Shown here: positions 1 to 60,395 of the stretch, one piece after another
How positions within the stretch are numbered: the first letter of the stretch is position 1
Layout of the letters: each line of letters starts with the position of its first letter
Translations under genes and position numbers: made by a program
Notes under the pieces: model-generated
The model's input: only the letters and a program-made list of their open reading frames with translations
The model's database searches: none
Told to the model about the DNA's origin: nothing
Assembly: GCA_030041095.1 (NCBI GenBank)
Contig: JASHON010000147.1
Span: forward strand, 1 to 60,395
Length of the DNA: 60,395 nt
Source: Terriglobia bacterium
GTDB taxonomy: Bacteria; Acidobacteriota; Terriglobia; UBA7540
Direction of reading: 5' to 3'

Positions 1-10
1 GAATCGTCAC

Positions 11-26
11 TGGCTGGCAAATTGCT
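11..26 (+). promoter_or_regulatory. Candidate sigma-54 promoter upstream of the glycan operon
   Basis: The sequence reads TGGC, seven bases, then TTGCT. The GG (12-13) and GC (24-25) are exactly ten bases apart, as required for the -24/-12 element. Transcription would start near 37, about 115 bases before the first gene at 151. The match is read directly from the sequence; its function is inferred. Similar elements occur upstream of the histidine kinase, fliL and the minus-strand glycosyltransferases. A gene upstream of the window edge cannot be excluded, but none is visible in bases 1-117. Confidence 0.5.
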
Positions 27-150
27 CTGGTTATCGGCCTGCGGGCAGAGGAGGTAAGCGGTTCGCAGTGAGCCGAGGTAATCTTAGGCAATTCTTAACC
101 GGCACAGCCGTGAACCGTTGATCAGCCTGATGGATGGTGAGGAATCACTC

Positions 151-579
151 ATGAATACGAACGCTCATGGAATGGCGCTTTCGGCGCCTGCAATCGAGCC
201 TGGCATGAAAGAAATTGAGACGCATTTCGTCAAAGTCGCGGTTGCCATCAACGAGCACTCAAAGGCATTGGTCAGCATGCGCGATCAGTTGACAAACCTG
301 GATAGGAACTCGGCTACGGCATTTGAGCTGATTGCAAAATCCATAGCAGCAATCAAAGGCAGGCTCGCCAGGCTGGAGACTGAAGTTGCGGGCTTACGGC
401 CTCAGATCGGGGATATGAAGGTTCATGCCGCGTCATTTCCCCACGCACTCCGCTCCGCGCGGCGCTCCGACGCTGCCGTGCAGGAGGCGCAGAAATTGCT
501 TGAGGAAAAGTTAAGACGCATGGAGCTCAGGCTTGAGGCTTGTTTGCGAAGGAAAAGGAGAGGGGAAGCCGGGCAATGA
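151..579 (+). CDS. Coiled-coil hypothetical protein heading the glycan operon
   Basis: No family is recognised in this protein of about 142 residues. The middle (from about residue 15 to 90) and the C-terminus (about 110-140) are rich in Glu, Lys, Arg and Leu with heptad-like spacing, suggesting long helices or a coiled coil. No signal peptide or membrane segment is present, so it should be cytoplasmic. ATG 151 is preferred over a start at 118 because GGTGAGG lies eight bases before it. Its stop overlaps the start of the next gene (ATGA), which implies translational coupling with the GT2-GT4 glycosyltransferase. It could be a scaffold for the glycosyltransferases, but that is only a guess from position. 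Confidence 0.6.
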   Translation: MNTNAHGMALSAPAIEPGMKEIETHFVKVAVAINEHSKALVSMRDQLTNLDRNSATAFELIAKSIAAIKGRLARLETEVAGLRPQIGDMKVHAASFPHALRSARRSDAAVQEAQKLLEEKLRRMELRLEACLRRKRRGEAGQ

Positions 580-2876
580 ACCGAGCGTCTGTCGTGATCA
601 ATACTCTGAACCGCGCGGACGCCCTGGAACAGGCGCTGCGCTCGCTCCGGCGCCTCAACCACCCTGATTTCGAAGTCATCGTCGTCAACGGCCCCTCCAG
701 CGACCACACTCTGCAAGTGCTACAAAAGTGGGCGTCCTCTATCCGCGTTGGATCCTGTTCCGACCGCAATCTTTCCATTTCGAGGAACGTGGGCATTGAG
801 ATGGCGCGCGGTGATCTGGTGGCTTTCATAGACGATGATGATGTCGTTACCGAAAACTGGCTGAATGATGCCGTGGCGGGCTTTGACTCGGAAGAGGTTG
901 GAGGCGTCGGTGGTTTAGTCTTCGATCACACCGGACACGAGTTGCAATATGCTTTCACAGTATGTGACCGGTATGGGAATGCTTACTTTGGCCGAGAGGA
1001 GCCTGCGCTCGGATTCTGTTATCCCGGGTGTCTCCGGTACCCGGTCCTGCAAGGCGGGAACTGCGTGTTTCGCCGGACCGCACTCCTCGAGATTGGTGGC
1101 TTCGACGAAGAGTTCGACTACTACCTCGATGAAGGGGACGTATGCTTGCGCCTCACGGACGCTGGCTACGTTTTGAAGCACGTGCCCAAGGCGTTTGTTT
1201 ACCACCGCAGCTTACCCAGCTACCTCCGAAACGGCGAGCGAATCGTTACGGACTGGCGGCCATTCGTCAAGAACAAGGCGTACTTCAGCCTGAAGAATAC
1301 ACTGCCAGGCTCAGATCTGCCTTCCGCATTCCGCCAGCCGGTCGAATACGCCTCCCAGGCAGAAATCTATTCGAAAGCCCGGCTGGCGGCGACCGGTGCT
1401 GGAGAGCAGGTAATCGATGAAGTATCTATGGGCTTGGGAGAAGCCCTTCGTGAAGGCATAGCCCGAGGACTGACACAGCCGCGCCGGTTTCTTTCGAGCG
1501 CCGCGGCCGCGAAGATGCGCGGCCCGGTCGCGATGGACCCGTGGGAGAATGGGCATGCTGGCACGTTCAAGCCCTGTCCGGCGGTCCTTCAGGCGTCCGA
1601 GAAGTTAACCGTTTGCCTGCTCAGTTCCGGATATCTTCCTGAGAAAAAGGGTGGCATCGCGCGCTTAACTTACGACCTCGCTTGCGGTCTTGCTGCCCGA
1701 GGCCACATCGTTCATGTGCTGACCACCAGCCCTCATTCTCATAACACAGTGGATTTTGAAGAGGATGTCTGGGTACATCGTCTGGTTCCCAGCCGCCGCG
1801 TCCCCCCCCCACCGCCAGACGTTGAGGTTCCTCTGCAAACCTGGTGGCATTCCGCGACCATGCTCCAGGAGCTATACCGAATTCGGGCCATGCATCCTTC
1901 CCTTGACTTGGTGGAGGCGCCCGTCTGGGATGCGGAGGGCATCGCGGCGATGACGAATGGGTCATTCCGCGTGGTCACTTCATTGCATACACCGCTAAAA
2001 TCCTGGATCAAAACGAATCCGGATCTCATCAACGGTTCGGCGGAGCAACGGAACTTCTTCGAAGGGCAGATTGCTGCGGAGAAACTGGTGGTAGAGCGCT
2101 CTCACGGCGTTCGCGCTAACAGCGAGGCGATTGTAATCAACATGCGCGAAGCTTACGGCATCGAGTTTGGCGCGAACCAGCTCTCCGTCATTCCCCACGG
2201 AATGGAAGACCGGTCCAAAGGACTCAACCCGCGGCGGAACAGCGAATACGTTACCGTCCTTTACACGGGGCGATTAGAGCTCCGGAAAGGCATTGACATG
2301 TTGCTCGAAGTCATTCCCGCGCTGTGCTTCAAGCATCCGGCAGTGCGATTCATCCTGGTAGGGGAGGAGATCCCCCGGTCTTACGGCATTACGCCCACTG
2401 CGAGTTTCAAGGAGTCGCTTGCGGCAGCACCGTTTCGCGATCGGGTCATTTTCACTGGCGCTGTATCCGACGCCGAACTCGAGCGCCTTCTGGCTGAATG
2501 CGATGTGTTTGTGGCGCCTTCTCGCTACGAATCCTTCGGGCTGGTGTTCATCGAGGCCATGATGTTTGGCAAGCCAGCGATCGGCTGCCGCGCAGGAGGA
2601 ATGGCAGAAGTGATTGTCGACGGAGTGACCGGGCTTTTGGCTGAGCCCGGCGATTCGCAGAGCCTCGCAGAGGCGCTAGACCGGCTGATTAGCAGCGCCG
2701 AGCTGCGCAAGTCCTTGGGGGAAGCGGGAAGAAAGCGCTACCTCGAACATTACACTCGGGACCGTCTCATCGACAGAACCCTTGAATTCTACAGACAAGT
2801 CATCCAAAGCTCCACGCCGGGTGATGCGAAGCCGCCCACCCTCGCGTATTTGCAAGCCAAGGATTCGAACGCATGA
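576..2876 (+). CDS. Two-domain glycosyltransferase, GT2-GT4 fusion
   Basis: This protein of about 766 residues joins two glycosyltransferases. Residues 1-250 are a GT-A fold GT2 domain starting SVVINTLNRADALEQAL, with an acidic metal-binding run FIDDDDVV near residue 90. Residues from about 343 to 745 are a GT-B fold GT4 domain, with the glycine-rich LPEKKGGIARLTYDLA entry loop, the YTGRLELRKGID segment and an EX7E motif in ESFGLVFIEA. It probably adds two successive sugars to one acceptor in the cytoplasm. ATG 576 overlaps the upstream stop. A run of nine C residues (1802-1810) inside the GT4 part encodes a proline run and could be prone to slippage. The exact sugar and acceptor cannot be read from sequence. 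Confidence 0.85.
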   Translation: MNRASVVINTLNRADALEQALRSLRRLNHPDFEVIVVNGPSSDHTLQVLQKWASSIRVGSCSDRNLSISRNVGIEMARGDLVAFIDDDDVVTENWLNDAVAGFDSEEVGGVGGLVFDHTGHELQYAFTVCDRYGNAYFGREEPALGFCYPGCLRYPVLQGGNCVFRRTALLEIGGFDEEFDYYLDEGDVCLRLTDAGYVLKHVPKAFVYHRSLPSYLRNGERIVTDWRPFVKNKAYFSLKNTLPGSDLPSAFRQPVEYASQAEIYSKARLAATGAGEQVIDEVSMGLGEALREGIARGLTQPRRFLSSAAAAKMRGPVAMDPWENGHAGTFKPCPAVLQASEKLTVCLLSSGYLPEKKGGIARLTYDLACGLAARGHIVHVLTTSPHSHNTVDFEEDVWVHRLVPSRRVPPPPPDVEVPLQTWWHSATMLQELYRIRAMHPSLDLVEAPVWDAEGIAAMTNGSFRVVTSLHTPLKSWIKTNPDLINGSAEQRNFFEGQIAAEKLVVERSHGVRANSEAIVINMREAYGIEFGANQLSVIPHGMEDRSKGLNPRRNSEYVTVLYTGRLELRKGIDMLLEVIPALCFKHPAVRFILVGEEIPRSYGITPTASFKESLAAAPFRDRVIFTGAVSDAELERLLAECDVFVAPSRYESFGLVFIEAMMFGKPAIGCRAGGMAEVIVDGVTGLLAEPGDSQSLAEALDRLISSAELRKSLGEAGRKRYLEHYTRDRLIDRTLEFYRQVIQSSTPGDAKPPTLAYLQAKDSNA

Positions 2877-3763
2877 GAGTCCTGTTCCTGTCGAGTGGCA
2901 GGCGCCAGGACTATCAATGCGATTTGCTCTTCGACGGACTTCGTGAACTTCTTGGCCCGGACGTGGTGGATTCGCAACGGATCTGGTTTATGTACGAGTC
3001 TGACGTAACGCCCGAAAAGAAACGTTCGCTCTACGGAAGGGGATTTACGCTTTACGGCAGCCTGCCCGATCTACGAGTTGACCGCTGTGACATTGAGGAA
3101 AAGCTTCGGCGGCGATACTTCGATTTGGTGGTCTATGGGTCGGTCTGGCGCAACCTGGATCATTTTTCAATTGTTCGGGACGTCTACCCGCGCTCTCAAG
3201 TGGCGCTCATCGATGGAGAAGACGGCCAAGCCATCAAGGAAGAGTTACTTCCCTGCGGCAGGTACTTCAAGCGTGAATGCACGCGCCAATCTTCAGCTTG
3301 CATCCCCATTAACTTCGCGATACCCAAGCGAGCGATCAGAAGGAGCGTTCCGCAGAAAACGAGAGTTTGGGCCACCGTCGTCCCCGGCCGGCTGGAGACT
3401 TACACATTCGAAAACGAGCAGGATTATTTCGACGACTATGCAGCCAGCGTGTTTGGCGTCACAAGAAAAAAAGCGGGTTGGGACTGCCTCAGGCATTACG
3501 AAATCCTTGCCAACGGATGCATTCCGTTTTTCGAGGGCTTACGGTCTTGCCCGGCGCATACGATGATAACCCTCCCCAAGCGGTTTCTCCGCAAAATCGA
3601 AAGAGGTTATCTGGGCGATCTCTTCGCCATCCCTTTGGAAGTGTTCGAGGCCTGCCGTGCCTATGCGGAAGAACACTTGACGACCAAGGCGCTCGCCCGG
3701 GACTTCCTTGATGCCATGAAGAATGGCAAGCGGAGAATAGTTTGCAGACCGCTCGAGTTTTAG
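2873..3763 (+). CDS. Uncharacterised glycosyltransferase-like protein
   Basis: This 296-residue protein has no confident family assignment. It begins with a strand-turn MRVLFLSSGR like GT-B enzymes. Near residue 208 it has the segment WDCLRHYEILANGCIPFF, which resembles the donor-binding region of exostosin-like transferases, where an R/H..E.L..GCIP motif recurs. There is no signal peptide or membrane helix. Its ATG overlaps the stop of the GT2-GT4 gene, so the two are co-translated and probably act on the same glycan. A role as a third glycosyltransferase is inference from this motif and operon context. Confidence 0.55.
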   Translation: MRVLFLSSGRRQDYQCDLLFDGLRELLGPDVVDSQRIWFMYESDVTPEKKRSLYGRGFTLYGSLPDLRVDRCDIEEKLRRRYFDLVVYGSVWRNLDHFSIVRDVYPRSQVALIDGEDGQAIKEELLPCGRYFKRECTRQSSACIPINFAIPKRAIRRSVPQKTRVWATVVPGRLETYTFENEQDYFDDYAASVFGVTRKKAGWDCLRHYEILANGCIPFFEGLRSCPAHTMITLPKRFLRKIERGYLGDLFAIPLEVFEACRAYAEEHLTTKALARDFLDAMKNGKRRIVCRPLEF

Positions 3764-3835
3764 CTTCTTATTATCGGTTCCATAACTTAATGAAGAGAGC
3801 TCTGTGATGCTGCCGGCTCCTCAATCTTCAAGAGG

Positions 3836-5383
3836 GTGAACTCGAAAGCAGGCGCCATGATGCTGGAAAAAGCGCTTCGCTGGGTCAGGGCCAATTCGGT
3901 CCCTGGCGCTGGAATCGTCATCAGTTCACGCCAGAGGTCGAGCTATCCGGAGGTAACGGGATACTTCATTCCCACGCTTCTGTCCGTCGGCTACAAAGGT
4001 TTGGCTTCTCAGTACGCGCGATGGTTGCTCTCAGTTCAAAGAGACGACGGCTCGTTCGGCATGGACGGCGATCCATGCGGCTGTGGCTTCGCGTTCGACA
4101 CGGGGCAAGTTGTGCGCGGCTGGGTGACGATGATCGATCGGATGCCCTCGCTGGAGGCGCCTCTTCGGAGGGCATGCGACTGGCTGGTGCGATCGGCGGA
4201 CTCGAGCGGCAGACTGCCTGTTCCTGGGCCTGGGGGCGCCTGGAGTTTAGGGCGCCGCGGCGAGGTTAACGAGGCGATCCATCTCTACGTCCTCCCACCC
4301 CTTCGGGACGCGGCGGAGATATTAAACGAGCGTTCATACCGTGAGTTCGTCGGCAAGAGCCTGGACCACTATCTGAGAAACGCGATCCTGACTGACTTTC
4401 GGCAGCCAAACGCACTGACCCATTTTTACGGTTATGTGCAGGAAGCGCTTGTAGATCTTGGTTGCGACGCGGAGGCCCGGGCGGGCATGGCTTCCGTTGC
4501 AGAGTTGCAGCAGCCCACCGGAGCGGTTCCCGCGTACCATGATGTCGAATGGGTATGTTCAACGGGTTTGGCGCAGCTAGCCTTGGTGTGGTTTCGCTTG
4601 GGAGAAACGGCCAGGGGCAACAAGGCGGCCGAGTTTCTGTCGTCTCTGCAAAGCGGGAGCGGTGGATTCTACGGATCCTACGGTGTAGGCGCTGACTACT
4701 TTGCGGCGGAGGAGATATCGTGGGCCGTAAAATATGCAATAGAATCCGTTCAGAGGCAAATTTCCAGCCATTTCGATAATACGGCGACCTCCTATCAATC
4801 CGATATTTCGCCAAGCGATGCCAGGGTCGAAGCCGTTTTGCAGCGCCTGGGAGATCTCAATGGCAAACGTCTGCTCGATGCCGGCTGCGGAAAAGGACGC
4901 TACGTTAAACTCATTAAACAACTGTACCCTGAAGCCATGATTACAGCGATGGACGTTTCACCTCAAATGCTTCGGCATGTCCCGCAAGGGATTCGCACGG
5001 TCCAGAACTCCATTTTGAATATGCCCTTCGCCGATGGTGAATTTGATGCGGTCATTTGTATCGAGGCCCTGGAACACGCCGTGCAAATCGAGGAATCGGT
5101 GAGGGAGCTGGCGCGCGTTCTCGCCGTGAATGGCAAGCTGATCATCATAGACAAAAATGCCGAAAAGCTCGGATCGCTTGAAATACCCAGTTGGGAGAAG
5201 TGGTTTGATACAGAGGAACTTGCCTCGATGATGAGGGAGGAGGGGCTCGAAGTAAGCTCTGAGTTCGTGGGATACGACGGAGTACGACGGCCCGACGGCC
5301 TGTTTGTGTGCTGGAGCGGAACAAAGACTTGTCACAAGCGTGAATCGCCCGAGAGCTTGTTTTTGGAGAAGACTCGCGGCTAG
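3836..5383 (+). CDS. Alpha/alpha-toroid protein fused to a SAM-dependent methyltransferase
   Basis: Residues 1 to about 310 look like an alpha/alpha-barrel of the terpene cyclase/prenyltransferase type, with recurring QW-like turns such as SVQRDDGSFG and SLQSGSGGFYGSYG. No cyclase DXDD motif is obvious, so this part may bind rather than cyclise. From about residue 340 a class I methyltransferase follows, with motif I LLDAGCGKGRYV and a later IEALEHAVQIEESVRELARVL segment (seen in two parts). The start is uncertain: GTG 3836 has AGAGGG too close to it, while ATG 3857 is the next in-frame choice. It sits between glycosyltransferase genes, so methylation of a sugar or of a lipid-linked glycan is plausible. 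Confidence 0.65.
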   Translation: MNSKAGAMMLEKALRWVRANSVPGAGIVISSRQRSSYPEVTGYFIPTLLSVGYKGLASQYARWLLSVQRDDGSFGMDGDPCGCGFAFDTGQVVRGWVTMIDRMPSLEAPLRRACDWLVRSADSSGRLPVPGPGGAWSLGRRGEVNEAIHLYVLPPLRDAAEILNERSYREFVGKSLDHYLRNAILTDFRQPNALTHFYGYVQEALVDLGCDAEARAGMASVAELQQPTGAVPAYHDVEWVCSTGLAQLALVWFRLGETARGNKAAEFLSSLQSGSGGFYGSYGVGADYFAAEEISWAVKYAIESVQRQISSHFDNTATSYQSDISPSDARVEAVLQRLGDLNGKRLLDAGCGKGRYVKLIKQLYPEAMITAMDVSPQMLRHVPQGIRTVQNSILNMPFADGEFDAVICIEALEHAVQIEESVRELARVLAVNGKLIIIDKNAEKLGSLEIPSWEKWFDTEELASMMREEGLEVSSEFVGYDGVRRPDGLFVCWSGTKTCHKRESPESLFLEKTRG

Positions 5384-5414
5384 CGGCGACAGGTTGTAAG
5401 AGGAGTCGGGATTG

Positions 5415-8306
5415 ATGTTATTCAACAAGACCGCAATCGCTGCAAAGAATGCCTGCTTAGACGCAATTCTGGATCGGCCTGATCTTCTTCGGAATGTCAT
5501 TCAGGAATTCGCGGGGGATGGGGTCGAGGCTGTCTATCACGTAACCAAGCGCGCATGGGAGCCGGGCGGCGGGGCGACCCTGTTTCAAATCCGATTCGGC
5601 AGCCGGGAGGCTTTCCTCAAGGTCAAAAGCACTGCGGTCACGGTTGAGAGCAAATTGGAGGGGGAGAAGGAATTCATTGCAGTTCCATCCGTCCGCAATG
5701 AATTTGAATTTCTCCAGAGGCTCCAAGGCGTCTCTGAAAACGTGCCGAAACTTTTGGGATATTCTGAAAAAGACGGTTTCTGTTTTCTTTTCCTGGAAAA
5801 GCTGATCCCTTGGCGAGCGGCCCTCGATTCCCTGTCGCCCCTCGAGGTTCTCACTGCCTTCCGGCAAATCGAGGCAACCGTTCGCACGTTGTTCGAAAGG
5901 GACATGGTACACACCGACGTCCACGAGAACAACCTGATGTTCCGGGATAAGACTCCTGTCCTGATCGATTTTGAGGAGGCGCGTTATCTGGCGCAGGACA
6001 TTCCCTTCGAAAGATCTTTGGACGTTGCTGGTGAAAACGCCTGGGGCAACGTAGGATTCATGCCGGAGGGATATGGTTTCGCGGGTGGTTATACGTGTCT
6101 CAATCGCCTAAGGACGGAATTGTCAAAGGTGATCGTGACCAAGCTGCCCGAATTGATCAAGCAGTGCAATTTCGACTCTTCGTGTTCCTTTTTAGCAACC
6201 CTGGACCACGGGCGTGACGACAGGATCTATCAGTCGATTAATCTGCCGGGCATCCAGGTCGCGGGGCAACGCCCGCTTGAGGATTCGAGGATCAGGTTCT
6301 TGGGCAAGGTATGTGAAAAGCTCTTTGATGCGCCGGTCACGCATCTGGATATCGGCAGCAACCTTGGACGATTTAATCTGGAGCTTTCCCGGACTCCAAT
6401 GATTCGAAAGAGTATCGGAGTAGAGGCTTACGGAAAGTATGTCGAGCTCTCCAACCTATTGGCGTTTTTGATTAATTCATCCAAAGTTGAGTTCTTCCGC
6501 GCGGAATGCGGCCAAGACAGTCTCTATGAGCTTTTGAAGGATGAGCAGATCCAACTGGTAACCGTCTATTCGACGTACCATCATATTACCAACAAAGAAC
6601 GATTCCTGGCTGATCTGGCAAAACTCAATCCATCGTATGTGGTGATTGAGGCGGCGGTTCAGGAGGAATGCTATGGGAGGGACTGGAAAACAGAAATCAT
6701 TTACATCTGCAACAAGCTTAAGATGGGCTACGCAGCAGTACTTGGATTCAGTGAGGATTATCAACGGCCAATCGTTCTGCTGTCCCATAACTCCAACGTC
6801 GAAAAACTCATCGCTGGCCAGACGCGTCCCAGCGCAGTCAAAGTAAGGCTCGATGACGCGCAAACACCTCCGCTGGTTTCAGTCGTGCTCCCCACGTATA
6901 ACCATCTGACCATGCTGCCGGTTTCCATCGGCAGCGTCCTGGCGCAAACCTTCACAAATTTCGAATTAATCATTGTCAATGACGGATCGACCGACGGCAC
7001 TCGTGATTATCTCGACCGGATCAGCGAACCTCGGATCCGGGTGATCCACCAGGAGAACAAGCGGCTGCCCGGGGCGCTCAATGCGGGATTCGAGGCCGCT
7101 CGAGGGAGGTATTTCACCTGGACCTCCGACGACAATTATTGCTCGCCTGGTTTTCTGGGGTCCCTGGTCGAAGCGCTAGACCGTGACCCTGGGGCTGGGT
7201 TTGCGTACTCGGCTTTCGCCTGGATCGATGAGCGCAACAGGATCAAGGGCGTACATCGCGATCAGGACTTCAGCTATCCCAGCCTCCTTCGGTGCAACCC
7301 CGGTAACGCTTCTTTTCTTTATCGGCGTGAGTGCCAGGAAACGGTAGGTCGCTACGATCCTGAATTGGAAGGGGCCGAAGACTGGGACATGTGGCTGCGA
7401 ATCAGGGAGCATTTCGAGCCCGTCTACGTACCGCAGATTCTTTACTATTACAGACTTCACGATAAAAGTATGACCGCGACTCAAGGGGATATGATTCGGC
7501 GCTCTTCACAATTGACCTTTCGTAAAGCACTCGGCCGCCACCCGGGCGGACTGACTCTGGAATCGCTCTACCCCTCAATTTCCGAGTGCAGGGACGGAAC
7601 GACGGCAACCTTACACGCATGCTTGGATATGGGAGAGAAGATGATGACTTCTCCCTGGTTCAACGGCGATTACGCTCAACTGGCCATCTTTTTCCTGACT
7701 AAGGCTGTGGAGCTGTGCAACTCTCCGGTAGCGGCAGGAAACCTTGCGGCGGCATACGCATTACTCGGGCAAGGGAGGGAAGCTCTGCAGATCGCCAGGC
7801 GATTGGAGGTTATAGATCATCCGTTGATCCGTAATCTCTATCTGGCGATAGCAAATTCTAACGGGATGTGTGCGGGCGGAAGGCTGCCTTTACTGGTGAT
7901 GGACAAATCGAGAAGCGAGTTGTTCCAGTTGGAATCCAAACGCAGACGCACGGCCGAGGACGCCACGTCAAACTCCGCGCGACATCCTTCGCCCACTCGC
8001 TCACTTCAGCCTGAAACGAACCATCGCCATACCGGTTGTGACCCCGAACACCTCCGGGCGCTGGTCGGGGAGGCACACAGGCAATATCTCATCGGAAATC
8101 GTGCGGCGGCTGTGGAGTTGCTACAGAAGGCCTTGGCGGTCGCTCCGGAAAATGCCCGATTCCTTACTCGGCTGGCATCTCTGATGAACGGCCTTGGCGA
8201 GGTCTCTTTGGCTCGTGAAGCGGCTCGGCGCGCATTGTCATTGGATCGAAATGACAGCGGAGCGCTTTCCCTCGCCCATCAAATGGGTCTCCGGGTGTCA
8301 TCGTGA
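5415..8306 (+). CDS. Kinase-methyltransferase-GT2-TPR four-domain protein
   Basis: This protein of about 963 residues combines four modules. Residues 30-200 resemble a small-molecule or LPS-type kinase: AFLKVKS supplies the lysine, MVHTDVHENNLMF (about 164-176) is the catalytic loop with HxD and Asn, and LIDFEEA is the metal-binding Asp. Around residues 300-430 is a methyltransferase-like fold with motif I THLDIGSNLGRFN. From about 488 to 720 there is a GT2 domain (VSVVLPTYNHL, IIVNDGSTDGTRDYL, TSDDN). The C-terminus has helical TPR-like repeats. ATG 5415 is favoured because AGGAG lies nine bases upstream; a TTG directly precedes it. The combination suggests stepwise phosphorylation, methylation and glycosylation of one acceptor, which is inference. 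Confidence 0.75.
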   Translation: MLFNKTAIAAKNACLDAILDRPDLLRNVIQEFAGDGVEAVYHVTKRAWEPGGGATLFQIRFGSREAFLKVKSTAVTVESKLEGEKEFIAVPSVRNEFEFLQRLQGVSENVPKLLGYSEKDGFCFLFLEKLIPWRAALDSLSPLEVLTAFRQIEATVRTLFERDMVHTDVHENNLMFRDKTPVLIDFEEARYLAQDIPFERSLDVAGENAWGNVGFMPEGYGFAGGYTCLNRLRTELSKVIVTKLPELIKQCNFDSSCSFLATLDHGRDDRIYQSINLPGIQVAGQRPLEDSRIRFLGKVCEKLFDAPVTHLDIGSNLGRFNLELSRTPMIRKSIGVEAYGKYVELSNLLAFLINSSKVEFFRAECGQDSLYELLKDEQIQLVTVYSTYHHITNKERFLADLAKLNPSYVVIEAAVQEECYGRDWKTEIIYICNKLKMGYAAVLGFSEDYQRPIVLLSHNSNVEKLIAGQTRPSAVKVRLDDAQTPPLVSVVLPTYNHLTMLPVSIGSVLAQTFTNFELIIVNDGSTDGTRDYLDRISEPRIRVIHQENKRLPGALNAGFEAARGRYFTWTSDDNYCSPGFLGSLVEALDRDPGAGFAYSAFAWIDERNRIKGVHRDQDFSYPSLLRCNPGNASFLYRRECQETVGRYDPELEGAEDWDMWLRIREHFEPVYVPQILYYYRLHDKSMTATQGDMIRRSSQLTFRKALGRHPGGLTLESLYPSISECRDGTTATLHACLDMGEKMMTSPWFNGDYAQLAIFFLTKAVELCNSPVAAGNLAAAYALLGQGREALQIARRLEVIDHPLIRNLYLAIANSNGMCAGGRLPLLVMDKSRSELFQLESKRRRTAEDATSNSARHPSPTRSLQPETNHRHTGCDPEHLRALVGEAHRQYLIGNRAAAVELLQKALAVAPENARFLTRLASLMNGLGEVSLAREAARRALSLDRNDSGALSLAHQMGLRVSS

Positions 8307-8529
8307 TGGAAACGCGATGCCTGGTCTTCGCCGATTTCTTAATTCGAAAGGCCCCTGCCGCACGCCCAATTCTTCATTCCAGCAGCCAAACGTACTCGGG
8401 CCTTCCTCATGAAACGTGTCTTGCTCGCTATGGGTATGCGTCCAGGGAGGAATATCGCTGGTTTCCACAATTGTGGGACCTGTAAGCCTCTGTAGGTTTT
8501 GTGCGAGAAGGGCGCTTCAAGGTCCGGTT
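8307..8529 (+). other. Intergenic stretch with a palindrome and no convincing gene
   Basis: This 223-base gap separates the four-domain protein from the epimerase gene. Short open frames exist: one of about 60 codons overlapping the upstream stop, and one of 28 codons at 8409-8495 starting MKRVLLAMGMRPGRN. Neither has a good ribosome binding site. A perfect 12-base palindrome, CCACAATTGTGG, lies at 8465-8476, about 54 bases before the epimerase start, and could be an operator. The short frames may be gene debris. Confidence 0.4.
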
Positions 8530-9756
8530 ATGGGTGCATCTAAGAAACGCGTATTGATTGTTATTGGCACCAGGCCGGAAGCGATCAAGCTGGCCCCGGT
8601 AATCCAGACGCTTCGGGAAAGGCCAGGATCGTTTGATGTAGGTGTGTGCGCCACCTCCCAGCATCGGCGCATGATGGATCAGGCGCTCGATTTTTTCAAT
8701 ATCGTTCCCGATTTCGACCTCGACATTATGCGCGACCGTCAGGAGCTGCACGAAATCGCCTGTGGGGTTATTGCCGGCCTGCACGAGGTTTTGCGAGTGT
8801 GGCGGCCTGACTGGGTTGTGGTGCAGGGCGATACGACCACCACGTTCGCCGCAGGCATTGCCGCTTTTTATGAGCGCATTCGTGTCGCCCACGTGGAAGC
8901 CGGGCTCAGGACGGGAAACATAGATGCTCCTTGGCCGGAGGAGGCGAACCGGCGGTTGACCAGCGTTATTTCGTCTCTGCATTTCGCGCCCACGGCCTCC
9001 GCCAGAGCCAATCTCCTGCAAGAGGGAATAGCGGAAAGGAACATCCACGTGACGGGAAACCCGGTTATCGATGCGCTGCTGCGAACCGTTGCGGCCGTCA
9101 GCGGAAATTCCGCGCTAGCTCGCCAGCTTGATTCACGGTTTTCGTACCTGGATCGCAACAGGAAAATGATTCTCGTGACCGCCCATCGCCGGGAGAGCTT
9201 TGGCGCTGGGCTTGAGCGCATCTGCAGGGCACTGCGTGAGATAGCTCTTGGAAATTCGGTCGAGGTCGTCTGCCCGGTTCACCCCAATCCCAACGTAGAA
9301 GGCCCTGTGCATGAGCTGCTCGGTGGCCTGCACCCTATTCATCTTCTCGAGCCCCTTCAGTACGTGGAGTTTGTCTACCTGATGGAAAGGTGCCACTTTA
9401 TCATTACGGATTCGGGAGGCATTCAGGAGGAGGCCCCGTCCTTGGGCAAGCCCGTCCTCGTGATGCGCGACGTTACCGAGAGGCCCGAGGCGGTGGCCGC
9501 CGGCGCAGCCCGCGTTGTCGGCACGCAGACTGAAAAGATCGTATCCGAAGCATGCAGGCTGCTTCACGACCGGACCGAATACCAAAAAATGTCGCAGTCG
9601 CCCAACCCTTATGGGGACGGGGAGGCGGCCCGGCGAATCGCAGACGTTCTCAGCGCTGCAGAGGAGCGCTGGGAGTCGAGCGAGCTGCTGCCGGGGAAAA
9701 TGCATCATCTTCTTGGTGGATTTCCGGCGCCGGGCTGCGCGGCTCATGAACGCTAG
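8530..9756 (+). CDS. wecB: UDP-N-acetylglucosamine 2-epimerase (non-hydrolysing)
   Basis: The enzyme interconverts UDP-GlcNAc and UDP-ManNAc in the cytoplasm, supplying an activated sugar for surface glycans. The family signatures are all present from ATG 8530: VIGTRPEAIKLAPVI at the N-terminus, HVEAGLRTG, WPEEANRRL, TAHRRESFG and the nucleotide-binding TDSGGIQEEAPSLGKP. Its length of about 408 residues is slightly above the usual 370-390 because of a non-conserved C-terminal tail after residue 380. ATG 8530 is chosen over upstream in-frame starts because the family N-terminus begins there. It is the last gene of the plus-strand glycan block and gives a donor for the glycosyltransferases before it. 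Confidence 0.92.
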   Translation: MGASKKRVLIVIGTRPEAIKLAPVIQTLRERPGSFDVGVCATSQHRRMMDQALDFFNIVPDFDLDIMRDRQELHEIACGVIAGLHEVLRVWRPDWVVVQGDTTTTFAAGIAAFYERIRVAHVEAGLRTGNIDAPWPEEANRRLTSVISSLHFAPTASARANLLQEGIAERNIHVTGNPVIDALLRTVAAVSGNSALARQLDSRFSYLDRNRKMILVTAHRRESFGAGLERICRALREIALGNSVEVVCPVHPNPNVEGPVHELLGGLHPIHLLEPLQYVEFVYLMERCHFIITDSGGIQEEAPSLGKPVLVMRDVTERPEAVAAGAARVVGTQTEKIVSEACRLLHDRTEYQKMSQSPNPYGDGEAARRIADVLSAAEERWESSELLPGKMHHLLGGFPAPGCAAHER

Positions 9757-9775
9757 CGGCCAGAACTTGCGGCGG

Positions 9776-9835
9776 CAAATTGGCTGCCTGGGTGTTCAAG
9801 CCGGCAAGGAGATTTAGCTCCGCACGGAGTCATCG
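9776..9835 (-). pseudogene. Short remnant of a TPR-glycosyltransferase 3' end
   Basis: Positions 9776-9805 match positions 12694-12723 in the C-terminal TPR region of the glycosyltransferase gene on the minus strand. Twelve bases are identical in a row, then 13 of the next 18, and all five differences are transitions. In reverse, the segment reads like NTQAANL, matching SAQAANL in the intact gene. No open frame surrounds it. It appears to be debris of a duplicated TPR glycosyltransferase left between the epimerase and dacA. Confidence 0.4.
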
Positions 9836-9840
9836 ATCTC

Positions 9841-9853
9841 CGGCAGCCTGCCG
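9841..9853 (+). terminator. GC-rich hairpin after the epimerase gene
   Basis: CGGCAG and CTGCCG form a six-base stem around a single C. It lies about 85 bases after the epimerase stop. There is no T run, so intrinsic termination is uncertain. Confidence 0.25.
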
Positions 9854-9881
9854 ATCACCTATGGAAGGGGAATGAGAAAGC

Positions 9882-9911
9882 TTGGCCCGGTGACGAAACG
9901 GTGTATATACT
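9882..9911 (+). promoter_or_regulatory. Candidate housekeeping promoter for the dacA-M23 pair
   Basis: TTGGCC (9882-9887) and TATACT (9906-9911) are separated by 18 bases, resembling sigma-70 -35 and -10 boxes. Transcription would start near 9918, about 25 bases before ATG 9943, which has AGAGGAG upstream. This is read by eye and not tested. Confidence 0.4.
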
Positions 9912-9942
9912 GGGCGTGCCGGTGCTGCGTTAGAGGAGTGTC

Positions 9943-11193
9943 ATGAGCCTGCGAAAGAGTACCGCATCAAGATTCCGTACTTCAGCAGAGCTGCCAGGCA
10001 GCGTTCATCGCAGCGCGCTTGAGGCGTGGGCCGCCGGTGCTTGCCGGATAGCTCTCGCGATGTGTCTGGCGGCCGGGCTGGCTATGGGAGCTGTTCAGGC
10101 TTCAATTGTGGTGGACGCCGGGACTGGCGCGGTACTTGAGGAGCATCATGCCGACGAACTGACGTACCCTGCATCGTTAACCAAGCTGATGACGCTCTAC
10201 CTGGTTTTCGGGGCGCTACGGCGAGGAACGCTCAGACTGGATGAGAAACTGCTGGTGTCGCGGCATGCGGCTGCACAACCGCCCACCAAGTTGGGTCTCA
10301 GGCCCGGCGGCTTCATTTCTGTCGAGCAGTGTATCCTGGGCATCGTGACGCACTCCGCGAACGACGCGGCGGTCGTCCTGGCCGAGGGCGTTGCCGGGAG
10401 CGAGCAGCGCTTTGCCAGCTTGATGAACGAGCAGGCCCGGCAGCTTGGCATGAGCCGCACCACTTTCCGTAATGCCTCGGGTCTTCCCAACGCGTTTCAA
10501 AAGACGACGGCCCGAGATATGGCCACAATTGCGGTTGCGCTTATATCCAACTTTCCAGGCTATTACCATTTTTTTGACGTCCGGGACTTTACGTTCGGCG
10601 GCAGGAGGTTTTACAGCTTCGACCACGTGCTCAGCGATTACCCAGGCGCCGACGGGATGAAAACGGGCTACACCAGCGCCTCCGGGTTTAACCTGGTAAC
10701 GTCAGCCGTGCGCGGGCAACGGCGGCTGGTGGGCGTGGTGCTGGGAGAGAACACGAGTTGGGCGCGCGAGCGGCTGATGATCGCTCTTTTGAATCAGGCG
10801 TTCTTGCGAGAGGCGGGTGCGACGTTGACGAAGACCGGCTCACCGGCTGAAGCTCGTGGGGATCAAGCGCCGGCTCAGCCCGACGCCGTCAGCAGCCTGG
10901 AAATGAACGAGGTGAACGCTCATACGGCCCACGACTGGGCGATTCAGGTCGGCGGCATATTTCGCAACCCACGCGCGGTGCGTCGAGTGCTTGAGAGCGC
11001 TCGTCGCACGGCTCCTGCGCTGAGGCACGCCAAAGCGCTCGTCATCGAGGCGCCCGGAAGGAATCGCTATCGGGCGCGCTTTGCTGAGATGACCCAGCAG
11101 CGCGCACTGTCAAGCTGTGGCGTTCTCCGCCGGCGACATTTTACATGCATGCCATTTCACATTCCCGTCTCCGTAGCTTCGGCGGGCCAATAG
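9943..11193 (+). CDS. dacA: D-alanyl-D-alanine carboxypeptidase with C-terminal SPOR domain
   Basis: This S11 family penicillin-binding protein trims the terminal D-Ala from peptidoglycan stem peptides in the periplasm. An N-terminal hydrophobic segment (about residues 27-50, ending VQA) is a signal peptide or anchor. The catalytic motifs are intact: S78-L-T-K81, S138-A-N140 and K240-T-G242. The C-terminal part, from HDWAIQVGGIFRNP at about residue 326 to the YRARF segment, matches SPOR domains, which bind denuded glycan strands at septa; rhizobial homologues share this layout. AGAGGAG precedes ATG 9943. It is followed after three bases by an M23 peptidase gene, so the two are a murein-remodelling unit set between glycan blocks. 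Confidence 0.88.
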   Translation: MSLRKSTASRFRTSAELPGSVHRSALEAWAAGACRIALAMCLAAGLAMGAVQASIVVDAGTGAVLEEHHADELTYPASLTKLMTLYLVFGALRRGTLRLDEKLLVSRHAAAQPPTKLGLRPGGFISVEQCILGIVTHSANDAAVVLAEGVAGSEQRFASLMNEQARQLGMSRTTFRNASGLPNAFQKTTARDMATIAVALISNFPGYYHFFDVRDFTFGGRRFYSFDHVLSDYPGADGMKTGYTSASGFNLVTSAVRGQRRLVGVVLGENTSWARERLMIALLNQAFLREAGATLTKTGSPAEARGDQAPAQPDAVSSLEMNEVNAHTAHDWAIQVGGIFRNPRAVRRVLESARRTAPALRHAKALVIEAPGRNRYRARFAEMTQQRALSSCGVLRRRHFTCMPFHIPVSVASAGQ

Positions 11194-11196
11194 GAG

Positions 11197-12492
11197 ATGT
11201 CTGTATTGAAAAATCCAGCCTACAGCCGAACCCTGATGGTTCTCTTGGGGCTTCTTGTTGCAGGCGCGGTAATGCTGGTTTTCATCATTCAACGCCGCAG
11301 GGCTGCAGAGCGTCAATTGACCCCGGGCCGTCCGAGCGCTATAGAGACAACGGCCCAGAGCGTGAAGCCGCAAATCTTTCGTGCCAGGAGCCGGATCCCG
11401 GCGCGCACGACGTTCACGAGGTTCATGCGCTCGCAAGGCATTGGCAGAGCCACGATCGCTCGCATCGTCAAGCAGTCGCGGCCGGTCTACAATCTGGGCA
11501 AGGTGAAGGCTGGCGCTGAGATCACACTAACGAAGTCCGCAAGCGGTGGCTTGGTGGGCTTGTGCTATCAGATTGACCCGGAGCGCCAGCTTTGGATCGA
11601 GCGGGAAGGCCAGAGCTTTGCTGCGCATATCCAGAATATTCCGGAAACGACGGTCGTTACTGGAGTGAGCGGTCGCGTCGAGGACTCTCTGGTCCAGGCG
11701 GTTGATGATGCGGGAGCACACCAACAGCTCGCCGCAGAAATCGCTCGGCTCTTCAGGTGGCAGCTCGACTTCAACACTGACTGCCAACCTGGTGACACTT
11801 TCAAGGTGCTCGTTCGCAAAAAATTGGCCGAGACCCGCTTCGCGGGCTACGGGCAAATCCTGGCGGCGCAATACGACAATAAAGGTCACCTTTACCAAGG
11901 GATTTTATTCCACGACCCGGATGGACATGCTGCCTACTACACTCCCGGCGGCAAGGCTCTCGAGAAGGCTTTTCTCCGTTCGCCTCTCCGATTCCACGCA
12001 CGCCTCACCTCGCGCTTCAGCTACGATCGCCTCGATCCAATTCTCCATCGCTACGAGCCTCACCTCGGTATTGATTTAGCCGCGCCTGTTGGCAGCAAAG
12101 TCCAAGCCGTGGCGGGTGGGAAGGTTGTGTTTGCCGGTTGGGATGGCGGGGCCGGCCGGCTGGTACGTCTGCGACACCCTCATGGCTACGAGACTCTCTA
12201 CATGCACTTGTCGAGGATTTTGGTGCATCGGGGTGAAAGGGTGCGGCAGGGCCAGGTCATCGCGCTCACGGGTGATACGGGCTGGTCAACGGGCCCGCAT
12301 TTGGACTTTCGGATCGAGCGTTACGGGCGCTTTTTCAACTTCCTTGCGATGCATTTGCCTTCTGCCCGCAGCGTCAGCCGCAGGGAGCTGCCGGCATTTG
12401 CCGCAGTCAGCAGGCGACTGCTACGTGAGTTGGCTGCGCTACCAAGCGCTCCCAGTGCCGTACAAGCTGCGCTTGAGCGGGCTAATCCGTAG
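11197..12492 (+). CDS. Membrane-anchored M23 murein endopeptidase
   Basis: One transmembrane helix (residues 8-29) anchors the protein. A Csd3/OapA-like N-terminal region of about 200 residues follows, and then a LytM/M23 domain. The first zinc motif is H289-L-G-I-D293 and a further histidine is in LYMHLS. The second motif is H368-L-D370, where the family usually has HxH, so one metal ligand is aspartate. Such GPHLD(Y/F)R variants are known to me in M23 proteins, but activity is not certain. It would cleave peptide cross-links in the periplasm. It lies three bases after dacA and is probably co-transcribed. It resembles MepM and Csd3 in layout, but the exact orthology is not clear. Confidence 0.82.
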   Translation: MSVLKNPAYSRTLMVLLGLLVAGAVMLVFIIQRRRAAERQLTPGRPSAIETTAQSVKPQIFRARSRIPARTTFTRFMRSQGIGRATIARIVKQSRPVYNLGKVKAGAEITLTKSASGGLVGLCYQIDPERQLWIEREGQSFAAHIQNIPETTVVTGVSGRVEDSLVQAVDDAGAHQQLAAEIARLFRWQLDFNTDCQPGDTFKVLVRKKLAETRFAGYGQILAAQYDNKGHLYQGILFHDPDGHAAYYTPGGKALEKAFLRSPLRFHARLTSRFSYDRLDPILHRYEPHLGIDLAAPVGSKVQAVAGGKVVFAGWDGGAGRLVRLRHPHGYETLYMHLSRILVHRGERVRQGQVIALTGDTGWSTGPHLDFRIERYGRFFNFLAMHLPSARSVSRRELPAFAAVSRRLLRELAALPSAPSAVQAALERANP

Positions 12493-12579
12493 CAGCGCGT
12501 CGAAGAATTCCAGCCAGCCACTGATGTGGGCCGACGCAAGGCAACACAGCAGGCCGGCTTTTTTCAGAAACCGACGCTG

Positions 12580-14367
12580 TTACTTTGCCGCTTGTTGGGG
12601 AGCCAGCCTCTCGATCTCGACGGCCAACTGACGCAGCTTTTGATCGTCCGGAAACCAGCCGAGACCTTCCTCAGCAAGCGTCGCCGCTCGCGCCAAATTG
12701 GCTGCTTGGGCGCTCAGACCGGCGGCGAGCAGATAAATCTCAGGGCGCGGCGCCGTATGCCGGAGCTTGTCTTCCGCTGCCAGCGCAGCCTCCTTGGCTC
12801 GGCCTGTCTCCAGGCACGCCGTGATGAGCCGGTCGTAGTTCTCAATAGCCTGGGGAAGCTGCTTCACCGCTTTTTGCAGGCGGGCAAGCCCCTCCTCCAC
12901 CCATCCCGCGCGTACCTCCGCAATGCCTAACTTGCTTTCCACCACTGGAGAGGCGCTCAGCCTGGCCAGCGTATCGCGATAGTGCTCGCACGCCGCGGCA
13001 TAGTCTTTGTTCCGGAAGTCCACATCTCCGCGTTCGGCCATTTCGGCGATTTCCAATTGCCGCCGTGCCTCGAGAAGCCCCTCATTGAGCTTCGGATCTT
13101 TGGGAAAATGTTCGAGACCCAGCTTCACCAAATCCAACACCCGCTGCCATCGATTGAGCAGCACGTACATCGTAGCGGCGCGCAGGAAGCATTCCGGCTG
13201 GGCTTTACTCGTTTCCAGCTTTCGCTCCGCCGCTTCCGCCGCTTCCTCCAGCTTTCCCAGCCAAAGACAGGCTGTGATGAGGCGGTCGTGGCATTCAACA
13301 TTTCCAGGGGCGGCGCCGATGGCGTGGCGGAGCCGTCGCAGCCCTTCGTCTGTGAGACCGAGCCTGACTTCCGTAAATCCGAGCTTACTTTCGATCGACG
13401 GGTCATCCTGTTCGAGCTCGTGAAGTTTCTGATAGCAGCTCCGTGCAGCCTTGAAGTCGCCGAGCGCGTAATGCGATTCACCCTGGTAATCCAGCAGCAT
13501 CGTACGATTGACAGATGTTTCTTCGGCACGGGCGTAAGCCTCGATCGCACCGCGGTGTTCGCCGGTCAATGTGAGCATGCGGCCGTAATAGAGCCATCCC
13601 GGGCCAAATCTCGGGTTGAGCTGAGCGGCTTTATGAAAGTGTTCAGCCGCTTCTCCGTAATTGTGGAAATGGAGCGCTTCTTCAACGCCCAGCTCGAAAT
13701 GCGAGAGTGAGTTGTCAGGCAAGTCACGGACTTTTTGGCGGCCCAGCTCGCGGTAGAAGACGGCCTTATTCGCCTGTATCTGCTCGCGATTGAGGAACCC
13801 GAAATGATGAATGATGAATTCCGCCTGATCCATCCGCATGCCAAGCTCGTACAAGCGGTATCCGACGGTCTCGTGAACGCGTCCCTGGAAATAGACCTCG
13901 GGATGGCGCCGAAAGAGCCGTGTGTTGACGTGGTCCGCATACCCCGACAGATCTTTCACGAAGTCCCGTGTATCTTCGTTTCGTTTTGCCCTTTGGTCCC
14001 ACATAAAAAAATTGAGCTGCTGGACGTAGTTGCGGATGGTGACCGTGTAGCCCATCACCTGACGGGCGGCGAGATGGGTTGGCAGTACTTTGGCCGTGTC
14101 AGGATCCAGCATTTCATCGCAGTCGAGCATCAGCACCCAATCGCACGTTGCCCGCGCCAGGGATAGGTTGCGTGCTTTCGCGAAGTCATCTTCCCACGGA
14201 ATGCTGAATACCTCCGCACCATAGCGTCGTGCGATCTCTATGCTGTGATCGGTTGATCCGGTGTCCGCGATCACGATTTCGTCCGCCAGCCCGCGAACGC
14301 TGTCGAGGCAGCGGGGCAGCGTCTTTTCACCGTTCTTCACAATCATCGAGAGCGTCAGAGTGGGCAT
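12580..14367 (-). CDS. GT2 glycosyltransferase with TPR repeats
   Basis: This 595-residue cytoplasmic protein starts with a GT2 domain (residues 1-235): LSMIVKNGEKTLPRCLDSV, IADTGSTDHS, and the metal-binding MLDCDE near residue 80. This arrangement resembles the SunS-like group. The remaining 350 residues are TPR-type helical hairpins with recurrent KLGFTEVRLG and KLGIAEVRAG units. The TPRs may bind the acceptor protein, as in O-GlcNAc-transferase-like enzymes. It lies 75 bases downstream of another TPR-glycosyltransferase on the same strand and is probably co-transcribed. A fragment similar to its 3' end lies at 9776-9835. The acceptor is unknown; proximity to flagellar genes suggests flagellin or another filament protein. 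Confidence 0.85.
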   Translation of the reverse strand: MPTLTLSMIVKNGEKTLPRCLDSVRGLADEIVIADTGSTDHSIEIARRYGAEVFSIPWEDDFAKARNLSLARATCDWVLMLDCDEMLDPDTAKVLPTHLAARQVMGYTVTIRNYVQQLNFFMWDQRAKRNEDTRDFVKDLSGYADHVNTRLFRRHPEVYFQGRVHETVGYRLYELGMRMDQAEFIIHHFGFLNREQIQANKAVFYRELGRQKVRDLPDNSLSHFELGVEEALHFHNYGEAAEHFHKAAQLNPRFGPGWLYYGRMLTLTGEHRGAIEAYARAEETSVNRTMLLDYQGESHYALGDFKAARSCYQKLHELEQDDPSIESKLGFTEVRLGLTDEGLRRLRHAIGAAPGNVECHDRLITACLWLGKLEEAAEAAERKLETSKAQPECFLRAATMYVLLNRWQRVLDLVKLGLEHFPKDPKLNEGLLEARRQLEIAEMAERGDVDFRNKDYAAACEHYRDTLARLSASPVVESKLGIAEVRAGWVEEGLARLQKAVKQLPQAIENYDRLITACLETGRAKEAALAAEDKLRHTAPRPEIYLLAAGLSAQAANLARAATLAEEGLGWFPDDQKLRQLAVEIERLAPQQAAK

Positions 14368-14442
14368 ATTGAAAACGGGTCCTCCCGGATCTCACGTTCC
14401 AGCCACAGGCTTAATTTCTCGAGACTCTCAGTTAGACGGACG

Positions 14443-16725
14443 TCAGGGCTCGGTAAGGCGCCGGATTCGTTCCATCTGCATTAGGGCGATGCGATCCCAG
14501 GCAAGCCTCTCTCTAATTGTTTGAACCCCCAGCACGCCCTTGCTCGCCGCCTCGTCGCGGCGCTCGTAGAGGTATCGCATGGTGCGCGCCAACTCGTTCG
14601 TGTCCGGTTCGAACCACGTGCGCGGGCCGGTCATCGGGCCAAACTCGTTTTGCACGCCGGGCATTTCGATGATCCGGGCGGGAATGAAAAACGACGCTTC
14701 CGAGGAACAGAATTCGCGAGCCGGACCGAGCCCGGTCGTAATCACCGGTTTTCCGCACGCCAGCGCTTCCGCCAACGGCATGCCAAAACCTTCGCCTCGA
14801 TAGGGCAGAGCGAACACATCGCAGCCCCGGTAAAGTGACGCAAGGTTTGAATCCTCCAGCTCCTCAGTCAGGATCATCAAGTGAGGCGCGCCCGGTTTCC
14901 GCGCGGCAGCGCGGAGCAAGTCCAGTAGAGACGTCCTTGCGTAAACCGTCGCGGAGCCAAGATCCTTCACAACCAGGCTGACATCGTCGTGAGAAGAAAA
15001 CGCCCGACTGTACGCATTCCAGAGCAGGTCTGCGCCCTTCCGCGCGATGGCTCCCCCGACAAACAGAAAAACAAATGATCGGCAACCCTCGGGTCTCCAC
15101 TTTGACCCTTCGGGGGTGAAAATGTTGGTATCGACGCCGTTGGGGATCACCTGGACGCGTTCGGACTCGACGCCGGCCGATAGGAGCACGTCTTTCGTAA
15201 ACTGAGAGGGAACCCACATTTCTGTGACGTTTTGGCGAATTTGCTCCACCCATCGCACCGGCATTGAACCCGATTCCCAGGGAAAGGTGACGACAAGCTT
15301 GCCGCAAGGTACGGGGCCGAAATCTGGAAGCCAGTAATGCCTGATCGTCAAATCGAGCCGTCTCAAGCGGTGTTTAAGACCTTCGGAAATGGCTTCAAAA
15401 TGCGGCAACGCCTTACCTGGCGTATTTGCAAAGTCGGCAGGCTCCATCGCCACTTCCACGCCTGGCTGGGCCGAGAGAGCTGCCGCCAACTCACGGTTGA
15501 TTCGGGCAAGGCTCGAATTCACCCAAAAGTTGCCGATCAGCAGCGCGCCCGGCGCCACCTCTTTCTTGCGAGGCTGGGACCGGAAAGCAGCGGCTCGCTC
15601 GTCCAGCGCAGACTGTAACCTGTGCCGTTGCTCATCAGACGCCGGCGACGATTCGAGCATCTCTTGCGCCGGATTAAAAAGGCGGTGGAGTAACAGAAAA
15701 TGAAGTACGAGCTCCAGATATTGCGGCTCGCGCTGTACCAGATCTGATAACACGGTAGACGTGAGCGCCCGGGCGTGGTCATACCACAGTCGCTGCCGTA
15801 GCAGGCCAAGAACGGCGGGAGGATACGCTGGGCGCCGGACCGCGCCGTGCGAGTAATTCTCTATGGCGTCCCGCTGCTTTCCTTCGATCTCGAAGGCGAG
15901 TCCTAACAGCCATTGGCTGCGGTAGGACCGTTCCCCACCGCATCCGGCGTAAGCCGGATCACCGCTCTCGATCGCCTGCTGAGCAAAGTGGCGGGAAGAC
16001 GCGAGGTTCCCCTCCTTGACTGCAAGCCAACCCGCCAGAAATGCCAATTCCGCGCTGCGAGGGAAGTAGTCCATCGCCAGGCCTGCGAGTTTGCTTGCCT
16101 GACCTATCTCAACCACGCGGATGGCCAGCACAATCAGGTTGTACAGCACCAGCGCGCGAAGGGTTGGCAAAAGGACCGAGGCATCGCTCCAGAAGGCGAA
16201 GAGGTCCTCTGAAGCTTTCCGGGGATTGATGCTCGCACTCAACAAAGCCCGGTATATACGCGCCCACGGTTCTTTACTTCCTTCCTCTTCGAGGAATGCG
16301 ACAAACTCCGGAGAAGGGGAAACCGAGCCCGCAATCCGGAACTGGTTCGTGATGTGGTCCGACGCCTGTCCGCGCGTCCAGATTCGTGGCTGGAGGCCAA
16401 GCAGGTCAAGCTCCGGAAGGCAAGGGAGATGGATGGGAACGAGAGTGCGCCCGGGGGAGGAAACAACCGCCTCCCGCAAAACCTCTGAGGAGCCCTCCAG
16501 GAGCCGATCTCCTTTCATCCACAAGATTGCGCCGTCCGAACCGGCCGGCAAGCGATTATTGCGCAATAACGGAATGGCGCCGTCGATCACCTGATCGGAC
16601 GCATCACCAAGCTCGACTGGAATCTCGTCTTGGGGAACACCATGCGTCACTAGAGCGATCAGCGGCCTTCGATTCTGCTTTTCCTCTGCCAGGGCCGTTT
16701 TATTGCCAGATTCTTCAAAGGGCAT
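14443..16725 (-). CDS. TPR-containing GT4 glycosyltransferase
   Basis: The protein has about 760 residues. An N-terminal region of 150 residues has no assigned fold. TPR-like helices occupy about 190-370. A GT-B fold GT4 domain lies between about 400 and 755, with the donor-side segments VPSQFTKDVLLSAGV and VIPNGVDTNIF, and an EX7E motif in EGFGMPLAE. ATG 16725 is preferred over 16743 because GGAG is placed eight bases before it. A sigma-54-like element lies upstream on the same strand. With the downstream GT2-TPR gene it forms a minus-strand operon facing away from flbD. It probably transfers a sugar to a protein acceptor bound by the TPRs; this is inferred. Confidence 0.82.
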   Translation of the reverse strand: MPFEESGNKTALAEEKQNRRPLIALVTHGVPQDEIPVELGDASDQVIDGAIPLLRNNRLPAGSDGAILWMKGDRLLEGSSEVLREAVVSSPGRTLVPIHLPCLPELDLLGLQPRIWTRGQASDHITNQFRIAGSVSPSPEFVAFLEEEGSKEPWARIYRALLSASINPRKASEDLFAFWSDASVLLPTLRALVLYNLIVLAIRVVEIGQASKLAGLAMDYFPRSAELAFLAGWLAVKEGNLASSRHFAQQAIESGDPAYAGCGGERSYRSQWLLGLAFEIEGKQRDAIENYSHGAVRRPAYPPAVLGLLRQRLWYDHARALTSTVLSDLVQREPQYLELVLHFLLLHRLFNPAQEMLESSPASDEQRHRLQSALDERAAAFRSQPRKKEVAPGALLIGNFWVNSSLARINRELAAALSAQPGVEVAMEPADFANTPGKALPHFEAISEGLKHRLRRLDLTIRHYWLPDFGPVPCGKLVVTFPWESGSMPVRWVEQIRQNVTEMWVPSQFTKDVLLSAGVESERVQVIPNGVDTNIFTPEGSKWRPEGCRSFVFLFVGGAIARKGADLLWNAYSRAFSSHDDVSLVVKDLGSATVYARTSLLDLLRAAARKPGAPHLMILTEELEDSNLASLYRGCDVFALPYRGEGFGMPLAEALACGKPVITTGLGPAREFCSSEASFFIPARIIEMPGVQNEFGPMTGPRTWFEPDTNELARTMRYLYERRDEAASKGVLGVQTIRERLAWDRIALMQMERIRRLTEP

Positions 16726-16812
16726 GGTGCTATCTCCAGGCACGAGGGGGTGATCGCGCCGAAGGCGCAGGAATTCACTCGCCGGTTGGAAACCTGTCCG
16801 CTGTCCACTAAA

Positions 16813-16827
16813 GCATTTGGAATGCCA
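16813..16827 (-). promoter_or_regulatory. Candidate sigma-54 promoter of the minus-strand glycosyltransferase operon
   Basis: On the minus strand the sequence reads TGGC, seven bases, then ATGCT, with GG and GC exactly ten bases apart. The -24 part is perfect and the -12 part has one mismatch to TTGCW. Transcription would start near 16801, about 75 bases before ATG 16725, leaving room for the GGAG ribosome binding site. It lies in the divergent region shared with flbD. Confidence 0.4.
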
Positions 16828-16855
16828 GATCGTTCCCTTTACTCCGCCAGCCGGC

Positions 16856-16882
16856 TGAACATAACTGCCGATCTGCCGATAT
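16856..16882 (+). promoter_or_regulatory. Candidate sigma-28 promoter of flbD-motA-motB
   Basis: TGAA (16856-16859), 15 bases, then GCCGATAT (16875-16882) match the flagellar sigma-28 element TAAA-N15-GCCGATAA with two mismatches. Motor genes are classic sigma-28 targets. The GCCGAT core is directly repeated eight bases upstream (16867-16872). Transcription would begin about 90 bases before flbD. Confidence 0.4.
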
Positions 16883-16983
16883 AACCCCTTAGGCGGAGAG
16901 TTGACCGCAAAGTGGTGGTGTGCGTGCCAGAGGAGGAAGCAGGATCAATGCCGCGCGATGAGGAAGTGAGGGAGCGGACTCCT

Positions 16984-17238
16984 ATGATTGAACTTACCCG
17001 GCTCAACAAAAAGCCGCTGGTCGTGAATTCCGATTTAATTGAATTCATCGAAAACGCGCCGGACACGGTCATAACGCTGGTCACGGGGGAAAAGGTGGTT
17101 GTGCTCGAGAGTGCCGAAGAGATTCTCGATCGCATCACGGCCTTTCGAAGGCGGCTTATGCCTGCGTCCTTTGCCATGTTGCCTTCCCCGGCCATCGTGC
17201 CGCTGAAACGCGACCAGCCTGATGATGAAAACGAGTGA
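16984..17238 (+). CDS. flbD: Flagellar protein FlbD
   Basis: This is a small cytoplasmic protein of 84 residues of the FlbD/SwrD family, which lies next to motAB in many bacteria and in Bacillus is linked to motor power. It begins MIELTRLNKKPLVVNSDLIE, the family signature, and has the TGEKVVVLES strand pair. ATG 16984 is chosen because the family starts exactly there; a longer frame upstream adds 24 unrelated residues. AGGGAG precedes it. The C-terminal 25 residues beyond AFRRRLM are not conserved. It is followed after 12 bases by motA. Confidence 0.88.
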   Translation: MIELTRLNKKPLVVNSDLIEFIENAPDTVITLVTGEKVVVLESAEEILDRITAFRRRLMPASFAMLPSPAIVPLKRDQPDDENE

Positions 17239-17250
17239 GGGAGATAGCTC

Positions 17251-18048
17251 TTGGACAAAGCAACGTTGGCTGGGGTGCTTGTAGCTCTGGGCGGTATTTT
17301 CGGTGGCATGACGCTGGACGGCGGCAAGATCGGCCAAATCCTGCAACCTAACGCTTTCCTCATCGTCATCGGAGGCACAATCGGCGCCGTGCTGATTTCC
17401 TACCCGCTTCCCACGGTTTTGAACAGTTTCAAGCGCATGAGCCAGGTGATTTTCGACCGAAACGTTGACTTCGAGGGGCTGATCACTGAAATCCTGGGCT
17501 ACGCGAAGAAGGCCCGCAAAGAAGGGATTGTTTCCCTGGATAGCGACCTTGAGAAGATTCAAAACCCTTTCCTTAAGAAATCTCTCATGCTGGCGATTGA
17601 CGGCACGGAGCCGGAAGAGCTGAAAAAGATCATGGAACTGGAAATGGAGAACCAGGCGGAAATCGAGGAGAAAGCGCCCCAGGTGTTCGAGGCGGCCGGA
17701 GGTTTTGCGCCGACGTTGGGCATTGTAGGCGCCGTGCTGGGTTTGATCGAGGTCATGCAGCATCTTGCCGACGTCTCAAAGGTAGGCCGCGGCATCGCGG
17801 CGGCCTTCGTGGCCACGATCTATGGACTCGTGAGTGCGAATATTGTATTCCTTCCTTCCGCTTCGAAGCTGAAGCATCGAAACCGGCAGGATGAAGTGTT
17901 TCGCGAAATGATCCTGGAAGGGGTCGTTTCCATCTTGGAAGGATTGAACCCGCGGATGGTTGAAACGAAACTCCGCGGATATCTGGCCGAGAGCCAGGCG
18001 GAGGACAAGGAAAAAGAGAAACAGAAGGAGCTGGCGCGCGCTTCATGA
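17251..18048 (+). CDS. motA: Flagellar motor stator protein MotA
   Basis: MotA forms, with MotB, the proton- or sodium-conducting stator of the inner membrane that drives rotor rotation through FliG. The 265 residues show four hydrophobic segments: two at the N-terminus (LAGVLVALGGIFGGMTL and AFLIVIGGTIGAVLI) and two after residue 145 (FAPTLGIVGAVLGLIEVM and AAAFVATIYGLVSANIVFL). A charged cytoplasmic loop lies between. The APTLGIVGAVLGL motif is typical of the family. The start is TTG 17251, preceded by GAGGGAG. Its end overlaps motB by four bases, as expected for the co-translated stator pair. Confidence 0.93.
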   Translation: MDKATLAGVLVALGGIFGGMTLDGGKIGQILQPNAFLIVIGGTIGAVLISYPLPTVLNSFKRMSQVIFDRNVDFEGLITEILGYAKKARKEGIVSLDSDLEKIQNPFLKKSLMLAIDGTEPEELKKIMELEMENQAEIEEKAPQVFEAAGGFAPTLGIVGAVLGLIEVMQHLADVSKVGRGIAAAFVATIYGLVSANIVFLPSASKLKHRNRQDEVFREMILEGVVSILEGLNPRMVETKLRGYLAESQAEDKEKEKQKELARAS

Positions 18049-18911
18049 GCCGCAAAAAGAAGGCGGAGTCGCACGCGAACAACGAGCGGTGGCTGATCTC
18101 TTACGGGGATTTCATTACGCTGATGTTCGCACTGTTCGTAGTTTTGTTTGCTTCGTCTCAAGTGGATAAGCGCAAGACCCTCGCGGTGGCCCAGGCCATT
18201 CAGATCGCGTTCGAGCAAATGGGCGTTTTCAACAGCGGACGTGGCCATCAGGCTCTGGAGCAAGTGAAGCTGGTGGCGAACGAGCAGAAGACGATGTCCG
18301 TATCGACCTTTCCATCGCTCAAGATCCAGCACACAACGTTTGTGGGACCCACTTACATGAAGGGCGAGCTCGCGGGAATAAGAAAACAGCTCCTGTCGGC
18401 GCTCGGTGTGGAGATCAAGGAACACCACGTTTACATGAGGACCACGAGTGAAGGGCTCGTGGTGAGCCTGCAGGAGGTCGGCTTTTTCGACACCGGCTCC
18501 GCCGTTCTGAAGCCCGGAGCTTTGCCTGTTATTGCGCGGATTGCCGGAATTCTTGCCCATGCCTATCAGAACATCCGCGTGGAAGGCCAGACGGATAACG
18601 TGCCCATCCACAACGCGCAATACGCTTCCAATTGGGAACTCTCTACGGCGCGAGCCACGGAAGTGCTCGAGTTGTTGATCACGCGCTTCGGGATCGCTCC
18701 CTGGCGGCTCTCCGCTGCGGGCTATGCAAAATATCATCCTGTGGCGACCAACGTGACGCCGGCGGGACGGGCGCTCAACCGGAGGGTGGATATTGTAATC
18801 CTGCGAACAGATCTTTCGAATCTCTTTGCCTATCCCATGTCAGAAACCTCCAAGACGTCCCAGTCTTCTAAGTCTCTTCCTGTAAACACCTCGCCTGAAT
18901 CTCAAAAATAA
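18045..18911 (+). CDS. motB: Flagellar motor stator protein MotB
   Basis: MotB is the peptidoglycan-anchored partner of MotA. The N-terminus WLISYGDFITLMFALFVVLFA (shown in two overlapping parts in the family: ISYGDFITLM then FALFVVL) is the single transmembrane helix, with the conserved proton-binding Asp in YGDF near residue 23. From about residue 140 to 255 it has an OmpA-like peptidoglycan-binding domain with the RVEGQTDNVPI and NWELSTARATEVL motifs. The 30 C-terminal residues are Ser/Thr-rich. ATGA overlap with motA implies coupled translation. Confidence 0.93.
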   Translation: MSRKKKAESHANNERWLISYGDFITLMFALFVVLFASSQVDKRKTLAVAQAIQIAFEQMGVFNSGRGHQALEQVKLVANEQKTMSVSTFPSLKIQHTTFVGPTYMKGELAGIRKQLLSALGVEIKEHHVYMRTTSEGLVVSLQEVGFFDTGSAVLKPGALPVIARIAGILAHAYQNIRVEGQTDNVPIHNAQYASNWELSTARATEVLELLITRFGIAPWRLSAAGYAKYHPVATNVTPAGRALNRRVDIVILRTDLSNLFAYPMSETSKTSQSSKSLPVNTSPESQK

Positions 18912-19048
18912 GCTCCCCGATGAGCGAAGATTAATGATTTTTTGCTTGAAACTTAGCGCTCTCTGAATCATTATCACATTGATCAATAGTTCACATGTTA
19001 ACTCCCTTCCCCAAGGTTTCCGGGAAATGAGTGGCGTGAGAGGATTCC
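18912..19048 (+). other. AT-rich intergenic region with an inverted repeat
   Basis: This gap between motB and the OmpR-type regulator is noticeably AT-richer than its surroundings. TAATGATT (18932-18939) and AATCATTA (18966-18973) form an inverted repeat 26 bases apart, and ATTGATCAAT is a nearby ten-base palindrome. These could be binding sites controlling the regulator gene; no convincing promoter boxes were identified. Confidence 0.3.
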
Positions 19049-19726
19049 ATGAATGTACTGATTATCGAAGACGACGAACCCGTAGCGGCGTTTTTGAGGC
19101 AAGGATTTGAAGACGAACAATACGCGGTAGACGTGGCTGCAGACGGGCAACAAGGCAGGAGTCTGGCCGAGACGCGGCGATACGACTTGGTTATTCTGGA
19201 TTTGAGTCTTCCCGAACTGGACGGCTCGGACATTTTGCAGCGTCTCCGCGATAGAAACAGTTCTGTCCCTGTCCTTGTTCTTTCGGGGCATAGTGAGATT
19301 CCTGAGCGTGTCCGGACGCTGGACATGGGCGCGGACGACTTCCTGGCCAAACCTTTTGCATTTTCTGAGCTTGCGGCTCGTGCGCGGGCTTTGCTTCGCA
19401 GATCGAAACAGACGGGCAGTCCGGTGCTGCGCGTCGAGGACCTCGAGCTCGACCGGATGAAGCGGCAAGTGCGGCGCGCGGGGCGCGAGATTGATCTGAC
19501 GCCCAAAGAACTGGCCCTGCTCGAGTATTTGATGGAGAATGCCGGCCGTTGTGTGTCGCGGGCGATGATTATCGAAGATGTTTGGAAGCTTGCGCCCGAC
19601 ACCGTGAGCAATGTGGTCGACGTCTATATCAACTATCTACGCAAGAAGATTGACGGCGAATCCGACAGGCGGCTCATTCACACCCTTCGCAGATCGGGCT
19701 ATTTCATCGGTGTGAATCTGGCGTAA
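19049..19726 (+). CDS. OmpR-family response regulator
   Basis: This 225-residue protein has an N-terminal receiver domain with the acidic pair at residues 8-9 (IIEDDEP), the phospho-acceptor D51 in VILDLSLPELDG and K101 in AKPFAF. A winged-helix DNA-binding domain follows, with DLTPKELALLEYLM and VDVYINYLRKKID. The layout is that of CusR/QseB-like transcription factors. No cognate histidine kinase of the matching transmembrane type is adjacent; the nearest kinase is the soluble one at 21039, which looks paired with the sigma-54 activators. Its targets are unknown, but its position between motB and the sigma-54 regulators suggests flagellar control. Confidence 0.88.
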   Translation: MNVLIIEDDEPVAAFLRQGFEDEQYAVDVAADGQQGRSLAETRRYDLVILDLSLPELDGSDILQRLRDRNSSVPVLVLSGHSEIPERVRTLDMGADDFLAKPFAFSELAARARALLRRSKQTGSPVLRVEDLELDRMKRQVRRAGREIDLTPKELALLEYLMENAGRCVSRAMIIEDVWKLAPDTVSNVVDVYINYLRKKIDGESDRRLIHTLRRSGYFIGVNLA

Positions 19727-19748
19727 CAAGCAGGGTTCTGGAGGTTTC

Positions 19749-20942
19749 ATGAGCACGTTTTTGATGAATTCAGCCGTGTCCAGTGCGGTTGTGGCAAGCC
19801 CCAACAACGAACTCCGGCGACAGGTCCTCGAATCACTGCGTGCGATGGATTGCGCCGTCCAGGAGGCGCGAGGAGGAGCGGAGGCGCTAGCGAAACTCGA
19901 AGCCGGTGCATGCCAGGCATTGTTGGTTGATAACTGGCTTCCTGACCTGGACGTGACTGAACTTCTCAACATTGTTAAGGCTCGCCACCCCCACGTAAAG
20001 ATTGTGGTTATCGAGACGGGGAGCGCCAAAACCGCCGCGTTCAATGTGGAGGTTTGGGACCACGGCGTGGGGTGGAACAAGGTGGCAGAGGCGGGACCAA
20101 AACTACGAGAAGGATATTCAGAAATCATCGAAGCTCTTCCGAGGACGGCTTCTTCGGACGCTGGGCCGGCCGTTGAGCCGTTGCCCGGGATGATTGGCGT
20201 CAGCCAGGCGATGCGCAATGTGTATCGGTTGGCTCGCCTTGTGGCGCTTCGGTCGACGACGGTTTTGCTGACGGGTGAAACCGGAACCGGAAAGGAGCTC
20301 GTGGCCAAAGCCATCCACCTTCTCAGTCCGCGCCAGAAGCAACCGTTTATCACCGTCAACTGTGCGGCTATTCCTGAATCACTGCTGGAATCCGAACTGT
20401 TCGGATACGCCCGCGGAGCGTTTACAGGAGCCTTTCAATCACGCATCGGACGCATTCATGCCGCTCACGGGGGCACGCTGTTTCTCGACGAAGTAGGGGA
20501 TCTGCCCATGAGTATGCAGGCAAAGCTGCTGCGCTTCTTGCAGGAGGGTGAGGTGCAGCGTCTGGGCGGGCAGGATATTGTTCGAGTGGACGTGCGAGTG
20601 ATTGCTGCCACGAACGCCCAACTCGCCAGGCGCGTGGCGGAAAAAGCCTTTCGCGAGGACCTTTACTACCGGATCGCCGCATTTCCCATTGATTTGGTTC
20701 CCTTACGCCAGCGCCCCGAAGACATCCTGACCCTGGGGAGCCGCTTTTTGAGCGAGTTTTGCCAGGAATCCGGGGGTGTCCAGAAGACGATTTCGGATGG
20801 GGCCTGCAACGCGCTGCACAAGCATACCTGGCCTGGCAACGTGAGAGAATTACGGCACGTGATGGAGAGGGCTTTCATCCTTTCCGAAGACCAGCGAGAC
20901 GTTCGTGCTGTTCATATTAGCTTGCAGACCCCTTGGCAATAG
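19749..20942 (+). CDS. Sigma-54 activator lacking a DNA-binding domain
   Basis: The 397 residues contain a receiver-like domain (1-130), then an AAA+ sigma-54 interaction domain with GETGTGKE (about 176), GAFTGAF (about 222), the Walker B TLFLDEVGDLP and WPGNVRELRHV near 370. The protein stops about 30 residues later without the Fis-type helix-turn-helix. The receiver keeps the central Asp (LLVDNWLPDLD) but lacks the N-terminal acidic pair (VVASPNNEL instead of D/E pairs), so phosphorylation is doubtful. Helicobacter FlgR is a known sigma-54 activator without a DNA-binding domain. It may act from solution or with the full-length activator at 22305. Confidence 0.85.
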   Translation: MSTFLMNSAVSSAVVASPNNELRRQVLESLRAMDCAVQEARGGAEALAKLEAGACQALLVDNWLPDLDVTELLNIVKARHPHVKIVVIETGSAKTAAFNVEVWDHGVGWNKVAEAGPKLREGYSEIIEALPRTASSDAGPAVEPLPGMIGVSQAMRNVYRLARLVALRSTTVLLTGETGTGKELVAKAIHLLSPRQKQPFITVNCAAIPESLLESELFGYARGAFTGAFQSRIGRIHAAHGGTLFLDEVGDLPMSMQAKLLRFLQEGEVQRLGGQDIVRVDVRVIAATNAQLARRVAEKAFREDLYYRIAAFPIDLVPLRQRPEDILTLGSRFLSEFCQESGGVQKTISDGACNALHKHTWPGNVRELRHVMERAFILSEDQRDVRAVHISLQTPWQ

Positions 20943-20974
20943 ACCCTGAAAGATTGCGATCCTCCGCAGCGTGA

Positions 20975-20990
20975 CTAAGAGAAAACTTAG
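20975..20990 (+). promoter_or_regulatory. Small dyad upstream of the sigma-54 promoter
   Basis: CTAAG and CTTAG form a dyad around six A-rich bases, 18 bases before the -24 box at 21008. It could be an activator site or part of a weak terminator after the preceding gene. Enhancers usually lie farther upstream, so this assignment is tentative. Confidence 0.2.
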
Positions 20991-21007
20991 CCCACACCGC
21001 GGAATAA

Positions 21008-21023
21008 TGGCATCACTATTGCT
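21008..21023 (+). promoter_or_regulatory. Strong candidate sigma-54 promoter
   Basis: TGGCAT, five bases, TTGCT matches the TGGCAC-N5-TTGCW consensus with a single mismatch and exact GG-N10-GC spacing (GG 21009-21010, GC 21021-21022). It is located between the first sigma-54 activator and the histidine kinase. Transcription would start near 21034, only about five bases before ATG 21039, so the kinase mRNA would be nearly leaderless or the start codon is farther downstream. Confidence 0.6.
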
Positions 21024-21038
21024 TTCTACGGCGACGCC

Positions 21039-22289
21039 ATGCCAAGTTTGCCGATCAGCAGGCAAGAATGCGCCATCCCGGACGGCGAGGCGCCCCCGCT
21101 CGACCGTAAAGCGCTGGCGGAGGCGTTCCAATCCTTCACCCAGGCTGCCGGAACCCTGGAGAGCTCCTACACATTTCTACAGGGCGAGCTCGCAAGGCTG
21201 CGGCAGGAGCTTGAAATCAAGAACCGCGACCTTGCTCTGAGCCTCGCTGAGAACAGGAAAACCCGCGCTTACCTCGCGGGTTTGCTTGAGGACCTGCCCT
21301 CCGGAGTCCTCGTCGTGGACCGCGCGTTTGGTTTGCGATTTGCGAATCCTCACGCTCGCCGCCTCCTCTCACTTAATTCAGATGGCGCGCCGGCTTCTCC
21401 TAATCCACTCCCTGAAACGCTTTGCGCGATCCTGAGAGAAATCTCAAAAGACCGGGCACAAGGGGAGCGAACATGGAAGTTTGAATGCATCGAGGGGAGT
21501 AAATTCGTAGCGGTCTCCTGTGCACTCCGCTCGCAAAGTTTCGGCGCCCGCGATGAGACGGTATTTATCTTGCGAGACGCAACCGAGCAAAGGCGGCTCG
21601 AGGAAGAGCGCGACGCCGGCCGTCGCATGAAGGCGCTGGCAGAAACGACGGCGCTGCTGGCGCACGAAATCCGCAACCCCTTAGGGAGCCTGGAATTATT
21701 TGCCGGGCTCATCAAGGATGCGACGCAGAGTCAGGAAGAAGTATCGCAATGGGCCGTACACATGCAAGCGGGGTTGCGCGCTCTATCGGCTACAGTCAAC
21801 AACGTCCTCCATTTTCATTCTGCCGGGCCTCCGCAGTTCGTTCCGATTGATTTGGTCCGTTTGCTCGGGGCCACCATTGAATTCCTTCAGCCGCTCGCCC
21901 TCCAGCGCGGCATGGGGATTGCGTTCAGTCCAGGAGCTAGCGAAATTCTGATCGCCGGGGACACACACCGGCTGCAACAGGTGTTTTTCAATCTCGCCAT
22001 GAATGCCTTCCGGGCTATGGTGAGCGGGAAGCGGTTAACGATCCGTGTGGGCATTGTGGAGGTTGAGAGACGTGTGCGCGCCCGAATTGACTTTGAGGAT
22101 GAAGGCGTTGGCATCCCGCCGGCCAACCTGAAGAAGATTTTTGAGCCCGGTTTCTCAACGGTCAAGAGCAGCCCGGGACTGGGTCTCGCCGTTTGCAAAC
22201 GGCTGATCGAGCAGCACGGTGGGACTATTGAGGTGTCCAGCCTGGAGCGCCAAGGCACGGTGTTTTCGCTGTTCTTACCTGTCTTATAG
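21039..22289 (+). CDS. Soluble PAS-type sensor histidine kinase (FleS/FlgS-like)
   Basis: The 416-residue protein has no transmembrane segment. A coiled-coil region (about 35-80) leads to a PAS-like domain (about 85-190, starting LLEDLPSGVLVVDRAFGLRF). Next comes a HisKA dimerisation domain with phospho-acceptor H209 in LAHEIRNPLGSLELF, and then an ATPase domain with the N-box FFNLAMNAFRAM and the G-boxes DEGVGIP and GLGLAVCKRL. This is the arrangement of FleS, FlgS and AtoS kinases, which phosphorylate NtrC-type activators. It lies 15 bases before such an activator, so the pair is very likely a two-component system controlling sigma-54-dependent flagellar genes. The signal is probably assembly state of the export apparatus, as in FlgS, but that is inferred. 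Confidence 0.88.
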   Translation: MPSLPISRQECAIPDGEAPPLDRKALAEAFQSFTQAAGTLESSYTFLQGELARLRQELEIKNRDLALSLAENRKTRAYLAGLLEDLPSGVLVVDRAFGLRFANPHARRLLSLNSDGAPASPNPLPETLCAILREISKDRAQGERTWKFECIEGSKFVAVSCALRSQSFGARDETVFILRDATEQRRLEEERDAGRRMKALAETTALLAHEIRNPLGSLELFAGLIKDATQSQEEVSQWAVHMQAGLRALSATVNNVLHFHSAGPPQFVPIDLVRLLGATIEFLQPLALQRGMGIAFSPGASEILIAGDTHRLQQVFFNLAMNAFRAMVSGKRLTIRVGIVEVERRVRARIDFEDEGVGIPPANLKKIFEPGFSTVKSSPGLGLAVCKRLIEQHGGTIEVSSLERQGTVFSLFLPVL

Positions 22290-22304
22290 CGGAGTGGAGA
22301 ACCC

Positions 22305-23624
22305 ATGCAAAGCGTTTTGGTAGTCGATGACGAAGTGGCCATGCGCGCGGCGCTGGAGGCCAACTTCCGCCGGCAGGGCTGGAGGGTGCGAACCGCGGGC
22401 GGCAAAACGGAGGCTCTGGCGATATTCAAAGCCGAGCCCTGCCCTCTGGTCATTACCGATATGCGCATGGTGGACGGCGACGGACTCGGTGTGATGCAAG
22501 GGGTGCGTGCCCTGGGGCCGCTCACCAAGGTCATTCTCCTCACGGCCTTTGCGAACATCCAGGACGCCGTTTTCGCTATGAAGGAAGGAGCCAGCGACTA
22601 CCTGATCAAGCCCATCACCTTCGAAGAGCTGCGCCGGGCCGTACAGAAAGTCTTGCAGACCTCGAATGACTCCGTGCGCGGAGTCGACACAAGCAAGCTG
22701 GTTGGGGAATCAGCGCAGTTTCGCGTTTTGCTGGCTCGCGCCCGCCAGGCCGCCCGGTCTGGCGCAGACATTCTGATTGAAGCGGAAAGCGGCACAGGAA
22801 AAGAGAGGGTGGCGCGTTTCATTCATGAAGCCAGCCCCCGCGCTCACGGACCCTTCGTGGCGGTCAACTGCGCTGCTTTTCCCGACACTTTGCTCGAAAG
22901 CGAGCTATTCGGCCACGTGCGCGGCGCGTTTACGGGAGCGAGCGCTGCAAAAGCGGGCAAGTTTGAGCTCGCGAGCGGCGGGACGCTGTTGCTCGACGAA
23001 ATCGGCGAGATGCCGCTGCCACTCCAGCCAAAGTTGCTGCGGGTCTTGCAAGAACGCGAAGTCGACCGATTAGGCGATACACGTCCCGTTCCTGTGGATG
23101 TGCGAGTGATTTCCACCACCAATCGCCCGCTGCGCGAATTGGCGAGGGAAGGGAAGTTCCGATTCGATCTTTATTACCGCCTCAACGTGATTCCGCTTTC
23201 GATTCCACCGCTACGCGAGCGCCGTGAGGATATTGCGGTGCTGGCGGCACATTTCGCGCAGAAGTACGCGTCCGACCCATGCGGAGGACAGGCTGTGCTG
23301 ACGCCAGAGTTCATGGGTCGGCTTGAAGAATATGACTGGCCGGGCAACGTTCGGGAGCTGGAGAATTTCGTGCGGCGCGCATTGGCGCTCTCGCCATCCG
23401 GAGCCGTCGCCTGCGAGCCGTTAGAGCCACTGGACTCGAAGCCGGAAGAATCGGATTCCTTCCAGCCGGGTTTGACTCTGCGCGAGGCGGAAAAGACTCT
23501 TCTCCTGAAGACGCTGGAGGCCACGGACGGCAATCGGACCAAGGCTGCGGCGATGCTGGGCATCAGCCTCCGCACCATCCGCAATAAGATTCGCGAGTAT
23601 GGCTTGCCGCCGAGGCAAGCGTAA
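22305..23624 (+). CDS. NtrC-family sigma-54 response regulator (FleR/FlgR-like)
   Basis: The 439 residues comprise a complete receiver domain (acidic pair VVDDE, phospho-acceptor D52 in VITDMRMVDGDG, Lys near 102 in IKPITFEEL), a sigma-54 AAA+ domain (AESGTGKERVA, GAFTGASAA, TLLLDEIGEMP, WPGNVRELENFV) and a C-terminal Fis-type helix-turn-helix (GNRTKAAAMLGISLRTIRNK). It should be phosphorylated by the kinase 15 bases upstream and activate sigma-54 promoters such as those seen in this window. The flgB operon begins 22 bases after its stop, so it may be co-transcribed with the basal-body genes. It supplies the DNA-binding domain that the activator at 19749 lacks. Confidence 0.92.
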   Translation: MQSVLVVDDEVAMRAALEANFRRQGWRVRTAGGKTEALAIFKAEPCPLVITDMRMVDGDGLGVMQGVRALGPLTKVILLTAFANIQDAVFAMKEGASDYLIKPITFEELRRAVQKVLQTSNDSVRGVDTSKLVGESAQFRVLLARARQAARSGADILIEAESGTGKERVARFIHEASPRAHGPFVAVNCAAFPDTLLESELFGHVRGAFTGASAAKAGKFELASGGTLLLDEIGEMPLPLQPKLLRVLQEREVDRLGDTRPVPVDVRVISTTNRPLRELAREGKFRFDLYYRLNVIPLSIPPLRERREDIAVLAAHFAQKYASDPCGGQAVLTPEFMGRLEEYDWPGNVRELENFVRRALALSPSGAVACEPLEPLDSKPEESDSFQPGLTLREAEKTLLLKTLEATDGNRTKAAAMLGISLRTIRNKIREYGLPPRQA

Positions 23625-23646
23625 GGCAGGACGCCGAGAGGAGGCC

Positions 23647-24015
23647 ATGGCGATGAGCTGGCTGGATACCGATACGATTCAAGAAATCTTGCGTTACATG
23701 GATGTCACGAGCTTTCGCGAGAAGCTGACAGTGGGCAACATCGCCAATATCGATACGCCGGGCTACAAGACCTTGGACATAAACTTCCAGCGAGCTCTGA
23801 AGCGCGCCGATCAGAACCTGGAAAGTGATCCTCCCGCGCCTGCCGTGGAGGAGCTGCCGGGTCTGGTCGAGCGCCCCGATGGAAACAACGTCAGCTTGGA
23901 CCGCGAGACGGTCGTGCTCGCCGGCGTCCAGCTCGAATATCGGACTGCCGTCGCCTTGCTTCACCAGGAGTTAAACCTCATTCAAACTGCAATCACTGAA
24001 AATAACGGATCCTAG
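23647..24015 (+). CDS. flgB: Flagellar proximal rod protein FlgB
   Basis: FlgB forms part of the proximal rod, exported through the flagellar type III apparatus and assembled in the periplasm next to FliE. The 122-residue protein starts MAMSWLDTDTIQEILRYMDV and has the family signature VGNIANIDTPGYK near residue 32. It ends with QLEYRTAVALLHQELNLIQ, the C-terminal helix that pairs with the N-terminal one. ATG 23647 is chosen because GAGAGGAGG precedes it; a longer frame begins inside the upstream gene. It is the first of the flgB-flgC-fliE-fliF-fliG-fliH-fliI-fliJ run. Confidence 0.93.
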   Translation: MAMSWLDTDTIQEILRYMDVTSFREKLTVGNIANIDTPGYKTLDINFQRALKRADQNLESDPPAPAVEELPGLVERPDGNNVSLDRETVVLAGVQLEYRTAVALLHQELNLIQTAITENNGS

Positions 24016-24032
24016 CGTGAGCGCCAAAAAAC

Positions 24033-24046
24033 GAATTTCGAAATTC
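24033..24046 (+). repeat. Perfect 14-base palindrome between flgB and flgC
   Basis: GAATTTCGAAATTC is a perfect palindrome just after flgB, followed directly by GAATTC. It is AT-rich in a GC-rich setting. It could be a protein-binding site or the edge of an inserted element. Confidence 0.45.
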
Positions 24047-24053
24047 GAATTCA

Positions 24054-24092
24054 GAAACTCAACTCCCACCGGCAGGTCCGGGTGCGAGTTTC
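24054..24092 (+). repeat. Imperfect hairpin between flgB and flgC
   Basis: GAAACTC (24054-24060) pairs with GAGTTTC (24086-24092), and CACCGG pairs inside with CCGG(G)TG. Together they make a stem-loop of about 39 bases within the 122-base flgB-flgC gap. It may be a REP-like element or a processing site that sets different flgB and flgC expression. The gap holds no gene. Confidence 0.4.
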
Positions 24093-24137
24093 CAATTTTC
24101 ATTATCGAGTGTCCAGCTTTACACAAGGAGCCTGACC

Positions 24138-24578
24138 ATGAATCTTTTCAACCTTCTGGACGTTAGCGGCTCAGCGCTTGTTGCGGAACGCGAGCGCGCC
24201 GAGATTGTCGCATCAAATCTCGCCAATGCCGACACTACCCGCACTCCCTCCGGCGGACCGTATCAAAGGCAGGAAGTTGTGTTTGCCACCACCCCTGTGA
24301 GCCCTCCCACTTTCGAGCAGGCTTTCGGCGCCGCCGCCGATAACGCCGTCCGGGGCGTGAGGGTGGCAGAAGTTGTGACTGATCCGGCAGCGCCGATTCA
24401 GCGTTTCGATCCATCGAATCCGGACGCTAATGCCCAGGGCTACGTCGAATATCCGGACATCAATCCAGCGGAAGAGACGGTTGATTTGATGGAGGCGGCG
24501 CGCGCTTATGAGCTGAACGTGGATGCCATCAACGCCACGAAGAGTATGATTACCCAGGCGCTCACCATCTTGAGTTGA
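24138..24578 (+). CDS. flgC: Flagellar proximal rod protein FlgC
   Basis: This 146-residue rod protein has the N-terminal rod/hook signature LDVSGSALVAERERAEIVASN followed by LANADTTR (family consensus NLANxxTT), and the C-terminal DLMEAARAYELNVDAINATKSM helix that is shared by FlgB, FlgC, FlgE, FlgF and FlgG (given in two parts: VDLMEAARAYELNVDA then INATKSMI). It is exported without a cleaved signal peptide. CAAGGAG precedes the ATG. It is 122 bases after flgB with a hairpin in between, and 87 bases before fliE. Confidence 0.93.
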   Translation: MNLFNLLDVSGSALVAERERAEIVASNLANADTTRTPSGGPYQRQEVVFATTPVSPPTFEQAFGAAADNAVRGVRVAEVVTDPAAPIQRFDPSNPDANAQGYVEYPDINPAEETVDLMEAARAYELNVDAINATKSMITQALTILS

Positions 24579-24665
24579 GCCGGGAGAGAAACGGATGAGC
24601 AGCGATAGCGGACGGCTTGCCGCGAGCTGCATCTCATACTTTGCGGCAGATTAAGGAGCAGCTCG

Positions 24666-24968
24666 ATGACCAGCATACCTGCGGGCATTCCGCCCATTGA
24701 CCCTTCAAGCTTCAACAGCCAGCAAGTTGGCGAAATTACGAACAATCAGCCTCAATTCATCGATACGTTGAAGGAGACCCTTCAACAGGCACAACAAATC
24801 CAAAATGAAGCGGACCTCAAGGTATCGGAGGTCATGAGCGGAAATGGTGGGGACGTTCAGTCGGCCCTCGTCGCGGTGGAGAAGGCGAACCTGTCTTTTC
24901 AAATGGCGATGGAAGTGCGAAACAAGATTGTCCAGGCTTATCAGGACGTCTACAACCTGCAATTCTGA
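24666..24968 (+). CDS. fliE: Flagellar hook-basal body complex protein FliE
   Basis: FliE connects the MS ring to the rod and is among the first substrates of the flagellar exporter. The protein has 100 residues, slightly shorter than the Salmonella form. It has the family pattern IDTLKETLQQAQQIQNEAD in the middle and the C-terminal VEKANLSFQMAMEVRNKIV segment followed by YQDV, which is characteristic. The N-terminal 25 residues are Pro/Ser-rich and not conserved. AAGGAG precedes the ATG. It lies in the expected order between flgC and fliF. Confidence 0.93.
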   Translation: MTSIPAGIPPIDPSSFNSQQVGEITNNQPQFIDTLKETLQQAQQIQNEADLKVSEVMSGNGGDVQSALVAVEKANLSFQMAMEVRNKIVQAYQDVYNLQF

Positions 24969-25017
24969 GAACTTCGCTTGCCAGGTTCTGTGCCTGGCCG
25001 CTTGAAGCTGTTTGTTT

Positions 25018-26736
25018 ATGGCACTTGACGCTTCACGATTCGTTCAGGAAGGAGGGACGTTTTTGCGGGGGCTCGCGCCCCGGCAAAAGGCGATTCTAGC
25101 GGCTGCGCTCATTGCTGTGGCCGGTACGTTGTGGCTGTTCGTCTCTCTTCTCGGACAGAGCGGCTACCAGGTGCTCTATTCCGGGCTCGATCCTGACGAA
25201 TCAAACACCATTCTCAAGCGCCTGGCGGACGAGCATATTCCCGCAGAGAGTTCCGCGGACGGAAAAACACTGAGCGTTCCGGGCAACCGTCTCGAGAAAG
25301 CTCGGCTCGACATGGCTGCGGAGGGATTTCCGCAAACCGGCAGGTTGGGCTTCGAAATCTTCGACCAATCAAACTGGGGTCAGAGCGATTTCGCGGAAAA
25401 AGTGAATTACCAGCGCGCGCTCGAAGGAGAGCTCGAGCGGACGATTCAGGATTTGAGCGATGTGGAAGCCGTTCGCGTCAATCTGGTGATGCCTCGCGAG
25501 TCGCTCTATTCGGACCAGGAGCGGCCGGCCAAGGCTTCGGTCCTGGTGCGCACGCGCAACGGCGGGCTTTCTGAACATTCGTTGAGGGCCATCACGTATC
25601 TTGTGGCGAGCGCAGTTGATACGCTAACGCCGTCGAACGTCACGGTCGTCGATGCGGATGGAAATGTCCCCCTGGTGTTGCAAGGCGGCGTAAAGCCGGA
25701 CTCTCCGGAAGGCTCGTCGGAATACGAAAAAGCTCTGGATCAGAAGCTGCAGGCCACCCTGACTCCGGTCCTCGGCGCCGGCCATTTTGTGGCACGGGCC
25801 ACCGTGGAGTACGATCAGGCTTCTTCAGAGAATACGCAGGAAGTCTACGACCCCAACGACTCCGTCGTCCTGAATTCGCAGGTGACAACCGATGGCGCCG
25901 AGGTCCCACAAGACAGTGGCATTCCCGGCGCAGCCAGCAACGTTCCGCAAGCCCAGGCTCGGGGCGCTCCCAACCCGAATAACGCGCCTGCCAAAAAATC
26001 GCCGTCTTCCGGCAAATCGTCCGTGTCCCAGGAGGCTGACTCGTCCACAGCCAATCAGGGACTCGGAAGTGGTGAGACCAGCGATACCAAATCCTATGAG
26101 GTAGGGCGGACGGTGACGCATACGGTCAAGCCACCGGGTGCCATCCGAAGAATCACTGCAGCCATTCTGGTGGACAATACAACGGAATCAAAGATCGTCA
26201 AAGGCCAGAAAACCACAGTCTCTCTGGCGCCGAGTCCGCAGGAGCTGAAGCAAATTCAGGACTTGGCGTCTGCCGTGTTGGGCCTGGATTCGTCGCGCGG
26301 CGACGAGGTAACGGTGGAAAACATTCCGTTCACGGTTACACCCCTGCAACCTGCGCCCGCGCTGCATGGCCTCCAGCGCGTCCGTCCGTTCCTCAACCAA
26401 TACGGGGTATTTGTCCGATATTTCTTTTTGGGGCTGCTTGCGGTGTTGATTTTCATGTTTGTGTTGAGGCCGCTCATCAACCAATTAGGAACTACGCCGC
26501 GGGCCCTCCCCGAACCTTCCGGCTCTGCGCTGCCAACGGATGAGGCTGCGGGCGGCGCACTGCCCTCAGTTCCGGCGCTTGCGGCAGCCGCCGCAGGTCC
26601 CGCGCAACTACCTGTTCCGAGCGGACAGAAAGAGCCCCTGCACCAGCTCAGGGAATCGTTGGCAACGAAAGTGAGCAAGACTCCTGCCGTCGCGGGCCGG
26701 CTGGTGGAAGGGTGGATCCGCGAAGACGAGGAATGA
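25018..26736 (+). CDS. fliF: Flagellar MS-ring protein FliF
   Basis: FliF forms the MS ring in the inner membrane, on which the rotor and export gate assemble. The 572 residues have two transmembrane helices (about 25-45, AALIAVAGTLWLFVSLL, and about 465-485, YFFLGLLAVLIFMFVLR). Between them are the ring-building RBM domains with YQVLYSGLDPDE and FPQTGRLGFEIFD. A low-complexity Ser/Pro/Asn-rich loop lies near 300-345. The C-terminal 25 residues should bind FliG. ATG 25018 is chosen over a TTG six bases earlier. It is followed after three bases by fliG. Confidence 0.95.
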   Translation: MALDASRFVQEGGTFLRGLAPRQKAILAAALIAVAGTLWLFVSLLGQSGYQVLYSGLDPDESNTILKRLADEHIPAESSADGKTLSVPGNRLEKARLDMAAEGFPQTGRLGFEIFDQSNWGQSDFAEKVNYQRALEGELERTIQDLSDVEAVRVNLVMPRESLYSDQERPAKASVLVRTRNGGLSEHSLRAITYLVASAVDTLTPSNVTVVDADGNVPLVLQGGVKPDSPEGSSEYEKALDQKLQATLTPVLGAGHFVARATVEYDQASSENTQEVYDPNDSVVLNSQVTTDGAEVPQDSGIPGAASNVPQAQARGAPNPNNAPAKKSPSSGKSSVSQEADSSTANQGLGSGETSDTKSYEVGRTVTHTVKPPGAIRRITAAILVDNTTESKIVKGQKTTVSLAPSPQELKQIQDLASAVLGLDSSRGDEVTVENIPFTVTPLQPAPALHGLQRVRPFLNQYGVFVRYFFLGLLAVLIFMFVLRPLINQLGTTPRALPEPSGSALPTDEAAGGALPSVPALAAAAAGPAQLPVPSGQKEPLHQLRESLATKVSKTPAVAGRLVEGWIREDEE

Positions 26737-26739
26737 AGC

Positions 26740-27771
26740 ATGCCTGAAGGCGCCGCCAAACCTGCGAAGTTGTCCGGAATCCGCAAAGCCGCTCTGTTAT
26801 TGATCGCGTTGGGAGATAAGCCGGCAAGCCAGATCATTAAATGCTTGCCGCAACGCCTTGTTCAGCGCCTCACCACCGAAATTGCCAGCGTCGACGCCGT
26901 GCCGCCAGAGCTTTCGGCAGAAATTCTGGACGAGTTCAATAAGAAGGTTACCGTTGAAGAGGCGATGGCGATTGGGGGCGCACAGTACGCCGAAAGAGTG
27001 CTGCAAGCCGCCTTCGGAAACGAGGAAGCCGGGCGTTTGATGGAACGCGCGGCTCGCACGCCAGAAACGCGGCAGTTGGACTTGAGGGAGTTGACCCAGG
27101 CTAATCCGACGGATTTGGCCAAGCTGATCCAAGACGAGCAGCCGCAAACCGTGGCCCTCATTCTCGCTCACGTCGGAGGGAAATTGGGATCCGGGCTGCT
27201 TTCTTTGCTTCCCGAAAGTTCGCGGGCGCTAATCGTGGAGCGGCTGGCCAAAATGGGCCAGCTCTCCGGTGACACGGTGCAGAACGTCCTCCAGGTTGTT
27301 CAAAAGAGGTTTCAGTCCTTGGGGCGGCGGCAGGAGCGGGTGGCCTTTGGTGGAGTGAATGCTGTAGCGGGGATTCTGAATCATCTGGATCCCGCAACCA
27401 GCAAAGCTATCATTGAGGCGATCGAGCAGGCGGATGCAAACCTCGCCGTTTCCATCCGTGACATCATGTTTACTTTCGAGGACCTTTTGACGGTGCCGCA
27501 GGCCAGCATCCGCGAGACCTTGGGCGCTCTCGATAAAAAGACGCTGGCGATGGCGCTAAAAGGTGCATCCGCCGACCTTCGCGACCATATCATGAAGTGC
27601 ATGTCTTCGCGGGCGGCTGAAATGCTCAAAGAAGATATGGAAGCCCTGGGACCCGTGCGCATGCGCGAGGTTTCCAAGGCGCAAGTGGAAATTGTAAATG
27701 CGCTTCGTTCGCTCGAAGCCGAGGGAAAGATTACCCTCAGAAACGAGGAAGACGATGCCTTCGTTGTCTAG
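26740..27771 (+). CDS. fliG: Flagellar motor switch protein FliG
   Basis: FliG is the rotor protein that contacts MotA and transmits torque. The 343-residue protein has the usual three domains: an N-terminal FliF-binding domain starting LSGIRKAALLLIALG, a middle domain with the EEHPQ-equivalent QDEQPQTVALILAHV, and a C-terminal domain with the charged torque helix in SIRDIMFTFEDLL. The C-terminus MREVSKAQVEIVNALRSLEAEG is typical. It overlaps fliH by 17 bases. No unusual features are seen. Confidence 0.95.
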   Translation: MPEGAAKPAKLSGIRKAALLLIALGDKPASQIIKCLPQRLVQRLTTEIASVDAVPPELSAEILDEFNKKVTVEEAMAIGGAQYAERVLQAAFGNEEAGRLMERAARTPETRQLDLRELTQANPTDLAKLIQDEQPQTVALILAHVGGKLGSGLLSLLPESSRALIVERLAKMGQLSGDTVQNVLQVVQKRFQSLGRRQERVAFGGVNAVAGILNHLDPATSKAIIEAIEQADANLAVSIRDIMFTFEDLLTVPQASIRETLGALDKKTLAMALKGASADLRDHIMKCMSSRAAEMLKEDMEALGPVRMREVSKAQVEIVNALRSLEAEGKITLRNEEDDAFVV

Positions 27772-28486
27772 GGCTCGGGTCGTGCCAGGAACCAGACCGC
27801 ACGCCGGCGAAGTCCACGAATTCGCCTTTCGTGACGGGCATCCCGAAGACACCAGTGTCGTCTTGCAAACCACCCTTCCACCGGGAACGGAGTTGCTGTG
27901 GAACGATCCGGAGGAGCGCGCTTCCCAAAGTGGAGTGAACGAGGAAGAACTCAAGCAGCGCGAACAGCAGGCTTGGGAAAGAGGATTCCAGGAAGCTGAA
28001 AAGCAGGCCACAGCGAGATTCGAGAAGGCGCTCGCGGAACAAAGAACGGCGCTCGCTGCTGCGCTCGCGGAGTTCGCCCGAGGGCGTGAAGATTATTACC
28101 AGCAAATCGAAGGCGAGGTTATCAAGCTGGTGCTTTCGATTGCGCGTAAAGTTCTGGACCGGGAAGCCCAAATTGATCCGTTACTGCTGAGGGGCATCGT
28201 CCGCGTCGCTTTGGAGAAAATGGCGAGTGGCACGGCGGTCGCGCTGCGCGTTCCCGTCAATCAGGCTGAGGCGTGGCGCAGCGCTGTACGCCCATTGGCT
28301 GTGCGCGATTTGAAAGTGGAGATCCGCGGAGACGAGCGGCTGGAGGGTCCGCGCTGCGTGATTGTGACCGAAGCGGGAGAAACTGATGCCTCGCTTCATG
28401 CGCAGCTTGAGGAGATTGAGCGCGGATTTGTGGATCTTCTGACGCATCGTCCCGGCCTGACAACTTCCCCTGCCCCTCATGACTAA
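27755..28486 (+). CDS. fliH: Flagellar export stator protein FliH
   Basis: FliH is the peripheral stalk protein that holds the FliI ATPase and regulates it. From ATG 27755 the protein has about 243 residues: a variable N-terminus, a Glu/Gln/Ala-rich central helix (EELKQREQQAWERGFQEAEK) with coiled-coil character, and a C-terminal domain with VIKLVLSIARKVLDREAQID and the SIEVEG-like VEIRGDERL. ATG 27755 is favoured over an upstream in-frame start because it has GAGG close by and overlaps fliG by only 17 bases. It overlaps the fliI start. Confidence 0.9.
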   Translation: MPSLSRARVVPGTRPHAGEVHEFAFRDGHPEDTSVVLQTTLPPGTELLWNDPEERASQSGVNEEELKQREQQAWERGFQEAEKQATARFEKALAEQRTALAAALAEFARGREDYYQQIEGEVIKLVLSIARKVLDREAQIDPLLLRGIVRVALEKMASGTAVALRVPVNQAEAWRSAVRPLAVRDLKVEIRGDERLEGPRCVIVTEAGETDASLHAQLEEIERGFVDLLTHRPGLTTSPAPHD

Positions 28487-29798
28487 TCCTATGAGTACGA
28501 TGCTGGCTGCCTATCAAAACCACCTCAAATCAAACTCCACCCTCCGGTGGTGGGGACGCATCACTAAGGCTACCGGACAGCTTGTCGAATCCGACGGCCC
28601 GTTTTGTGCCGTGGGCGAATGTTGCGAAATTGAGGATGGAACCGGGCATGTTTATGAAGGCGAAGTGGTGGGATTCAAGGGCTCTACGGTGCTCTCGATG
28701 GCGCTGGAGAAAGTAGAAGGTGTTCGGTACGGAGATCGAATCGCCACGTGGGGAGCCCATCCCAGGCTGGGTGTGGGGACGGATTTGTTGGGCAGGGTGA
28801 TCGACGGGCGTGGCGAAGTGATTGACTCCGGGCCGCGCGTTCATACGGAAGCGTACTGGCCGTTGCACGCCACCGCGCCACAGCCGCTCAAGCGCATTCC
28901 GATTGTCGACGTGCTGGGCTGCGGCGTACGCGCCATCGACGGCCTCATCACGGTCGGCCGGGGCCAGCGGCTGGGCATTTTTGGAGGGAGCGGAGTCGGG
29001 AAGAGCACACTGATTGGCATGATGGCGCGCGGCAGCTCGGCGGACGTGATCGTGCTGGGGCTCGTCGGCGAGCGTGGGAGAGAGGTCCGCGAGTTCCTTG
29101 AGAAGGCCCTCGGAGACGAGGGTCGTCGTCGGTCCGTCGTGGTGGCCTCCACTTCCGATCAGCCCCCGCTCATACGGATTCGCGCTGTATTGGCAGCCAC
29201 ATCACTCGCAGAATATTTCTGCTCGCAAGGCAAAAACGTGCTTCTCGTGGTCGATTCGCTCACGCGCGTCGCCATGGCACAGAGGGAGATCGGACTTGCG
29301 GCGGGCGAGCCACCCACTTCGCGCGGCTACACGCCCTCCGTCTTTACGCTGATGGCCCGTCTGATTGAGCGTGCCGGCCGCTTTTCGACAGGCAGCATCA
29401 CCGCCTTCTATACGGTCTTGATGGAGGGTGACGATCAGCAAGACACGCTGGTGGATTCTCTCCGGGCCCTGCTCGACGGCCACATTGTCTTAGATCGCCG
29501 GCTCAATATGCAGAATCATTTTCCACCCATTTCCGTGCTCGATAGCTTGAGCCGGCTCATGACCTCTGTCTGCCAGCCCCAGCATCTTGATAAAGCGCGC
29601 AAGCTGCGAAAACTCATGGCATCCTACTCCGCTTCGGAAGACTTGATCCGTGTGGGCGCATATCAGAAGGGAGTCGATCCCGTGCTTGACCGGGCCGTCG
29701 CGATCGTTCCGGCGATGAATGGCTTTTTGCAGCAGGACGCCGGCCAGCCCAGCTCGTTCGACGCGTCCGTTACAGCCCTGCTCGCCCTGCCGGAATAG
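28479..29798 (+). CDS. fliI: Flagellar type III export ATPase FliI
   Basis: FliI is the hexameric ATPase of the flagellar exporter, homologous to the F1 beta subunit. The 439 residues contain the P-loop IFGGSGVGKSTLIGMMARG near 169, the export-specific GLVGERGREVREFLE, the Walker B region LLVVDSLTRVAMAQREIGLA and the ARG-finger-side ERAGRFSTGSITAFYTVL. Starts at 28479 or 28491 are both possible. The gene overlaps fliH by eight bases and fliJ starts seven bases after it, so the three are a co-translated export unit. Confidence 0.95.
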   Translation: MTNPMSTMLAAYQNHLKSNSTLRWWGRITKATGQLVESDGPFCAVGECCEIEDGTGHVYEGEVVGFKGSTVLSMALEKVEGVRYGDRIATWGAHPRLGVGTDLLGRVIDGRGEVIDSGPRVHTEAYWPLHATAPQPLKRIPIVDVLGCGVRAIDGLITVGRGQRLGIFGGSGVGKSTLIGMMARGSSADVIVLGLVGERGREVREFLEKALGDEGRRRSVVVASTSDQPPLIRIRAVLAATSLAEYFCSQGKNVLLVVDSLTRVAMAQREIGLAAGEPPTSRGYTPSVFTLMARLIERAGRFSTGSITAFYTVLMEGDDQQDTLVDSLRALLDGHIVLDRRLNMQNHFPPISVLDSLSRLMTSVCQPQHLDKARKLRKLMASYSASEDLIRVGAYQKGVDPVLDRAVAIVPAMNGFLQQDAGQPSSFDASVTALLALPE

Positions 29799-29805
29799 AG
29801 CCGTT

Positions 29806-30327
29806 ATGGCATTCCAGTTCACACTAAGCGCTCTTCTTCGCTTCCGCAACGTTCAGGAGCGGCAGGAGCGGATGCGGCTGGCGTTGCTGAATGCTTCGCG
29901 AGGGCGGCTGCACAGTGAGCTGGAAGAAGTGCGCCGGCAAGGCATCGCCGGGTCCGAGCAGCTCGCGCGCAATCTCGAGGCGGGCATGCCGGCAGCGGAG
30001 CTTCGCCTGGAGGAATTCAGTTTACAACGCGCTCAACAACATCGGTACACCTTGAAGGCGCTAGTCGAAGCCATGGAACTCCAGGTCCGCAACCAGGTTA
30101 ATGCGTACTCGGAGGCGCAGAAAAGGCGAAAAACGCTTGAAAGCATCCGTGACCGCCAGTGGCGAGTCTACGCGCAGACGGAAAACCGCCGCGAACAGCA
30201 ACGCATTGACGACCTCTTCGCCCAGCGCCTTGCCCGCCAGGTGGAAAGAGCGGGTGAGCCGCTTGCCGGATCCCTGGCGGAGGAGAACTCTTCGCCCAAT
30301 GGCCCGTCCTCCCTTCTGAGATCATAG
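29806..30327 (+). CDS. fliJ: Flagellar export chaperone FliJ
   Basis: FliJ is the central-stalk-like coiled-coil protein that links FliI to FlhA. The 173 residues from ATG 29806 begin MAFQFTLSALLRFRNVQERQ, as in the family, and are almost wholly helical with long Glu/Arg/Gln-rich heptads up to about residue 150. The C-terminal 20 residues are not conserved. The start is set by the family N-terminus; a longer frame upstream overlaps fliI. It is the last gene of this run before an accessory insert. Confidence 0.85.
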   Translation: MAFQFTLSALLRFRNVQERQERMRLALLNASRGRLHSELEEVRRQGIAGSEQLARNLEAGMPAAELRLEEFSLQRAQQHRYTLKALVEAMELQVRNQVNAYSEAQKRRKTLESIRDRQWRVYAQTENRREQQRIDDLFAQRLARQVERAGEPLAGSLAEENSSPNGPSSLLRS

Positions 30328-30406
30328 GGAGCGCTGCTTGCCCTGCCCGCGCAGGACCTTCCCCGAGCCAACACTCACGTCGTTGTTCCCTCATGCGTTC
30401 GACGAA

Positions 30407-30595
30407 ATGCTTACCACGGAGCCGGAACAAATGAAATTTCTGGCCGAATCTTATGACCGGGTAAATGAGCACGCCAAGCTGCTTTTCCAATACTCACCTG
30501 CAGAGCGATTTAGCTGTTATAGTATTCCGCTTGACGAAGTTTCCGGTTCAGCCCACGCGTGCCATGGGCTCTCCGATACCGCTTATGTCGGATAG
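30407..30595 (+). CDS. Possible small ORF of unknown function
   Basis: A 62-codon frame starting MLTTEPEQMKFLAESYDRV lies in the 277-base gap between fliJ and the rhamnosidase-like gene. The codons look plausible, but no good ribosome binding site and no family are visible. It may be noise or the end of a decayed gene. The rest of the gap shows no clear promoter. Confidence 0.2.
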   Translation: MLTTEPEQMKFLAESYDRVNEHAKLLFQYSPAERFSCYSIPLDEVSGSAHACHGLSDTAYVG

Positions 30596-30604
30596 TTATA
30601 CTCG

Positions 30605-33600
30605 ATGAAGCGTCTCTCTCGACGTCAGTTTCTCACCCACACAAGCGCCACAGCGTTACTGGCAGCGAAACCATCGGCTGTGCCCGGCCCGGCAGGTCTC
30701 GCCCCGGGTGAGCCTCAGACTCTCGCGCAACTTCGCAGCCATTTCATCAATCCCACCCAAAACGCCAGACCCATGACCCGGTGGTGGTGGTTCGGCGGGG
30801 CTTCAACTCCGGAAGAGATCACTCGTGAGCTCGAGATGATGCGTGATGCCGGGCTGCGCGGCGTCGAGTTGCAGCCTGTCTATCCGCTCGCCATTGACAA
30901 CGCGAAGCTCGGCATCCGCAATACACGTTATTTTTCGCCGGAATGGTTTGGCCTTCTGCGCCATACGTTGCGAGAGACAAAACGGCTCGGGATGCAATTC
31001 GATTTCACGCTTGGCAGCGGATGGCCTTACGGCGGACCCTACGTGCCGCCACCCCTCGCCGCCCAGAAAATCGGCGTGTTGATTCTCGACGCCGCCGGTC
31101 CCGGGGAATTCTCGTGGGAATTGTATCCTTATCTGGCGGGCGTGGGACGGGTTTTCGCGATGATTGCCGCCCCGATGCTAGCTTCCGGAGAAACCGATCT
31201 CACCCGGGCAAGAGTGATTTTGCCTGGCGGAGAAGAACGCCCGGCAAGCGGGGAGCGTGGTGGCCAACTCCGGTGGAAAGCGCCTGCCGGGGCGTGGAGA
31301 ATCTTCGTCTTTACCGAAAGCCCCACCCACCAGTTGGTGAAACGTCCGACGATAGGTATGGAGGGCTACGTCATCGACCATTTCGATCCCCGCGCGCTCG
31401 ATCTGCACTTGAACGCTTTGGGTGACCGGACGCTGCGCGAACTGGCGCCCCTGGCGAGTCCACCGTTTACCTCCGTCTTCTCAGACAGCCTCGAAGTGTT
31501 CGGAGCGGACTGGACACCTCGCTTCATGCGAGAGTTTCAGGAGCGCCGCGGATATGACTTGACGCCTTATCTCCCGGCCTTATGGCAGGAGTCCGGTCCG
31601 CTTACTCCGCACGTCCGCTATGATTATCACCTCACGCTCTCCGACCTGATCCTGAACCACTATTTTGCCCGGCTGGGCGAGTGGGCGAGGCAGCACGGCG
31701 TGACGGCGCGCATTCAGGCCCACGGAGCTATCGGCGACGTGATGAAGGGGTATGCGCTGGCGGATATTCCTGAAGGAGAAGAAGGACAGTTTGCGGATCG
31801 CTACTCGGTCATCATCAGCCATCGCCGGCTCGCCTCGTCGGCCGCGCACCTGTACAAGAAGCCCGTCGTATCCTGCGAATCTTACACGTGGCTGCGTTTT
31901 CCGTTGTACACGGTAACCCTCGAAATGATGAAGGGAGCGACAGATTCGAGCTTCCTCGATGGCATCAACATGATTGTGAATCAAGGCTATTCCTATTCAC
32001 CGCCCGAGGAAGGCAAACCGGGCTGGGTGTGGTACGCCTCGACCATGGTGAACCACAATAATATCTGGTGGCGGCATTACAAGCATCTCGCACGCTATAT
32101 CCGCCATTGCACCGCAGTTTTGCTTCAAGGTGTCTCCGTCAACCCTATTGCCGTTTACGTCCCTCTGGCCGATATTTATGCCCACTACAATCTGGGCGGT
32201 CTGATCATGGACGGGGAAATCGAGCGCCGCCTGGGTGCAGAGCTCTTCAATGACTTACGCCAGGCCGGCTACGACTTCGATCTGATCAACGACGACGCGC
32301 TCGAGCGCTTGGCTAAAGTTGAAAATCAGAAACTCATCGCGGGCACGGCGGAATACTCCCTCATCGTTGTCCCTCGCGTGCGTTATATGCCGCCTGACTC
32401 CCTCGACAAGTTGGCGGAATTCGCCCGGCATGGTGGAACGCTGATTTTCATCGAAAGATTGCCGGAAGCTGCACCCGGAATGAAGGATGAGGCAAGCCGC
32501 TCGGCACGCCTGCTTGAGACACTCAGATCTCTTGGGTTCGGCAAGACGGGCCCCGCCGCCGCTCCTACCACACCTTCTATGGCGCGGGGTGGGGCCGTTC
32601 TCCTCAAAGACCAGACAGAGCTCCTGGCACACATAAAGACCGTCTTGGCGCCGGACTTCTCGATCGTCGCTCCGGACACATCAAGTCCCGAAGCGCGTCA
32701 TCGCGCTGTCGAGAACGTGGGATTCGCGCACCGGCGAACCGCTGGAGCGGACGTCTATTTCATCAGCAACATCTCGTCGTATGCTCAGGCCCTTCGCGTT
32801 CAGTTCAACGTCGGCTATTGCGCGCCGGAGCGTTGGAATCCTGAGAACGTAAGCATTGAGGAGACCGTGCCATTTCAATATGTCGAATCAGCCAGCCGTA
32901 AGATGACGGAAGTACAATTACACCTCGATCCGCAGGATTCCTGCTTTCTCATCTTTTCCTCTTCCGGTGAGCCTGTCGTTACGGGGACGAACCTACCGGG
33001 CCCGCTGCGCGTGAAACAGTCCGGAAACAGATGGGAAGTTCAGGGCGCCGTTCCGGCAAGCGGCGAATACTGGCTCGCGAATGCGAAGAGTCACAAGCAC
33101 CGATTCTCGGTGCGTGATGTGCCGCCACCCAAGCCTGTGGGCGGGCCGTGGACATTGATTCTTGGTGAACAGCCTCCCGTTCAGCTCACCGAGTTGAAGT
33201 CATGGACAGAATTGCCTGAAGGTTCATCCTTCAGCGGGTGGGGGATTTACAGTTGCAGGTTCGACTTTGAATCCTGGGGCGGCGATGTCGATTGGCTTCT
33301 CGACTTAGGTGAAGTTCATGAGACGGCCGAAGCGAGCTTGAACGGCGTCGGGCTCGGCGCCGCTTGGAAAGGTCTGCGCCGTCTCGCCTGCGGCACCGCG
33401 CTTCGAACGGGCAGGAACGAGCTCACCGTCCAAGTTGGAAACTTGTGGATCCAAGCGGTTCAGTCGCGCCCTGCTCCGGATTACAAGGCAGTGGCGGAGA
33501 CCTTTGGCATTCGCTGGGGTACCTACGGCGAACGCTCCCATGTTCACACTCCCCCTTCCGGTCTCCTGGGCCCTGTGAGGCTGATTGCGCAAAAGCGATT

Positions 33601-33616
33601 CACCGTGACGATCTGA
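30605..33616 (+). CDS. Secreted GH106-like alpha-L-rhamnosidase family protein
   Basis: The 1003-residue protein opens with a twin-arginine signal (SRRQFLTHTS and a short hydrophobic stretch), so it is exported folded. The body begins RPMTRWWWFGGASTPEEIT, the entry motif of GH106-type glycoside hydrolases, with GVELQPVYPL soon after and TSVFSDSLEVFGADWTPRF in the barrel. A beta-sandwich C-terminus follows (GDVDWLLDLGEVHETAEASL, then LNGVGLG). It probably removes rhamnose-like sugars outside the cytoplasm. It interrupts the flagellar order between fliJ and fliK and has no flagellar counterpart, so it is likely inserted. The substrate is inferred from the family. Confidence 0.78.
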   Translation: MKRLSRRQFLTHTSATALLAAKPSAVPGPAGLAPGEPQTLAQLRSHFINPTQNARPMTRWWWFGGASTPEEITRELEMMRDAGLRGVELQPVYPLAIDNAKLGIRNTRYFSPEWFGLLRHTLRETKRLGMQFDFTLGSGWPYGGPYVPPPLAAQKIGVLILDAAGPGEFSWELYPYLAGVGRVFAMIAAPMLASGETDLTRARVILPGGEERPASGERGGQLRWKAPAGAWRIFVFTESPTHQLVKRPTIGMEGYVIDHFDPRALDLHLNALGDRTLRELAPLASPPFTSVFSDSLEVFGADWTPRFMREFQERRGYDLTPYLPALWQESGPLTPHVRYDYHLTLSDLILNHYFARLGEWARQHGVTARIQAHGAIGDVMKGYALADIPEGEEGQFADRYSVIISHRRLASSAAHLYKKPVVSCESYTWLRFPLYTVTLEMMKGATDSSFLDGINMIVNQGYSYSPPEEGKPGWVWYASTMVNHNNIWWRHYKHLARYIRHCTAVLLQGVSVNPIAVYVPLADIYAHYNLGGLIMDGEIERRLGAELFNDLRQAGYDFDLINDDALERLAKVENQKLIAGTAEYSLIVVPRVRYMPPDSLDKLAEFARHGGTLIFIERLPEAAPGMKDEASRSARLLETLRSLGFGKTGPAAAPTTPSMARGGAVLLKDQTELLAHIKTVLAPDFSIVAPDTSSPEARHRAVENVGFAHRRTAGADVYFISNISSYAQALRVQFNVGYCAPERWNPENVSIEETVPFQYVESASRKMTEVQLHLDPQDSCFLIFSSSGEPVVTGTNLPGPLRVKQSGNRWEVQGAVPASGEYWLANAKSHKHRFSVRDVPPPKPVGGPWTLILGEQPPVQLTELKSWTELPEGSSFSGWGIYSCRFDFESWGGDVDWLLDLGEVHETAEASLNGVGLGAAWKGLRRLACGTALRTGRNELTVQVGNLWIQAVQSRPAPDYKAVAETFGIRWGTYGERSHVHTPPSGLLGPVRLIAQKRFTVTI

Positions 33617-33619
33617 CGT

Positions 33620-33640
33620 GGACGGCCCGAAGCGCCGTCC
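33620..33640 (+). terminator. Hairpin between convergent genes
   Basis: GGACGGC (33620-33626) and GCCGTCC (33634-33640) form a perfect seven-base stem with a seven-base loop, starting four bases after the rhamnosidase-like stop. There is no T run. It may serve the convergent genes on both strands. Confidence 0.4.
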
Positions 33641-33679
33641 GGACCCAACCCTGGGCAACACCCCATAAACGTTAACCTA

Positions 33680-34284
33680 TCAGCCGCCCATGTAAAGCAG
33701 GAATTCGGGGTTATCCTGCATTGCCGGCCAGGCGTAATTTAGCTTGAAGTCCTGATCGTAGACGTACACCGTGTTTGTGCTGCGATCGGCAACGTAGAAG
33801 TTCCCCGAAGAGTCAAACGCCATTCCTGAAGCTGAATCGCTCGATCCAAGAGTCAGGACCGGCTCGAACACCCAGGCCGCAACGTTCGGGTCGTAAGGAT
33901 TAGGAATGTTGCTGCTCAGGACCTGATTGCCTGCCGCCACGTAGATCGTACTGCCGTGAACGAGCAAATGGGTGGGCGAATTGATGGGATTGCTGTTGAT
34001 CAAAGGTTGGCCCGTGGTGGGATTGTAAATTCTCACAAAGCCGCCCGGCTCGTCCAGAACGTAAAGAAGCCCGTTGAGATATGCAACATCCCGCACGGAG
34101 TTTTGCACTTTCTTCTTCTGGATGGAAACATCAAGCCCTCCCAGAACCATTGGCACGGGCGTCGTCGTGGTTCCGCCGTTTGGCAAGGAGCCGACGGAGG
34201 AAGCCACGAGCGTTGCGGGGAGGAAGGTTCCCTTTGATATGCGTATACGTTAGAAATCGTCTGGTGAAATGTAACAAAGAACAT
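33680..34284 (-). pseudogene. Broken beta-propeller (NHL-like) gene fragment
   Basis: The open part (34207-33680, 175 codons) holds repeat units such as GLLYVLDEPGGFVRIYNPTTG and NFYVADRSTNTVYVYDQDF, typical of NHL or YVTN-type beta-propellers (each unit given in part: DEPGGFVRIYNPTTG, SSGNFYVADRSTNTVYVYD). The frame has only a weak GTG start at 34207. A good ribosome binding site (GGGAGGGAG) and ATG 34284 lie upstream in a different frame, whose short translation contains NVYAY. Joining the two needs a frameshift near 34240. The result is about a third of a normal propeller, so it is called broken. It might alternatively be a short intact gene with a GTG start. Confidence 0.5.
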
Positions 34285-34429
34285 TGCTCCCTCCCGGGTT
34301 CAGGCTTTACAGATTCGATCAATATCGTTTAATGTACGGATTTACATCTTAATCATCGACACTCTACGCGACCGGCGTAACCAATGCAAGACGATTCCCG
34401 GCCAAAGGCCGAGTTGGAGGCGGGACCGT

Positions 34430-35953
34430 ATGGGAAATCGAAGAGCGCTTGCTGTTTGCTCCACACTGCTGGCGCTGGCGATAATGAGCGCCTGCAAAAA
34501 CAAAGCTGGAACCGAAAACCGCACTGAAGCCGTGCGTACAGCGGCGAGCGCCCTCCCTCCGAATTCCTGGACCGTGCCCCGGGATGTGACGCCGTCGAAT
34601 GGGGTAGCTCCAAGCCAGGCTGATTGGGCGAATTTCGCCTGGCAGACTTTTGTGGCGCTGAATTGGCCATCAGCCGTTCCGGCGAACCCATCCGGGATTT
34701 CAGGCTTGCCTGACTCCGGGCTTCTCCCCGGCGCCAGCACCTCCAATGGCGCAATGATTCCCACTGCATGGCTCACTTTTCGCGACAAGAGCAACACCAT
34801 GCTCGAGGCGGCCCAAAATCCAGGCCCTTGGCAAAACAACCCGGTACCCCTTCCCGCAGCATGCGCAGCCGTGACACCGCCTTACGCCATCTCACCCGGC
34901 TTTCGGCCCATGGTGCTCGATATGACCTCGAAATTCGGCAACGTGGAACAGGCCAGTGGCCCTCCGCTCATTGATCAGTCCGGCTGGTTTGTAACTTACG
35001 ATATTCGCATCAATCAATCCGAATATACGTACATCCAGGAGAATGGATACTATAACGCCGCCATCCAGCAAAGCCAGGAGCAGAAGTATAAGCACTTGTT
35101 AGTGGGCTTTCCGCAAACGGGCCAGGAGAGTATGTTCAATCCGCCTTTGCCCACACTCGCTCAATATGGAGCTCTTGAGGTGAAGGCAGCCTGGCGCGTA
35201 CTCGATCCTGTGAAAGACAAAGCAATCATCCCGCGATACTATACGCAAACGGGGTACTTCCTTCAACCGGACAGGTCAACGTGTGAAGGGCCCGCGCTGT
35301 TTGGGCTGATTGGCCTCCACATTTTGCGGCTCACTCTCGCAACGCCAGCTACCTGGTTCTGGGCCACCTTCGAGCAGGTGGATAATGTGACACCGGCGCC
35401 CGGGGGGCTATCGCCTGCCACGCTTGCTGCTCCCAATACGCCCAACGGAGATTGCGGCACGGGCAAGTACAATCAGCCTCCACCCGTTTTGCAGCCCGGC
35501 CAAAACGTGCCCTGGAACAATACGAATACACCGGTGAACGTCTGTCAGGTAACGGATGTCAGCTCCGCTGTGGAGCACATCAATCAGACCTGGCAAGGCG
35601 ATTTGGCCGGTACCGTCTGGTCGAATTATCAATTGATCGACACGATCAATCCGTCGGTCAAAGGCGGGCCTGCATACAAATTTCCCATATCTGCCGTGAC
35701 AGTCAACACAAACATCCTTGCAAACACGACCATGGAAACGTACGTTCAGGGCGCCGGGCCCGGTAATGGCCAGACTTGCATGGATTGCCATGCTTATGGA
35801 GCGCCCCAGGGCGCGCCCCAGAATTCCACGAATCAGATCTTCACGTTTCTATTGACTGACGCAACCATGCCGCCAGGCGTGACCGCATTCCGGAAACAGC
35901 CCCTGCCGGAGAACGTTATCCGGATCATTCAGAGCATGCGAAAACGGAAATAG
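34430..35953 (+). CDS. Predicted lipoprotein with one heme-binding CxxCH motif
   Basis: This 507-residue protein has a signal peptide with a lipobox-like MSAC near residue 22, so it should be anchored on a membrane and face the periplasm or exterior. A single CxxCH motif (C450-M-D-C453-H454) suggests covalent heme. The rest is a Pro/Asn/Gly-rich domain of unknown family with DWANFAWQTFVALNWP near residue 65. Proteins of this layout are often annotated only as cytochrome c family proteins. Its neighbours are a broken propeller gene and a permease remnant, so it belongs to the accessory insert, and no partner oxidoreductase is visible. Confidence 0.65.
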   Translation: MGNRRALAVCSTLLALAIMSACKNKAGTENRTEAVRTAASALPPNSWTVPRDVTPSNGVAPSQADWANFAWQTFVALNWPSAVPANPSGISGLPDSGLLPGASTSNGAMIPTAWLTFRDKSNTMLEAAQNPGPWQNNPVPLPAACAAVTPPYAISPGFRPMVLDMTSKFGNVEQASGPPLIDQSGWFVTYDIRINQSEYTYIQENGYYNAAIQQSQEQKYKHLLVGFPQTGQESMFNPPLPTLAQYGALEVKAAWRVLDPVKDKAIIPRYYTQTGYFLQPDRSTCEGPALFGLIGLHILRLTLATPATWFWATFEQVDNVTPAPGGLSPATLAAPNTPNGDCGTGKYNQPPPVLQPGQNVPWNNTNTPVNVCQVTDVSSAVEHINQTWQGDLAGTVWSNYQLIDTINPSVKGGPAYKFPISAVTVNTNILANTTMETYVQGAGPGNGQTCMDCHAYGAPQGAPQNSTNQIFTFLLTDATMPPGVTAFRKQPLPENVIRIIQSMRKRK

Positions 35954-36178
35954 GATGATGCCGATCGGCATATCCTTTTGCGGGTTACGTGCTTCCTGCG
36001 CTGTCGTGGAGACGGCGTCGAACCCGATATAGGCGAAAAAGATGACGCTGGCTCCGCGCAGCACGCCGGACCAGCCGAATCGGCCGGTGTTTTTAGGAAG
36101 GAATGGATGCCAATTGGCATCCGCAATATTGAGGATGGTGAATGAATCGTGCGTTTTTTCACTCGAGAAGCCGTGAAG
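35954..36178 (-). pseudogene. Remnant of an APC-family amino-acid permease
   Basis: Read on the minus strand, this stretch encodes NWHPFLPKNTGRFGWSGVLR followed by GASVIFFAYIGFDAVSTTAQ and EARNPQKDMPIGII, an unmistakable internal segment of cationic amino-acid permeases. The frame has no start, stops at 36179-36181 on its 5' side, and similarity ends abruptly at 35954, exactly at the stop codon of the neighbouring gene. About 65 codons of a protein that is normally near 480 residues remain. It is a relic left by deletion or rearrangement. Confidence 0.75.
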
Positions 36179-36191
36179 TCATCGAGCGACC

Positions 36192-36473
36192 ATGAGCCAG
36201 GACGAACCGGTTCGTATTCCCATCACCGATGTGTTTGATTTACACGCCGTGCAGCCAAGGGAAGTCAGGCCTGTGGTCGAGGCATACCTTGATGAAGCGG
36301 CCAGGCTCGGATTCAGAACGGTGCGGATCATTCACGGGCGTGGGACTGGAGTGCAGCGGGCGATCGTGCGCGGAGTCTTGGCTCGCACTTTCTTCGTCGC
36401 GTCTTATCACGATGCGCCGCCCGAGGCAGGCGGATGGGGGGCCACGATCGTGAACCTGCGCCCGCCTGAATGA
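36192..36473 (+). CDS. Smr-domain protein
   Basis: The 93-residue protein is a stand-alone Smr domain, as found at the C-terminus of MutS2. It has the DLHAVQPREV and VRIIHGRGTGVQRAIVR motifs with conserved Asp-Leu-His and His-Gly-x-Gly. Such domains are nucleic-acid endonucleases or binding modules in the cytoplasm. It is the last gene of the accessory insert before fliK. A flagellar role is not known. Confidence 0.85.
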   Translation: MSQDEPVRIPITDVFDLHAVQPREVRPVVEAYLDEAARLGFRTVRIIHGRGTGVQRAIVRGVLARTFFVASYHDAPPEAGGWGATIVNLRPPE

Positions 36474-36526
36474 GCAGGAGGCAAAATGAAGTTGCTGAAT
36501 TGAGGATACACTTGTTACCGGACGCC

Positions 36527-36543
36527 TGGGCAAACCTTGCCCA
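36527..36543 (+). terminator. Hairpin between the Smr gene and fliK
   Basis: TGGGCAA and TTGCCCA form a perfect seven-base stem with a three-base loop, 54 bases after the Smr stop. No T run follows. It may terminate the accessory insert's transcription or act as an operator for fliK. Confidence 0.35.
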
Positions 36544-36695
36544 GATTCACCCCCTGCCGGTTTTGGCCTCGTCCACCGCTTAAGCTTTTACCTCAAAGGA
36601 AACGCCTGACTGCGCTTGAGTTATTGCGAGAGACCCATGATGGGACCCGACTGGACCGAGGAGTGCTAGAGAGAAGCGTTCGAGGGATTCGAGCG

Positions 36696-38381
36696 ATGGG
36701 TTCAGTCGGCTTAGAACTTGCTCCTGTTTCTGCCTCAGTCGCCTCTTCCGCAACCGTTGCAGATCAGGGTCCGGTTTCTTCGCAGGTCAACGGCGAGTCG
36801 TTTGCGGAGCACCTGGACCGCGCCTTCTCTGCAAGCAGCCCTTCCCACTCCACCAATCTGACAAAGGGGAGCCATGGCGCGAAATCGGCTTCCGCGCCTA
36901 CATCTCTGCTGAGTGCGCCGGGCGAGCAGGCGCAATCAGCGGTTTCCGCACCTTTGGATACGGCGTCATCTGGAACTGAACCCGCGGCCGCAGGCGCATC
37001 GCATGCTGGCAGCGATGTGGCTTGGCTGACGGAAATGCTACCGGATCTCCTGGCGGGTGTGATGAGCCCGGAGCTGTCGGCCGGAGCTGACCCTCGACTG
37101 CCACCTGGTACGTCAACAGGCGAGGGAGAACCAGTCTCTGCCACGCCGGAATCCAAGGATGCTAAAACCACAAGTGCTGCTTCCGCAGCGCCGTCAAATT
37201 CGAAGACGACGTTGTCAACGGATGAGATCCTAAACTTGAATGAAGGCCAAACCAGCGGCAACGGGGCGTCAAGTCCAACTTCGCCGGCATCCTCGCGTGA
37301 CGGTTCTACCTTACAGTCGGCAAACACATCCGCCGGGTCTGCCGCTGACGTTCAGACCAAAACTTCAGAAGCCAGCCCGAAGGTTGCAGCCAACCGGCAG
37401 AGCGACCCGAGCGTGCAAAAGGCCGTCGCGGCCCTGGAGAGCATGGAATTGAGCAGTGTGTCGGCGGCAGCGTCCGATTCGGCCGGCGCGTTGCCGTCGA
37501 GCGGCAGGGCTGCGCCGATGTCCAAAGTTGGCCTCAGCAATCCAGCCACGACCAAAGCGATTTCTTCGAAAACCGGAGATGGAAGCGGCTCGCAAAATGC
37601 CGGCAGAGATTCGGGTGGAGCGGCCTCCGGAGCGAGCGAGGCAGAGCCTGCCCGAAACGACGCGTCCTCAGCAGCCGAGTCTCCGGGAAGCGCCGACGGC
37701 AGTGGATCAAAGAACAACGGCGCTCAGGGCTCCGCGGCCCACGCGGCAACATCCCCGGATTCTACGGGCCAGGCCACCGCATCGACTGGGGCCTCAAGTG
37801 CGAGCGCAGCCTCCCAAGCGGTAGCAAACGCTGTGCAGCCGGTGCTTAATCAGGTGTCCCTTGCCGCGGGCGCAGCGGCGCACGCGGCATCCGGGACGCA
37901 ATCCGGAACAGCGCAAACGACGGTAGGCGAGAAAGTTGCGGCGGCCATGGATGCCCCTGCCGGTGCTCCCACCGGCCTCGTCAACGCCGCGTCTCTGTCG
38001 TTAGCGCAAGGACGAGTGGAAATGCGTGTAGCCTTGCAGACGGACGGTTTGGGTATGCTGCAGCTCCATGCGGTGATGGAAGGAACCCAGATCGGCGCCT
38101 CAATCGCCACCGTGAATCACGAGGCGCGGACGCTTCTCGCTAATGATCTGCCGGCGTTGCAGCAGGTACTAACGGAACAAAACTTGAGGGTGGAGAGGCT
38201 GACGGTGGCCCATTCGCCCACGACCAGCGGCTCCGGATCAGGTGACAGCCGCGGCTCTCAATCGGGAGATTTCAGCAGGCCACGAGACCAGGCAGGACGT
38301 TGGTTCATCGACGCTGCCACGCCATCCGCAACGCCTGCCGCGCCGGAAGCTCCCTCGGGGAGATTCAGCGTGCGCGTGTGA
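36696..38381 (+). CDS. fliK: Flagellar hook-length control protein FliK
   Basis: FliK is the secreted ruler that sets hook length and triggers the export switch through FlhB. From ATG 36696 there are 561 residues. The long central region (about 60-430) is low-complexity, rich in Ala, Ser, Gly and Thr. The C-terminal domain (from about 445) has the family pattern LSLAQGRVEMRVALQTDGLG and LPALQQVLTEQNLRVERLTV. ATG 36696 is chosen because CGAGGGA lies eight bases before it; an upstream in-frame start adds unrelated Arg-rich sequence. It is followed by flgD and flgE, the usual hook set. Confidence 0.88.
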   Translation: MGSVGLELAPVSASVASSATVADQGPVSSQVNGESFAEHLDRAFSASSPSHSTNLTKGSHGAKSASAPTSLLSAPGEQAQSAVSAPLDTASSGTEPAAAGASHAGSDVAWLTEMLPDLLAGVMSPELSAGADPRLPPGTSTGEGEPVSATPESKDAKTTSAASAAPSNSKTTLSTDEILNLNEGQTSGNGASSPTSPASSRDGSTLQSANTSAGSAADVQTKTSEASPKVAANRQSDPSVQKAVAALESMELSSVSAAASDSAGALPSSGRAAPMSKVGLSNPATTKAISSKTGDGSGSQNAGRDSGGAASGASEAEPARNDASSAAESPGSADGSGSKNNGAQGSAAHAATSPDSTGQATASTGASSASAASQAVANAVQPVLNQVSLAAGAAAHAASGTQSGTAQTTVGEKVAAAMDAPAGAPTGLVNAASLSLAQGRVEMRVALQTDGLGMLQLHAVMEGTQIGASIATVNHEARTLLANDLPALQQVLTEQNLRVERLTVAHSPTTSGSGSGDSRGSQSGDFSRPRDQAGRWFIDAATPSATPAAPEAPSGRFSVRV

Positions 38382-38448
38382 AATGGGGGCAAGAAACGAG
38401 AAACCAAGGATACAGGGAACAGTTCTCGGTTAGAAACACGGAGCTCTT

Positions 38449-38763
38449 ATGAACGTTAATCCAGTTGCGCGCGATACATCGACCGACGGCACGACGGCTT
38501 CTTCATCGTCGGGCCAGAATAGCAGCTCTGGACTGCCGTCTGAACAAGTCACGCTGAGTGACTTCATGACCCTGTTGACCGCGGAGCTTGAGAACCAGGA
38601 CCCGACCAGTCCGGTAGACCCCACAGCCTTCGTGACGCAAATAGCCCAGTTCACTCAGTTGGATCAGATGACGCAAGTTGCGGACCAGGTGACCCAGATC
38701 AACGACTTGCTACAAACGTACTTGACCGGGACTTCTAGCAGCGACGGAAGTTCCAGCAGTTGA
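38449..38763 (+). CDS. flgD: Flagellar hook assembly scaffold FlgD, short form
   Basis: FlgD caps the growing hook. This 104-residue version contains the conserved N-terminal region (LSDFMTLLTAELENQDPTSP, then VDPTAFVTQIAQFTQLDQM) and then a Ser-rich tail. It lacks the Ig-like and Tudor-like C-terminal domains of the enteric protein, which has about 230 residues. Short forms exist in other bacteria. The reading frame is intact with a normal stop, so it looks like a genuine compact FlgD and not a fragment. Confidence 0.88.
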   Translation: MNVNPVARDTSTDGTTASSSSGQNSSSGLPSEQVTLSDFMTLLTAELENQDPTSPVDPTAFVTQIAQFTQLDQMTQVADQVTQINDLLQTYLTGTSSSDGSSSS

Positions 38764-38804
38764 TGAAGTTTAGCGCTCGTCAGCGCTGCCTCGGAGTAAG
38801 AGGT

Positions 38805-38831
38805 TAAATATTGGCTCTGCACCGCCGATAA
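38805..38831 (+). promoter_or_regulatory. Perfect sigma-28 promoter upstream of flgE
   Basis: TAAA (38805-38808), exactly 15 bases, then GCCGATAA (38824-38831) matches the flagellar sigma-28 consensus at all 12 positions. Transcription would start near 38838, about 35 bases before ATG 38873, which has AGGAGGAAGG. The sigma factor FliA is encoded at 46676 in this window. Confidence 0.8.
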
Positions 38832-38872
38832 GCATAAGCAGGGCGAGATCAAATCGAGCCAGGAGGAAGGAC

Positions 38873-40105
38873 ATGGGATCTTATTCAATTCCAGTTTCCG
38901 GTATGGAAGCCAGCGACGAGGCGCTTTCCGTCATTTCAAACAATCTGGCGAATATGAACACCGTCGCCTACAAAACTGTGACGCCCGAGTTCAGCGACTT
39001 GCTCTATGAGCAACTCGGCTCGACAGGCGCGGGCAATCCTGTCCAGATTGGTTTGGGAACCCAAGTTGCGGCCACAGACACCGATTTTACCCAGGGAAAT
39101 ATCCAGAGCACCGGTGTGCCGAGCGATGTGGCAATTGAAGGTGATGGCTTTTTCCAGGTGGAATCCGGCGGAGTGTCTATGTATACGCGCGACGGAGATT
39201 TCTCGATCAATTCGCAGGGACAGCTTGTGACCGAAGACGGCAGCAACGTGATGGGGTATTCCGCCACGAATGGCACGGTGAATACTAACGGAGTGCTGAG
39301 CCCGCTGACGATCAACGTCGGCCAGATCGACCCTCCGCACGCAACCCAGAACGTTGAGCTCACAATGAATCTGGACTCCAGCTCAACGACGTCTACCGCA
39401 CCTTTTACGACGACGGTTGAAGTATACGACTCGCTTGGAAACAGCCACCTTTTGACCTATTCCTTTCAAAACACAGGCAGCGGCGCTTGGAGCTATACTG
39501 TGACCATTCCGTCCTCGGACGTAACGTCGGGCTCAAGCACGACGGTTGCCACAGGTACTCTCGCTTTCAACTCCTCCGGGCAACTTACTTCGCCCACCGG
39601 AAGTGTGCCCATCACCGTCAGCAACCTCGCCGACGGAGCCAGCACGCTGAAGTTCAACTGGAATCTCTACTCTGATAATAGTCCCACGGTGTCGCAGGTC
39701 TCAGGGTCCTCCGAAGCATCGAGTACGGTTCAAGACGGTTATCCGAGCGGCACGCTCTCCAGTTACTCGATTCAGTCAGACGGTATCATCGAGGGCAGCT
39801 TCACCAACGGGCAAACGATGTCCATCGGCCAGATTGCGCTGGCGACATTTCCCAATTCTCAGGGACTGCTGCTCGCCGGATCCAATAACTACATGGCCAC
39901 TCTGGCTTCGGGCCTTCCGACGGTCGGCGTGCCCGGCACGGGCGGGAATGGAACGCTGACAGGCGGCAGCCTCGAGGCCTCTAACGTGGATATTGCCTCG
40001 CAGTTCTCACAACTTATCCAGCAGCAAACCGGATATGAGGCTAATGCCAAGGCGTTCACGACCCTCGACAACGTTGTCCAGGCCGTGCTGAATCTGGTCC
40101 CGTAA
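38873..40105 (+). CDS. flgE: Flagellar hook protein FlgE
   Basis: FlgE polymerises into the hook outside the cell. The 410 residues carry the N-terminal rod/hook signature (SGMEASDEALSVISNNLANM), the FlgE/F/G signature DVAIEGDGFFQV with YTRDGDFSINSQGQLVT, a variable Ser/Thr-rich central domain (about 155-300), and the C-terminal SLEASNVDIASQFSQLIQQQ helix. AGGAGGAAGG precedes the ATG. It appears to be transcribed from its own sigma-28 promoter and is followed by two hairpins, so it may be a single-gene transcript, unlike flgD before it. Confidence 0.93.
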   Translation: MGSYSIPVSGMEASDEALSVISNNLANMNTVAYKTVTPEFSDLLYEQLGSTGAGNPVQIGLGTQVAATDTDFTQGNIQSTGVPSDVAIEGDGFFQVESGGVSMYTRDGDFSINSQGQLVTEDGSNVMGYSATNGTVNTNGVLSPLTINVGQIDPPHATQNVELTMNLDSSSTTSTAPFTTTVEVYDSLGNSHLLTYSFQNTGSGAWSYTVTIPSSDVTSGSSTTVATGTLAFNSSGQLTSPTGSVPITVSNLADGASTLKFNWNLYSDNSPTVSQVSGSSEASSTVQDGYPSGTLSSYSIQSDGIIEGSFTNGQTMSIGQIALATFPNSQGLLLAGSNNYMATLASGLPTVGVPGTGGNGTLTGGSLEASNVDIASQFSQLIQQQTGYEANAKAFTTLDNVVQAVLNLVP

Positions 40106-40115
40106 ATAGCAGCCC

Positions 40116-40136
40116 CGCCTTAATATTCCTAAGGCG
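40116..40136 (+). terminator. Hairpin directly after flgE
   Basis: CGCCTTA (40116-40122) and TAAGGCG (40130-40136) form a perfect seven-base stem with a seven-base loop, 11 bases after the flgE stop. There is no T run, but the position fits a terminator or mRNA-stabilising structure. Confidence 0.45.
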
Positions 40137-40149
40137 CAAAGCGTGAACA

Positions 40150-40196
40150 ACGGGCTCGGGAGAAGAAGTTTCTCATGAGATTTCTTTAGAGCCCGT
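40150..40196 (+). terminator. Large hairpin downstream of flgE
   Basis: ACGGGCTC (40150-40157) and GAGCCCGT (40189-40196) form a perfect eight-base stem. Inside, AGAAGAA faces TTCTTTA around the palindrome TCTCATGAGA, giving a long stem-loop. With the preceding hairpin it separates flgE from the fliL operon. The stretch from 40197 to 40325 shows nothing else recognisable. Confidence 0.5.
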
Positions 40197-40325
40197 GTGC
40201 GCCCTCCGGTCCCAACCTCTTCCCCGGCGATGCGTTAATCCTGCCTCTTCCCATCAAATTCTCGAAACTAGACTGGTTTTTGCTGGCTATCGTTCAACGC
40301 CTGGGCAGCCGATCTCATCTCGGTT

Positions 40326-40341
40326 TGGCGGAGTAGTTGCT
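40326..40341 (+). promoter_or_regulatory. Candidate sigma-54 promoter of the fliL operon
   Basis: TGGC, seven bases, then TTGCT, with GG (40327-40328) and GC (40339-40340) exactly ten bases apart. It heads the fliL-fliN-fliO-fliP-fliQ-fliR run. Transcription would start near 40352, about three bases before ATG 40355, so the fliL message would be nearly leaderless. Confidence 0.5.
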
Positions 40342-40354
40342 CAGGACGTGGGGT

Positions 40355-40876
40355 ATGCCTGAGCCTGCCAATTCGCCTACTCAGCCGCCGGCGCCGCCGG
40401 ATGGTAAGAAATCAGATTCCAAAGCTGTGTTCTTGGGAGGGGTCTTTGTACTGATCCTGGCCTTGGCTGGCGGAGGATATTTCATCATGAGCCGTCGCGC
40501 GTCAGCAGATTCGGGGCGCAACCGCAAAGCGGCGGTCTCGCATGCGGCGGCAACTCCTCCGGCGGCGGTCGTTCAACTAAAGCCTTTTATTGTCAATCTG
40601 GCGGATACGGATCGGGCCGCGTATCTGAGGATTGCCATTACGCTCGGACTCCAAAAGGCCTGGGCGCAACAAGGCGACAGTGCAGGGTCTTCGCCCATGA
40701 CCCCTGCCATTCGCGACACCATTCTGGGTGTGGTCACAGCATGGCAATCCAAAGATCTCCTGGCCCCGGGCGGGAAGGCAAAACTCAAGGAGCAAATACT
40801 CGCAGCATTGCAAAAGCGAGTGCCTGACGCGGGCGTCATCGAGGTGTATCTGACGGACTTCCTTATTCAGGAATAG
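40355..40876 (+). CDS. fliL: Flagellar basal body-associated protein FliL
   Basis: FliL is a single-pass inner-membrane protein that surrounds the stator and supports torque. The 173 residues have a short cytoplasmic Pro-rich N-terminus, one transmembrane helix (about 24-46, AVFLGGVFVLILALAGGGYF) and a periplasmic domain with VQLKPFIVNLADTDRAAYLR followed by ITLGL. The C-terminus VIEVYLTDFLIQE is typical. ATG 40355 is chosen; a TTG six codons earlier is inside the predicted -12 box. It begins the export-gate operon. Confidence 0.88.
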   Translation: MPEPANSPTQPPAPPDGKKSDSKAVFLGGVFVLILALAGGGYFIMSRRASADSGRNRKAAVSHAAATPPAAVVQLKPFIVNLADTDRAAYLRIAITLGLQKAWAQQGDSAGSSPMTPAIRDTILGVVTAWQSKDLLAPGGKAKLKEQILAALQKRVPDAGVIEVYLTDFLIQE

Positions 40877-40884
40877 AACGCTTT

Positions 40885-41175
40885 ATGGATACCCCAAACA
40901 TCGTCGCTGCCGAGGAGCAGAATGTTCGAAGCAATCCGACCGCAGAGGGTTCATGGGCTGACGTATTGGGGCTTCCCATGGGGATCACCGTGGCGCTGCG
41001 AATCCTGAAATTCGCCGTGCGAGACCTTCTGGAGCTTGAGGTCAACAGTATCGTAGACACCGGCATCAGCGCCACGGATGCTGTGCCCGTCTGGGTGAAT
41101 GGGGTAACGATTGGCACGGCAGAGTTTGATGTCCTGGGAACGCGGCTGGCAATTCGTCTCAGCGAGCTGCACTAG
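40885..41175 (+). CDS. fliN: Flagellar motor switch protein FliN
   Basis: FliN forms the base of the C ring. The 96 residues consist almost entirely of one SpoA domain, from LGLPMGITVALRILKFAVRD to the end, with LLELEVNSIVDT and VPVWVNGVTIGTAEFDVLG. This is the size of a classical FliN without a long N-terminal extension. It is eight bases after fliL and precedes fliO, the usual place. A second SpoA-domain protein is encoded at 48485 after fliM, so the window has two FliN-like genes. Confidence 0.9.
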   Translation: MDTPNIVAAEEQNVRSNPTAEGSWADVLGLPMGITVALRILKFAVRDLLELEVNSIVDTGISATDAVPVWVNGVTIGTAEFDVLGTRLAIRLSELH

Positions 41176-41220
41176 CTTCGCTCCACTAGCGATGAGCGCT
41201 CGATGCCGGGGGTGAACCCA

Positions 41221-41562
41221 ATGATTCGATCGATTCTTTCCAGCCTGAAACAGATCGGCGCAAACGTTCAAGGTATTCGATGCAAACGGCGGCGTCGGTC
41301 AATGCGCCTTTGCGAGACGCTACCCTTGGGTGAAAGAAGGTATTTGGCGCTCGTAGAGGTGGAACGGCAAAAATTTTTGTTAGGGACAGCCGGCAACTCC
41401 ATTTCGCTGCTCGCAACGCTCTCTCCTGCCGCGGACGGTCCGGCTCAGCCCGTCCGAGTGGAACTGGTCAAACCGCGCCATGAGGAACGGTGGCAGCACG
41501 ACGTGGCTTCCGCGGTCGAAGCGGCGACTTTCAATCCCACGGAATGTGAGCCATGGCAATAG
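41221..41562 (+). CDS. fliO: FliO-like flagellar export protein without a membrane helix
   Basis: The 113 residues contain the FliO core, with LCETLPLGERRYLALVEVER and KFLLGTAGNSISLLATL. FliO normally has an N-terminal transmembrane helix that scaffolds FliP ring assembly. Here the N-terminal part (residues 1-30) is charged and Arg-rich (CKRRRRSM), so no helix is apparent. ATG 41221 is preferred because GGGGGTG lies six bases before it. It overlaps fliP by ten bases, in the standard order. The identification relies on the core motif and position. Confidence 0.75.
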   Translation: MIRSILSSLKQIGANVQGIRCKRRRRSMRLCETLPLGERRYLALVEVERQKFLLGTAGNSISLLATLSPAADGPAQPVRVELVKPRHEERWQHDVASAVEAATFNPTECEPWQ

Positions 41563-42302
41563 GCACACGGCGCTTGACGGTACGAGCTCTGACCATCTTA
41601 GGAGCCGTGCTGGCATCGAGCCATTCCGCCTTCAGCGCGCCAGCGCGAATGAGTGCGGGCTTGCGTCTTCCGGGTGGCGGCTCGCTCCCGTGGACGATTC
41701 TTGTTCTTCTCACCGTGCTGACGGTGATTCCCGCGATTTTGCTTTCCATGACGCCCTTCGTCCGGATCCTCGTGGTGTTTTATTTTCTGCGTCAGGCGAT
41801 TGGAACGGACACGGCTCCCAGCAACCAGGTATTGATAGGCCTGTCTCTTTTCCTGACGTATTTCATCATGCAGCCCGTGGGCGTCCAGATTTCTCGTGCT
41901 GCTTTCGTGCCGATGGAGGAAGGACATATTACGGTCTGGCAGGCTTTGGATAGAGCCGCGGCGCCGATGCGGACGTTCATGCTGAAGTATACACGCGAGA
42001 AGGATGTAGCCATTTTCGTGAACCTTGCCAAGCTGCCGCGTCCGCGCAGTCCCAAGGATCTGCCGATGCGCATCATCGTGCCCGCCTATATCATCTCCGA
42101 GCTGGAGGCGGGCTTTCAGATTGGCCTGGTGCTGTTTTTGCCGTTTATGGTGATCGATCTGGTGGTCGCGTCGATTACCACGTCGGTCGGTATGCTGCAA
42201 TTGCCGCCCGTCGTCATTTCTACACCGCTGAAGATCCTGCTCTTTGTGATGGTGAATGGCTGGAGCCTGGTGGTGGGATCTTTGGTGAAAAGTTTCTATT
42301 GA
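41553..42302 (+). CDS. fliP: Flagellar export gate protein FliP
   Basis: FliP is the main component of the export gate in the MS-ring patch. The 249 residues begin with a cleavable signal peptide (to about residue 30, ASSHSAFSA), as in most FliP proteins, and have four transmembrane segments. Signatures include LLSMTPFVRILVVFYFLRQA, the FMLKYTREKD loop, and FLPFMVIDLVVASITTSVGM followed by MLQLPP. It overlaps fliO and is followed after nine bases by fliQ. Confidence 0.95.
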   Translation: MAIGTRRLTVRALTILGAVLASSHSAFSAPARMSAGLRLPGGGSLPWTILVLLTVLTVIPAILLSMTPFVRILVVFYFLRQAIGTDTAPSNQVLIGLSLFLTYFIMQPVGVQISRAAFVPMEEGHITVWQALDRAAAPMRTFMLKYTREKDVAIFVNLAKLPRPRSPKDLPMRIIVPAYIISELEAGFQIGLVLFLPFMVIDLVVASITTSVGMLQLPPVVISTPLKILLFVMVNGWSLVVGSLVKSFY

Positions 42303-42311
42303 GGTAGAGCC

Positions 42312-42581
42312 ATGACACCTGAACGCGTGGTGATGCTTGCTCGCGAAACCATGGAAGTCACCTTATGGATGTGCGCGCCGATCCTGGTGGTTGCCATCGT
42401 AGTGGGCCTGGTCGTGAGCATATTGCAAGTGATGACGTCCATCCAGGAGATGACCATCTCCATGGTGCCTCGCCTGGCTGCCGTTGGACTGATTATCTAC
42501 ATTTTGATGCCGTGGCTTATCGGGAAGCTGGTTTCCTTCGCCACGCTGCTGTTTTCAAATTTTCGGCCGTACGTCGGCTAG
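42312..42581 (+). CDS. fliQ: Flagellar export gate protein FliQ
   Basis: FliQ is the small two-helix export-gate subunit. The 89 residues start MTPERVVMLARETMEVTLWM and have the conserved GLVVSILQVMTSIQEMTISM stretch between the two hydrophobic helices. It lies between fliP and fliR with gaps of about nine bases on each side. GAGGTAG precedes the ATG. Confidence 0.94.
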   Translation: MTPERVVMLARETMEVTLWMCAPILVVAIVVGLVVSILQVMTSIQEMTISMVPRLAAVGLIIYILMPWLIGKLVSFATLLFSNFRPYVG

Positions 42582-42590
42582 GACGTATCG

Positions 42591-43358
42591 ATGGCGCTCG
42601 AACACATCATCCTGGCGAACCTGGACAAGGGACTGCTCGTGGCCGTGCGCGTCGGCATGCTGATGACTTTCGCTCCCTTTTTCGGTAGCACCGCAATTCC
42701 CATGCCGGTTAAAGCGGCGCTGACGGTGGGGATCACGGCCGTGCTGGTTCCGAACATCAAAGCCTTTCCTTCCGTTTCGGGTCCGGTCGGTTGGGTGCAG
42801 CTTGTGGGCGGTGAAGCGGTCGTCGGGCTGGTGATCGGGCTTGTGATGAATTTTGCGTTTGAGGGTATCGAGTTGGCGGGAGAAGTCGCAGGCTTCCAGT
42901 TAGGCTTCTCAGTGGAGACAGCCATCGATCCCACAACGCAGGCTGCTTCCTCGGCATTCACGGTGTTGTACCAGACGTTGGCGCTGCTCTTTTTCATTCA
43001 GCTTGGAGTTCACCGATGGATGCTCGTAAGCCTGGCGAAGACGTTTGAATGGCTGCCTCTCGGCGCCGCGTCCGTGAGCGGAGCCGGCATGACGCGATTG
43101 TTACAGTCATCCGGCGCCATATTTGTTATCGGTGTGGAGTTGGCCGCACCCATCATTCTGGTCACGGTGCTGACGGACCTGGCCCTGGGGTTTATTAACA
43201 AGGCGTCGCCGCAATTTCCGGTGATGTTTACGTCGATTGCGGTAAAGAGTCTGCTGGGATTCACGCTGCTGTTCATTTCCCTGGGATTCTGGCACGGTCT
43301 CCTGGGCGGATATTTCAGGAGAGCCCTTGCGGAAACCGTAACCCTGCTCCATATGTGA
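42591..43358 (+). CDS. fliR: Flagellar export gate protein FliR
   Basis: FliR completes the FliP-FliQ-FliR export gate. The 255 residues have about six hydrophobic segments, starting ALEHIILANLDKGLLVAVRV, with the family pattern PFFGSTAIPMPVKAALTVGI and the GFSVETAIDPTTQ loop. The order fliP-fliQ-fliR-flhB-flhA is the canonical one. A GC-rich hairpin lies eight bases after its stop. Confidence 0.94.
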   Translation: MALEHIILANLDKGLLVAVRVGMLMTFAPFFGSTAIPMPVKAALTVGITAVLVPNIKAFPSVSGPVGWVQLVGGEAVVGLVIGLVMNFAFEGIELAGEVAGFQLGFSVETAIDPTTQAASSAFTVLYQTLALLFFIQLGVHRWMLVSLAKTFEWLPLGAASVSGAGMTRLLQSSGAIFVIGVELAAPIILVTVLTDLALGFINKASPQFPVMFTSIAVKSLLGFTLLFISLGFWHGLLGGYFRRALAETVTLLHM

Positions 43359-43365
43359 CCGGATG

Positions 43366-43381
43366 GCCCGCATTCGCGGGC
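43366..43381 (+). terminator. Hairpin between fliR and flhB
   Basis: GCCCGC and GCGGGC form a six-base stem around ATTC, eight bases after the fliR stop. It lacks a T run and may only attenuate read-through into flhB. Confidence 0.35.
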
Positions 43382-43446
43382 AGTTACAAGGAGCGCAGAA
43401 CTCCACCATCAGTGAGGTCTGGAGCACTTAAAGGAAGCGGAGAGGC

Positions 43447-44544
43447 ATGGCTGACGACCGCACCCACGAGGCAACACCTTTCAAACGTCAGAAGGCCCGT
43501 GAAAAGGGCCAGGTGGCCCGCAGCCGCGAACTGCCGTCAGCGTTGGCGCTCATGGCGATGGTCATGGTCCTCGGTGGCTACGCGGCGACCTCGCTCAGCC
43601 AGTGGAGGGGCTTTTTTGGTCAGGTGCTGGTCGGCGCCGGCGCCATGAACGTCGCGGCCATGCTCGCTGTCATCTCCAAGACGTTTCGCCTCACCGCACT
43701 GTGGACCGTTCCGTGTCTTCTGCTGGGATTCGGTCTTTCCGTTTTAGGAAATGTGGGCCAAGGAGGTGTCGTCTTTGCGACACAAGCGCTCACCCCGAGC
43801 TTCAACCGCCTGAACCCCGTGAGCAACATCGGAAAGCTGTTTTCGGTGGCTGGGGTCGGGAACCTCCTCAAGTCGATTGTTCCCATGCTGATGGTCAGCG
43901 TCATCGCCTATTCGATCGTAAGGCGCGACTGGAGCGTCATTGCACTCTCGTCGCTTGTTTCCGCACGAACTTCTATCCTTTTGCTGATGGAGCGCATGTT
44001 CGAGCTTTCGTGGAAGGCGGCCGCCGTCTTCCTGGGGTGGTCGGGTTTCGATTACCTCCTGCAGCGCACCCAGCTTGCCCGGCAGTTGCGCATGAGCCGG
44101 CAAGAAATTATCCAGGAGAACAAAGACAATCTCGGCAATCCGCAGATCAAGGCGCGGATCCGTAAAGTGCAGCGGCAGATGCGCCGCCGGCGGATGATCC
44201 GCGAGGTAGCCAAAGCGACGGTCGTCATCACGAACCCCACGGAGTACGCGATTGCACTGAAGTATCAGCCCGGCGTCATGCGGGCGCCGGTGGTGGTGGC
44301 CAAAGGTCGGGGCCTTCTGGCTCAGCAGATCCGCCGGGAAGCAGTCTGGCATAGCGTCCCCATCGTCGAGAACCGATACCTTGCGCACGCGCTCTATCGG
44401 GCAGTTCAGGTAGGACAGGCGATTCCCCCAGCGCTCTATGTTGCGGTGGCGGAAATTCTCGCTTTCATTTTCCGCGCCCAGGCGCGCGCCGCGCGGCCCA
44501 TGGCGCAGGGCTCCAATCCTTCCGGGCGGCGGGCAAATATATAA
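43447..44544 (+). CDS. flhB: Flagellar export switch protein FlhB with NPTE motif
   Basis: FlhB controls substrate switching from hook to filament export. The 365 residues have the N-terminal basic KRQKAREKGQVARSREL motif, four transmembrane helices (about 30-210) and a cytoplasmic C-terminal domain with the autocleavage site. That site reads N263-P264-T265-E266, where the usual motif is NPTH, and is followed by YAIALKYQPGVMRAPVVVAK. Cleavage occurs between Asn and Pro, so it may still work. It lies 88 bases after fliR and three bases before the region of the flhA start. Confidence 0.93.
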   Translation: MADDRTHEATPFKRQKAREKGQVARSRELPSALALMAMVMVLGGYAATSLSQWRGFFGQVLVGAGAMNVAAMLAVISKTFRLTALWTVPCLLLGFGLSVLGNVGQGGVVFATQALTPSFNRLNPVSNIGKLFSVAGVGNLLKSIVPMLMVSVIAYSIVRRDWSVIALSSLVSARTSILLLMERMFELSWKAAAVFLGWSGFDYLLQRTQLARQLRMSRQEIIQENKDNLGNPQIKARIRKVQRQMRRRRMIREVAKATVVITNPTEYAIALKYQPGVMRAPVVVAKGRGLLAQQIRREAVWHSVPIVENRYLAHALYRAVQVGQAIPPALYVAVAEILAFIFRAQARAARPMAQGSNPSGRRANI

Positions 44545-44559
44545 GGCTTGAATCATCCA

Positions 44560-46635
44560 ATGGCACAGCCGATCTCACGCAAATCCGGGGCAAAGCAATC
44601 TCAGCGCGACTGGGTGGTTCCCCTCCTGGGCGTGGCAATGGTCTTTGTCATGCTTGTTCCCATTCCCGCGATTCTCCTGGACGTCCTCCTGGCTTCGAGC
44701 ATCACGGTTGCCGTTTTGGTGCTGCTGGTTTCAATGTACATCCAGCGTCCCGTCCAATTCTCCGTTTTTCCTTCACTGCTTCTTTTGCTGACGCTCTTCC
44801 GCTTATCGCTCAACCTGGCCAGCAGCCGCCGCATCTTGCTGGATGGCAGTCAGGGCCCGGCCGCCGCCGGAAAGGTGATCGAAGCGTTTGGCCAATTCGT
44901 CGTCGGCGGTAACTACGTTGTGGGTTTTGTCATTTTTCTGGCGCTGATCGCCATTCAGTATCTTGTCATCAATCATGGCGCGGTCCGCATTGCGGAAGTG
45001 ACGGCCCGCTTTACGCTCGACGCTCTTCCGGGCAAACAGATGGCCATTGATGCGGACCTTGGGGCCGGGCTGATTGATGAGGCGCAGGCGCGCACGCGGC
45101 GCCTGCAGATTGCGCGCGAGGCAGAGTTCTACGGAGCGATGGACGGCGCCGCGCGTTTCAGCCAGCGCGATGCCCTCGCAACCATCCTGATTACAGCCAT
45201 CAATATTGGCGCAGGTTTCCTCATTGGCATCTTTTATCTCGGCCTGTCGTTCCAGGAGGCGTTACGCACCTACACCATTCTTACCGTCGGCGACGGTCTG
45301 GTCACCATTATTCCCTCGCTTCTGATTTCCGTTGCAGGAGGGATGGTGGCCACGCGTGCGTCCTCGGAATCCACGCTTGGAGCGGACCTGGGACGGCAAC
45401 TTCTTCCCCGAAGCCGGCCGCTTTGGATCGCGGCGGGCGTCATGTTTTCGCTCGGTCTCATTCCCGGCCTTCCCAAATTCTCGTTCTTTCTGGTCTCGGG
45501 CATCATGGCCTATCTGGCTCGCCAGTCACGCTCGCGATCCATGACGGAAGAGGCGGCGCAAAGAGCTGAAGAGGCAGGCGGAAAGGCAAAGGCGGGGGAG
45601 GCGGCTCCGGCCATTCCTAAGCTCGACGAACTCAGCATGGAGGTTGGCTACGCGCTCGTCCCCTTGGTGGACGAACACCAGGGCGGGCAGATGCTGAAAC
45701 GGATCCGGGCCTTGCGGCGCCACCTCGGGCTCCAGCTTGGTTACATTATTCCACCCGTTCATATTACCGATAATCCTCAATTGCCGGCTCATGAGTACAT
45801 CGTCAAGTTGCGGGGCGCCGAAATCGCCCGATGGCAGACGGAAGGAAATTCGCTGCTCGCCATTAGCGCAGAGGCGAAGGCTCCGCCGCTCGAGGGGAAA
45901 GACACTCGCGAGCCGGCCTTCGGTGTGGCCGCGAAGTGGATCGATTCAAGCCTTCGCGAGCGGGCCCTGGCCGGTGGCTATGCCGTCGTAGACCAGACAT
46001 CCGCGATCGCGACGCATCTGGCCGAGATCATCAAGCGTTACGCTCACGATCTTCTCACTCGTCAGGAGACGAAGCGCCTGCTCGACTCGCTTTCAGAGAG
46101 CCACCCGAAGCTGGTAGAGGAATTGGTTCCCAAGGTGCTGAGTCTGGGAGAGGTACATCGGGTACTGCAGCAGCTTCTTCGAGAGCAGGTTTCCATTCGC
46201 GACTTACCGACTATCCTGGAGGCCCTGCTGGACGGCTCGGCGGCCAGCAAGAATCCGGTGATGCTGGTGGAAGTGGCGCGCCAGGCGCTCTCGCGCCAGT
46301 TGATTCAACCCTTGCTCAACGATGAGGGCAAGCTGATGGTGGTGACACTCGATCCGCATCTTGAAGAACAGATTCATCAGGCGTTCGAGTCGCCAGGAAC
46401 ACCGGGACGTGCGGGCGGAGTCCAGGCGTCTACGGCCACACGCCGGATCTTAGACGGGCTGCGCGCGTTTATGGGAGAGCAACTTGCTTTGGCATGCCCG
46501 GCGCTTCTGTGCAGCTCGCCCGATCGCTTCCACCTTCGCCGGCTGCTTGAACCGTTTTTGCCCAAGCTTTCTGTGCTGTCGCCGGCGGAGATTCCGAATT
46601 CGGTTACCGTGCAGTCCATGGGAGTCGTTCATTGA
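44560..46635 (+). CDS. flhA: Flagellar export apparatus protein FlhA
   Basis: FlhA is the largest export-gate subunit. The roughly 691 residues have eight hydrophobic helices in the first 330, with the conserved FSVFPSLLLLLTLFRLSLNL, FVVGGNYVVGFVIFLALIAI and the cytoplasmic FHIPEP-type loop around TARFTLDALPGKQMAIDADL. A large cytoplasmic domain follows and binds chaperones. The start is uncertain: TTG 44548 is too close to AAGG, and ATG 44560 lies 13 bases from it. The next gene is fliA, without the flhF and flhG genes that often follow. Confidence 0.95.
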   Translation: MAQPISRKSGAKQSQRDWVVPLLGVAMVFVMLVPIPAILLDVLLASSITVAVLVLLVSMYIQRPVQFSVFPSLLLLLTLFRLSLNLASSRRILLDGSQGPAAAGKVIEAFGQFVVGGNYVVGFVIFLALIAIQYLVINHGAVRIAEVTARFTLDALPGKQMAIDADLGAGLIDEAQARTRRLQIAREAEFYGAMDGAARFSQRDALATILITAINIGAGFLIGIFYLGLSFQEALRTYTILTVGDGLVTIIPSLLISVAGGMVATRASSESTLGADLGRQLLPRSRPLWIAAGVMFSLGLIPGLPKFSFFLVSGIMAYLARQSRSRSMTEEAAQRAEEAGGKAKAGEAAPAIPKLDELSMEVGYALVPLVDEHQGGQMLKRIRALRRHLGLQLGYIIPPVHITDNPQLPAHEYIVKLRGAEIARWQTEGNSLLAISAEAKAPPLEGKDTREPAFGVAAKWIDSSLRERALAGGYAVVDQTSAIATHLAEIIKRYAHDLLTRQETKRLLDSLSESHPKLVEELVPKVLSLGEVHRVLQQLLREQVSIRDLPTILEALLDGSAASKNPVMLVEVARQALSRQLIQPLLNDEGKLMVVTLDPHLEEQIHQAFESPGTPGRAGGVQASTATRRILDGLRAFMGEQLALACPALLCSSPDRFHLRRLLEPFLPKLSVLSPAEIPNSVTVQSMGVVH

Positions 46636-46675
46636 GGACTGAAGGCTGATCCGCGATGGGTGATTCCCAAGTCCG

Positions 46676-47497
46676 ATGAGGCTACGCATGTCGCCCTCGA
46701 AAGTTGCCAAACGAAGGTACCAGGAAGTCTCTAACCTTGACCAGGAAGAGCGGGACCGGCTGATCCTGGACAATCTTCCGCAAGTGCAATATATTGCCCG
46801 ACGAATCCACGATCGTCTGCCGCCGCATATCCCGTTGGAAGATCTCATCAACGCGGGGATCGTGGGCCTGCTCGAAGCCATTCGCAATTTCGATGCGTCG
46901 CGAGGCGCGCAGGTGAAGACTTACGCTGAACTGCGCATTCGCGGCGCCATCCTGGACAGCCTGCGGGAGTTGGATTGGAGTCCGCGCGCCGTAAGGCGCA
47001 AGGCTCGGCAGCTCGAAGAGACACACTCGCGCCTCCGTCAGACGCTCGATCGTTCGCCTTCGGAGCAGGAGCTCGCCGACGAGATGCACATGGGCATCGA
47101 CGAATTGCGCACCCTCCTCTGCGACCTGCGCGGATTGAACCTTGGAAGCCTCCAGGCTATCCAGCAGGAAGACGGAAGGGGGGAACAGGTTTTCAAATAC
47201 GCGCCGAACTCACCGGACGAAGATCCTTACTATTACTGTTTGCAATCCGAGTTAAGAGAGCATCTTGCCACAGCCGTCGATGAGCTGCCGGAGCGGGAGC
47301 GCCAGCTTCTGGCTCTTTATTACAAAGAAGAGCTCACCATGAAGGAGGTGGGAGCTGTCTTGCATGTCGGCGAGGGCCGCGTTTCACAGCTTCATTCGGC
47401 AGCGATGGCCCGGCTAAGAGCGCGGATGCAAGAGCTGCTCGGCGAGCGCGAACGGGAAGACGGACGGCATCCTGGCGGGACCGAGAAGAGAGTGTAG
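46676..47497 (+). CDS. fliA: Flagellar sigma factor FliA (sigma-28)
   Basis: FliA directs transcription of late flagellar genes. The 273 residues contain the sigma-70 family regions 2, 3 and 4: LILDNLPQVQYIARRI, DLINAGIVGLLEAIRNFD with RGAQVKTYAELRIRGAILDS, and the C-terminal LPERERQLLALYYKEELTM with VGEGRVSQLHSAAMARLR. Starts at 46676 or 46688 are possible. It should recognise the element found upstream of flgE and the one before flbD. No FlgM anti-sigma gene is visible in the window. Its stop is directly followed by the fliM start. Confidence 0.93.
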   Translation: MRLRMSPSKVAKRRYQEVSNLDQEERDRLILDNLPQVQYIARRIHDRLPPHIPLEDLINAGIVGLLEAIRNFDASRGAQVKTYAELRIRGAILDSLRELDWSPRAVRRKARQLEETHSRLRQTLDRSPSEQELADEMHMGIDELRTLLCDLRGLNLGSLQAIQQEDGRGEQVFKYAPNSPDEDPYYYCLQSELREHLATAVDELPERERQLLALYYKEELTMKEVGAVLHVGEGRVSQLHSAAMARLRARMQELLGEREREDGRHPGGTEKRV

Positions 47498-47498
47498 C

Positions 47499-48488
47499 GT
47501 GGAGAGAATTCTCACCCAGGAAGAGATCAACGCGCTTCTGCGCAACGCGCGTGATACGAGGGCGGCAGCGGCAGAGGCGCGCCCGAAGCGAAAAGCGTCG
47601 CCTTTCTTTTTCGGGAAAGCGTCCCACATTTCCAAGCAACAGGTTCGGGATATCGCACAGCTTCATGAGGCTTTCACGTTCGACGTTAAGCACCAACTCT
47701 CAGCTTACCTGCAGGGAAACGTGGAAGTGAATCCCATGTCGGTAGATGAAGTTCCGTATTCAGAGTTCACGCAGAGCCTTCCCGCAGAGATATTCCTATT
47801 CACGTTTCAATTGCAGCCGCCGGATGCGGTCGCTATTGTGAGCCTGGACTTCCCCTTTACCTATGCGCTGATCGATATGATGCTCGGAGGTGATGGCCAA
47901 GCCTCAGTTCCTGCGCGTCCCGCCACGGAGATCGAGGAAAGGCTCATTCAGAACGTCCTTGATACGGTCATCTGCGATTCGCTTCAGGCGGCTTGGCGCG
48001 AGGTGGCGCAAGTTCATTTTTCTTTTCGCCAGGCCCACCGTCCCGCGGACCTGCATCGCCTGATGCCGCCCCACGAGAAGGTGCTCTTCCTCAGCTTCGA
48101 AATGCGCATGGGCGAGGTCTTCAGCACGCTGACCATGGCGTTTCCCGGGGCGGTATCGTCGCTGCTGTTGAGAAAGCTGGCGAAAAGGAACGCGCGCGCA
48201 CACTCCCTCTCGCGTGCGCCGCAGGCGGAATTGGGCGAGCGGCTTAAGAACGCCGTACTGCCCGTCGAGATGCTCCTTCCGTCCACAAGGATCAGGGGAA
48301 GGGATTTGTTCGAGCTCGAGCCCGGCCAGATTCTTCAGATTGGCCACCCAGTGAGCCGCCCGGCGCTGATGACCGTTGCCGGACGGTTGATGTTCGTTGG
48401 ATATCCGATCCGAAAAGGAAGGCAGCGCGGCAGCCTGATTCAGCAGAAATACGCCGTCCCATACCCGTCTGAGGGGGTGAGCGAATGA
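47499..48488 (+). CDS. fliM: Flagellar motor switch protein FliM
   Basis: FliM forms the wall of the C ring and binds phospho-CheY. The 329 residues start with RILTQEEINALLRNAR, the CheY-binding N-terminal peptide. A middle CheC-like domain follows (VNPMSVDEVPYSEFTQSLP and FTYALIDMMLGGDG), and a C-terminal SpoA domain ends the protein. The start is GTG 47499, one base after the fliA stop. It overlaps the next gene by four bases, so it is co-translated with a second SpoA-domain protein. Confidence 0.93.
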   Translation: MERILTQEEINALLRNARDTRAAAAEARPKRKASPFFFGKASHISKQQVRDIAQLHEAFTFDVKHQLSAYLQGNVEVNPMSVDEVPYSEFTQSLPAEIFLFTFQLQPPDAVAIVSLDFPFTYALIDMMLGGDGQASVPARPATEIEERLIQNVLDTVICDSLQAAWREVAQVHFSFRQAHRPADLHRLMPPHEKVLFLSFEMRMGEVFSTLTMAFPGAVSSLLLRKLAKRNARAHSLSRAPQAELGERLKNAVLPVEMLLPSTRIRGRDLFELEPGQILQIGHPVSRPALMTVAGRLMFVGYPIRKGRQRGSLIQQKYAVPYPSEGVSE

Positions 48489-49306
48489 ACGCGACAGAGA
48501 CTTTCAAACCAACACAGCGCGTGATGGAGTACCTGGAGTTGTGGGGCAAGCTCATGGCCGAGGGCCTCACGCGATTCCGAAAAGAGGAAGTCACGTTAGC
48601 TCCACTCGCCATAGAAGGCGGCGACTCGGTCCCGCCCACAACCATGCCCGAGGGTTTATGGATGCGCTTCTTCGGGGGCAAAGCGGGAGAACAAGCCATC
48701 TTCCTCTCTGCTGCGGAGGCTTTACGCCTGGCCGGGTGGCTCGGAGCTTCAAACGACTCCGAGACATCGCTTACGTCGGAGGCGCGCGAGGCACTCGTTC
48801 AGTTTTTCCAGCAGATCGCCACGCTGATCCCCATGAGGGATTGGCTGGGGACGGACGGCGAGCTCGAGGCATCGGAAACGCAAGAGCCCTCGTGGGCCAG
48901 CGCGGTCCAGTCGACCTATCGATTTAGCGCTGCGGCCGGCGCCTCCGTTGCGCTTCAGGCGCGCCTGAGCCAGGATTTCGAAACCGCGCTCGAACACGAG
49001 GTAACTCCGCCTCCTGCATCTCCGCCGGCCGCCAAGCCGCTAGACAGTAATCTTGATCTGCTCATGGACGTAGAACTGGAAGCCACACTTCGCTTTGGCG
49101 GCAAAGAAATGCTCTTGGGTGACGTGCTTAATCTCGTGCCGGGCAGCGTAGTGGAGCTCGATCAGCAGATTCAGGATCCGGTGGAGCTGGTGATTGGGAA
49201 TAAGGTCATCGCCCGGGGCGAAGTCGTGACGGTTGATGGCAATTATGGCCTTCGTGTTACGGGCCTGGCGAGCCGAAAGGAAAGGCTGGAGTCATTGCGA
49301 AAATGA
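48485..49306 (+). CDS. Second FliN/FliY-type SpoA-domain switch protein
   Basis: The 273-residue protein has a C-terminal SpoA domain (about 190-268) with LDLLMDVELEATLRFGGKEM and VELVIGNKVIARGEVVTVDG, typical of FliN and FliY. The N-terminal 170 residues are of no recognised family and lack the CheC phosphatase motifs of FliY, at least by eye. ATGA overlap with fliM implies a 1:1 partner role in the C ring. As a shorter FliN is encoded at 40885, this may form a heteromeric base or replace it under some conditions. Confidence 0.85.
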   Translation: MNATETFKPTQRVMEYLELWGKLMAEGLTRFRKEEVTLAPLAIEGGDSVPPTTMPEGLWMRFFGGKAGEQAIFLSAAEALRLAGWLGASNDSETSLTSEAREALVQFFQQIATLIPMRDWLGTDGELEASETQEPSWASAVQSTYRFSAAAGASVALQARLSQDFETALEHEVTPPPASPPAAKPLDSNLDLLMDVELEATLRFGGKEMLLGDVLNLVPGSVVELDQQIQDPVELVIGNKVIARGEVVTVDGNYGLRVTGLASRKERLESLRK

Positions 49307-49348
49307 ACCGGTCCGCCGTGATTCGCACGGTTGCTGGCAGGGAGCTCT

Positions 49349-50221
49349 ATGGTCGCATCTCCGACCGCCGTTCGAAGCCATAAGACTTCGCGGCTGAAAT
49401 GCGCGAACGCAAATTGCCCGTGGGCCCGAAGCCTTTGGATGCGCCGACTTCGCCAACCGAAGGGCCTTTGGCTGAATGAAGCTTGGTACTGCGCCACGGA
49501 GTGTTTTGAGGAAGGCGCCCGGGAAGCTTTTGAGCGCTTCGATCTCCGGCCGAATCGCGGAAAGTCCACTCGCTACCGGCTGCCGCTGGGTCTTCTGTTG
49601 CTCTCAAAAGGGCTGATCAGCAGCCAGCACCTTCAGGAAGCGCTTAAGGCGCAGCGCGAATCCCAGGCGGGCCGGTTGGGTGACTGGCTGCGCCAGCAGG
49701 GTCTCGTGACGGAGGAGCAACTCACGTCCGCTTTGGGCGTGCAATGGGGTTTACCCGTCTTTCATCTTGCGCAGACCGCCGGCTTTGCCGAATGCGCGGG
49801 GTTGGCGCCCCTCGCCATCCTTGAGGCTTCCCGAATGGCTTTGGTGCACTTCATGCCGAATAGCCGAATGCTTTATGTAGCTTTCTCGGACGGAATCGAT
49901 TTCACCTCGCTGCGGGCTCTCGAGCAGATTCTTCGGAGCAACACCCAGCCTTGCGTGATCGGTGAAGCGGAAATAGAGGAGGCGCTTGAAGAATTCCGGC
50001 GCATGGCGCGCCCGAGCGAGACTGTGTTGGAATGCCCTAATAGCGTGCAGGAATTGGCTGGCACGGTTACCGATTGGGTGGAATCGAACCGGGCCGAAAG
50101 AGCCCGGGCGGCCATTTCAACAGAACATTTATGGGTCCGTCTTGAGAATTCTTCCATCACGGGCCATCTTCTGTTTCGCTTGCCGCACGCAGGGCCGCGA
50201 CCGCAGGGAATGGAGTGGTAA
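49349..50221 (+). CDS. MshEN-domain protein with an N-terminal four-cysteine motif
   Basis: From ATG 49349 the protein has 290 residues. Four cysteines (C18-x4-C23 and C48-x3-C52, with EAWYCATEC) suggest a zinc ribbon. From about residue 75 to 200 there is a domain resembling MshEN of type II secretion and pilus ATPases, with LLLSKGLISSQHLQEAL and LRQQGLVTEEQLTSALGVQW, which in that family binds cyclic di-GMP. No ATPase domain follows. The start has GGGAG five bases upstream. It overlaps the HDOD gene by seven bases. A cyclic-di-GMP receptor linked to motility is plausible, but neither zinc nor nucleotide binding is shown. Confidence 0.65.
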   Translation: MVASPTAVRSHKTSRLKCANANCPWARSLWMRRLRQPKGLWLNEAWYCATECFEEGAREAFERFDLRPNRGKSTRYRLPLGLLLLSKGLISSQHLQEALKAQRESQAGRLGDWLRQQGLVTEEQLTSALGVQWGLPVFHLAQTAGFAECAGLAPLAILEASRMALVHFMPNSRMLYVAFSDGIDFTSLRALEQILRSNTQPCVIGEAEIEEALEEFRRMARPSETVLECPNSVQELAGTVTDWVESNRAERARAAISTEHLWVRLENSSITGHLLFRLPHAGPRPQGMEW

Positions 50222-51324
50222 ATGACGCCGTAAAGGATTCCTGCGTCTCGTGTCTGGGCTTAAAGATAGCCCTGCCAGTGCCGATACTACAAGTGAGAGC
50301 ACTTGCAGCGCCCGCGGAGCTGCCACGATGGGTTCCATCGGCAACCGTCATCGTCCCTGTCGCCCGAGACGACAGTGCCTGTGAGGTGTTCACGCCTGCT
50401 GGGGCCTTTATGCCAGTCGAAGACGAACACGCCGCCCTTCACGCGGATCGAGATGGGACCCCGGCGTCCCAAAGCACATCTCTTCGAGCAGAGACTGCCC
50501 TTTTCGAGCCTCCGCTCCCCATCGCACGCATCGCTCACCTACTGAGCGCAGCCCCGGTTGATCTTCGGGAGCTTGGAGAAGCAGTCAGGGAAGATGAGAC
50601 CCTCGTCTCAGAGGCGCTCAAGCTGTGCAATTCGTCTCTGTTTAGCCTTTCTCAACCTGTTTCCAGCCTGGAGCAGGCTGTGAGCATCATGGATGCGGAC
50701 CTCGTGCGAACGTTGATCTTTGCGTGCTGGCTCATCAAGCATACAGGCAGCACCGTGCCGGAGCGTGAGCGGCGGCTCTACTGGCGCCACAGCCTAAGCG
50801 TGGCTCAGTCAAGCCGGCGGATTGGCGAGTGGGCGGCATATTCCTCGCCGGAATGGGCATTTTTGGCAGGCTTGTTCCATGATGTGGGAATCCTGCCGTT
50901 CTTGACGTTTCATTCACGTGAAGCTAGGCGAAAGCAGGATATTTTGTTCGATAGGTTCGGCGACGGAGTAGAATCGCAACGCCGCCAATTTGGCACAGAC
51001 CACTGCGAGATTGGGGCGCTGCTCGGCACGCGCCTCGGTTTCCCGCTTCCGCTCATTGAAGTGGCAGCGCGGCACCACCAGCGAGGCTCGGCGACGATGG
51101 GTAGACCGCTCGTCTGCCTTGTGGCCGCGGCGGAAATGATTTCCCGCGCCAAATCTCTTCCTGGCGCTGAAGCTGAAATGCCCACCGGGCAGCTCATTCG
51201 CAAGGCTTTGGCAGAATATCTTCCCGGCGTCAACCGGGCAGGAGGATCGGGCCTGGTTGAGGTGCTGGAGTCAGACCTGCAAGCCCCCTTGGTTCCTCTT
51301 GACGCCATTCCGACAGGAGCCTGA
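50215..51324 (+). CDS. HDOD-domain protein
   Basis: The 369-residue protein carries an HDOD domain from about residue 100 to 340, with the LAGLFHDVGILPFL segment and later a conserved HH in AARHHQRG. HDOD proteins are signalling modules, often with cyclic-nucleotide or chemotaxis links, and lack the HD-GYP catalytic set. The N-terminal 95 residues include Cys residues and no recognised domain. GTG 50215 overlaps the upstream stop; an ATG at 50410 is the alternative. Co-translation with the MshEN gene makes the two a likely functional pair downstream of the switch genes. Confidence 0.75.
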   Translation: MVNDAVKDSCVSCLGLKIALPVPILQVRALAAPAELPRWVPSATVIVPVARDDSACEVFTPAGAFMPVEDEHAALHADRDGTPASQSTSLRAETALFEPPLPIARIAHLLSAAPVDLRELGEAVREDETLVSEALKLCNSSLFSLSQPVSSLEQAVSIMDADLVRTLIFACWLIKHTGSTVPERERRLYWRHSLSVAQSSRRIGEWAAYSSPEWAFLAGLFHDVGILPFLTFHSREARRKQDILFDRFGDGVESQRRQFGTDHCEIGALLGTRLGFPLPLIEVAARHHQRGSATMGRPLVCLVAAAEMISRAKSLPGAEAEMPTGQLIRKALAEYLPGVNRAGGSGLVEVLESDLQAPLVPLDAIPTGA

Positions 51325-51331
51325 ACGAGCA

Positions 51332-52048
51332 TCAACCATTCTTCTTGGTCGCCTGCGATTTATGACCCACGTACCGCGAGATCTCTGCGGTCAACGAACG
51401 TGTGACGGCAGGTGCGGGTACATCACCATCCACAATTTGCTTGGTCCGGGCGTTATGGCCGTAAAGCGATTCATTCCCATGTTGGTCTGGCCTGACGACG
51501 GCGCCGTCAAGGCTGATGCCTGCAAATACGCCCCGGCTGCGAGCATAAGTAAGAATCTCGGCTTTCAAGGCGATATCGGTCTCGGCCGATACGTCTCGAC
51601 CCACCGGACCGGCCGCCGCCGTCGCACCCGCCCCGATCCTGAATTTGTCACTGAGGAGGCTATCCAGTCCGCGACGGCTGCGGAAAACCATCACGATATC
51701 CGTGGATGAACCTCCGATCTGAAAACCGTAGCTTCCCCCACCGATCGCCAGAAACGCGGGAGGGCTCCATCCCCGTGCTGTGCGGCAAGTCACAAGCCCC
51801 TTGCCGTACTTCCCGCCGAACATGAAAGCAAACTGTTTTTCTCCCGGAATGATCGCGATGCAACTGGCTGATGCGAGCAGTTGCCTGGGAATGGACCGGT
51901 CCGGAGTTGACATGATTTCGTGGAAGATTTCCGCTGATCGTTGAATTCGAGCCACGTCCTCCTTCCGATTCGAGGCGCCCATCGCAAATGATGCCAGACT
52001 CGTGATGCCGATCATCAGACCCACAATAAGAGCAAAACGTTTCACCAT
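51332..52048 (-). CDS. Exported SYLF-domain protein
   Basis: The 239-residue protein begins with a signal peptide (about residues 1-25, LIVGLMIGITSLASFAMGAS), so it enters the periplasm. The body is a SYLF/YSC84-type lipid-binding domain with ASCIAIIPGEKQFAFMFGGK, GKGLVTCRTARGW and the SGVG-like GIDIVMVF-type strand region. Bacterial members are envelope proteins of uncertain role. ATG 52048 is chosen because AAGGAG sits six bases upstream; the ATG at 52054 is immediately next to that ribosome binding site. It is convergent with the HDOD gene, with only seven bases between stops. Confidence 0.85.
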   Translation of the reverse strand: MVKRFALIVGLMIGITSLASFAMGASNRKEDVARIQRSAEIFHEIMSTPDRSIPRQLLASASCIAIIPGEKQFAFMFGGKYGKGLVTCRTARGWSPPAFLAIGGGSYGFQIGGSSTDIVMVFRSRRGLDSLLSDKFRIGAGATAAAGPVGRDVSAETDIALKAEILTYARSRGVFAGISLDGAVVRPDQHGNESLYGHNARTKQIVDGDVPAPAVTRSLTAEISRYVGHKSQATKKNG

Positions 52049-52160
52049 CACCATCTCCTTTTTAGCGGCAGAGTTTTGTAGATTTAGGATGAGCCGCTCT
52101 TTTTTCATTTTACCCCCAGTTCGCGGATGAAGGAGCCTTCAGGCTTGGCCAGTAGCACGA

Positions 52161-52958
52161 CTATGGCGAGTTTTCCTCCCGCGCCAGCAAAAACATGCCC
52201 TCATGGTGAACGATGGTGAGGTCGCCACCGTTCGGCTGCGGGGAGAAGCCTGCAGTATCTCCCGCAATCGATTCTTCCATCATCCGGCATACTTCCCGAT
52301 AGCGCTCGTGGGAAGAAGGCACGCCGGCGCGCAACATCCATTGATTAAAGGAGCGCGTCTGCCGCCGGATCCTCTGCCGAGCCACCCGAAGGCTGAGCCC
52401 CTCGAACATCGCAAGAAAGTCGGTCAATCGCAACGAAGCCGTGTGCGAGGGATCTCGCTTGCGCTCGATCTGGTTGTGTAATTCCCACTTCTCATCGCTT
52501 TCCGGCGCCACGCTGTCAATCACCATCACCCGGCCTTCAGGCCGTGCGACGCGCGCCATTTCCCTGAGAGCGGCGGTGGGCTTGGGCATGTGATGGAAGC
52601 AGAACTGGCACGTGACGACGTGGAAGGAGGCGTCAGGATAGGGAAGCTGTTCGGCGTCGCCGCGATCGAAGCAGGCGTTGACAAGGTTTGCTTGGGCCTG
52701 GAACCGGCGAGCCTGAAGCAGCATGGCGCGTGTGAGATCAATACCGCGCGCGAAGAGCACTCGAGGCGCCATCGCAAGCACCAAGGTCCCCGGACCGCAG
52801 GCGACGTCGAGCGACAGCTCGTGTGGCTGAGGTTTGACGAGATCGACTCGAACCGCGAGCATCTCCGCAGTATCTCTCGGCGCGAACTCGGAAAAAGCCT
52901 CCGTCGTCTTCGTGAATTGTTTTTGGATAATGTCGCTGTGTTTTTTGGACATAGACAT
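52161..52958 (-). CDS. Class I SAM-dependent methyltransferase (UbiE-like)
   Basis: The 265-residue cytoplasmic protein has the Methyltransf_11 layout: motif I SLDVACGPGTLVLAMA near residue 50, an acidic residue in ARGIDLTRAM, and the post-motif GDAEQLPYPDASFHVVTCQF with FHHMPKP. The C-terminal half is Arg-rich. It resembles UbiE/COQ5-like enzymes but no specific substrate can be given. It is divergent from the membrane-protein gene at 53050. An AGATG/CATCT dyad (52961-52976) lies right before its start and could be an operator. Confidence 0.8.
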   Translation of the reverse strand: MSMSKKHSDIIQKQFTKTTEAFSEFAPRDTAEMLAVRVDLVKPQPHELSLDVACGPGTLVLAMAPRVLFARGIDLTRAMLLQARRFQAQANLVNACFDRGDAEQLPYPDASFHVVTCQFCFHHMPKPTAALREMARVARPEGRVMVIDSVAPESDEKWELHNQIERKRDPSHTASLRLTDFLAMFEGLSLRVARQRIRRQTRSFNQWMLRAGVPSSHERYREVCRMMEESIAGDTAGFSPQPNGGDLTIVHHEGMFLLAREENSP

Positions 52959-52960
52959 TC

Positions 52961-52976
52961 AGATGGTCTCTCATCT
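52961..52976 (-). promoter_or_regulatory. Dyad in the divergent intergenic region
   Basis: AGATG and CATCT are symmetric around six bases, two bases upstream of the methyltransferase start. A TATACT at 52984-52989 could be a -10 box for the plus-strand gene, but no matching -35 was found. Function is speculative. Confidence 0.2.
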
Positions 52977-53049
52977 AATAAGATATACTAACCGCCACAT
53001 CCTCTGATCATTGAAGGCGCAGCAAGGCGGCGTGAAGGAGCGACTTGAG

Positions 53050-54009
53050 ATGAGCACTGCGCAGCTTGGCCCAATGAGCCTGGGCGAGCTTCTGGACCGC
53101 ACGGTCACCCTCTACCGCAAGTATTTTTGGCTCTTGGTCGGCATCATGGTATTTCCGGAAGTCTTTGCGGCGACGGCTCAGGTCCTTTACAGCGTTTACC
53201 TGCGCAACCGCTTCGGCGTGATTGGATTCCCGCATCCGACTGCCTCGCCGGCGCCATGGTCTCCGTCTCCCGCCGTCTTTGAATTGTTCGTCGCCATCTA
53301 TCTGTTGTTCATTGTTGACACCTTAATCCATTCCATTGCGCTGGCTGCCGCCACCTTTGCCGTCTCCGGTGTTTACCTCGAAGGCGCGAGCGGAATTCAG
53401 AGGGCTTATCGCAGCTTGAAGAGCCGGGTCCTGTCATTGATTGGCATGTGGTTTTTGGCGGGACTCATTGCCCTTGGCGTTTATGCTTTGGTTTTCATCG
53501 TGGCGTTTCTCATTGGTGGCGCTGCGTCAGTTTTGGCCATGCGGAGTCACGCCGGCTTGGCGGGAGGAATCGTGATTGGAGTTGTCATGGTGGGTACGGT
53601 GCTCGTAGCATTCGCTGTTGCGACCATTTTGCTGTTCCGATTGGCCGTCTCCATTCCAGCGCTCATGCTGGAACCTTTGGGACCGCTCGCAGCTCTCAAG
53701 CGCAGCTTCGCCCTCACTAAAGGCTTCGTCGGCCGCATATTCTTAACCGTGGTACTGATGATACTGATCCAATTGATCATCGGATTCGCGCTTCAAGTTC
53801 CCGTCTACATCGCAGGAGCGCTCATGGGATTCCCGCTGGCGGCGCTGCCTGTGGGGCTGGCTGTTCCAGCGGCGCTGGCGGGCGCGTTAGGCTATGCGAT
53901 CAGCGGTCCGCTGCTGGCGATTGCTCTGGTCCTTCTCTACTACGATGCCCGGGTACGCAAAGAGGGCTTTGATCTTCAGCTCATGCTGGGCAGGGAAGGC
54001 GTAGCGTAG
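53050..54009 (+). CDS. Multi-pass membrane protein at the head of the MoxR cluster
   Basis: The 319-residue protein has about six hydrophobic segments and a short conserved N-terminus (LGPMSLGELLDRTVTLYRKY). It resembles the glycerophosphodiester-phosphodiesterase membrane-domain type of proteins, in which LGELLDRTFxLYRKxF recurs, but has no catalytic part. ATG 53050 is chosen because AAGGAG lies nine bases before it; a longer frame upstream is not conserved. It is six bases before the DUF4129 gene and probably forms an operon with it. Confidence 0.7.
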   Translation: MSTAQLGPMSLGELLDRTVTLYRKYFWLLVGIMVFPEVFAATAQVLYSVYLRNRFGVIGFPHPTASPAPWSPSPAVFELFVAIYLLFIVDTLIHSIALAAATFAVSGVYLEGASGIQRAYRSLKSRVLSLIGMWFLAGLIALGVYALVFIVAFLIGGAASVLAMRSHAGLAGGIVIGVVMVGTVLVAFAVATILLFRLAVSIPALMLEPLGPLAALKRSFALTKGFVGRIFLTVVLMILIQLIIGFALQVPVYIAGALMGFPLAALPVGLAVPAALAGALGYAISGPLLAIALVLLYYDARVRKEGFDLQLMLGREGVA

Positions 54010-54015
54010 TCGAAC

Positions 54016-55125
54016 ATGATGATCAAGTTTGATCGAGCCCCGGAAATCGGTTTTTGGATGGACGGGCGTCTCGGGCCGGGGATCAGCGCGCCGAAGGCTG
54101 CTGCCCTGTCCATTGCGCTTTGCTGCGCGTTTTCTGCGCGTGTGGTATTGGCTGGCGCGCCCATCAACTCGCTTGGCACGGCGTCCTGGCACAATCGAGA
54201 CGAATCCCACGGCACGCTCAACCTTGCCGCTTATATCGCAACACTCGACCAATGGAAGCAATCGGTGGAAGGCCTTGCTGCGCATCCGCGCTTGGCCGAA
54301 CGGCTGGCCACTCAGCTTCCCCGCGATTGGCGAGTTGAGGTGCGAGGCCAGCGGTTCCTTGTCACGACGAATTGGCTTAGAAGTGGATTGCTATCGGTTC
54401 AGGCCAATCCGGCCCGGGCTTCAAGAGACGCAGCGCAAACGGCACGCCGGCTCAACACGCTCATCGGTGATGCGCAGGCGCTGGAGCGTCCGGCCAGCTT
54501 TCAAGTTGCGGCCGCCCGATCCGTGCTTGCCGGGATCTTGAGCCGTCGCGAATTCGCCGGGGTACGCGGACCAACGCGGTTCGAGCGGTGGATGGCGCGG
54601 GCGCGAGCGTGGATCTGGCGCATCATGGTGCGGTTGTTCGGTGGTTTGCGCTCGCCCTTTCACACACGGCCGCTGCTTCTGTGGCTGGTGATCGGGTTGC
54701 TGGCTTTTCTGCTCATTTTCGGGATCAGTCGCACGCTTCGCTCGAAACAGCCCGTGCCTCGAATTCACTTCGAGCATCCGCGCGCGTTGCCCAAGACATG
54801 GCGTGATGGGGCTCGTGAAGCAATGGAGCAATCGGCTCAAGGGAAGTACCGGGAGGCGATTCGCCTTGCTTACTGGGCCACAATCGAACGCCGGGCGCAC
54901 CTGAGCGCGCGGCCGATTGACCGTTGGCGCACGCCGCGCGAGTACGTTTCTCTGCTTGCCGGGAACGCATCCGAACGCGACGCTCTCGCAGAGATGACGT
55001 CCGTGTTCGAGCGCATCTGGTACGCCGGTGCGCCAGCTTCTGCCCAGGATTTCTGGGCTGTGGTTGAGAAGTCGGAGGAGATAGGATGCAAGCTGGCCTT
55101 GAACCCGGCGACCGCAAGATCTTGA
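54016..55125 (+). CDS. DUF4129-domain membrane protein
   Basis: The 369-residue protein has an N-terminal hydrophobic segment (about 28-47) and a second helix (about 218-240, PLLLWLVIGLLAFLLIFGIS). The C-terminal cytoplasmic part has the DUF4129 pattern YREAIRLAYWATIERRAHLS and TPREYVSLLAG. Such proteins occur with MoxR, DUF58 and DUF4350 genes. The start is uncertain, as no ribosome binding site is close to ATG 54016. It overlaps the next gene by 40 bases. Its biochemical role is unknown. Confidence 0.78.
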   Translation: MMIKFDRAPEIGFWMDGRLGPGISAPKAAALSIALCCAFSARVVLAGAPINSLGTASWHNRDESHGTLNLAAYIATLDQWKQSVEGLAAHPRLAERLATQLPRDWRVEVRGQRFLVTTNWLRSGLLSVQANPARASRDAAQTARRLNTLIGDAQALERPASFQVAAARSVLAGILSRREFAGVRGPTRFERWMARARAWIWRIMVRLFGGLRSPFHTRPLLLWLVIGLLAFLLIFGISRTLRSKQPVPRIHFEHPRALPKTWRDGAREAMEQSAQGKYREAIRLAYWATIERRAHLSARPIDRWRTPREYVSLLAGNASERDALAEMTSVFERIWYAGAPASAQDFWAVVEKSEEIGCKLALNPATARS

Positions 55126-56423
55126 TCGTCGCGGGCGTCGTCGTTCTGGTGGCGGCGTTCACAACGGCGTTTCTTATCCCGCCTTCAGCCCGCTTTGCTC
55201 CGCCGTTTGCTTCCAGTTATTCCGCGGCCAGTGGCGGGGCGAAGGCAGCCTACCTGCTCCTCGAAAAAATGGGATTTCATGTCGAGCGCTGGACGGCTCC
55301 TCCGGCTGATCTGCCGCACCCGGAAGGAAGGCGCAGCATGGTGTTAATTCTCGCCTCTCCGGTGATTCTGCCATCAGCGGAAGATGGAGCGGCTATCCAA
55401 TCTTTTGCTGCGGCAGGCGGGGTGGTGATTGCGACCGGTTGGATGGGAGCGCAGATACTGGGCGTACAGGCAAAGACCGTTGGAGGGAAATATGCACGAA
55501 CGGAGTCCTACGGGGCCGAGGTACCGTCACCTCTTACCTTCGGAGCGCCTGAACTCTCGATGATGAGCTCCGCGCGTTTCCCGGCTCTTGGCCCAGCCGT
55601 CGAACGTGTTTATGGCGATAAGGCGGGCGCAACGGTCGTAGCATACCGCGTCGGGCGCGGTGAGGTTGTTTGGTGGGCGAGCGCCAGCCCGCTGACGAAT
55701 TACGGATTAACCCAGGCATCGAACCTGGTGTTCTTCCTCAATTCGGTCGAGTTGGTAACGACCGGGGCGTCAGCGTTCGCAAGGGAACGTCAACCGGCCA
55801 GACCGCAATGGGGGCGGTCGAGAACGCTCTCCCCAATGCTGGCCGGCGTTTTTGCGCGAGCCCAACGCTTCCATGGCCTGAATGCCGCAGCTTTACCCGC
55901 AGCGCCCCTGATCTTGTGGGACGAATATTTTCACGGCGACCGGAAGACGCTCTGGGGCTATCTCGGCGCAACGCCGATGCCCTGGGCCGGATTGCAGATC
56001 GCCTTGCTGCTGGCGGCGGCGCTTTTCACTTTCGGAAGGCGTGCGGGGCCTTTGCGGTCTGTCGAAGCGTCTGGCGATCGGCTTTCGCCGATGGAATTCG
56101 TCGACGCTTTAGGAAATCTATATCGCCGGAAAGGAAGCGCTTCAGGCGCCGTTCAATTTGCCTATCAGCACTTTCAATTCGAAGTGGAGAGTCACGCGCG
56201 GGCGCGTTCTGCCGGCGGCAAGGGCGAGGAGTTGCTAGGTGCGGTGCGCACTTTTCGTGACCGAATTCCGTTCGGCCTTCAAGAGACGCTTCTCGAGTGC
56301 GAACGGGCCGTTGAAGCTGGAGGTTTGCCGGAGCGCGACGCTTTGCGGCTCATCCAACGCCTCCATGACGGCGCCGCGGAGTTAGGTCTGGCGGAGGGAG
56401 ATTATGGGGCACGAAGCATCTGA
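55086..56423 (+). CDS. DUF4350-domain membrane protein
   Basis: The 445-residue protein has an N-terminal transmembrane helix (about 10-30, LIVAGVVVLVAAFTTAFLIP), a Rossmann-like central region with the DUF4350 features SGGAKAAYLLLEKMGFHVER and VIATGWMGAQILG, and a second helix near residue 300 (LQIALLLAAALFTFGRR). It resembles the GldG-like part of ABC-transporter-associated systems. The overlap with the DUF4129 and MoxR genes indicates tight co-expression. The substrate is unknown. Confidence 0.78.
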   Translation: MQAGLEPGDRKILIVAGVVVLVAAFTTAFLIPPSARFAPPFASSYSAASGGAKAAYLLLEKMGFHVERWTAPPADLPHPEGRRSMVLILASPVILPSAEDGAAIQSFAAAGGVVIATGWMGAQILGVQAKTVGGKYARTESYGAEVPSPLTFGAPELSMMSSARFPALGPAVERVYGDKAGATVVAYRVGRGEVVWWASASPLTNYGLTQASNLVFFLNSVELVTTGASAFARERQPARPQWGRSRTLSPMLAGVFARAQRFHGLNAAALPAAPLILWDEYFHGDRKTLWGYLGATPMPWAGLQIALLLAAALFTFGRRAGPLRSVEASGDRLSPMEFVDALGNLYRRKGSASGAVQFAYQHFQFEVESHARARSAGGKGEELLGAVRTFRDRIPFGLQETLLECERAVEAGGLPERDALRLIQRLHDGAAELGLAEGDYGARSI

Positions 56424-57354
56424 GCTTGCTTCCCACGTTCGCGAGGAGCTCAGCAAAGTGATAGTAGGCCAGGAAGAAGCCATCAGGCAGCTTCTTGCCG
56501 TCCTGCTCTGCAGCGGTCATGCTTTGCTCGAAGGCGTTCCGGGCACCGCCAAGACGCTTGCCGTCAAGGCGCTTGCGCAGGTGTGCCGGCTCCAATTCCA
56601 GCGCGTGCAATGTACGCCGGACTTGATGCCGGCGGATATTCTCGGCGCCAATATTTTCAACTTGGGTTCGGGAACGTTTGCCTTCCACCGCGGGCCGGTC
56701 TTTACGGACCTGCTTCTTGTGGACGAATTAAACCGCGTGCCTCCACGAACGCAAGCCGCTCTGCTGGAGTCCATGGAGGAGCGGCAGGTGACGATGGACG
56801 GAGTGCGCTATCCACTTTCAAATTTCTTCACTGTTTTCGCCACTCAGAATCCGGTTGAGTTCGAAGGCACCTACCCGCTTCCCGAGGCCGAACTCGATCG
56901 GTTCCTCCTCAAGATCTCAATCCGTTACCCGTCGGTGGAGGATGAGGTTGAGATTCTGAACCGGTATCAAAATGGCTTTGATTCCCGCAACCTGGAATCC
57001 ATGAACCTGCGGCCCGCGGAGCAGGATTCGATGCTTCGAGCGCGCCGCGAAGTGGCTGCTGTCCATGTTGAGCCTTCGCTCCTTACATACATTGCAGACG
57101 TGATCCGGCGCACGCGAGAATGGCCGGCGCTGAACTTAGGAGCAAGCCCGCGCGCCGGCGTGAATCTGATGCTGGCCTCCAAGGCGCTTGCGGCGCTGGA
57201 CGGACGTGACTATCTGATTCCCGACGATGTGAAGAAGGCCGCGCCTCCTGTCCTCCGCCATCGCCTGGTCGTAAGACCTGAAGCGGATCTCGAAGGAATG
57301 TCCGCGGATCGCGTCGTCCAGGACGTTCTGGAGCAGGTGGAAATACCGAAGTGA
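56404..57354 (+). CDS. MoxR-family AAA+ ATPase
   Basis: The 316 residues show the MoxR family pattern: Walker A in LEGVPGTAKTLAVKAL (GVPGTAKT), Walker B DLLLVDELNRVPPRTQAALL, sensor 1 FFTVFATQNPVEFEGTYPLP and the C-terminal lid with LGASPRAGVNLMLASKALAA. MoxR proteins act as chaperones that activate von Willebrand-type or DUF58 proteins. It overlaps the DUF4350 gene by 20 bases and is followed, after 117 bases, by a DUF58 gene. Confidence 0.92.
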   Translation: MGHEASELASHVREELSKVIVGQEEAIRQLLAVLLCSGHALLEGVPGTAKTLAVKALAQVCRLQFQRVQCTPDLMPADILGANIFNLGSGTFAFHRGPVFTDLLLVDELNRVPPRTQAALLESMEERQVTMDGVRYPLSNFFTVFATQNPVEFEGTYPLPEAELDRFLLKISIRYPSVEDEVEILNRYQNGFDSRNLESMNLRPAEQDSMLRARREVAAVHVEPSLLTYIADVIRRTREWPALNLGASPRAGVNLMLASKALAALDGRDYLIPDDVKKAAPPVLRHRLVVRPEADLEGMSADRVVQDVLEQVEIPK

Positions 57355-57471
57355 AGGGCAGAGAAGAGAACCGACAGCCAGGAAACGACCAGCGGCGTGA
57401 AGCAGCCTGCGCGGAGCTCCGGCCACACGCTTTTGCCGGCAGCGCTCTGACCACGGCTTGCCTTTGGAGGC

Positions 57472-58866
57472 ATGGTGCCTGACGCTTCGACCATCGTTCC
57501 TTTACCGCAAACTGCAAATGCGCGGCCGGCAGGGCGCGCTTCCGCAGCCTGCGGGCAACGCTTCTTTTTAGCACTGATCGTGGGTCTGGTCTGGACCGGG
57601 CCGGCTTGGTGGGACGCGCGGTATCTTTACGGCATGGCCATCTGGGACGCAGCTTTGGTTGTCCTGTGGATATTGGACTATCGCCGATTGCCTTCGCCTC
57701 ACTTGATCCAGGTTTCACGAAGTTGGAAGGCGCCTGTTGGACTGGGGGCGAGCTCGGCCATAGCGTTGCAGGTTACACAGGCAGGAAACATCCGGATCCA
57801 TGTGGCGTTGCTTGACGATTTGCCGCGTGCGCTGCGGCCGGAGCTGCACGAATTGGCAGTGACAATACCGCCGCGAGGCACGGCGCATATTGAATATCGG
57901 ATCGATCCCGTCACGCGAGGCGACGCCGCGGCCGGACGCGCCTATCTTCGCTATCAAAGCTCGCTCCACCTTGCCGAGCGGCGTGCCGTAGTCGACCTCG
58001 AACAATCCGTTCGAGTTTATCCGGACCTTCAAGCGGCGAGAAAACAGACGCTCTATCTCATCCGTAGCCGCCAGATTGAGATGGAGCGGCGGCTGAAGCG
58101 GGCTTCGGGTCTGGGACAGGAGTTCGAGAGCCTGCGGGATCATCGCGATGGAGACGATTTTCGAAATATCTGTTGGACGGCAACGGCGCGCCGCGCGAAA
58201 CTCGTGAGCAAAACATATCAGGCTGAGCGAAGCCAAAGCGTGTGGATCGTGCTGGACGCCGGACGCCTGATGCTCGCGCGCACAGACGATGATCTCGCCC
58301 GGCAAACCAAGCTGGATTGCGCCGTGGGCGCCGCTCTCAGCTTGGCTCAAGTAGCCCTCCATTCCGGCGATGCGATCGGCCTTCTGGCGTACGGACGTCG
58401 CATTCAGTTTCGCCTGCCACTCGGGCGTGGGGCGCCGCACCTGCGCGCTTTGCTGGAACAGCTTGCGCTCGTGAAGGGAGAAATGGTGGAAGCAGACCAT
58501 CGCCGTGCCGCGCTGACACTTCTGAGCGGCCTCAAGCGGCGCTGCCTGATCGTATGGCTCACAGACTTTCCTGAGACGTCAGACGTGCCGGCGGTCATTG
58601 AGAACGCTCACCGCCTGGCGCATCGCAGTCTTGTTCTTTTCATAGCCATCGCTCACCCGGCGCTCCGCCAACTCGCTGCACGCAGGCCGGGCTCGCCGGA
58701 GGAAATGTACAGCTACGTAGTGGCCAAGGACATGCTTGGCCGCCGCGCGGCCTTGCTTCGCCGGTTGCGTGAGAATGGCGCGCTGGCAATGGAGCTTTTC
58801 CCAGGGCAGCTCTCGTCCGGCCTTGTGAACCAGTATCTCCAGGTGAAAGAGCGTGGTATGCTCTAA
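57472..58866 (+). CDS. DUF58-domain protein
   Basis: The 464-residue protein has two N-terminal hydrophobic segments (about 28-48 and 53-70), then an exposed beta-rich part, then a DUF58 and von Willebrand A-like region. It has the family motif LRDHRDGDDFRNICWTATAR and VWIVLDAGRLM. It is the usual partner of MoxR. The last residues are not conserved. A palindromic repeat abuts its TAA stop. The 117 bases before it contain no clear gene or promoter. Confidence 0.88.
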   Translation: MVPDASTIVPLPQTANARPAGRASAACGQRFFLALIVGLVWTGPAWWDARYLYGMAIWDAALVVLWILDYRRLPSPHLIQVSRSWKAPVGLGASSAIALQVTQAGNIRIHVALLDDLPRALRPELHELAVTIPPRGTAHIEYRIDPVTRGDAAAGRAYLRYQSSLHLAERRAVVDLEQSVRVYPDLQAARKQTLYLIRSRQIEMERRLKRASGLGQEFESLRDHRDGDDFRNICWTATARRAKLVSKTYQAERSQSVWIVLDAGRLMLARTDDDLARQTKLDCAVGAALSLAQVALHSGDAIGLLAYGRRIQFRLPLGRGAPHLRALLEQLALVKGEMVEADHRRAALTLLSGLKRRCLIVWLTDFPETSDVPAVIENAHRLAHRSLVLFIAIAHPALRQLAARRPGSPEEMYSYVVAKDMLGRRAALLRRLRENGALAMELFPGQLSSGLVNQYLQVKERGML

Positions 58867-59000
58867 CAGGCTGCGGGAAAAGTCTTTTGGGGAGTTGACG
58901 CAGCGCCGGCTTCCAGCCGGCAACTCCCTTCAATTCAACGGAGGCCGGCAAGACGCCGGCGCGCCATTCACGGCAGCGCCGGGTTTTTCTGCAGCCTGCT
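58865..59000 (+). repeat. Palindromic repeat element (REP or MITE-like)
   Basis: The outer arms AACAGGCTGCGGGAAAA (58865-58881) and TTTTTCTGCAGCCTGCT (58984-59000) are inverted copies with few mismatches. Inside are two smaller GCCGGC-rich hairpins: CGCCGGCTTCCAGCCGGC near 58903 and GGCCGGCAAGACGCCGGC near 58945. The element of about 136 bases starts at the stop codon of the DUF58 gene. No coding capacity is seen. It resembles dispersed hairpin repeats common in Acidobacteriota, but that comparison is from memory. Confidence 0.6.
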
Positions 59001-59075
59001 AAGTCCGAAGCATCTCTATTCACAACAATCTGTATACGGTAGATGGAGTTTGTTCGAGTCCGGAGAGGTTAACGT

Positions 59076-60182
59076 ATGAATTCCAGCGGATGCCCAGTTG
59101 GCCGAATGCCCCTGACGGCATTGATTCTTGTGCTTGTCACGCTCTTCGGTGCGGTCATAGGCCGTGCTGATACGCTCGTCCTCAAGAATGGAGAGACCTT
59201 GAAAGGAAAGTGGGATCAGGTCGTCGGCGAAAGCCTTGTTTTCCACTCTAAGACTGCCGGTCCAGTGACGGTTCCTGGGAGTCAGATTCAGTCGTTTTCC
59301 ACCGTCGTGCCTGCGGTGGCTTTGCAAAAAAACGGGAATACGGTCCACGGAAGGTTGCGCCTGACTTCCAAAGGCCAGTGGGAAGTCGTCCCTGCCCCCA
59401 ACGCTCCGCCCGTCAAGTCTTTCACGGTGATTTATCCAGCCGCAACATTCCAACAATACCAGCAGACGTTGAGCTCGATGCCGTGGTTAAACTGGGCAGG
59501 AACAGCAAGTGCCGGATATAGTTTGCAAACAGGGAACACCCAATCGGGCACGCTGAACGCGACTGTGAACGCCACCCGGCTACAGCCAAACATTCCCGGC
59601 ATGAATCCGAAGTGGCGAACCGTCTATTCCCTCGCCACCGTTCTCGCCCACACCAAGGACACGCTGACCGGCGTCAGCATTTCATCCAACACGTTCAGCA
59701 CGGCGCTTCGCCAGGATCGGCTGTTCGGCGCTGACGCCGATAACTTCGTGTTTGTTATGGGCGAGTTTGATTACGTCCAGCCCGAGGGCATCCGGGGCCG
59801 GGAGACGGTGGGCGGTGGCTTTGGCCGCGATCTGATCAAATCTCCGCGGGCAACTTTTAGCGTGTTGGGCGGCATGACGTTCGTGAATACGAACTATCTC
59901 ACGGCGGGCACGCCGTCGCTTCAAAGCGCTGAACCGCTGATAGGGTGGAAGCTCACTTACAAAGTATGGAAGTCTGTCGTGCTCAATCATGATGTCAACT
60001 TCTATCCGAACCTGTCCCAAACGGGCCAGTACAACTTCGATACGGAGACGTCGCTCGCCGCTCCACTCTTTAAGAAGCTTTCCTTCCAAATCAGCTACCT
60101 TGATTTGTATGTGTCGAATCCCCCGCCAGCCAGCCGCAAGAATAACGCAACCTTCAGCGCTGGCATCAGCTATACCTTCTAG
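59076..60182 (+). CDS. DUF481-family outer-membrane protein
   Basis: The 368-residue protein has a signal peptide (about residues 12-31, ending GRAD). A small beta-rich N-terminal part contains ADTLVLKNGETLKGKWDQV, a pattern found in periplasmic repeat modules. The C-terminal two thirds (from about 140) is a beta-barrel of the DUF481 type, with GYSLQTGNTQSGTLNATVNA and ending in GISYTF, whose terminal Phe is a typical outer-membrane targeting signal. This supports a diderm organism. GAGAGG lies upstream of the ATG. It is not obviously linked to the MoxR cluster. Confidence 0.85.
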   Translation: MNSSGCPVGRMPLTALILVLVTLFGAVIGRADTLVLKNGETLKGKWDQVVGESLVFHSKTAGPVTVPGSQIQSFSTVVPAVALQKNGNTVHGRLRLTSKGQWEVVPAPNAPPVKSFTVIYPAATFQQYQQTLSSMPWLNWAGTASAGYSLQTGNTQSGTLNATVNATRLQPNIPGMNPKWRTVYSLATVLAHTKDTLTGVSISSNTFSTALRQDRLFGADADNFVFVMGEFDYVQPEGIRGRETVGGGFGRDLIKSPRATFSVLGGMTFVNTNYLTAGTPSLQSAEPLIGWKLTYKVWKSVVLNHDVNFYPNLSQTGQYNFDTETSLAAPLFKKLSFQISYLDLYVSNPPPASRKNNATFSAGISYTF

Positions 60183-60395
60183 CTCTGCCCTGAAAAGTTC
60201 CTGTGGCGATCCTGGGCAGCGACCGTACGCTCTCAGAGGGGAGGGTGCGGTGCGAATCTCCCATTCAAGCGTCATTCCCAAATTCTGCTGATGTCTCAAA
60301 TGGAAATGACGAACTGGTACATGCCGCTGCAAACGCAGTCCGGAATCACGCTGCCAACCACTGGTTAACCCTTTCATTGCCAGCACATTCTTGCA
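60183..60395 (+). other. Window end without a recognised gene
   Basis: The last 213 bases hold no convincing gene. CGTCATT (60270-60276) and AATGACG (60305-60311) form an inverted repeat, part of a possible dispersed hairpin. A gene starting beyond the window cannot be judged. Confidence 0.4.

Follow-up and report, generated by a model that had tools for sequence, protein, structure and literature searches.

A putative flagellin glycosylation island with a conserved pair of TPR-linked glycosyltransferases in motile Terriglobia

Results and Discussion

The window analyzed here, a stretch of 60,395 nucleotides, is contig C136 of a draft genome of Terriglobia (Acidobacteriota). With a probability of about 0.8, its glycosyltransferase (GT) genes form part of an island that serves flagellin glycosylation in motile Terriglobia and combines a conserved TPR-GT4/GT2-TPR core with a mostly lineage-specific tailoring block. 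The core is one minus-strand operon encoding TPR-GT4 and GT2-TPR between flbD-motAB and fliC-fliD-fliS, as shown by conservation. Judging from this conserved place beside the flagellin gene, the sugar chain most likely coats the filament protein flagellin. The general kind of system is known in other bacteria; neither this variant nor its unusual additional enzymes seem to have been described.

The conserved glycosyltransferase pair

The first gene of the pair encodes TPR-GT4 (14443–16725, minus strand), whose orthologues in relatives share 40–49% identity with it. The N-terminal part is TPR-like (profile A1 against consensus TPR proteins, E 1e-7), and Pfam places a GT4 domain at 557–681. An N-terminal TPR part followed by a C-terminal GT-B domain is also the organization of FlmG, the Caulobacter flagellin glycosyltransferase that binds flagellin through its TPR domain (PMC7591256). 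This likeness is one of domain architecture; TPR-GT4 is longer (∼760 versus 596 amino acids), and no pseudaminic acid pathway is seen at this locus.

The second gene encodes GT2-TPR (12580–14367, minus strand), a probable GmaR-like flagellin glycosyltransferase according to Pfam, profile A3, and its position next to fliC in relatives. GmaR is the flagellin O-GlcNAc transferase of Listeria (PMC9638930), and GT2-TPR shares its order of an N-terminal, GmaR-related GT2 domain followed by TPRs. The GT domain of GmaR (22ao) is the best natural GT-domain match of profile A3 in the PDB (E 5.8e-30), the next named match being SunS (1e-22). GmaR is also the MogR antirepressor; the likeness of GT2-TPR to it concerns GT2/TPR sequence and architecture. 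In contrast to GmaR (637 residues), most GT2-TPR orthologues comprise ∼450 residues, and GT2-TPR is paired with a second TPR-linked transferase. GT4 and GT2 domains are common across many glycan pathways.

The flagellin operon lies just beyond the left edge of the window. Contig C167 begins with the exact reverse complement of positions 1–197, and the other end of the window has exactly 197 bases in common with a third contig, C35. Because the same 197-base sharing occurs at both ends, 197 is the overlap length of the assembler. When C167 (locus L073) is joined at the left edge, fliC-fliD-fliS begins ∼1.7 kb outside the window. According to the annotation, the genes past the overlap encode an FkbM methyltransferase (MT), FliC, a 557-amino acid methyltransferase protein, FliD, and FliS. 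The gene annotation of the window and of C167 shows no Maf transferase and no Pse/Leg (nonulosonic acid) pathway genes.

The contig join and synteny in relatives both place glycosyltransferase genes next to the flagellin gene. In 10 other loci from Acidobacteriota, fliC-fliD-fliS comes after the pair, and seven of these loci carry a divergent flbD-motAB; in three further genomes, GT2-TPR adjoins fliC and TPR-GT4 is found on another contig. Altogether, GT2-TPR is the immediate upstream neighbor of fliC in 13 other genomes. Among 61 genomes, FliG co-occurs with the pair, being present in 7 of 9 genomes with TPR-GT4 (p 0.004) and 7 of 8 with GT2-TPR (p 0.001), both values uncorrected for kinship. 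An initial sequence-only reading had suggested flagellin or the hook as the target. Flagellin fits these data, whereas the hook is less likely because fliC, and not flgE, adjoins the pair. What the locus predicts is a core of two conserved, TPR-linked enzymes, a GT-A and a GT-B transferase, that accompanies flagellin from genus to genus beside a variable tailoring set.

Promoter-like elements and predicted timing

Sigma-54-like elements had been reported before both glycosyltransferase operons. Indeed, a −24/−12 element, TGGCTGGCAAATTGCT (11–26, plus strand), precedes the plus-strand operon (20/23, with a shuffle p of 0.019 for the 350 bases upstream), and TGGCATTCCAAATGCT (16812–16827, minus strand) lies upstream of the TPR-GT4/GT2-TPR operon (19/23; p 0.052). 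Neither site is conclusive alone, since matches scoring at least 20 are no more common across the window (6) than in shuffled sequences (7 expected). The minus-strand site gains weight from orthologous cassettes, which have good sites at the equivalent position. For the sites that face the GT genes within the divergent region, eight loci give a Fisher combined p of 7e-7, and the four best scores among 69 upstream regions all belong to first genes of GT cassettes. Comparison across species was thus the useful test, whereas window-wide consensus counting was uninformative.

The genome encodes RpoN, a sigma-28-type factor, and the activators that a recurrent −24/−12 element calls for. Divergent from the GT operon are the swarming-motility protein FlbD (16984–17238, plus strand; PF06289, E 5.1e-27) and motA and motB (17251–18911, plus strand; Pfam, and NCBIfam PRK09109 above cut-off). 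The two GT operons had been described as flanking the motor genes; by their coordinates, both lie to the left of motAB. Just to the right, as correctly noted before, follow a sigma-54 activator whose receiver domain is weak and which lacks an HTH_8 match (19749–20942; PF00158, E 1.3e-70), a PAS histidine kinase (21039–22289; HATPase_c, HisKA, and PAS), and a FleR/FlgR-like sigma-54-dependent response regulator (22305–23624; Receiver, Sigma54_activat, and HTH_8), all on the plus strand.

Sigma-28 promoters precede fliC in 11 of 11 genomes (score at least 12) and are found in 1 of 180 other upstream regions (flgE). We also considered sigma-28 control of the GT cassette and rejected it; L081, L092, and L094 have weaker sigma-28-like sites facing the GT genes, and the genome studied here has none.

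We propose that the adjacent kinase and response regulator switch on sigma-54 RNA polymerase, which would transcribe the operon of the two transferases midway through flagellar assembly. The TPR solenoids of GT2-TPR and TPR-GT4 may then hold flagellin in the cytoplasm, where one transferase would place a first sugar, presumably on Ser/Thr, and the other would extend it. FliA (sigma-28) would drive fliC after the sigma-54-dependent transferases have been made, so flagellin would meet them ahead of FliS-assisted export. The locus thereby predicts a two-step timing, with sigma-54 for the transferases and sigma-28 for flagellin. The earlier proposal of a link between glycan synthesis and flagellar assembly, in which flagellin is a target, probably holds, given that the pair adjoins fliC-fliD-fliS and that sigma-54-like sites recur upstream. 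If so, the locus would be a simple system for how TPR domains select flagellin.

The plus-strand block

The plus-strand operon lies between the pair and fliC. Its first gene, upA (150–579), is an open reading frame for a small coiled-coil-like protein without a credible family match. It is followed by a bifunctional GT2-GT4 glycosyltransferase (576–2876; Pfam GT2, E 4.5e-26; GT group 1, E 1.7e-41) with a DDD motif at residue 86 and an E-E motif at 652. P2 (2873–3763) belongs to an uncurated family, perhaps of glycosyltransferases, that is common in phage contigs. It has no match in Pfam, NCBIfam, or PHROG, and its profile has none among solved structures; IMG/VR holds 137 relatives, the best with ∼45% identity across the full length, and P2 is present in 5 of 396 Acidobacteriota genomes.

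The next protein (toroid-MT; 3836–5383) combines a putative α/α-toroid with a SAM methyltransferase domain (residues 347–437, E 3.2e-20). The sole match of its N-terminal half (∼300 residues) is squalene-hopene cyclase at a non-significant E of 0.1; the toroid identity is plausible but unproven. It precedes a fusion (5412–8306) of an APH/RIO-like kinase (APH, E 3.2e-8; HTD motif at 167 and DFE motif at 186), a methyltransferase-like segment, a GT2 domain (E 9.1e-33), and TPRs (TPR_19, E 8.5e-6). Pfam and NCBIfam bear out the earlier calls of GT2-GT4, epimerase, SAM methyltransferase, and kinase/GT2/TPR, whereas the toroid and the methyltransferase between kinase and GT2 (E 0.005) are sub-threshold. 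Alignment-free structure predictions were unusable for P2 (mean pLDDT 44) and for the kinase-MT part (38). WecB, a UDP-GlcNAc 2-epimerase (8416–9756; TIGR00236, E 6.7e-141, above cut-off), is followed by two peptidoglycan enzymes, a D,D-carboxypeptidase (9943–11193; Peptidase_S11, E 6.6e-56) and an M23 endopeptidase (11197–12492; Peptidase_M23, E 5.6e-32). Both belong to the extra block, and the link of the D,D-carboxypeptidase to the glycan is doubtful.

In contrast to the minus-strand pair, which is kept beside flagellar genes in many relatives, the expected conservation did not extend to the plus strand. The kinase-MT-GT2-TPR fusion is absent from the 60 other relatives searched, and the full-length toroid-MT is confined to its own genome among 61. 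The kinase-MT part occurs in no other genome among 396 of the phylum and has no match in plasmids. The plus-strand block is mostly lineage-specific. At the equivalent place, relatives carry other variable modification genes (an epimerase, an FkbM methyltransferase, and an MT-GT protein); sugar and modification genes thus vary among close relatives at one site, here occupied by WecB, methyltransferases, and the kinase. GC content is slightly lower in plus-strand genes (kinase fusion, 53.9%; P2, 54.1%). Composition is not decisive for horizontal gain, as GC3 of plus-strand genes (0.62–0.69) is near that of flagellar genes (0.65–0.71), upA (0.45) excepted. The tailoring set of the island is best read as variable and partly foreign.

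In the genome studied here, GT2-GT4, P2, toroid-MT, the kinase-MT-GT2-TPR fusion, and WecB, together with the FkbM methyltransferase before fliC and the methyltransferase protein between fliC and fliD, are situated within the flagellin region. Their most likely role is to lengthen and methylate, and perhaps also to phosphorylate, a glycan that we take to be that of flagellin. The link of the plus-strand block to flagellin is positional.

Alternative explanations

The pair may act on flagellin while the plus-strand block (576–9756) serves another surface polysaccharide (LPS O-antigen, capsule, or exopolysaccharide) and landed there incidentally. We consider this somewhat unlikely, although the block is unconserved, lies on the opposite strand, includes two peptidoglycan enzymes and a protein with relatives in phage contigs, and contains WecB and a kinase-MT combination of the kind known from O-antigen work (WbdD, PMC3482155). 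However, it sits between the pair and fliC, where relatives hold other variable sugar and methyl enzymes, it has its own sigma-54-like element, and its kinase fusion ends in TPRs as flagellin transferases do. Moreover, Pfam annotation of the block revealed no polymerase, flippase, or ABC exporter. At the other extreme, the fusion could be a one-chain flagellin-glycan machine that grips flagellin with its TPRs, attaches a sugar through GT2, and uses its kinase and methyltransferase to phosphorylate and methylate the chain end, the block having been gained with the phage-type P2 for lineage-specific surface switching; we regard this as unlikely.

It is more doubtful still that the pair targets another flagellar or secreted protein (hook or FliD) or a non-flagellar acceptor, with adjacency to fliC reflecting co-regulation only. 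Four acidobacterial loci of the TPR-GT4 type with adequate flanks lack flagellin nearby (L085, L086, L089, and L093), and flagellin was undetectable in three genomes that carry such a gene (those of L085, L091, and L093, where L093 has just the GT domain), though all are drafts. From these loci and drafts, TPR-GT4 may also serve another acceptor. Yet GT2-TPR directly precedes fliC in 13 other genomes, and GmaR, which its GT domain resembles most, is a flagellin transferase. Chance clustering of functionally unlinked transferases could draw on the abundance of GT2/GT4 genes and on the shuffle-like number of sigma-54 matches in the window. It is extremely improbable, as gene order conserved in many genera, with recurrent promoter-like sites, largely refutes it.

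Comparison with known systems

The combination had not been recognized as a described system, which overstates its novelty, given the TPR-fused transferases above and flagellin glycosylation islands with variable GT and methyltransferase content in Enterobacteriaceae (PMC4875605) and Geobacillus (PMC5109656). The present locus resembles these islands in having variable GT, sugar, and methyltransferase genes beside fliC and fliD that differ among close relatives. Methyltransferases of the FkbM and SAM types, fusions of methyltransferase domains to GTs, and signs of horizontal gain are further shared features. It differs in that the TPR-linked pair is constant across genera and the tailoring set alone varies, in its site between motAB and fliC, in its phylum, and in the kinase-MT-GT2-TPR fusion; the word "kinase" is absent from PMC4875605. 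A search of an open-access library turned up no account of glycosylated flagellin from Acidobacteriota. Acidobacteriota are a dominant soil phylum, and the island, if real, would provide a genomic handle on flagellar surface variation in soil bacteria.

RpoN control of a flagellin-glycosylation gene is known from flaB-jhp0106 of Helicobacter pylori (PMC5368276). There, as probably here, a sigma-54-controlled gene adjoins the flagellin gene, whereas the H. pylori enzyme is a Maf-type transferase of another family encoded in the same operon as flagellin.

WbdD, the kinase-methyltransferase of E. coli O9a, likewise unites both activities in one glycan-acting chain, which suggests a methyl-phosphate cap. 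In the fusion, however, the order is reversed (kinase, then methyltransferase), GT2 and TPRs are added, and no WbdD chain is among its PDB matches with E up to 0.01. The capping chemistry that the one-chain reading gives to the kinase-MT fusion would be of the O-antigen type, transferred to a protein glycan.

Conservation of the Glycosyltransferase Pair beside Flagellin

Two adjacent minus-strand genes of the window encode a GT2-TPR (12580–14367) and a TPR-GT4 (14443–16725) glycosyltransferase. Judging from sequence, this pair very probably acts on flagellin (probability ∼0.85). In Terriglobia/Acidobacteriota relatives, the two genes adjoin, flagellin, FliD, and FliS follow directly, and flbD-motAB is divergent. 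TPR-GT4 is present in 9 of 61 genomes, seven of them with FliG (p = 0.004), and GT2-TPR in 8, again seven with FliG (p = 0.001), FliG occurring in 20 of the 61 overall and kinship being ignored in both tests. A scan of species-representative genomes yielded 18 acidobacterial TPR-GT4 loci, 10 of which show the order TPR-GT4, GT2-TPR, fliC, fliD, fliS, with fliC present once or twice. On the other side, seven of these 10 carry flbD-motAB (L080, L081, L082, L084, L092, L094, and L097); two others end at a contig edge, and L088 has none in range.

Other arrangements are found as well. In the genomes of L241, L242, and L245, fliC abuts GT2-TPR, and TPR-GT4 lies on a separate contig. Neither GT2-TPR nor flagellin was found near the TPR-GT4 homologues of the acidobacterial loci L085, L086, and L089; the genomes of L086 and L089 possess GT2-TPR–fliC at another place, and no flagellin is detectable in the L085 draft. 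TPR-GT4 loci and genomes without flagellin do occur among the relatives, all of which are drafts. The cassette begins in relatives with varied extras, namely a second GT4, an NAD epimerase, an FkbM methyltransferase, or a methyltransferase–GT fusion. So the two transferases stay constant, and the tailoring genes vary.

In other phyla, relatives of the cassette GT4 lie ∼10 kb or less from FliC or FliD homologues (L102, L103, L132, L139, and L151), which suggests that the GT4–flagellin link extends beyond Acidobacteriota.

Relation to Known Enzymes

A GT2-TPR profile (seven proteins) was compared with natural GT domains whose structures are solved and matched GmaR best (22ao, E = 5.8e-30), followed by SunS. 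GmaR is the flagellin O-GlcNAc transferase of Listeria, with the domain order GT, TPR (PMC9638930). In TPR-GT4, the GT-B-type domain is C-terminal, and the N-terminal half matches TPR proteins in profile searches. FlmG has this same architecture and binds flagellin through its N-terminal TPR part (PMC7591256). In genomic terms, the locus qualifies as a flagellin glycosylation island (PMC4875605, PMC5109656). It is new in its phylum, in its fixed TPR pair of one GT-A and one GT-B enzyme, and in having a kinase-containing fusion.

Flagellar Genes and Regulation

To the right of the pair, the plus strand encodes, in order, FlbD, MotA, MotB, an OmpR-type regulator, a sigma-54 activator, a PAS histidine kinase, a second sigma-54 response regulator, FlgB, FlgC, FliF–J, a GH106 rhamnosidase, FliK, FlgE, FliL, FliP, FliR, FlhB, FlhA, a sigma-28-type factor, and FliM (FlgB and FliJ assigned by position and similarity to relatives). 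The GH106 α-L-rhamnosidase (30605–33616, E = 1.3e-76) sits within the flagellar cluster between fliJ and fliK; in relative G014, this slot holds another gene, and in G002 there is no match. A 507-residue protein between the rhamnosidase and fliK (34430–35953, plus strand) matched no Pfam or NCBIfam family.

RpoN is encoded in the genome, and motAB is followed downstream by the genes for one sensor kinase and two activators. Individual sigma-54-like sites are not significant across the whole window. Across eight orthologous divergent regions, such sites gave Fisher p values of 7e-7 on the GT side and 0.03 on the motAB side, and the top four of 69 upstream regions are those of first genes of cassettes (hypergeometric p = 8e-5). 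The plus-strand operon has a sigma-54-like element of its own (p = 0.019, this genome alone). Flagellin genes (that at 1939–2766 of contig C167 and its orthologues) carry strong, very uniform sigma-28 promoters (TAAAG-N14-GCCGATAR), found at at least one flagellin gene in 11 of 11 genomes versus one of 180 other upstream regions (flgE). Together, the two kinds of site support, but do not prove, a timing in which the transferases would be made first and flagellin second. In Helicobacter, a flagellin-glycosylation gene is under RpoN control (PMC5368276).

Flagellin Operon on the Neighboring Contig

The flagellin gene of this draft (4.88 Mb, 207 contigs) is located on C167. The window is contig C136 entire (60,395 bases). 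Its first 197 bases are repeated exactly, in reverse complement, as the opening 197 bases of C167, with no further copies. The opposite end overlaps contig C35 by likewise exactly 197 bases; equal exact overlaps at both ends are the pattern left by assembly-graph neighbors. The order across the C136–C167 join is motAB / TPR-GT4, GT2-TPR / plus-strand block reversed / FkbM methyltransferase, fliC, 557-residue methyltransferase protein, fliD, fliS. In the 557-residue protein (C167, 2828–4501), the methyltransferase is C-terminal and follows an unassigned N-terminal half. Palindromic repeats (GGCATGACTTCAGTCATGCC and similar), spotted by eye at ∼300–560 of C167, lie between the FkbM gene and the plus-strand block and are perhaps an insertion scar.

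The Plus-strand Block

The block lies outside the constant gene set. It comprises a small coiled-coil-like ORF (150–579), a GT2-GT4 (576–2876), the unassigned protein P2 (2873–3763), a methyltransferase whose N-terminal half is unassigned (putative toroid-MT, 3836–5383), a kinase/methyltransferase-like/GT2/TPR fusion (5412–8306), WecB (8416–9756), and a D,D-carboxypeptidase followed by an M23 endopeptidase (9943–12492). From its position, the block is rather likely to act on the same glycan as the pair.

The fusion retains the kinase motifs HTD and DFE, and its methyltransferase region gave a sub-threshold match. The fusion and the full toroid-MT were found in this genome alone among 61 searched, as was the kinase–methyltransferase part among 396 of the phylum. 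The likeness to WbdD (PMC3482155) is a functional analogy only, since the fusion differs in domain order and sequence.

P2 occurs in five of the 396 genomes, and its family has no name in any curated library searched. The family is phage-borne, with 137 members (contigs) in IMG/VR (loci L160–L239 included), and its WDCLRHYEI motif is invariant; that P2 is a glycosyltransferase is our guess.
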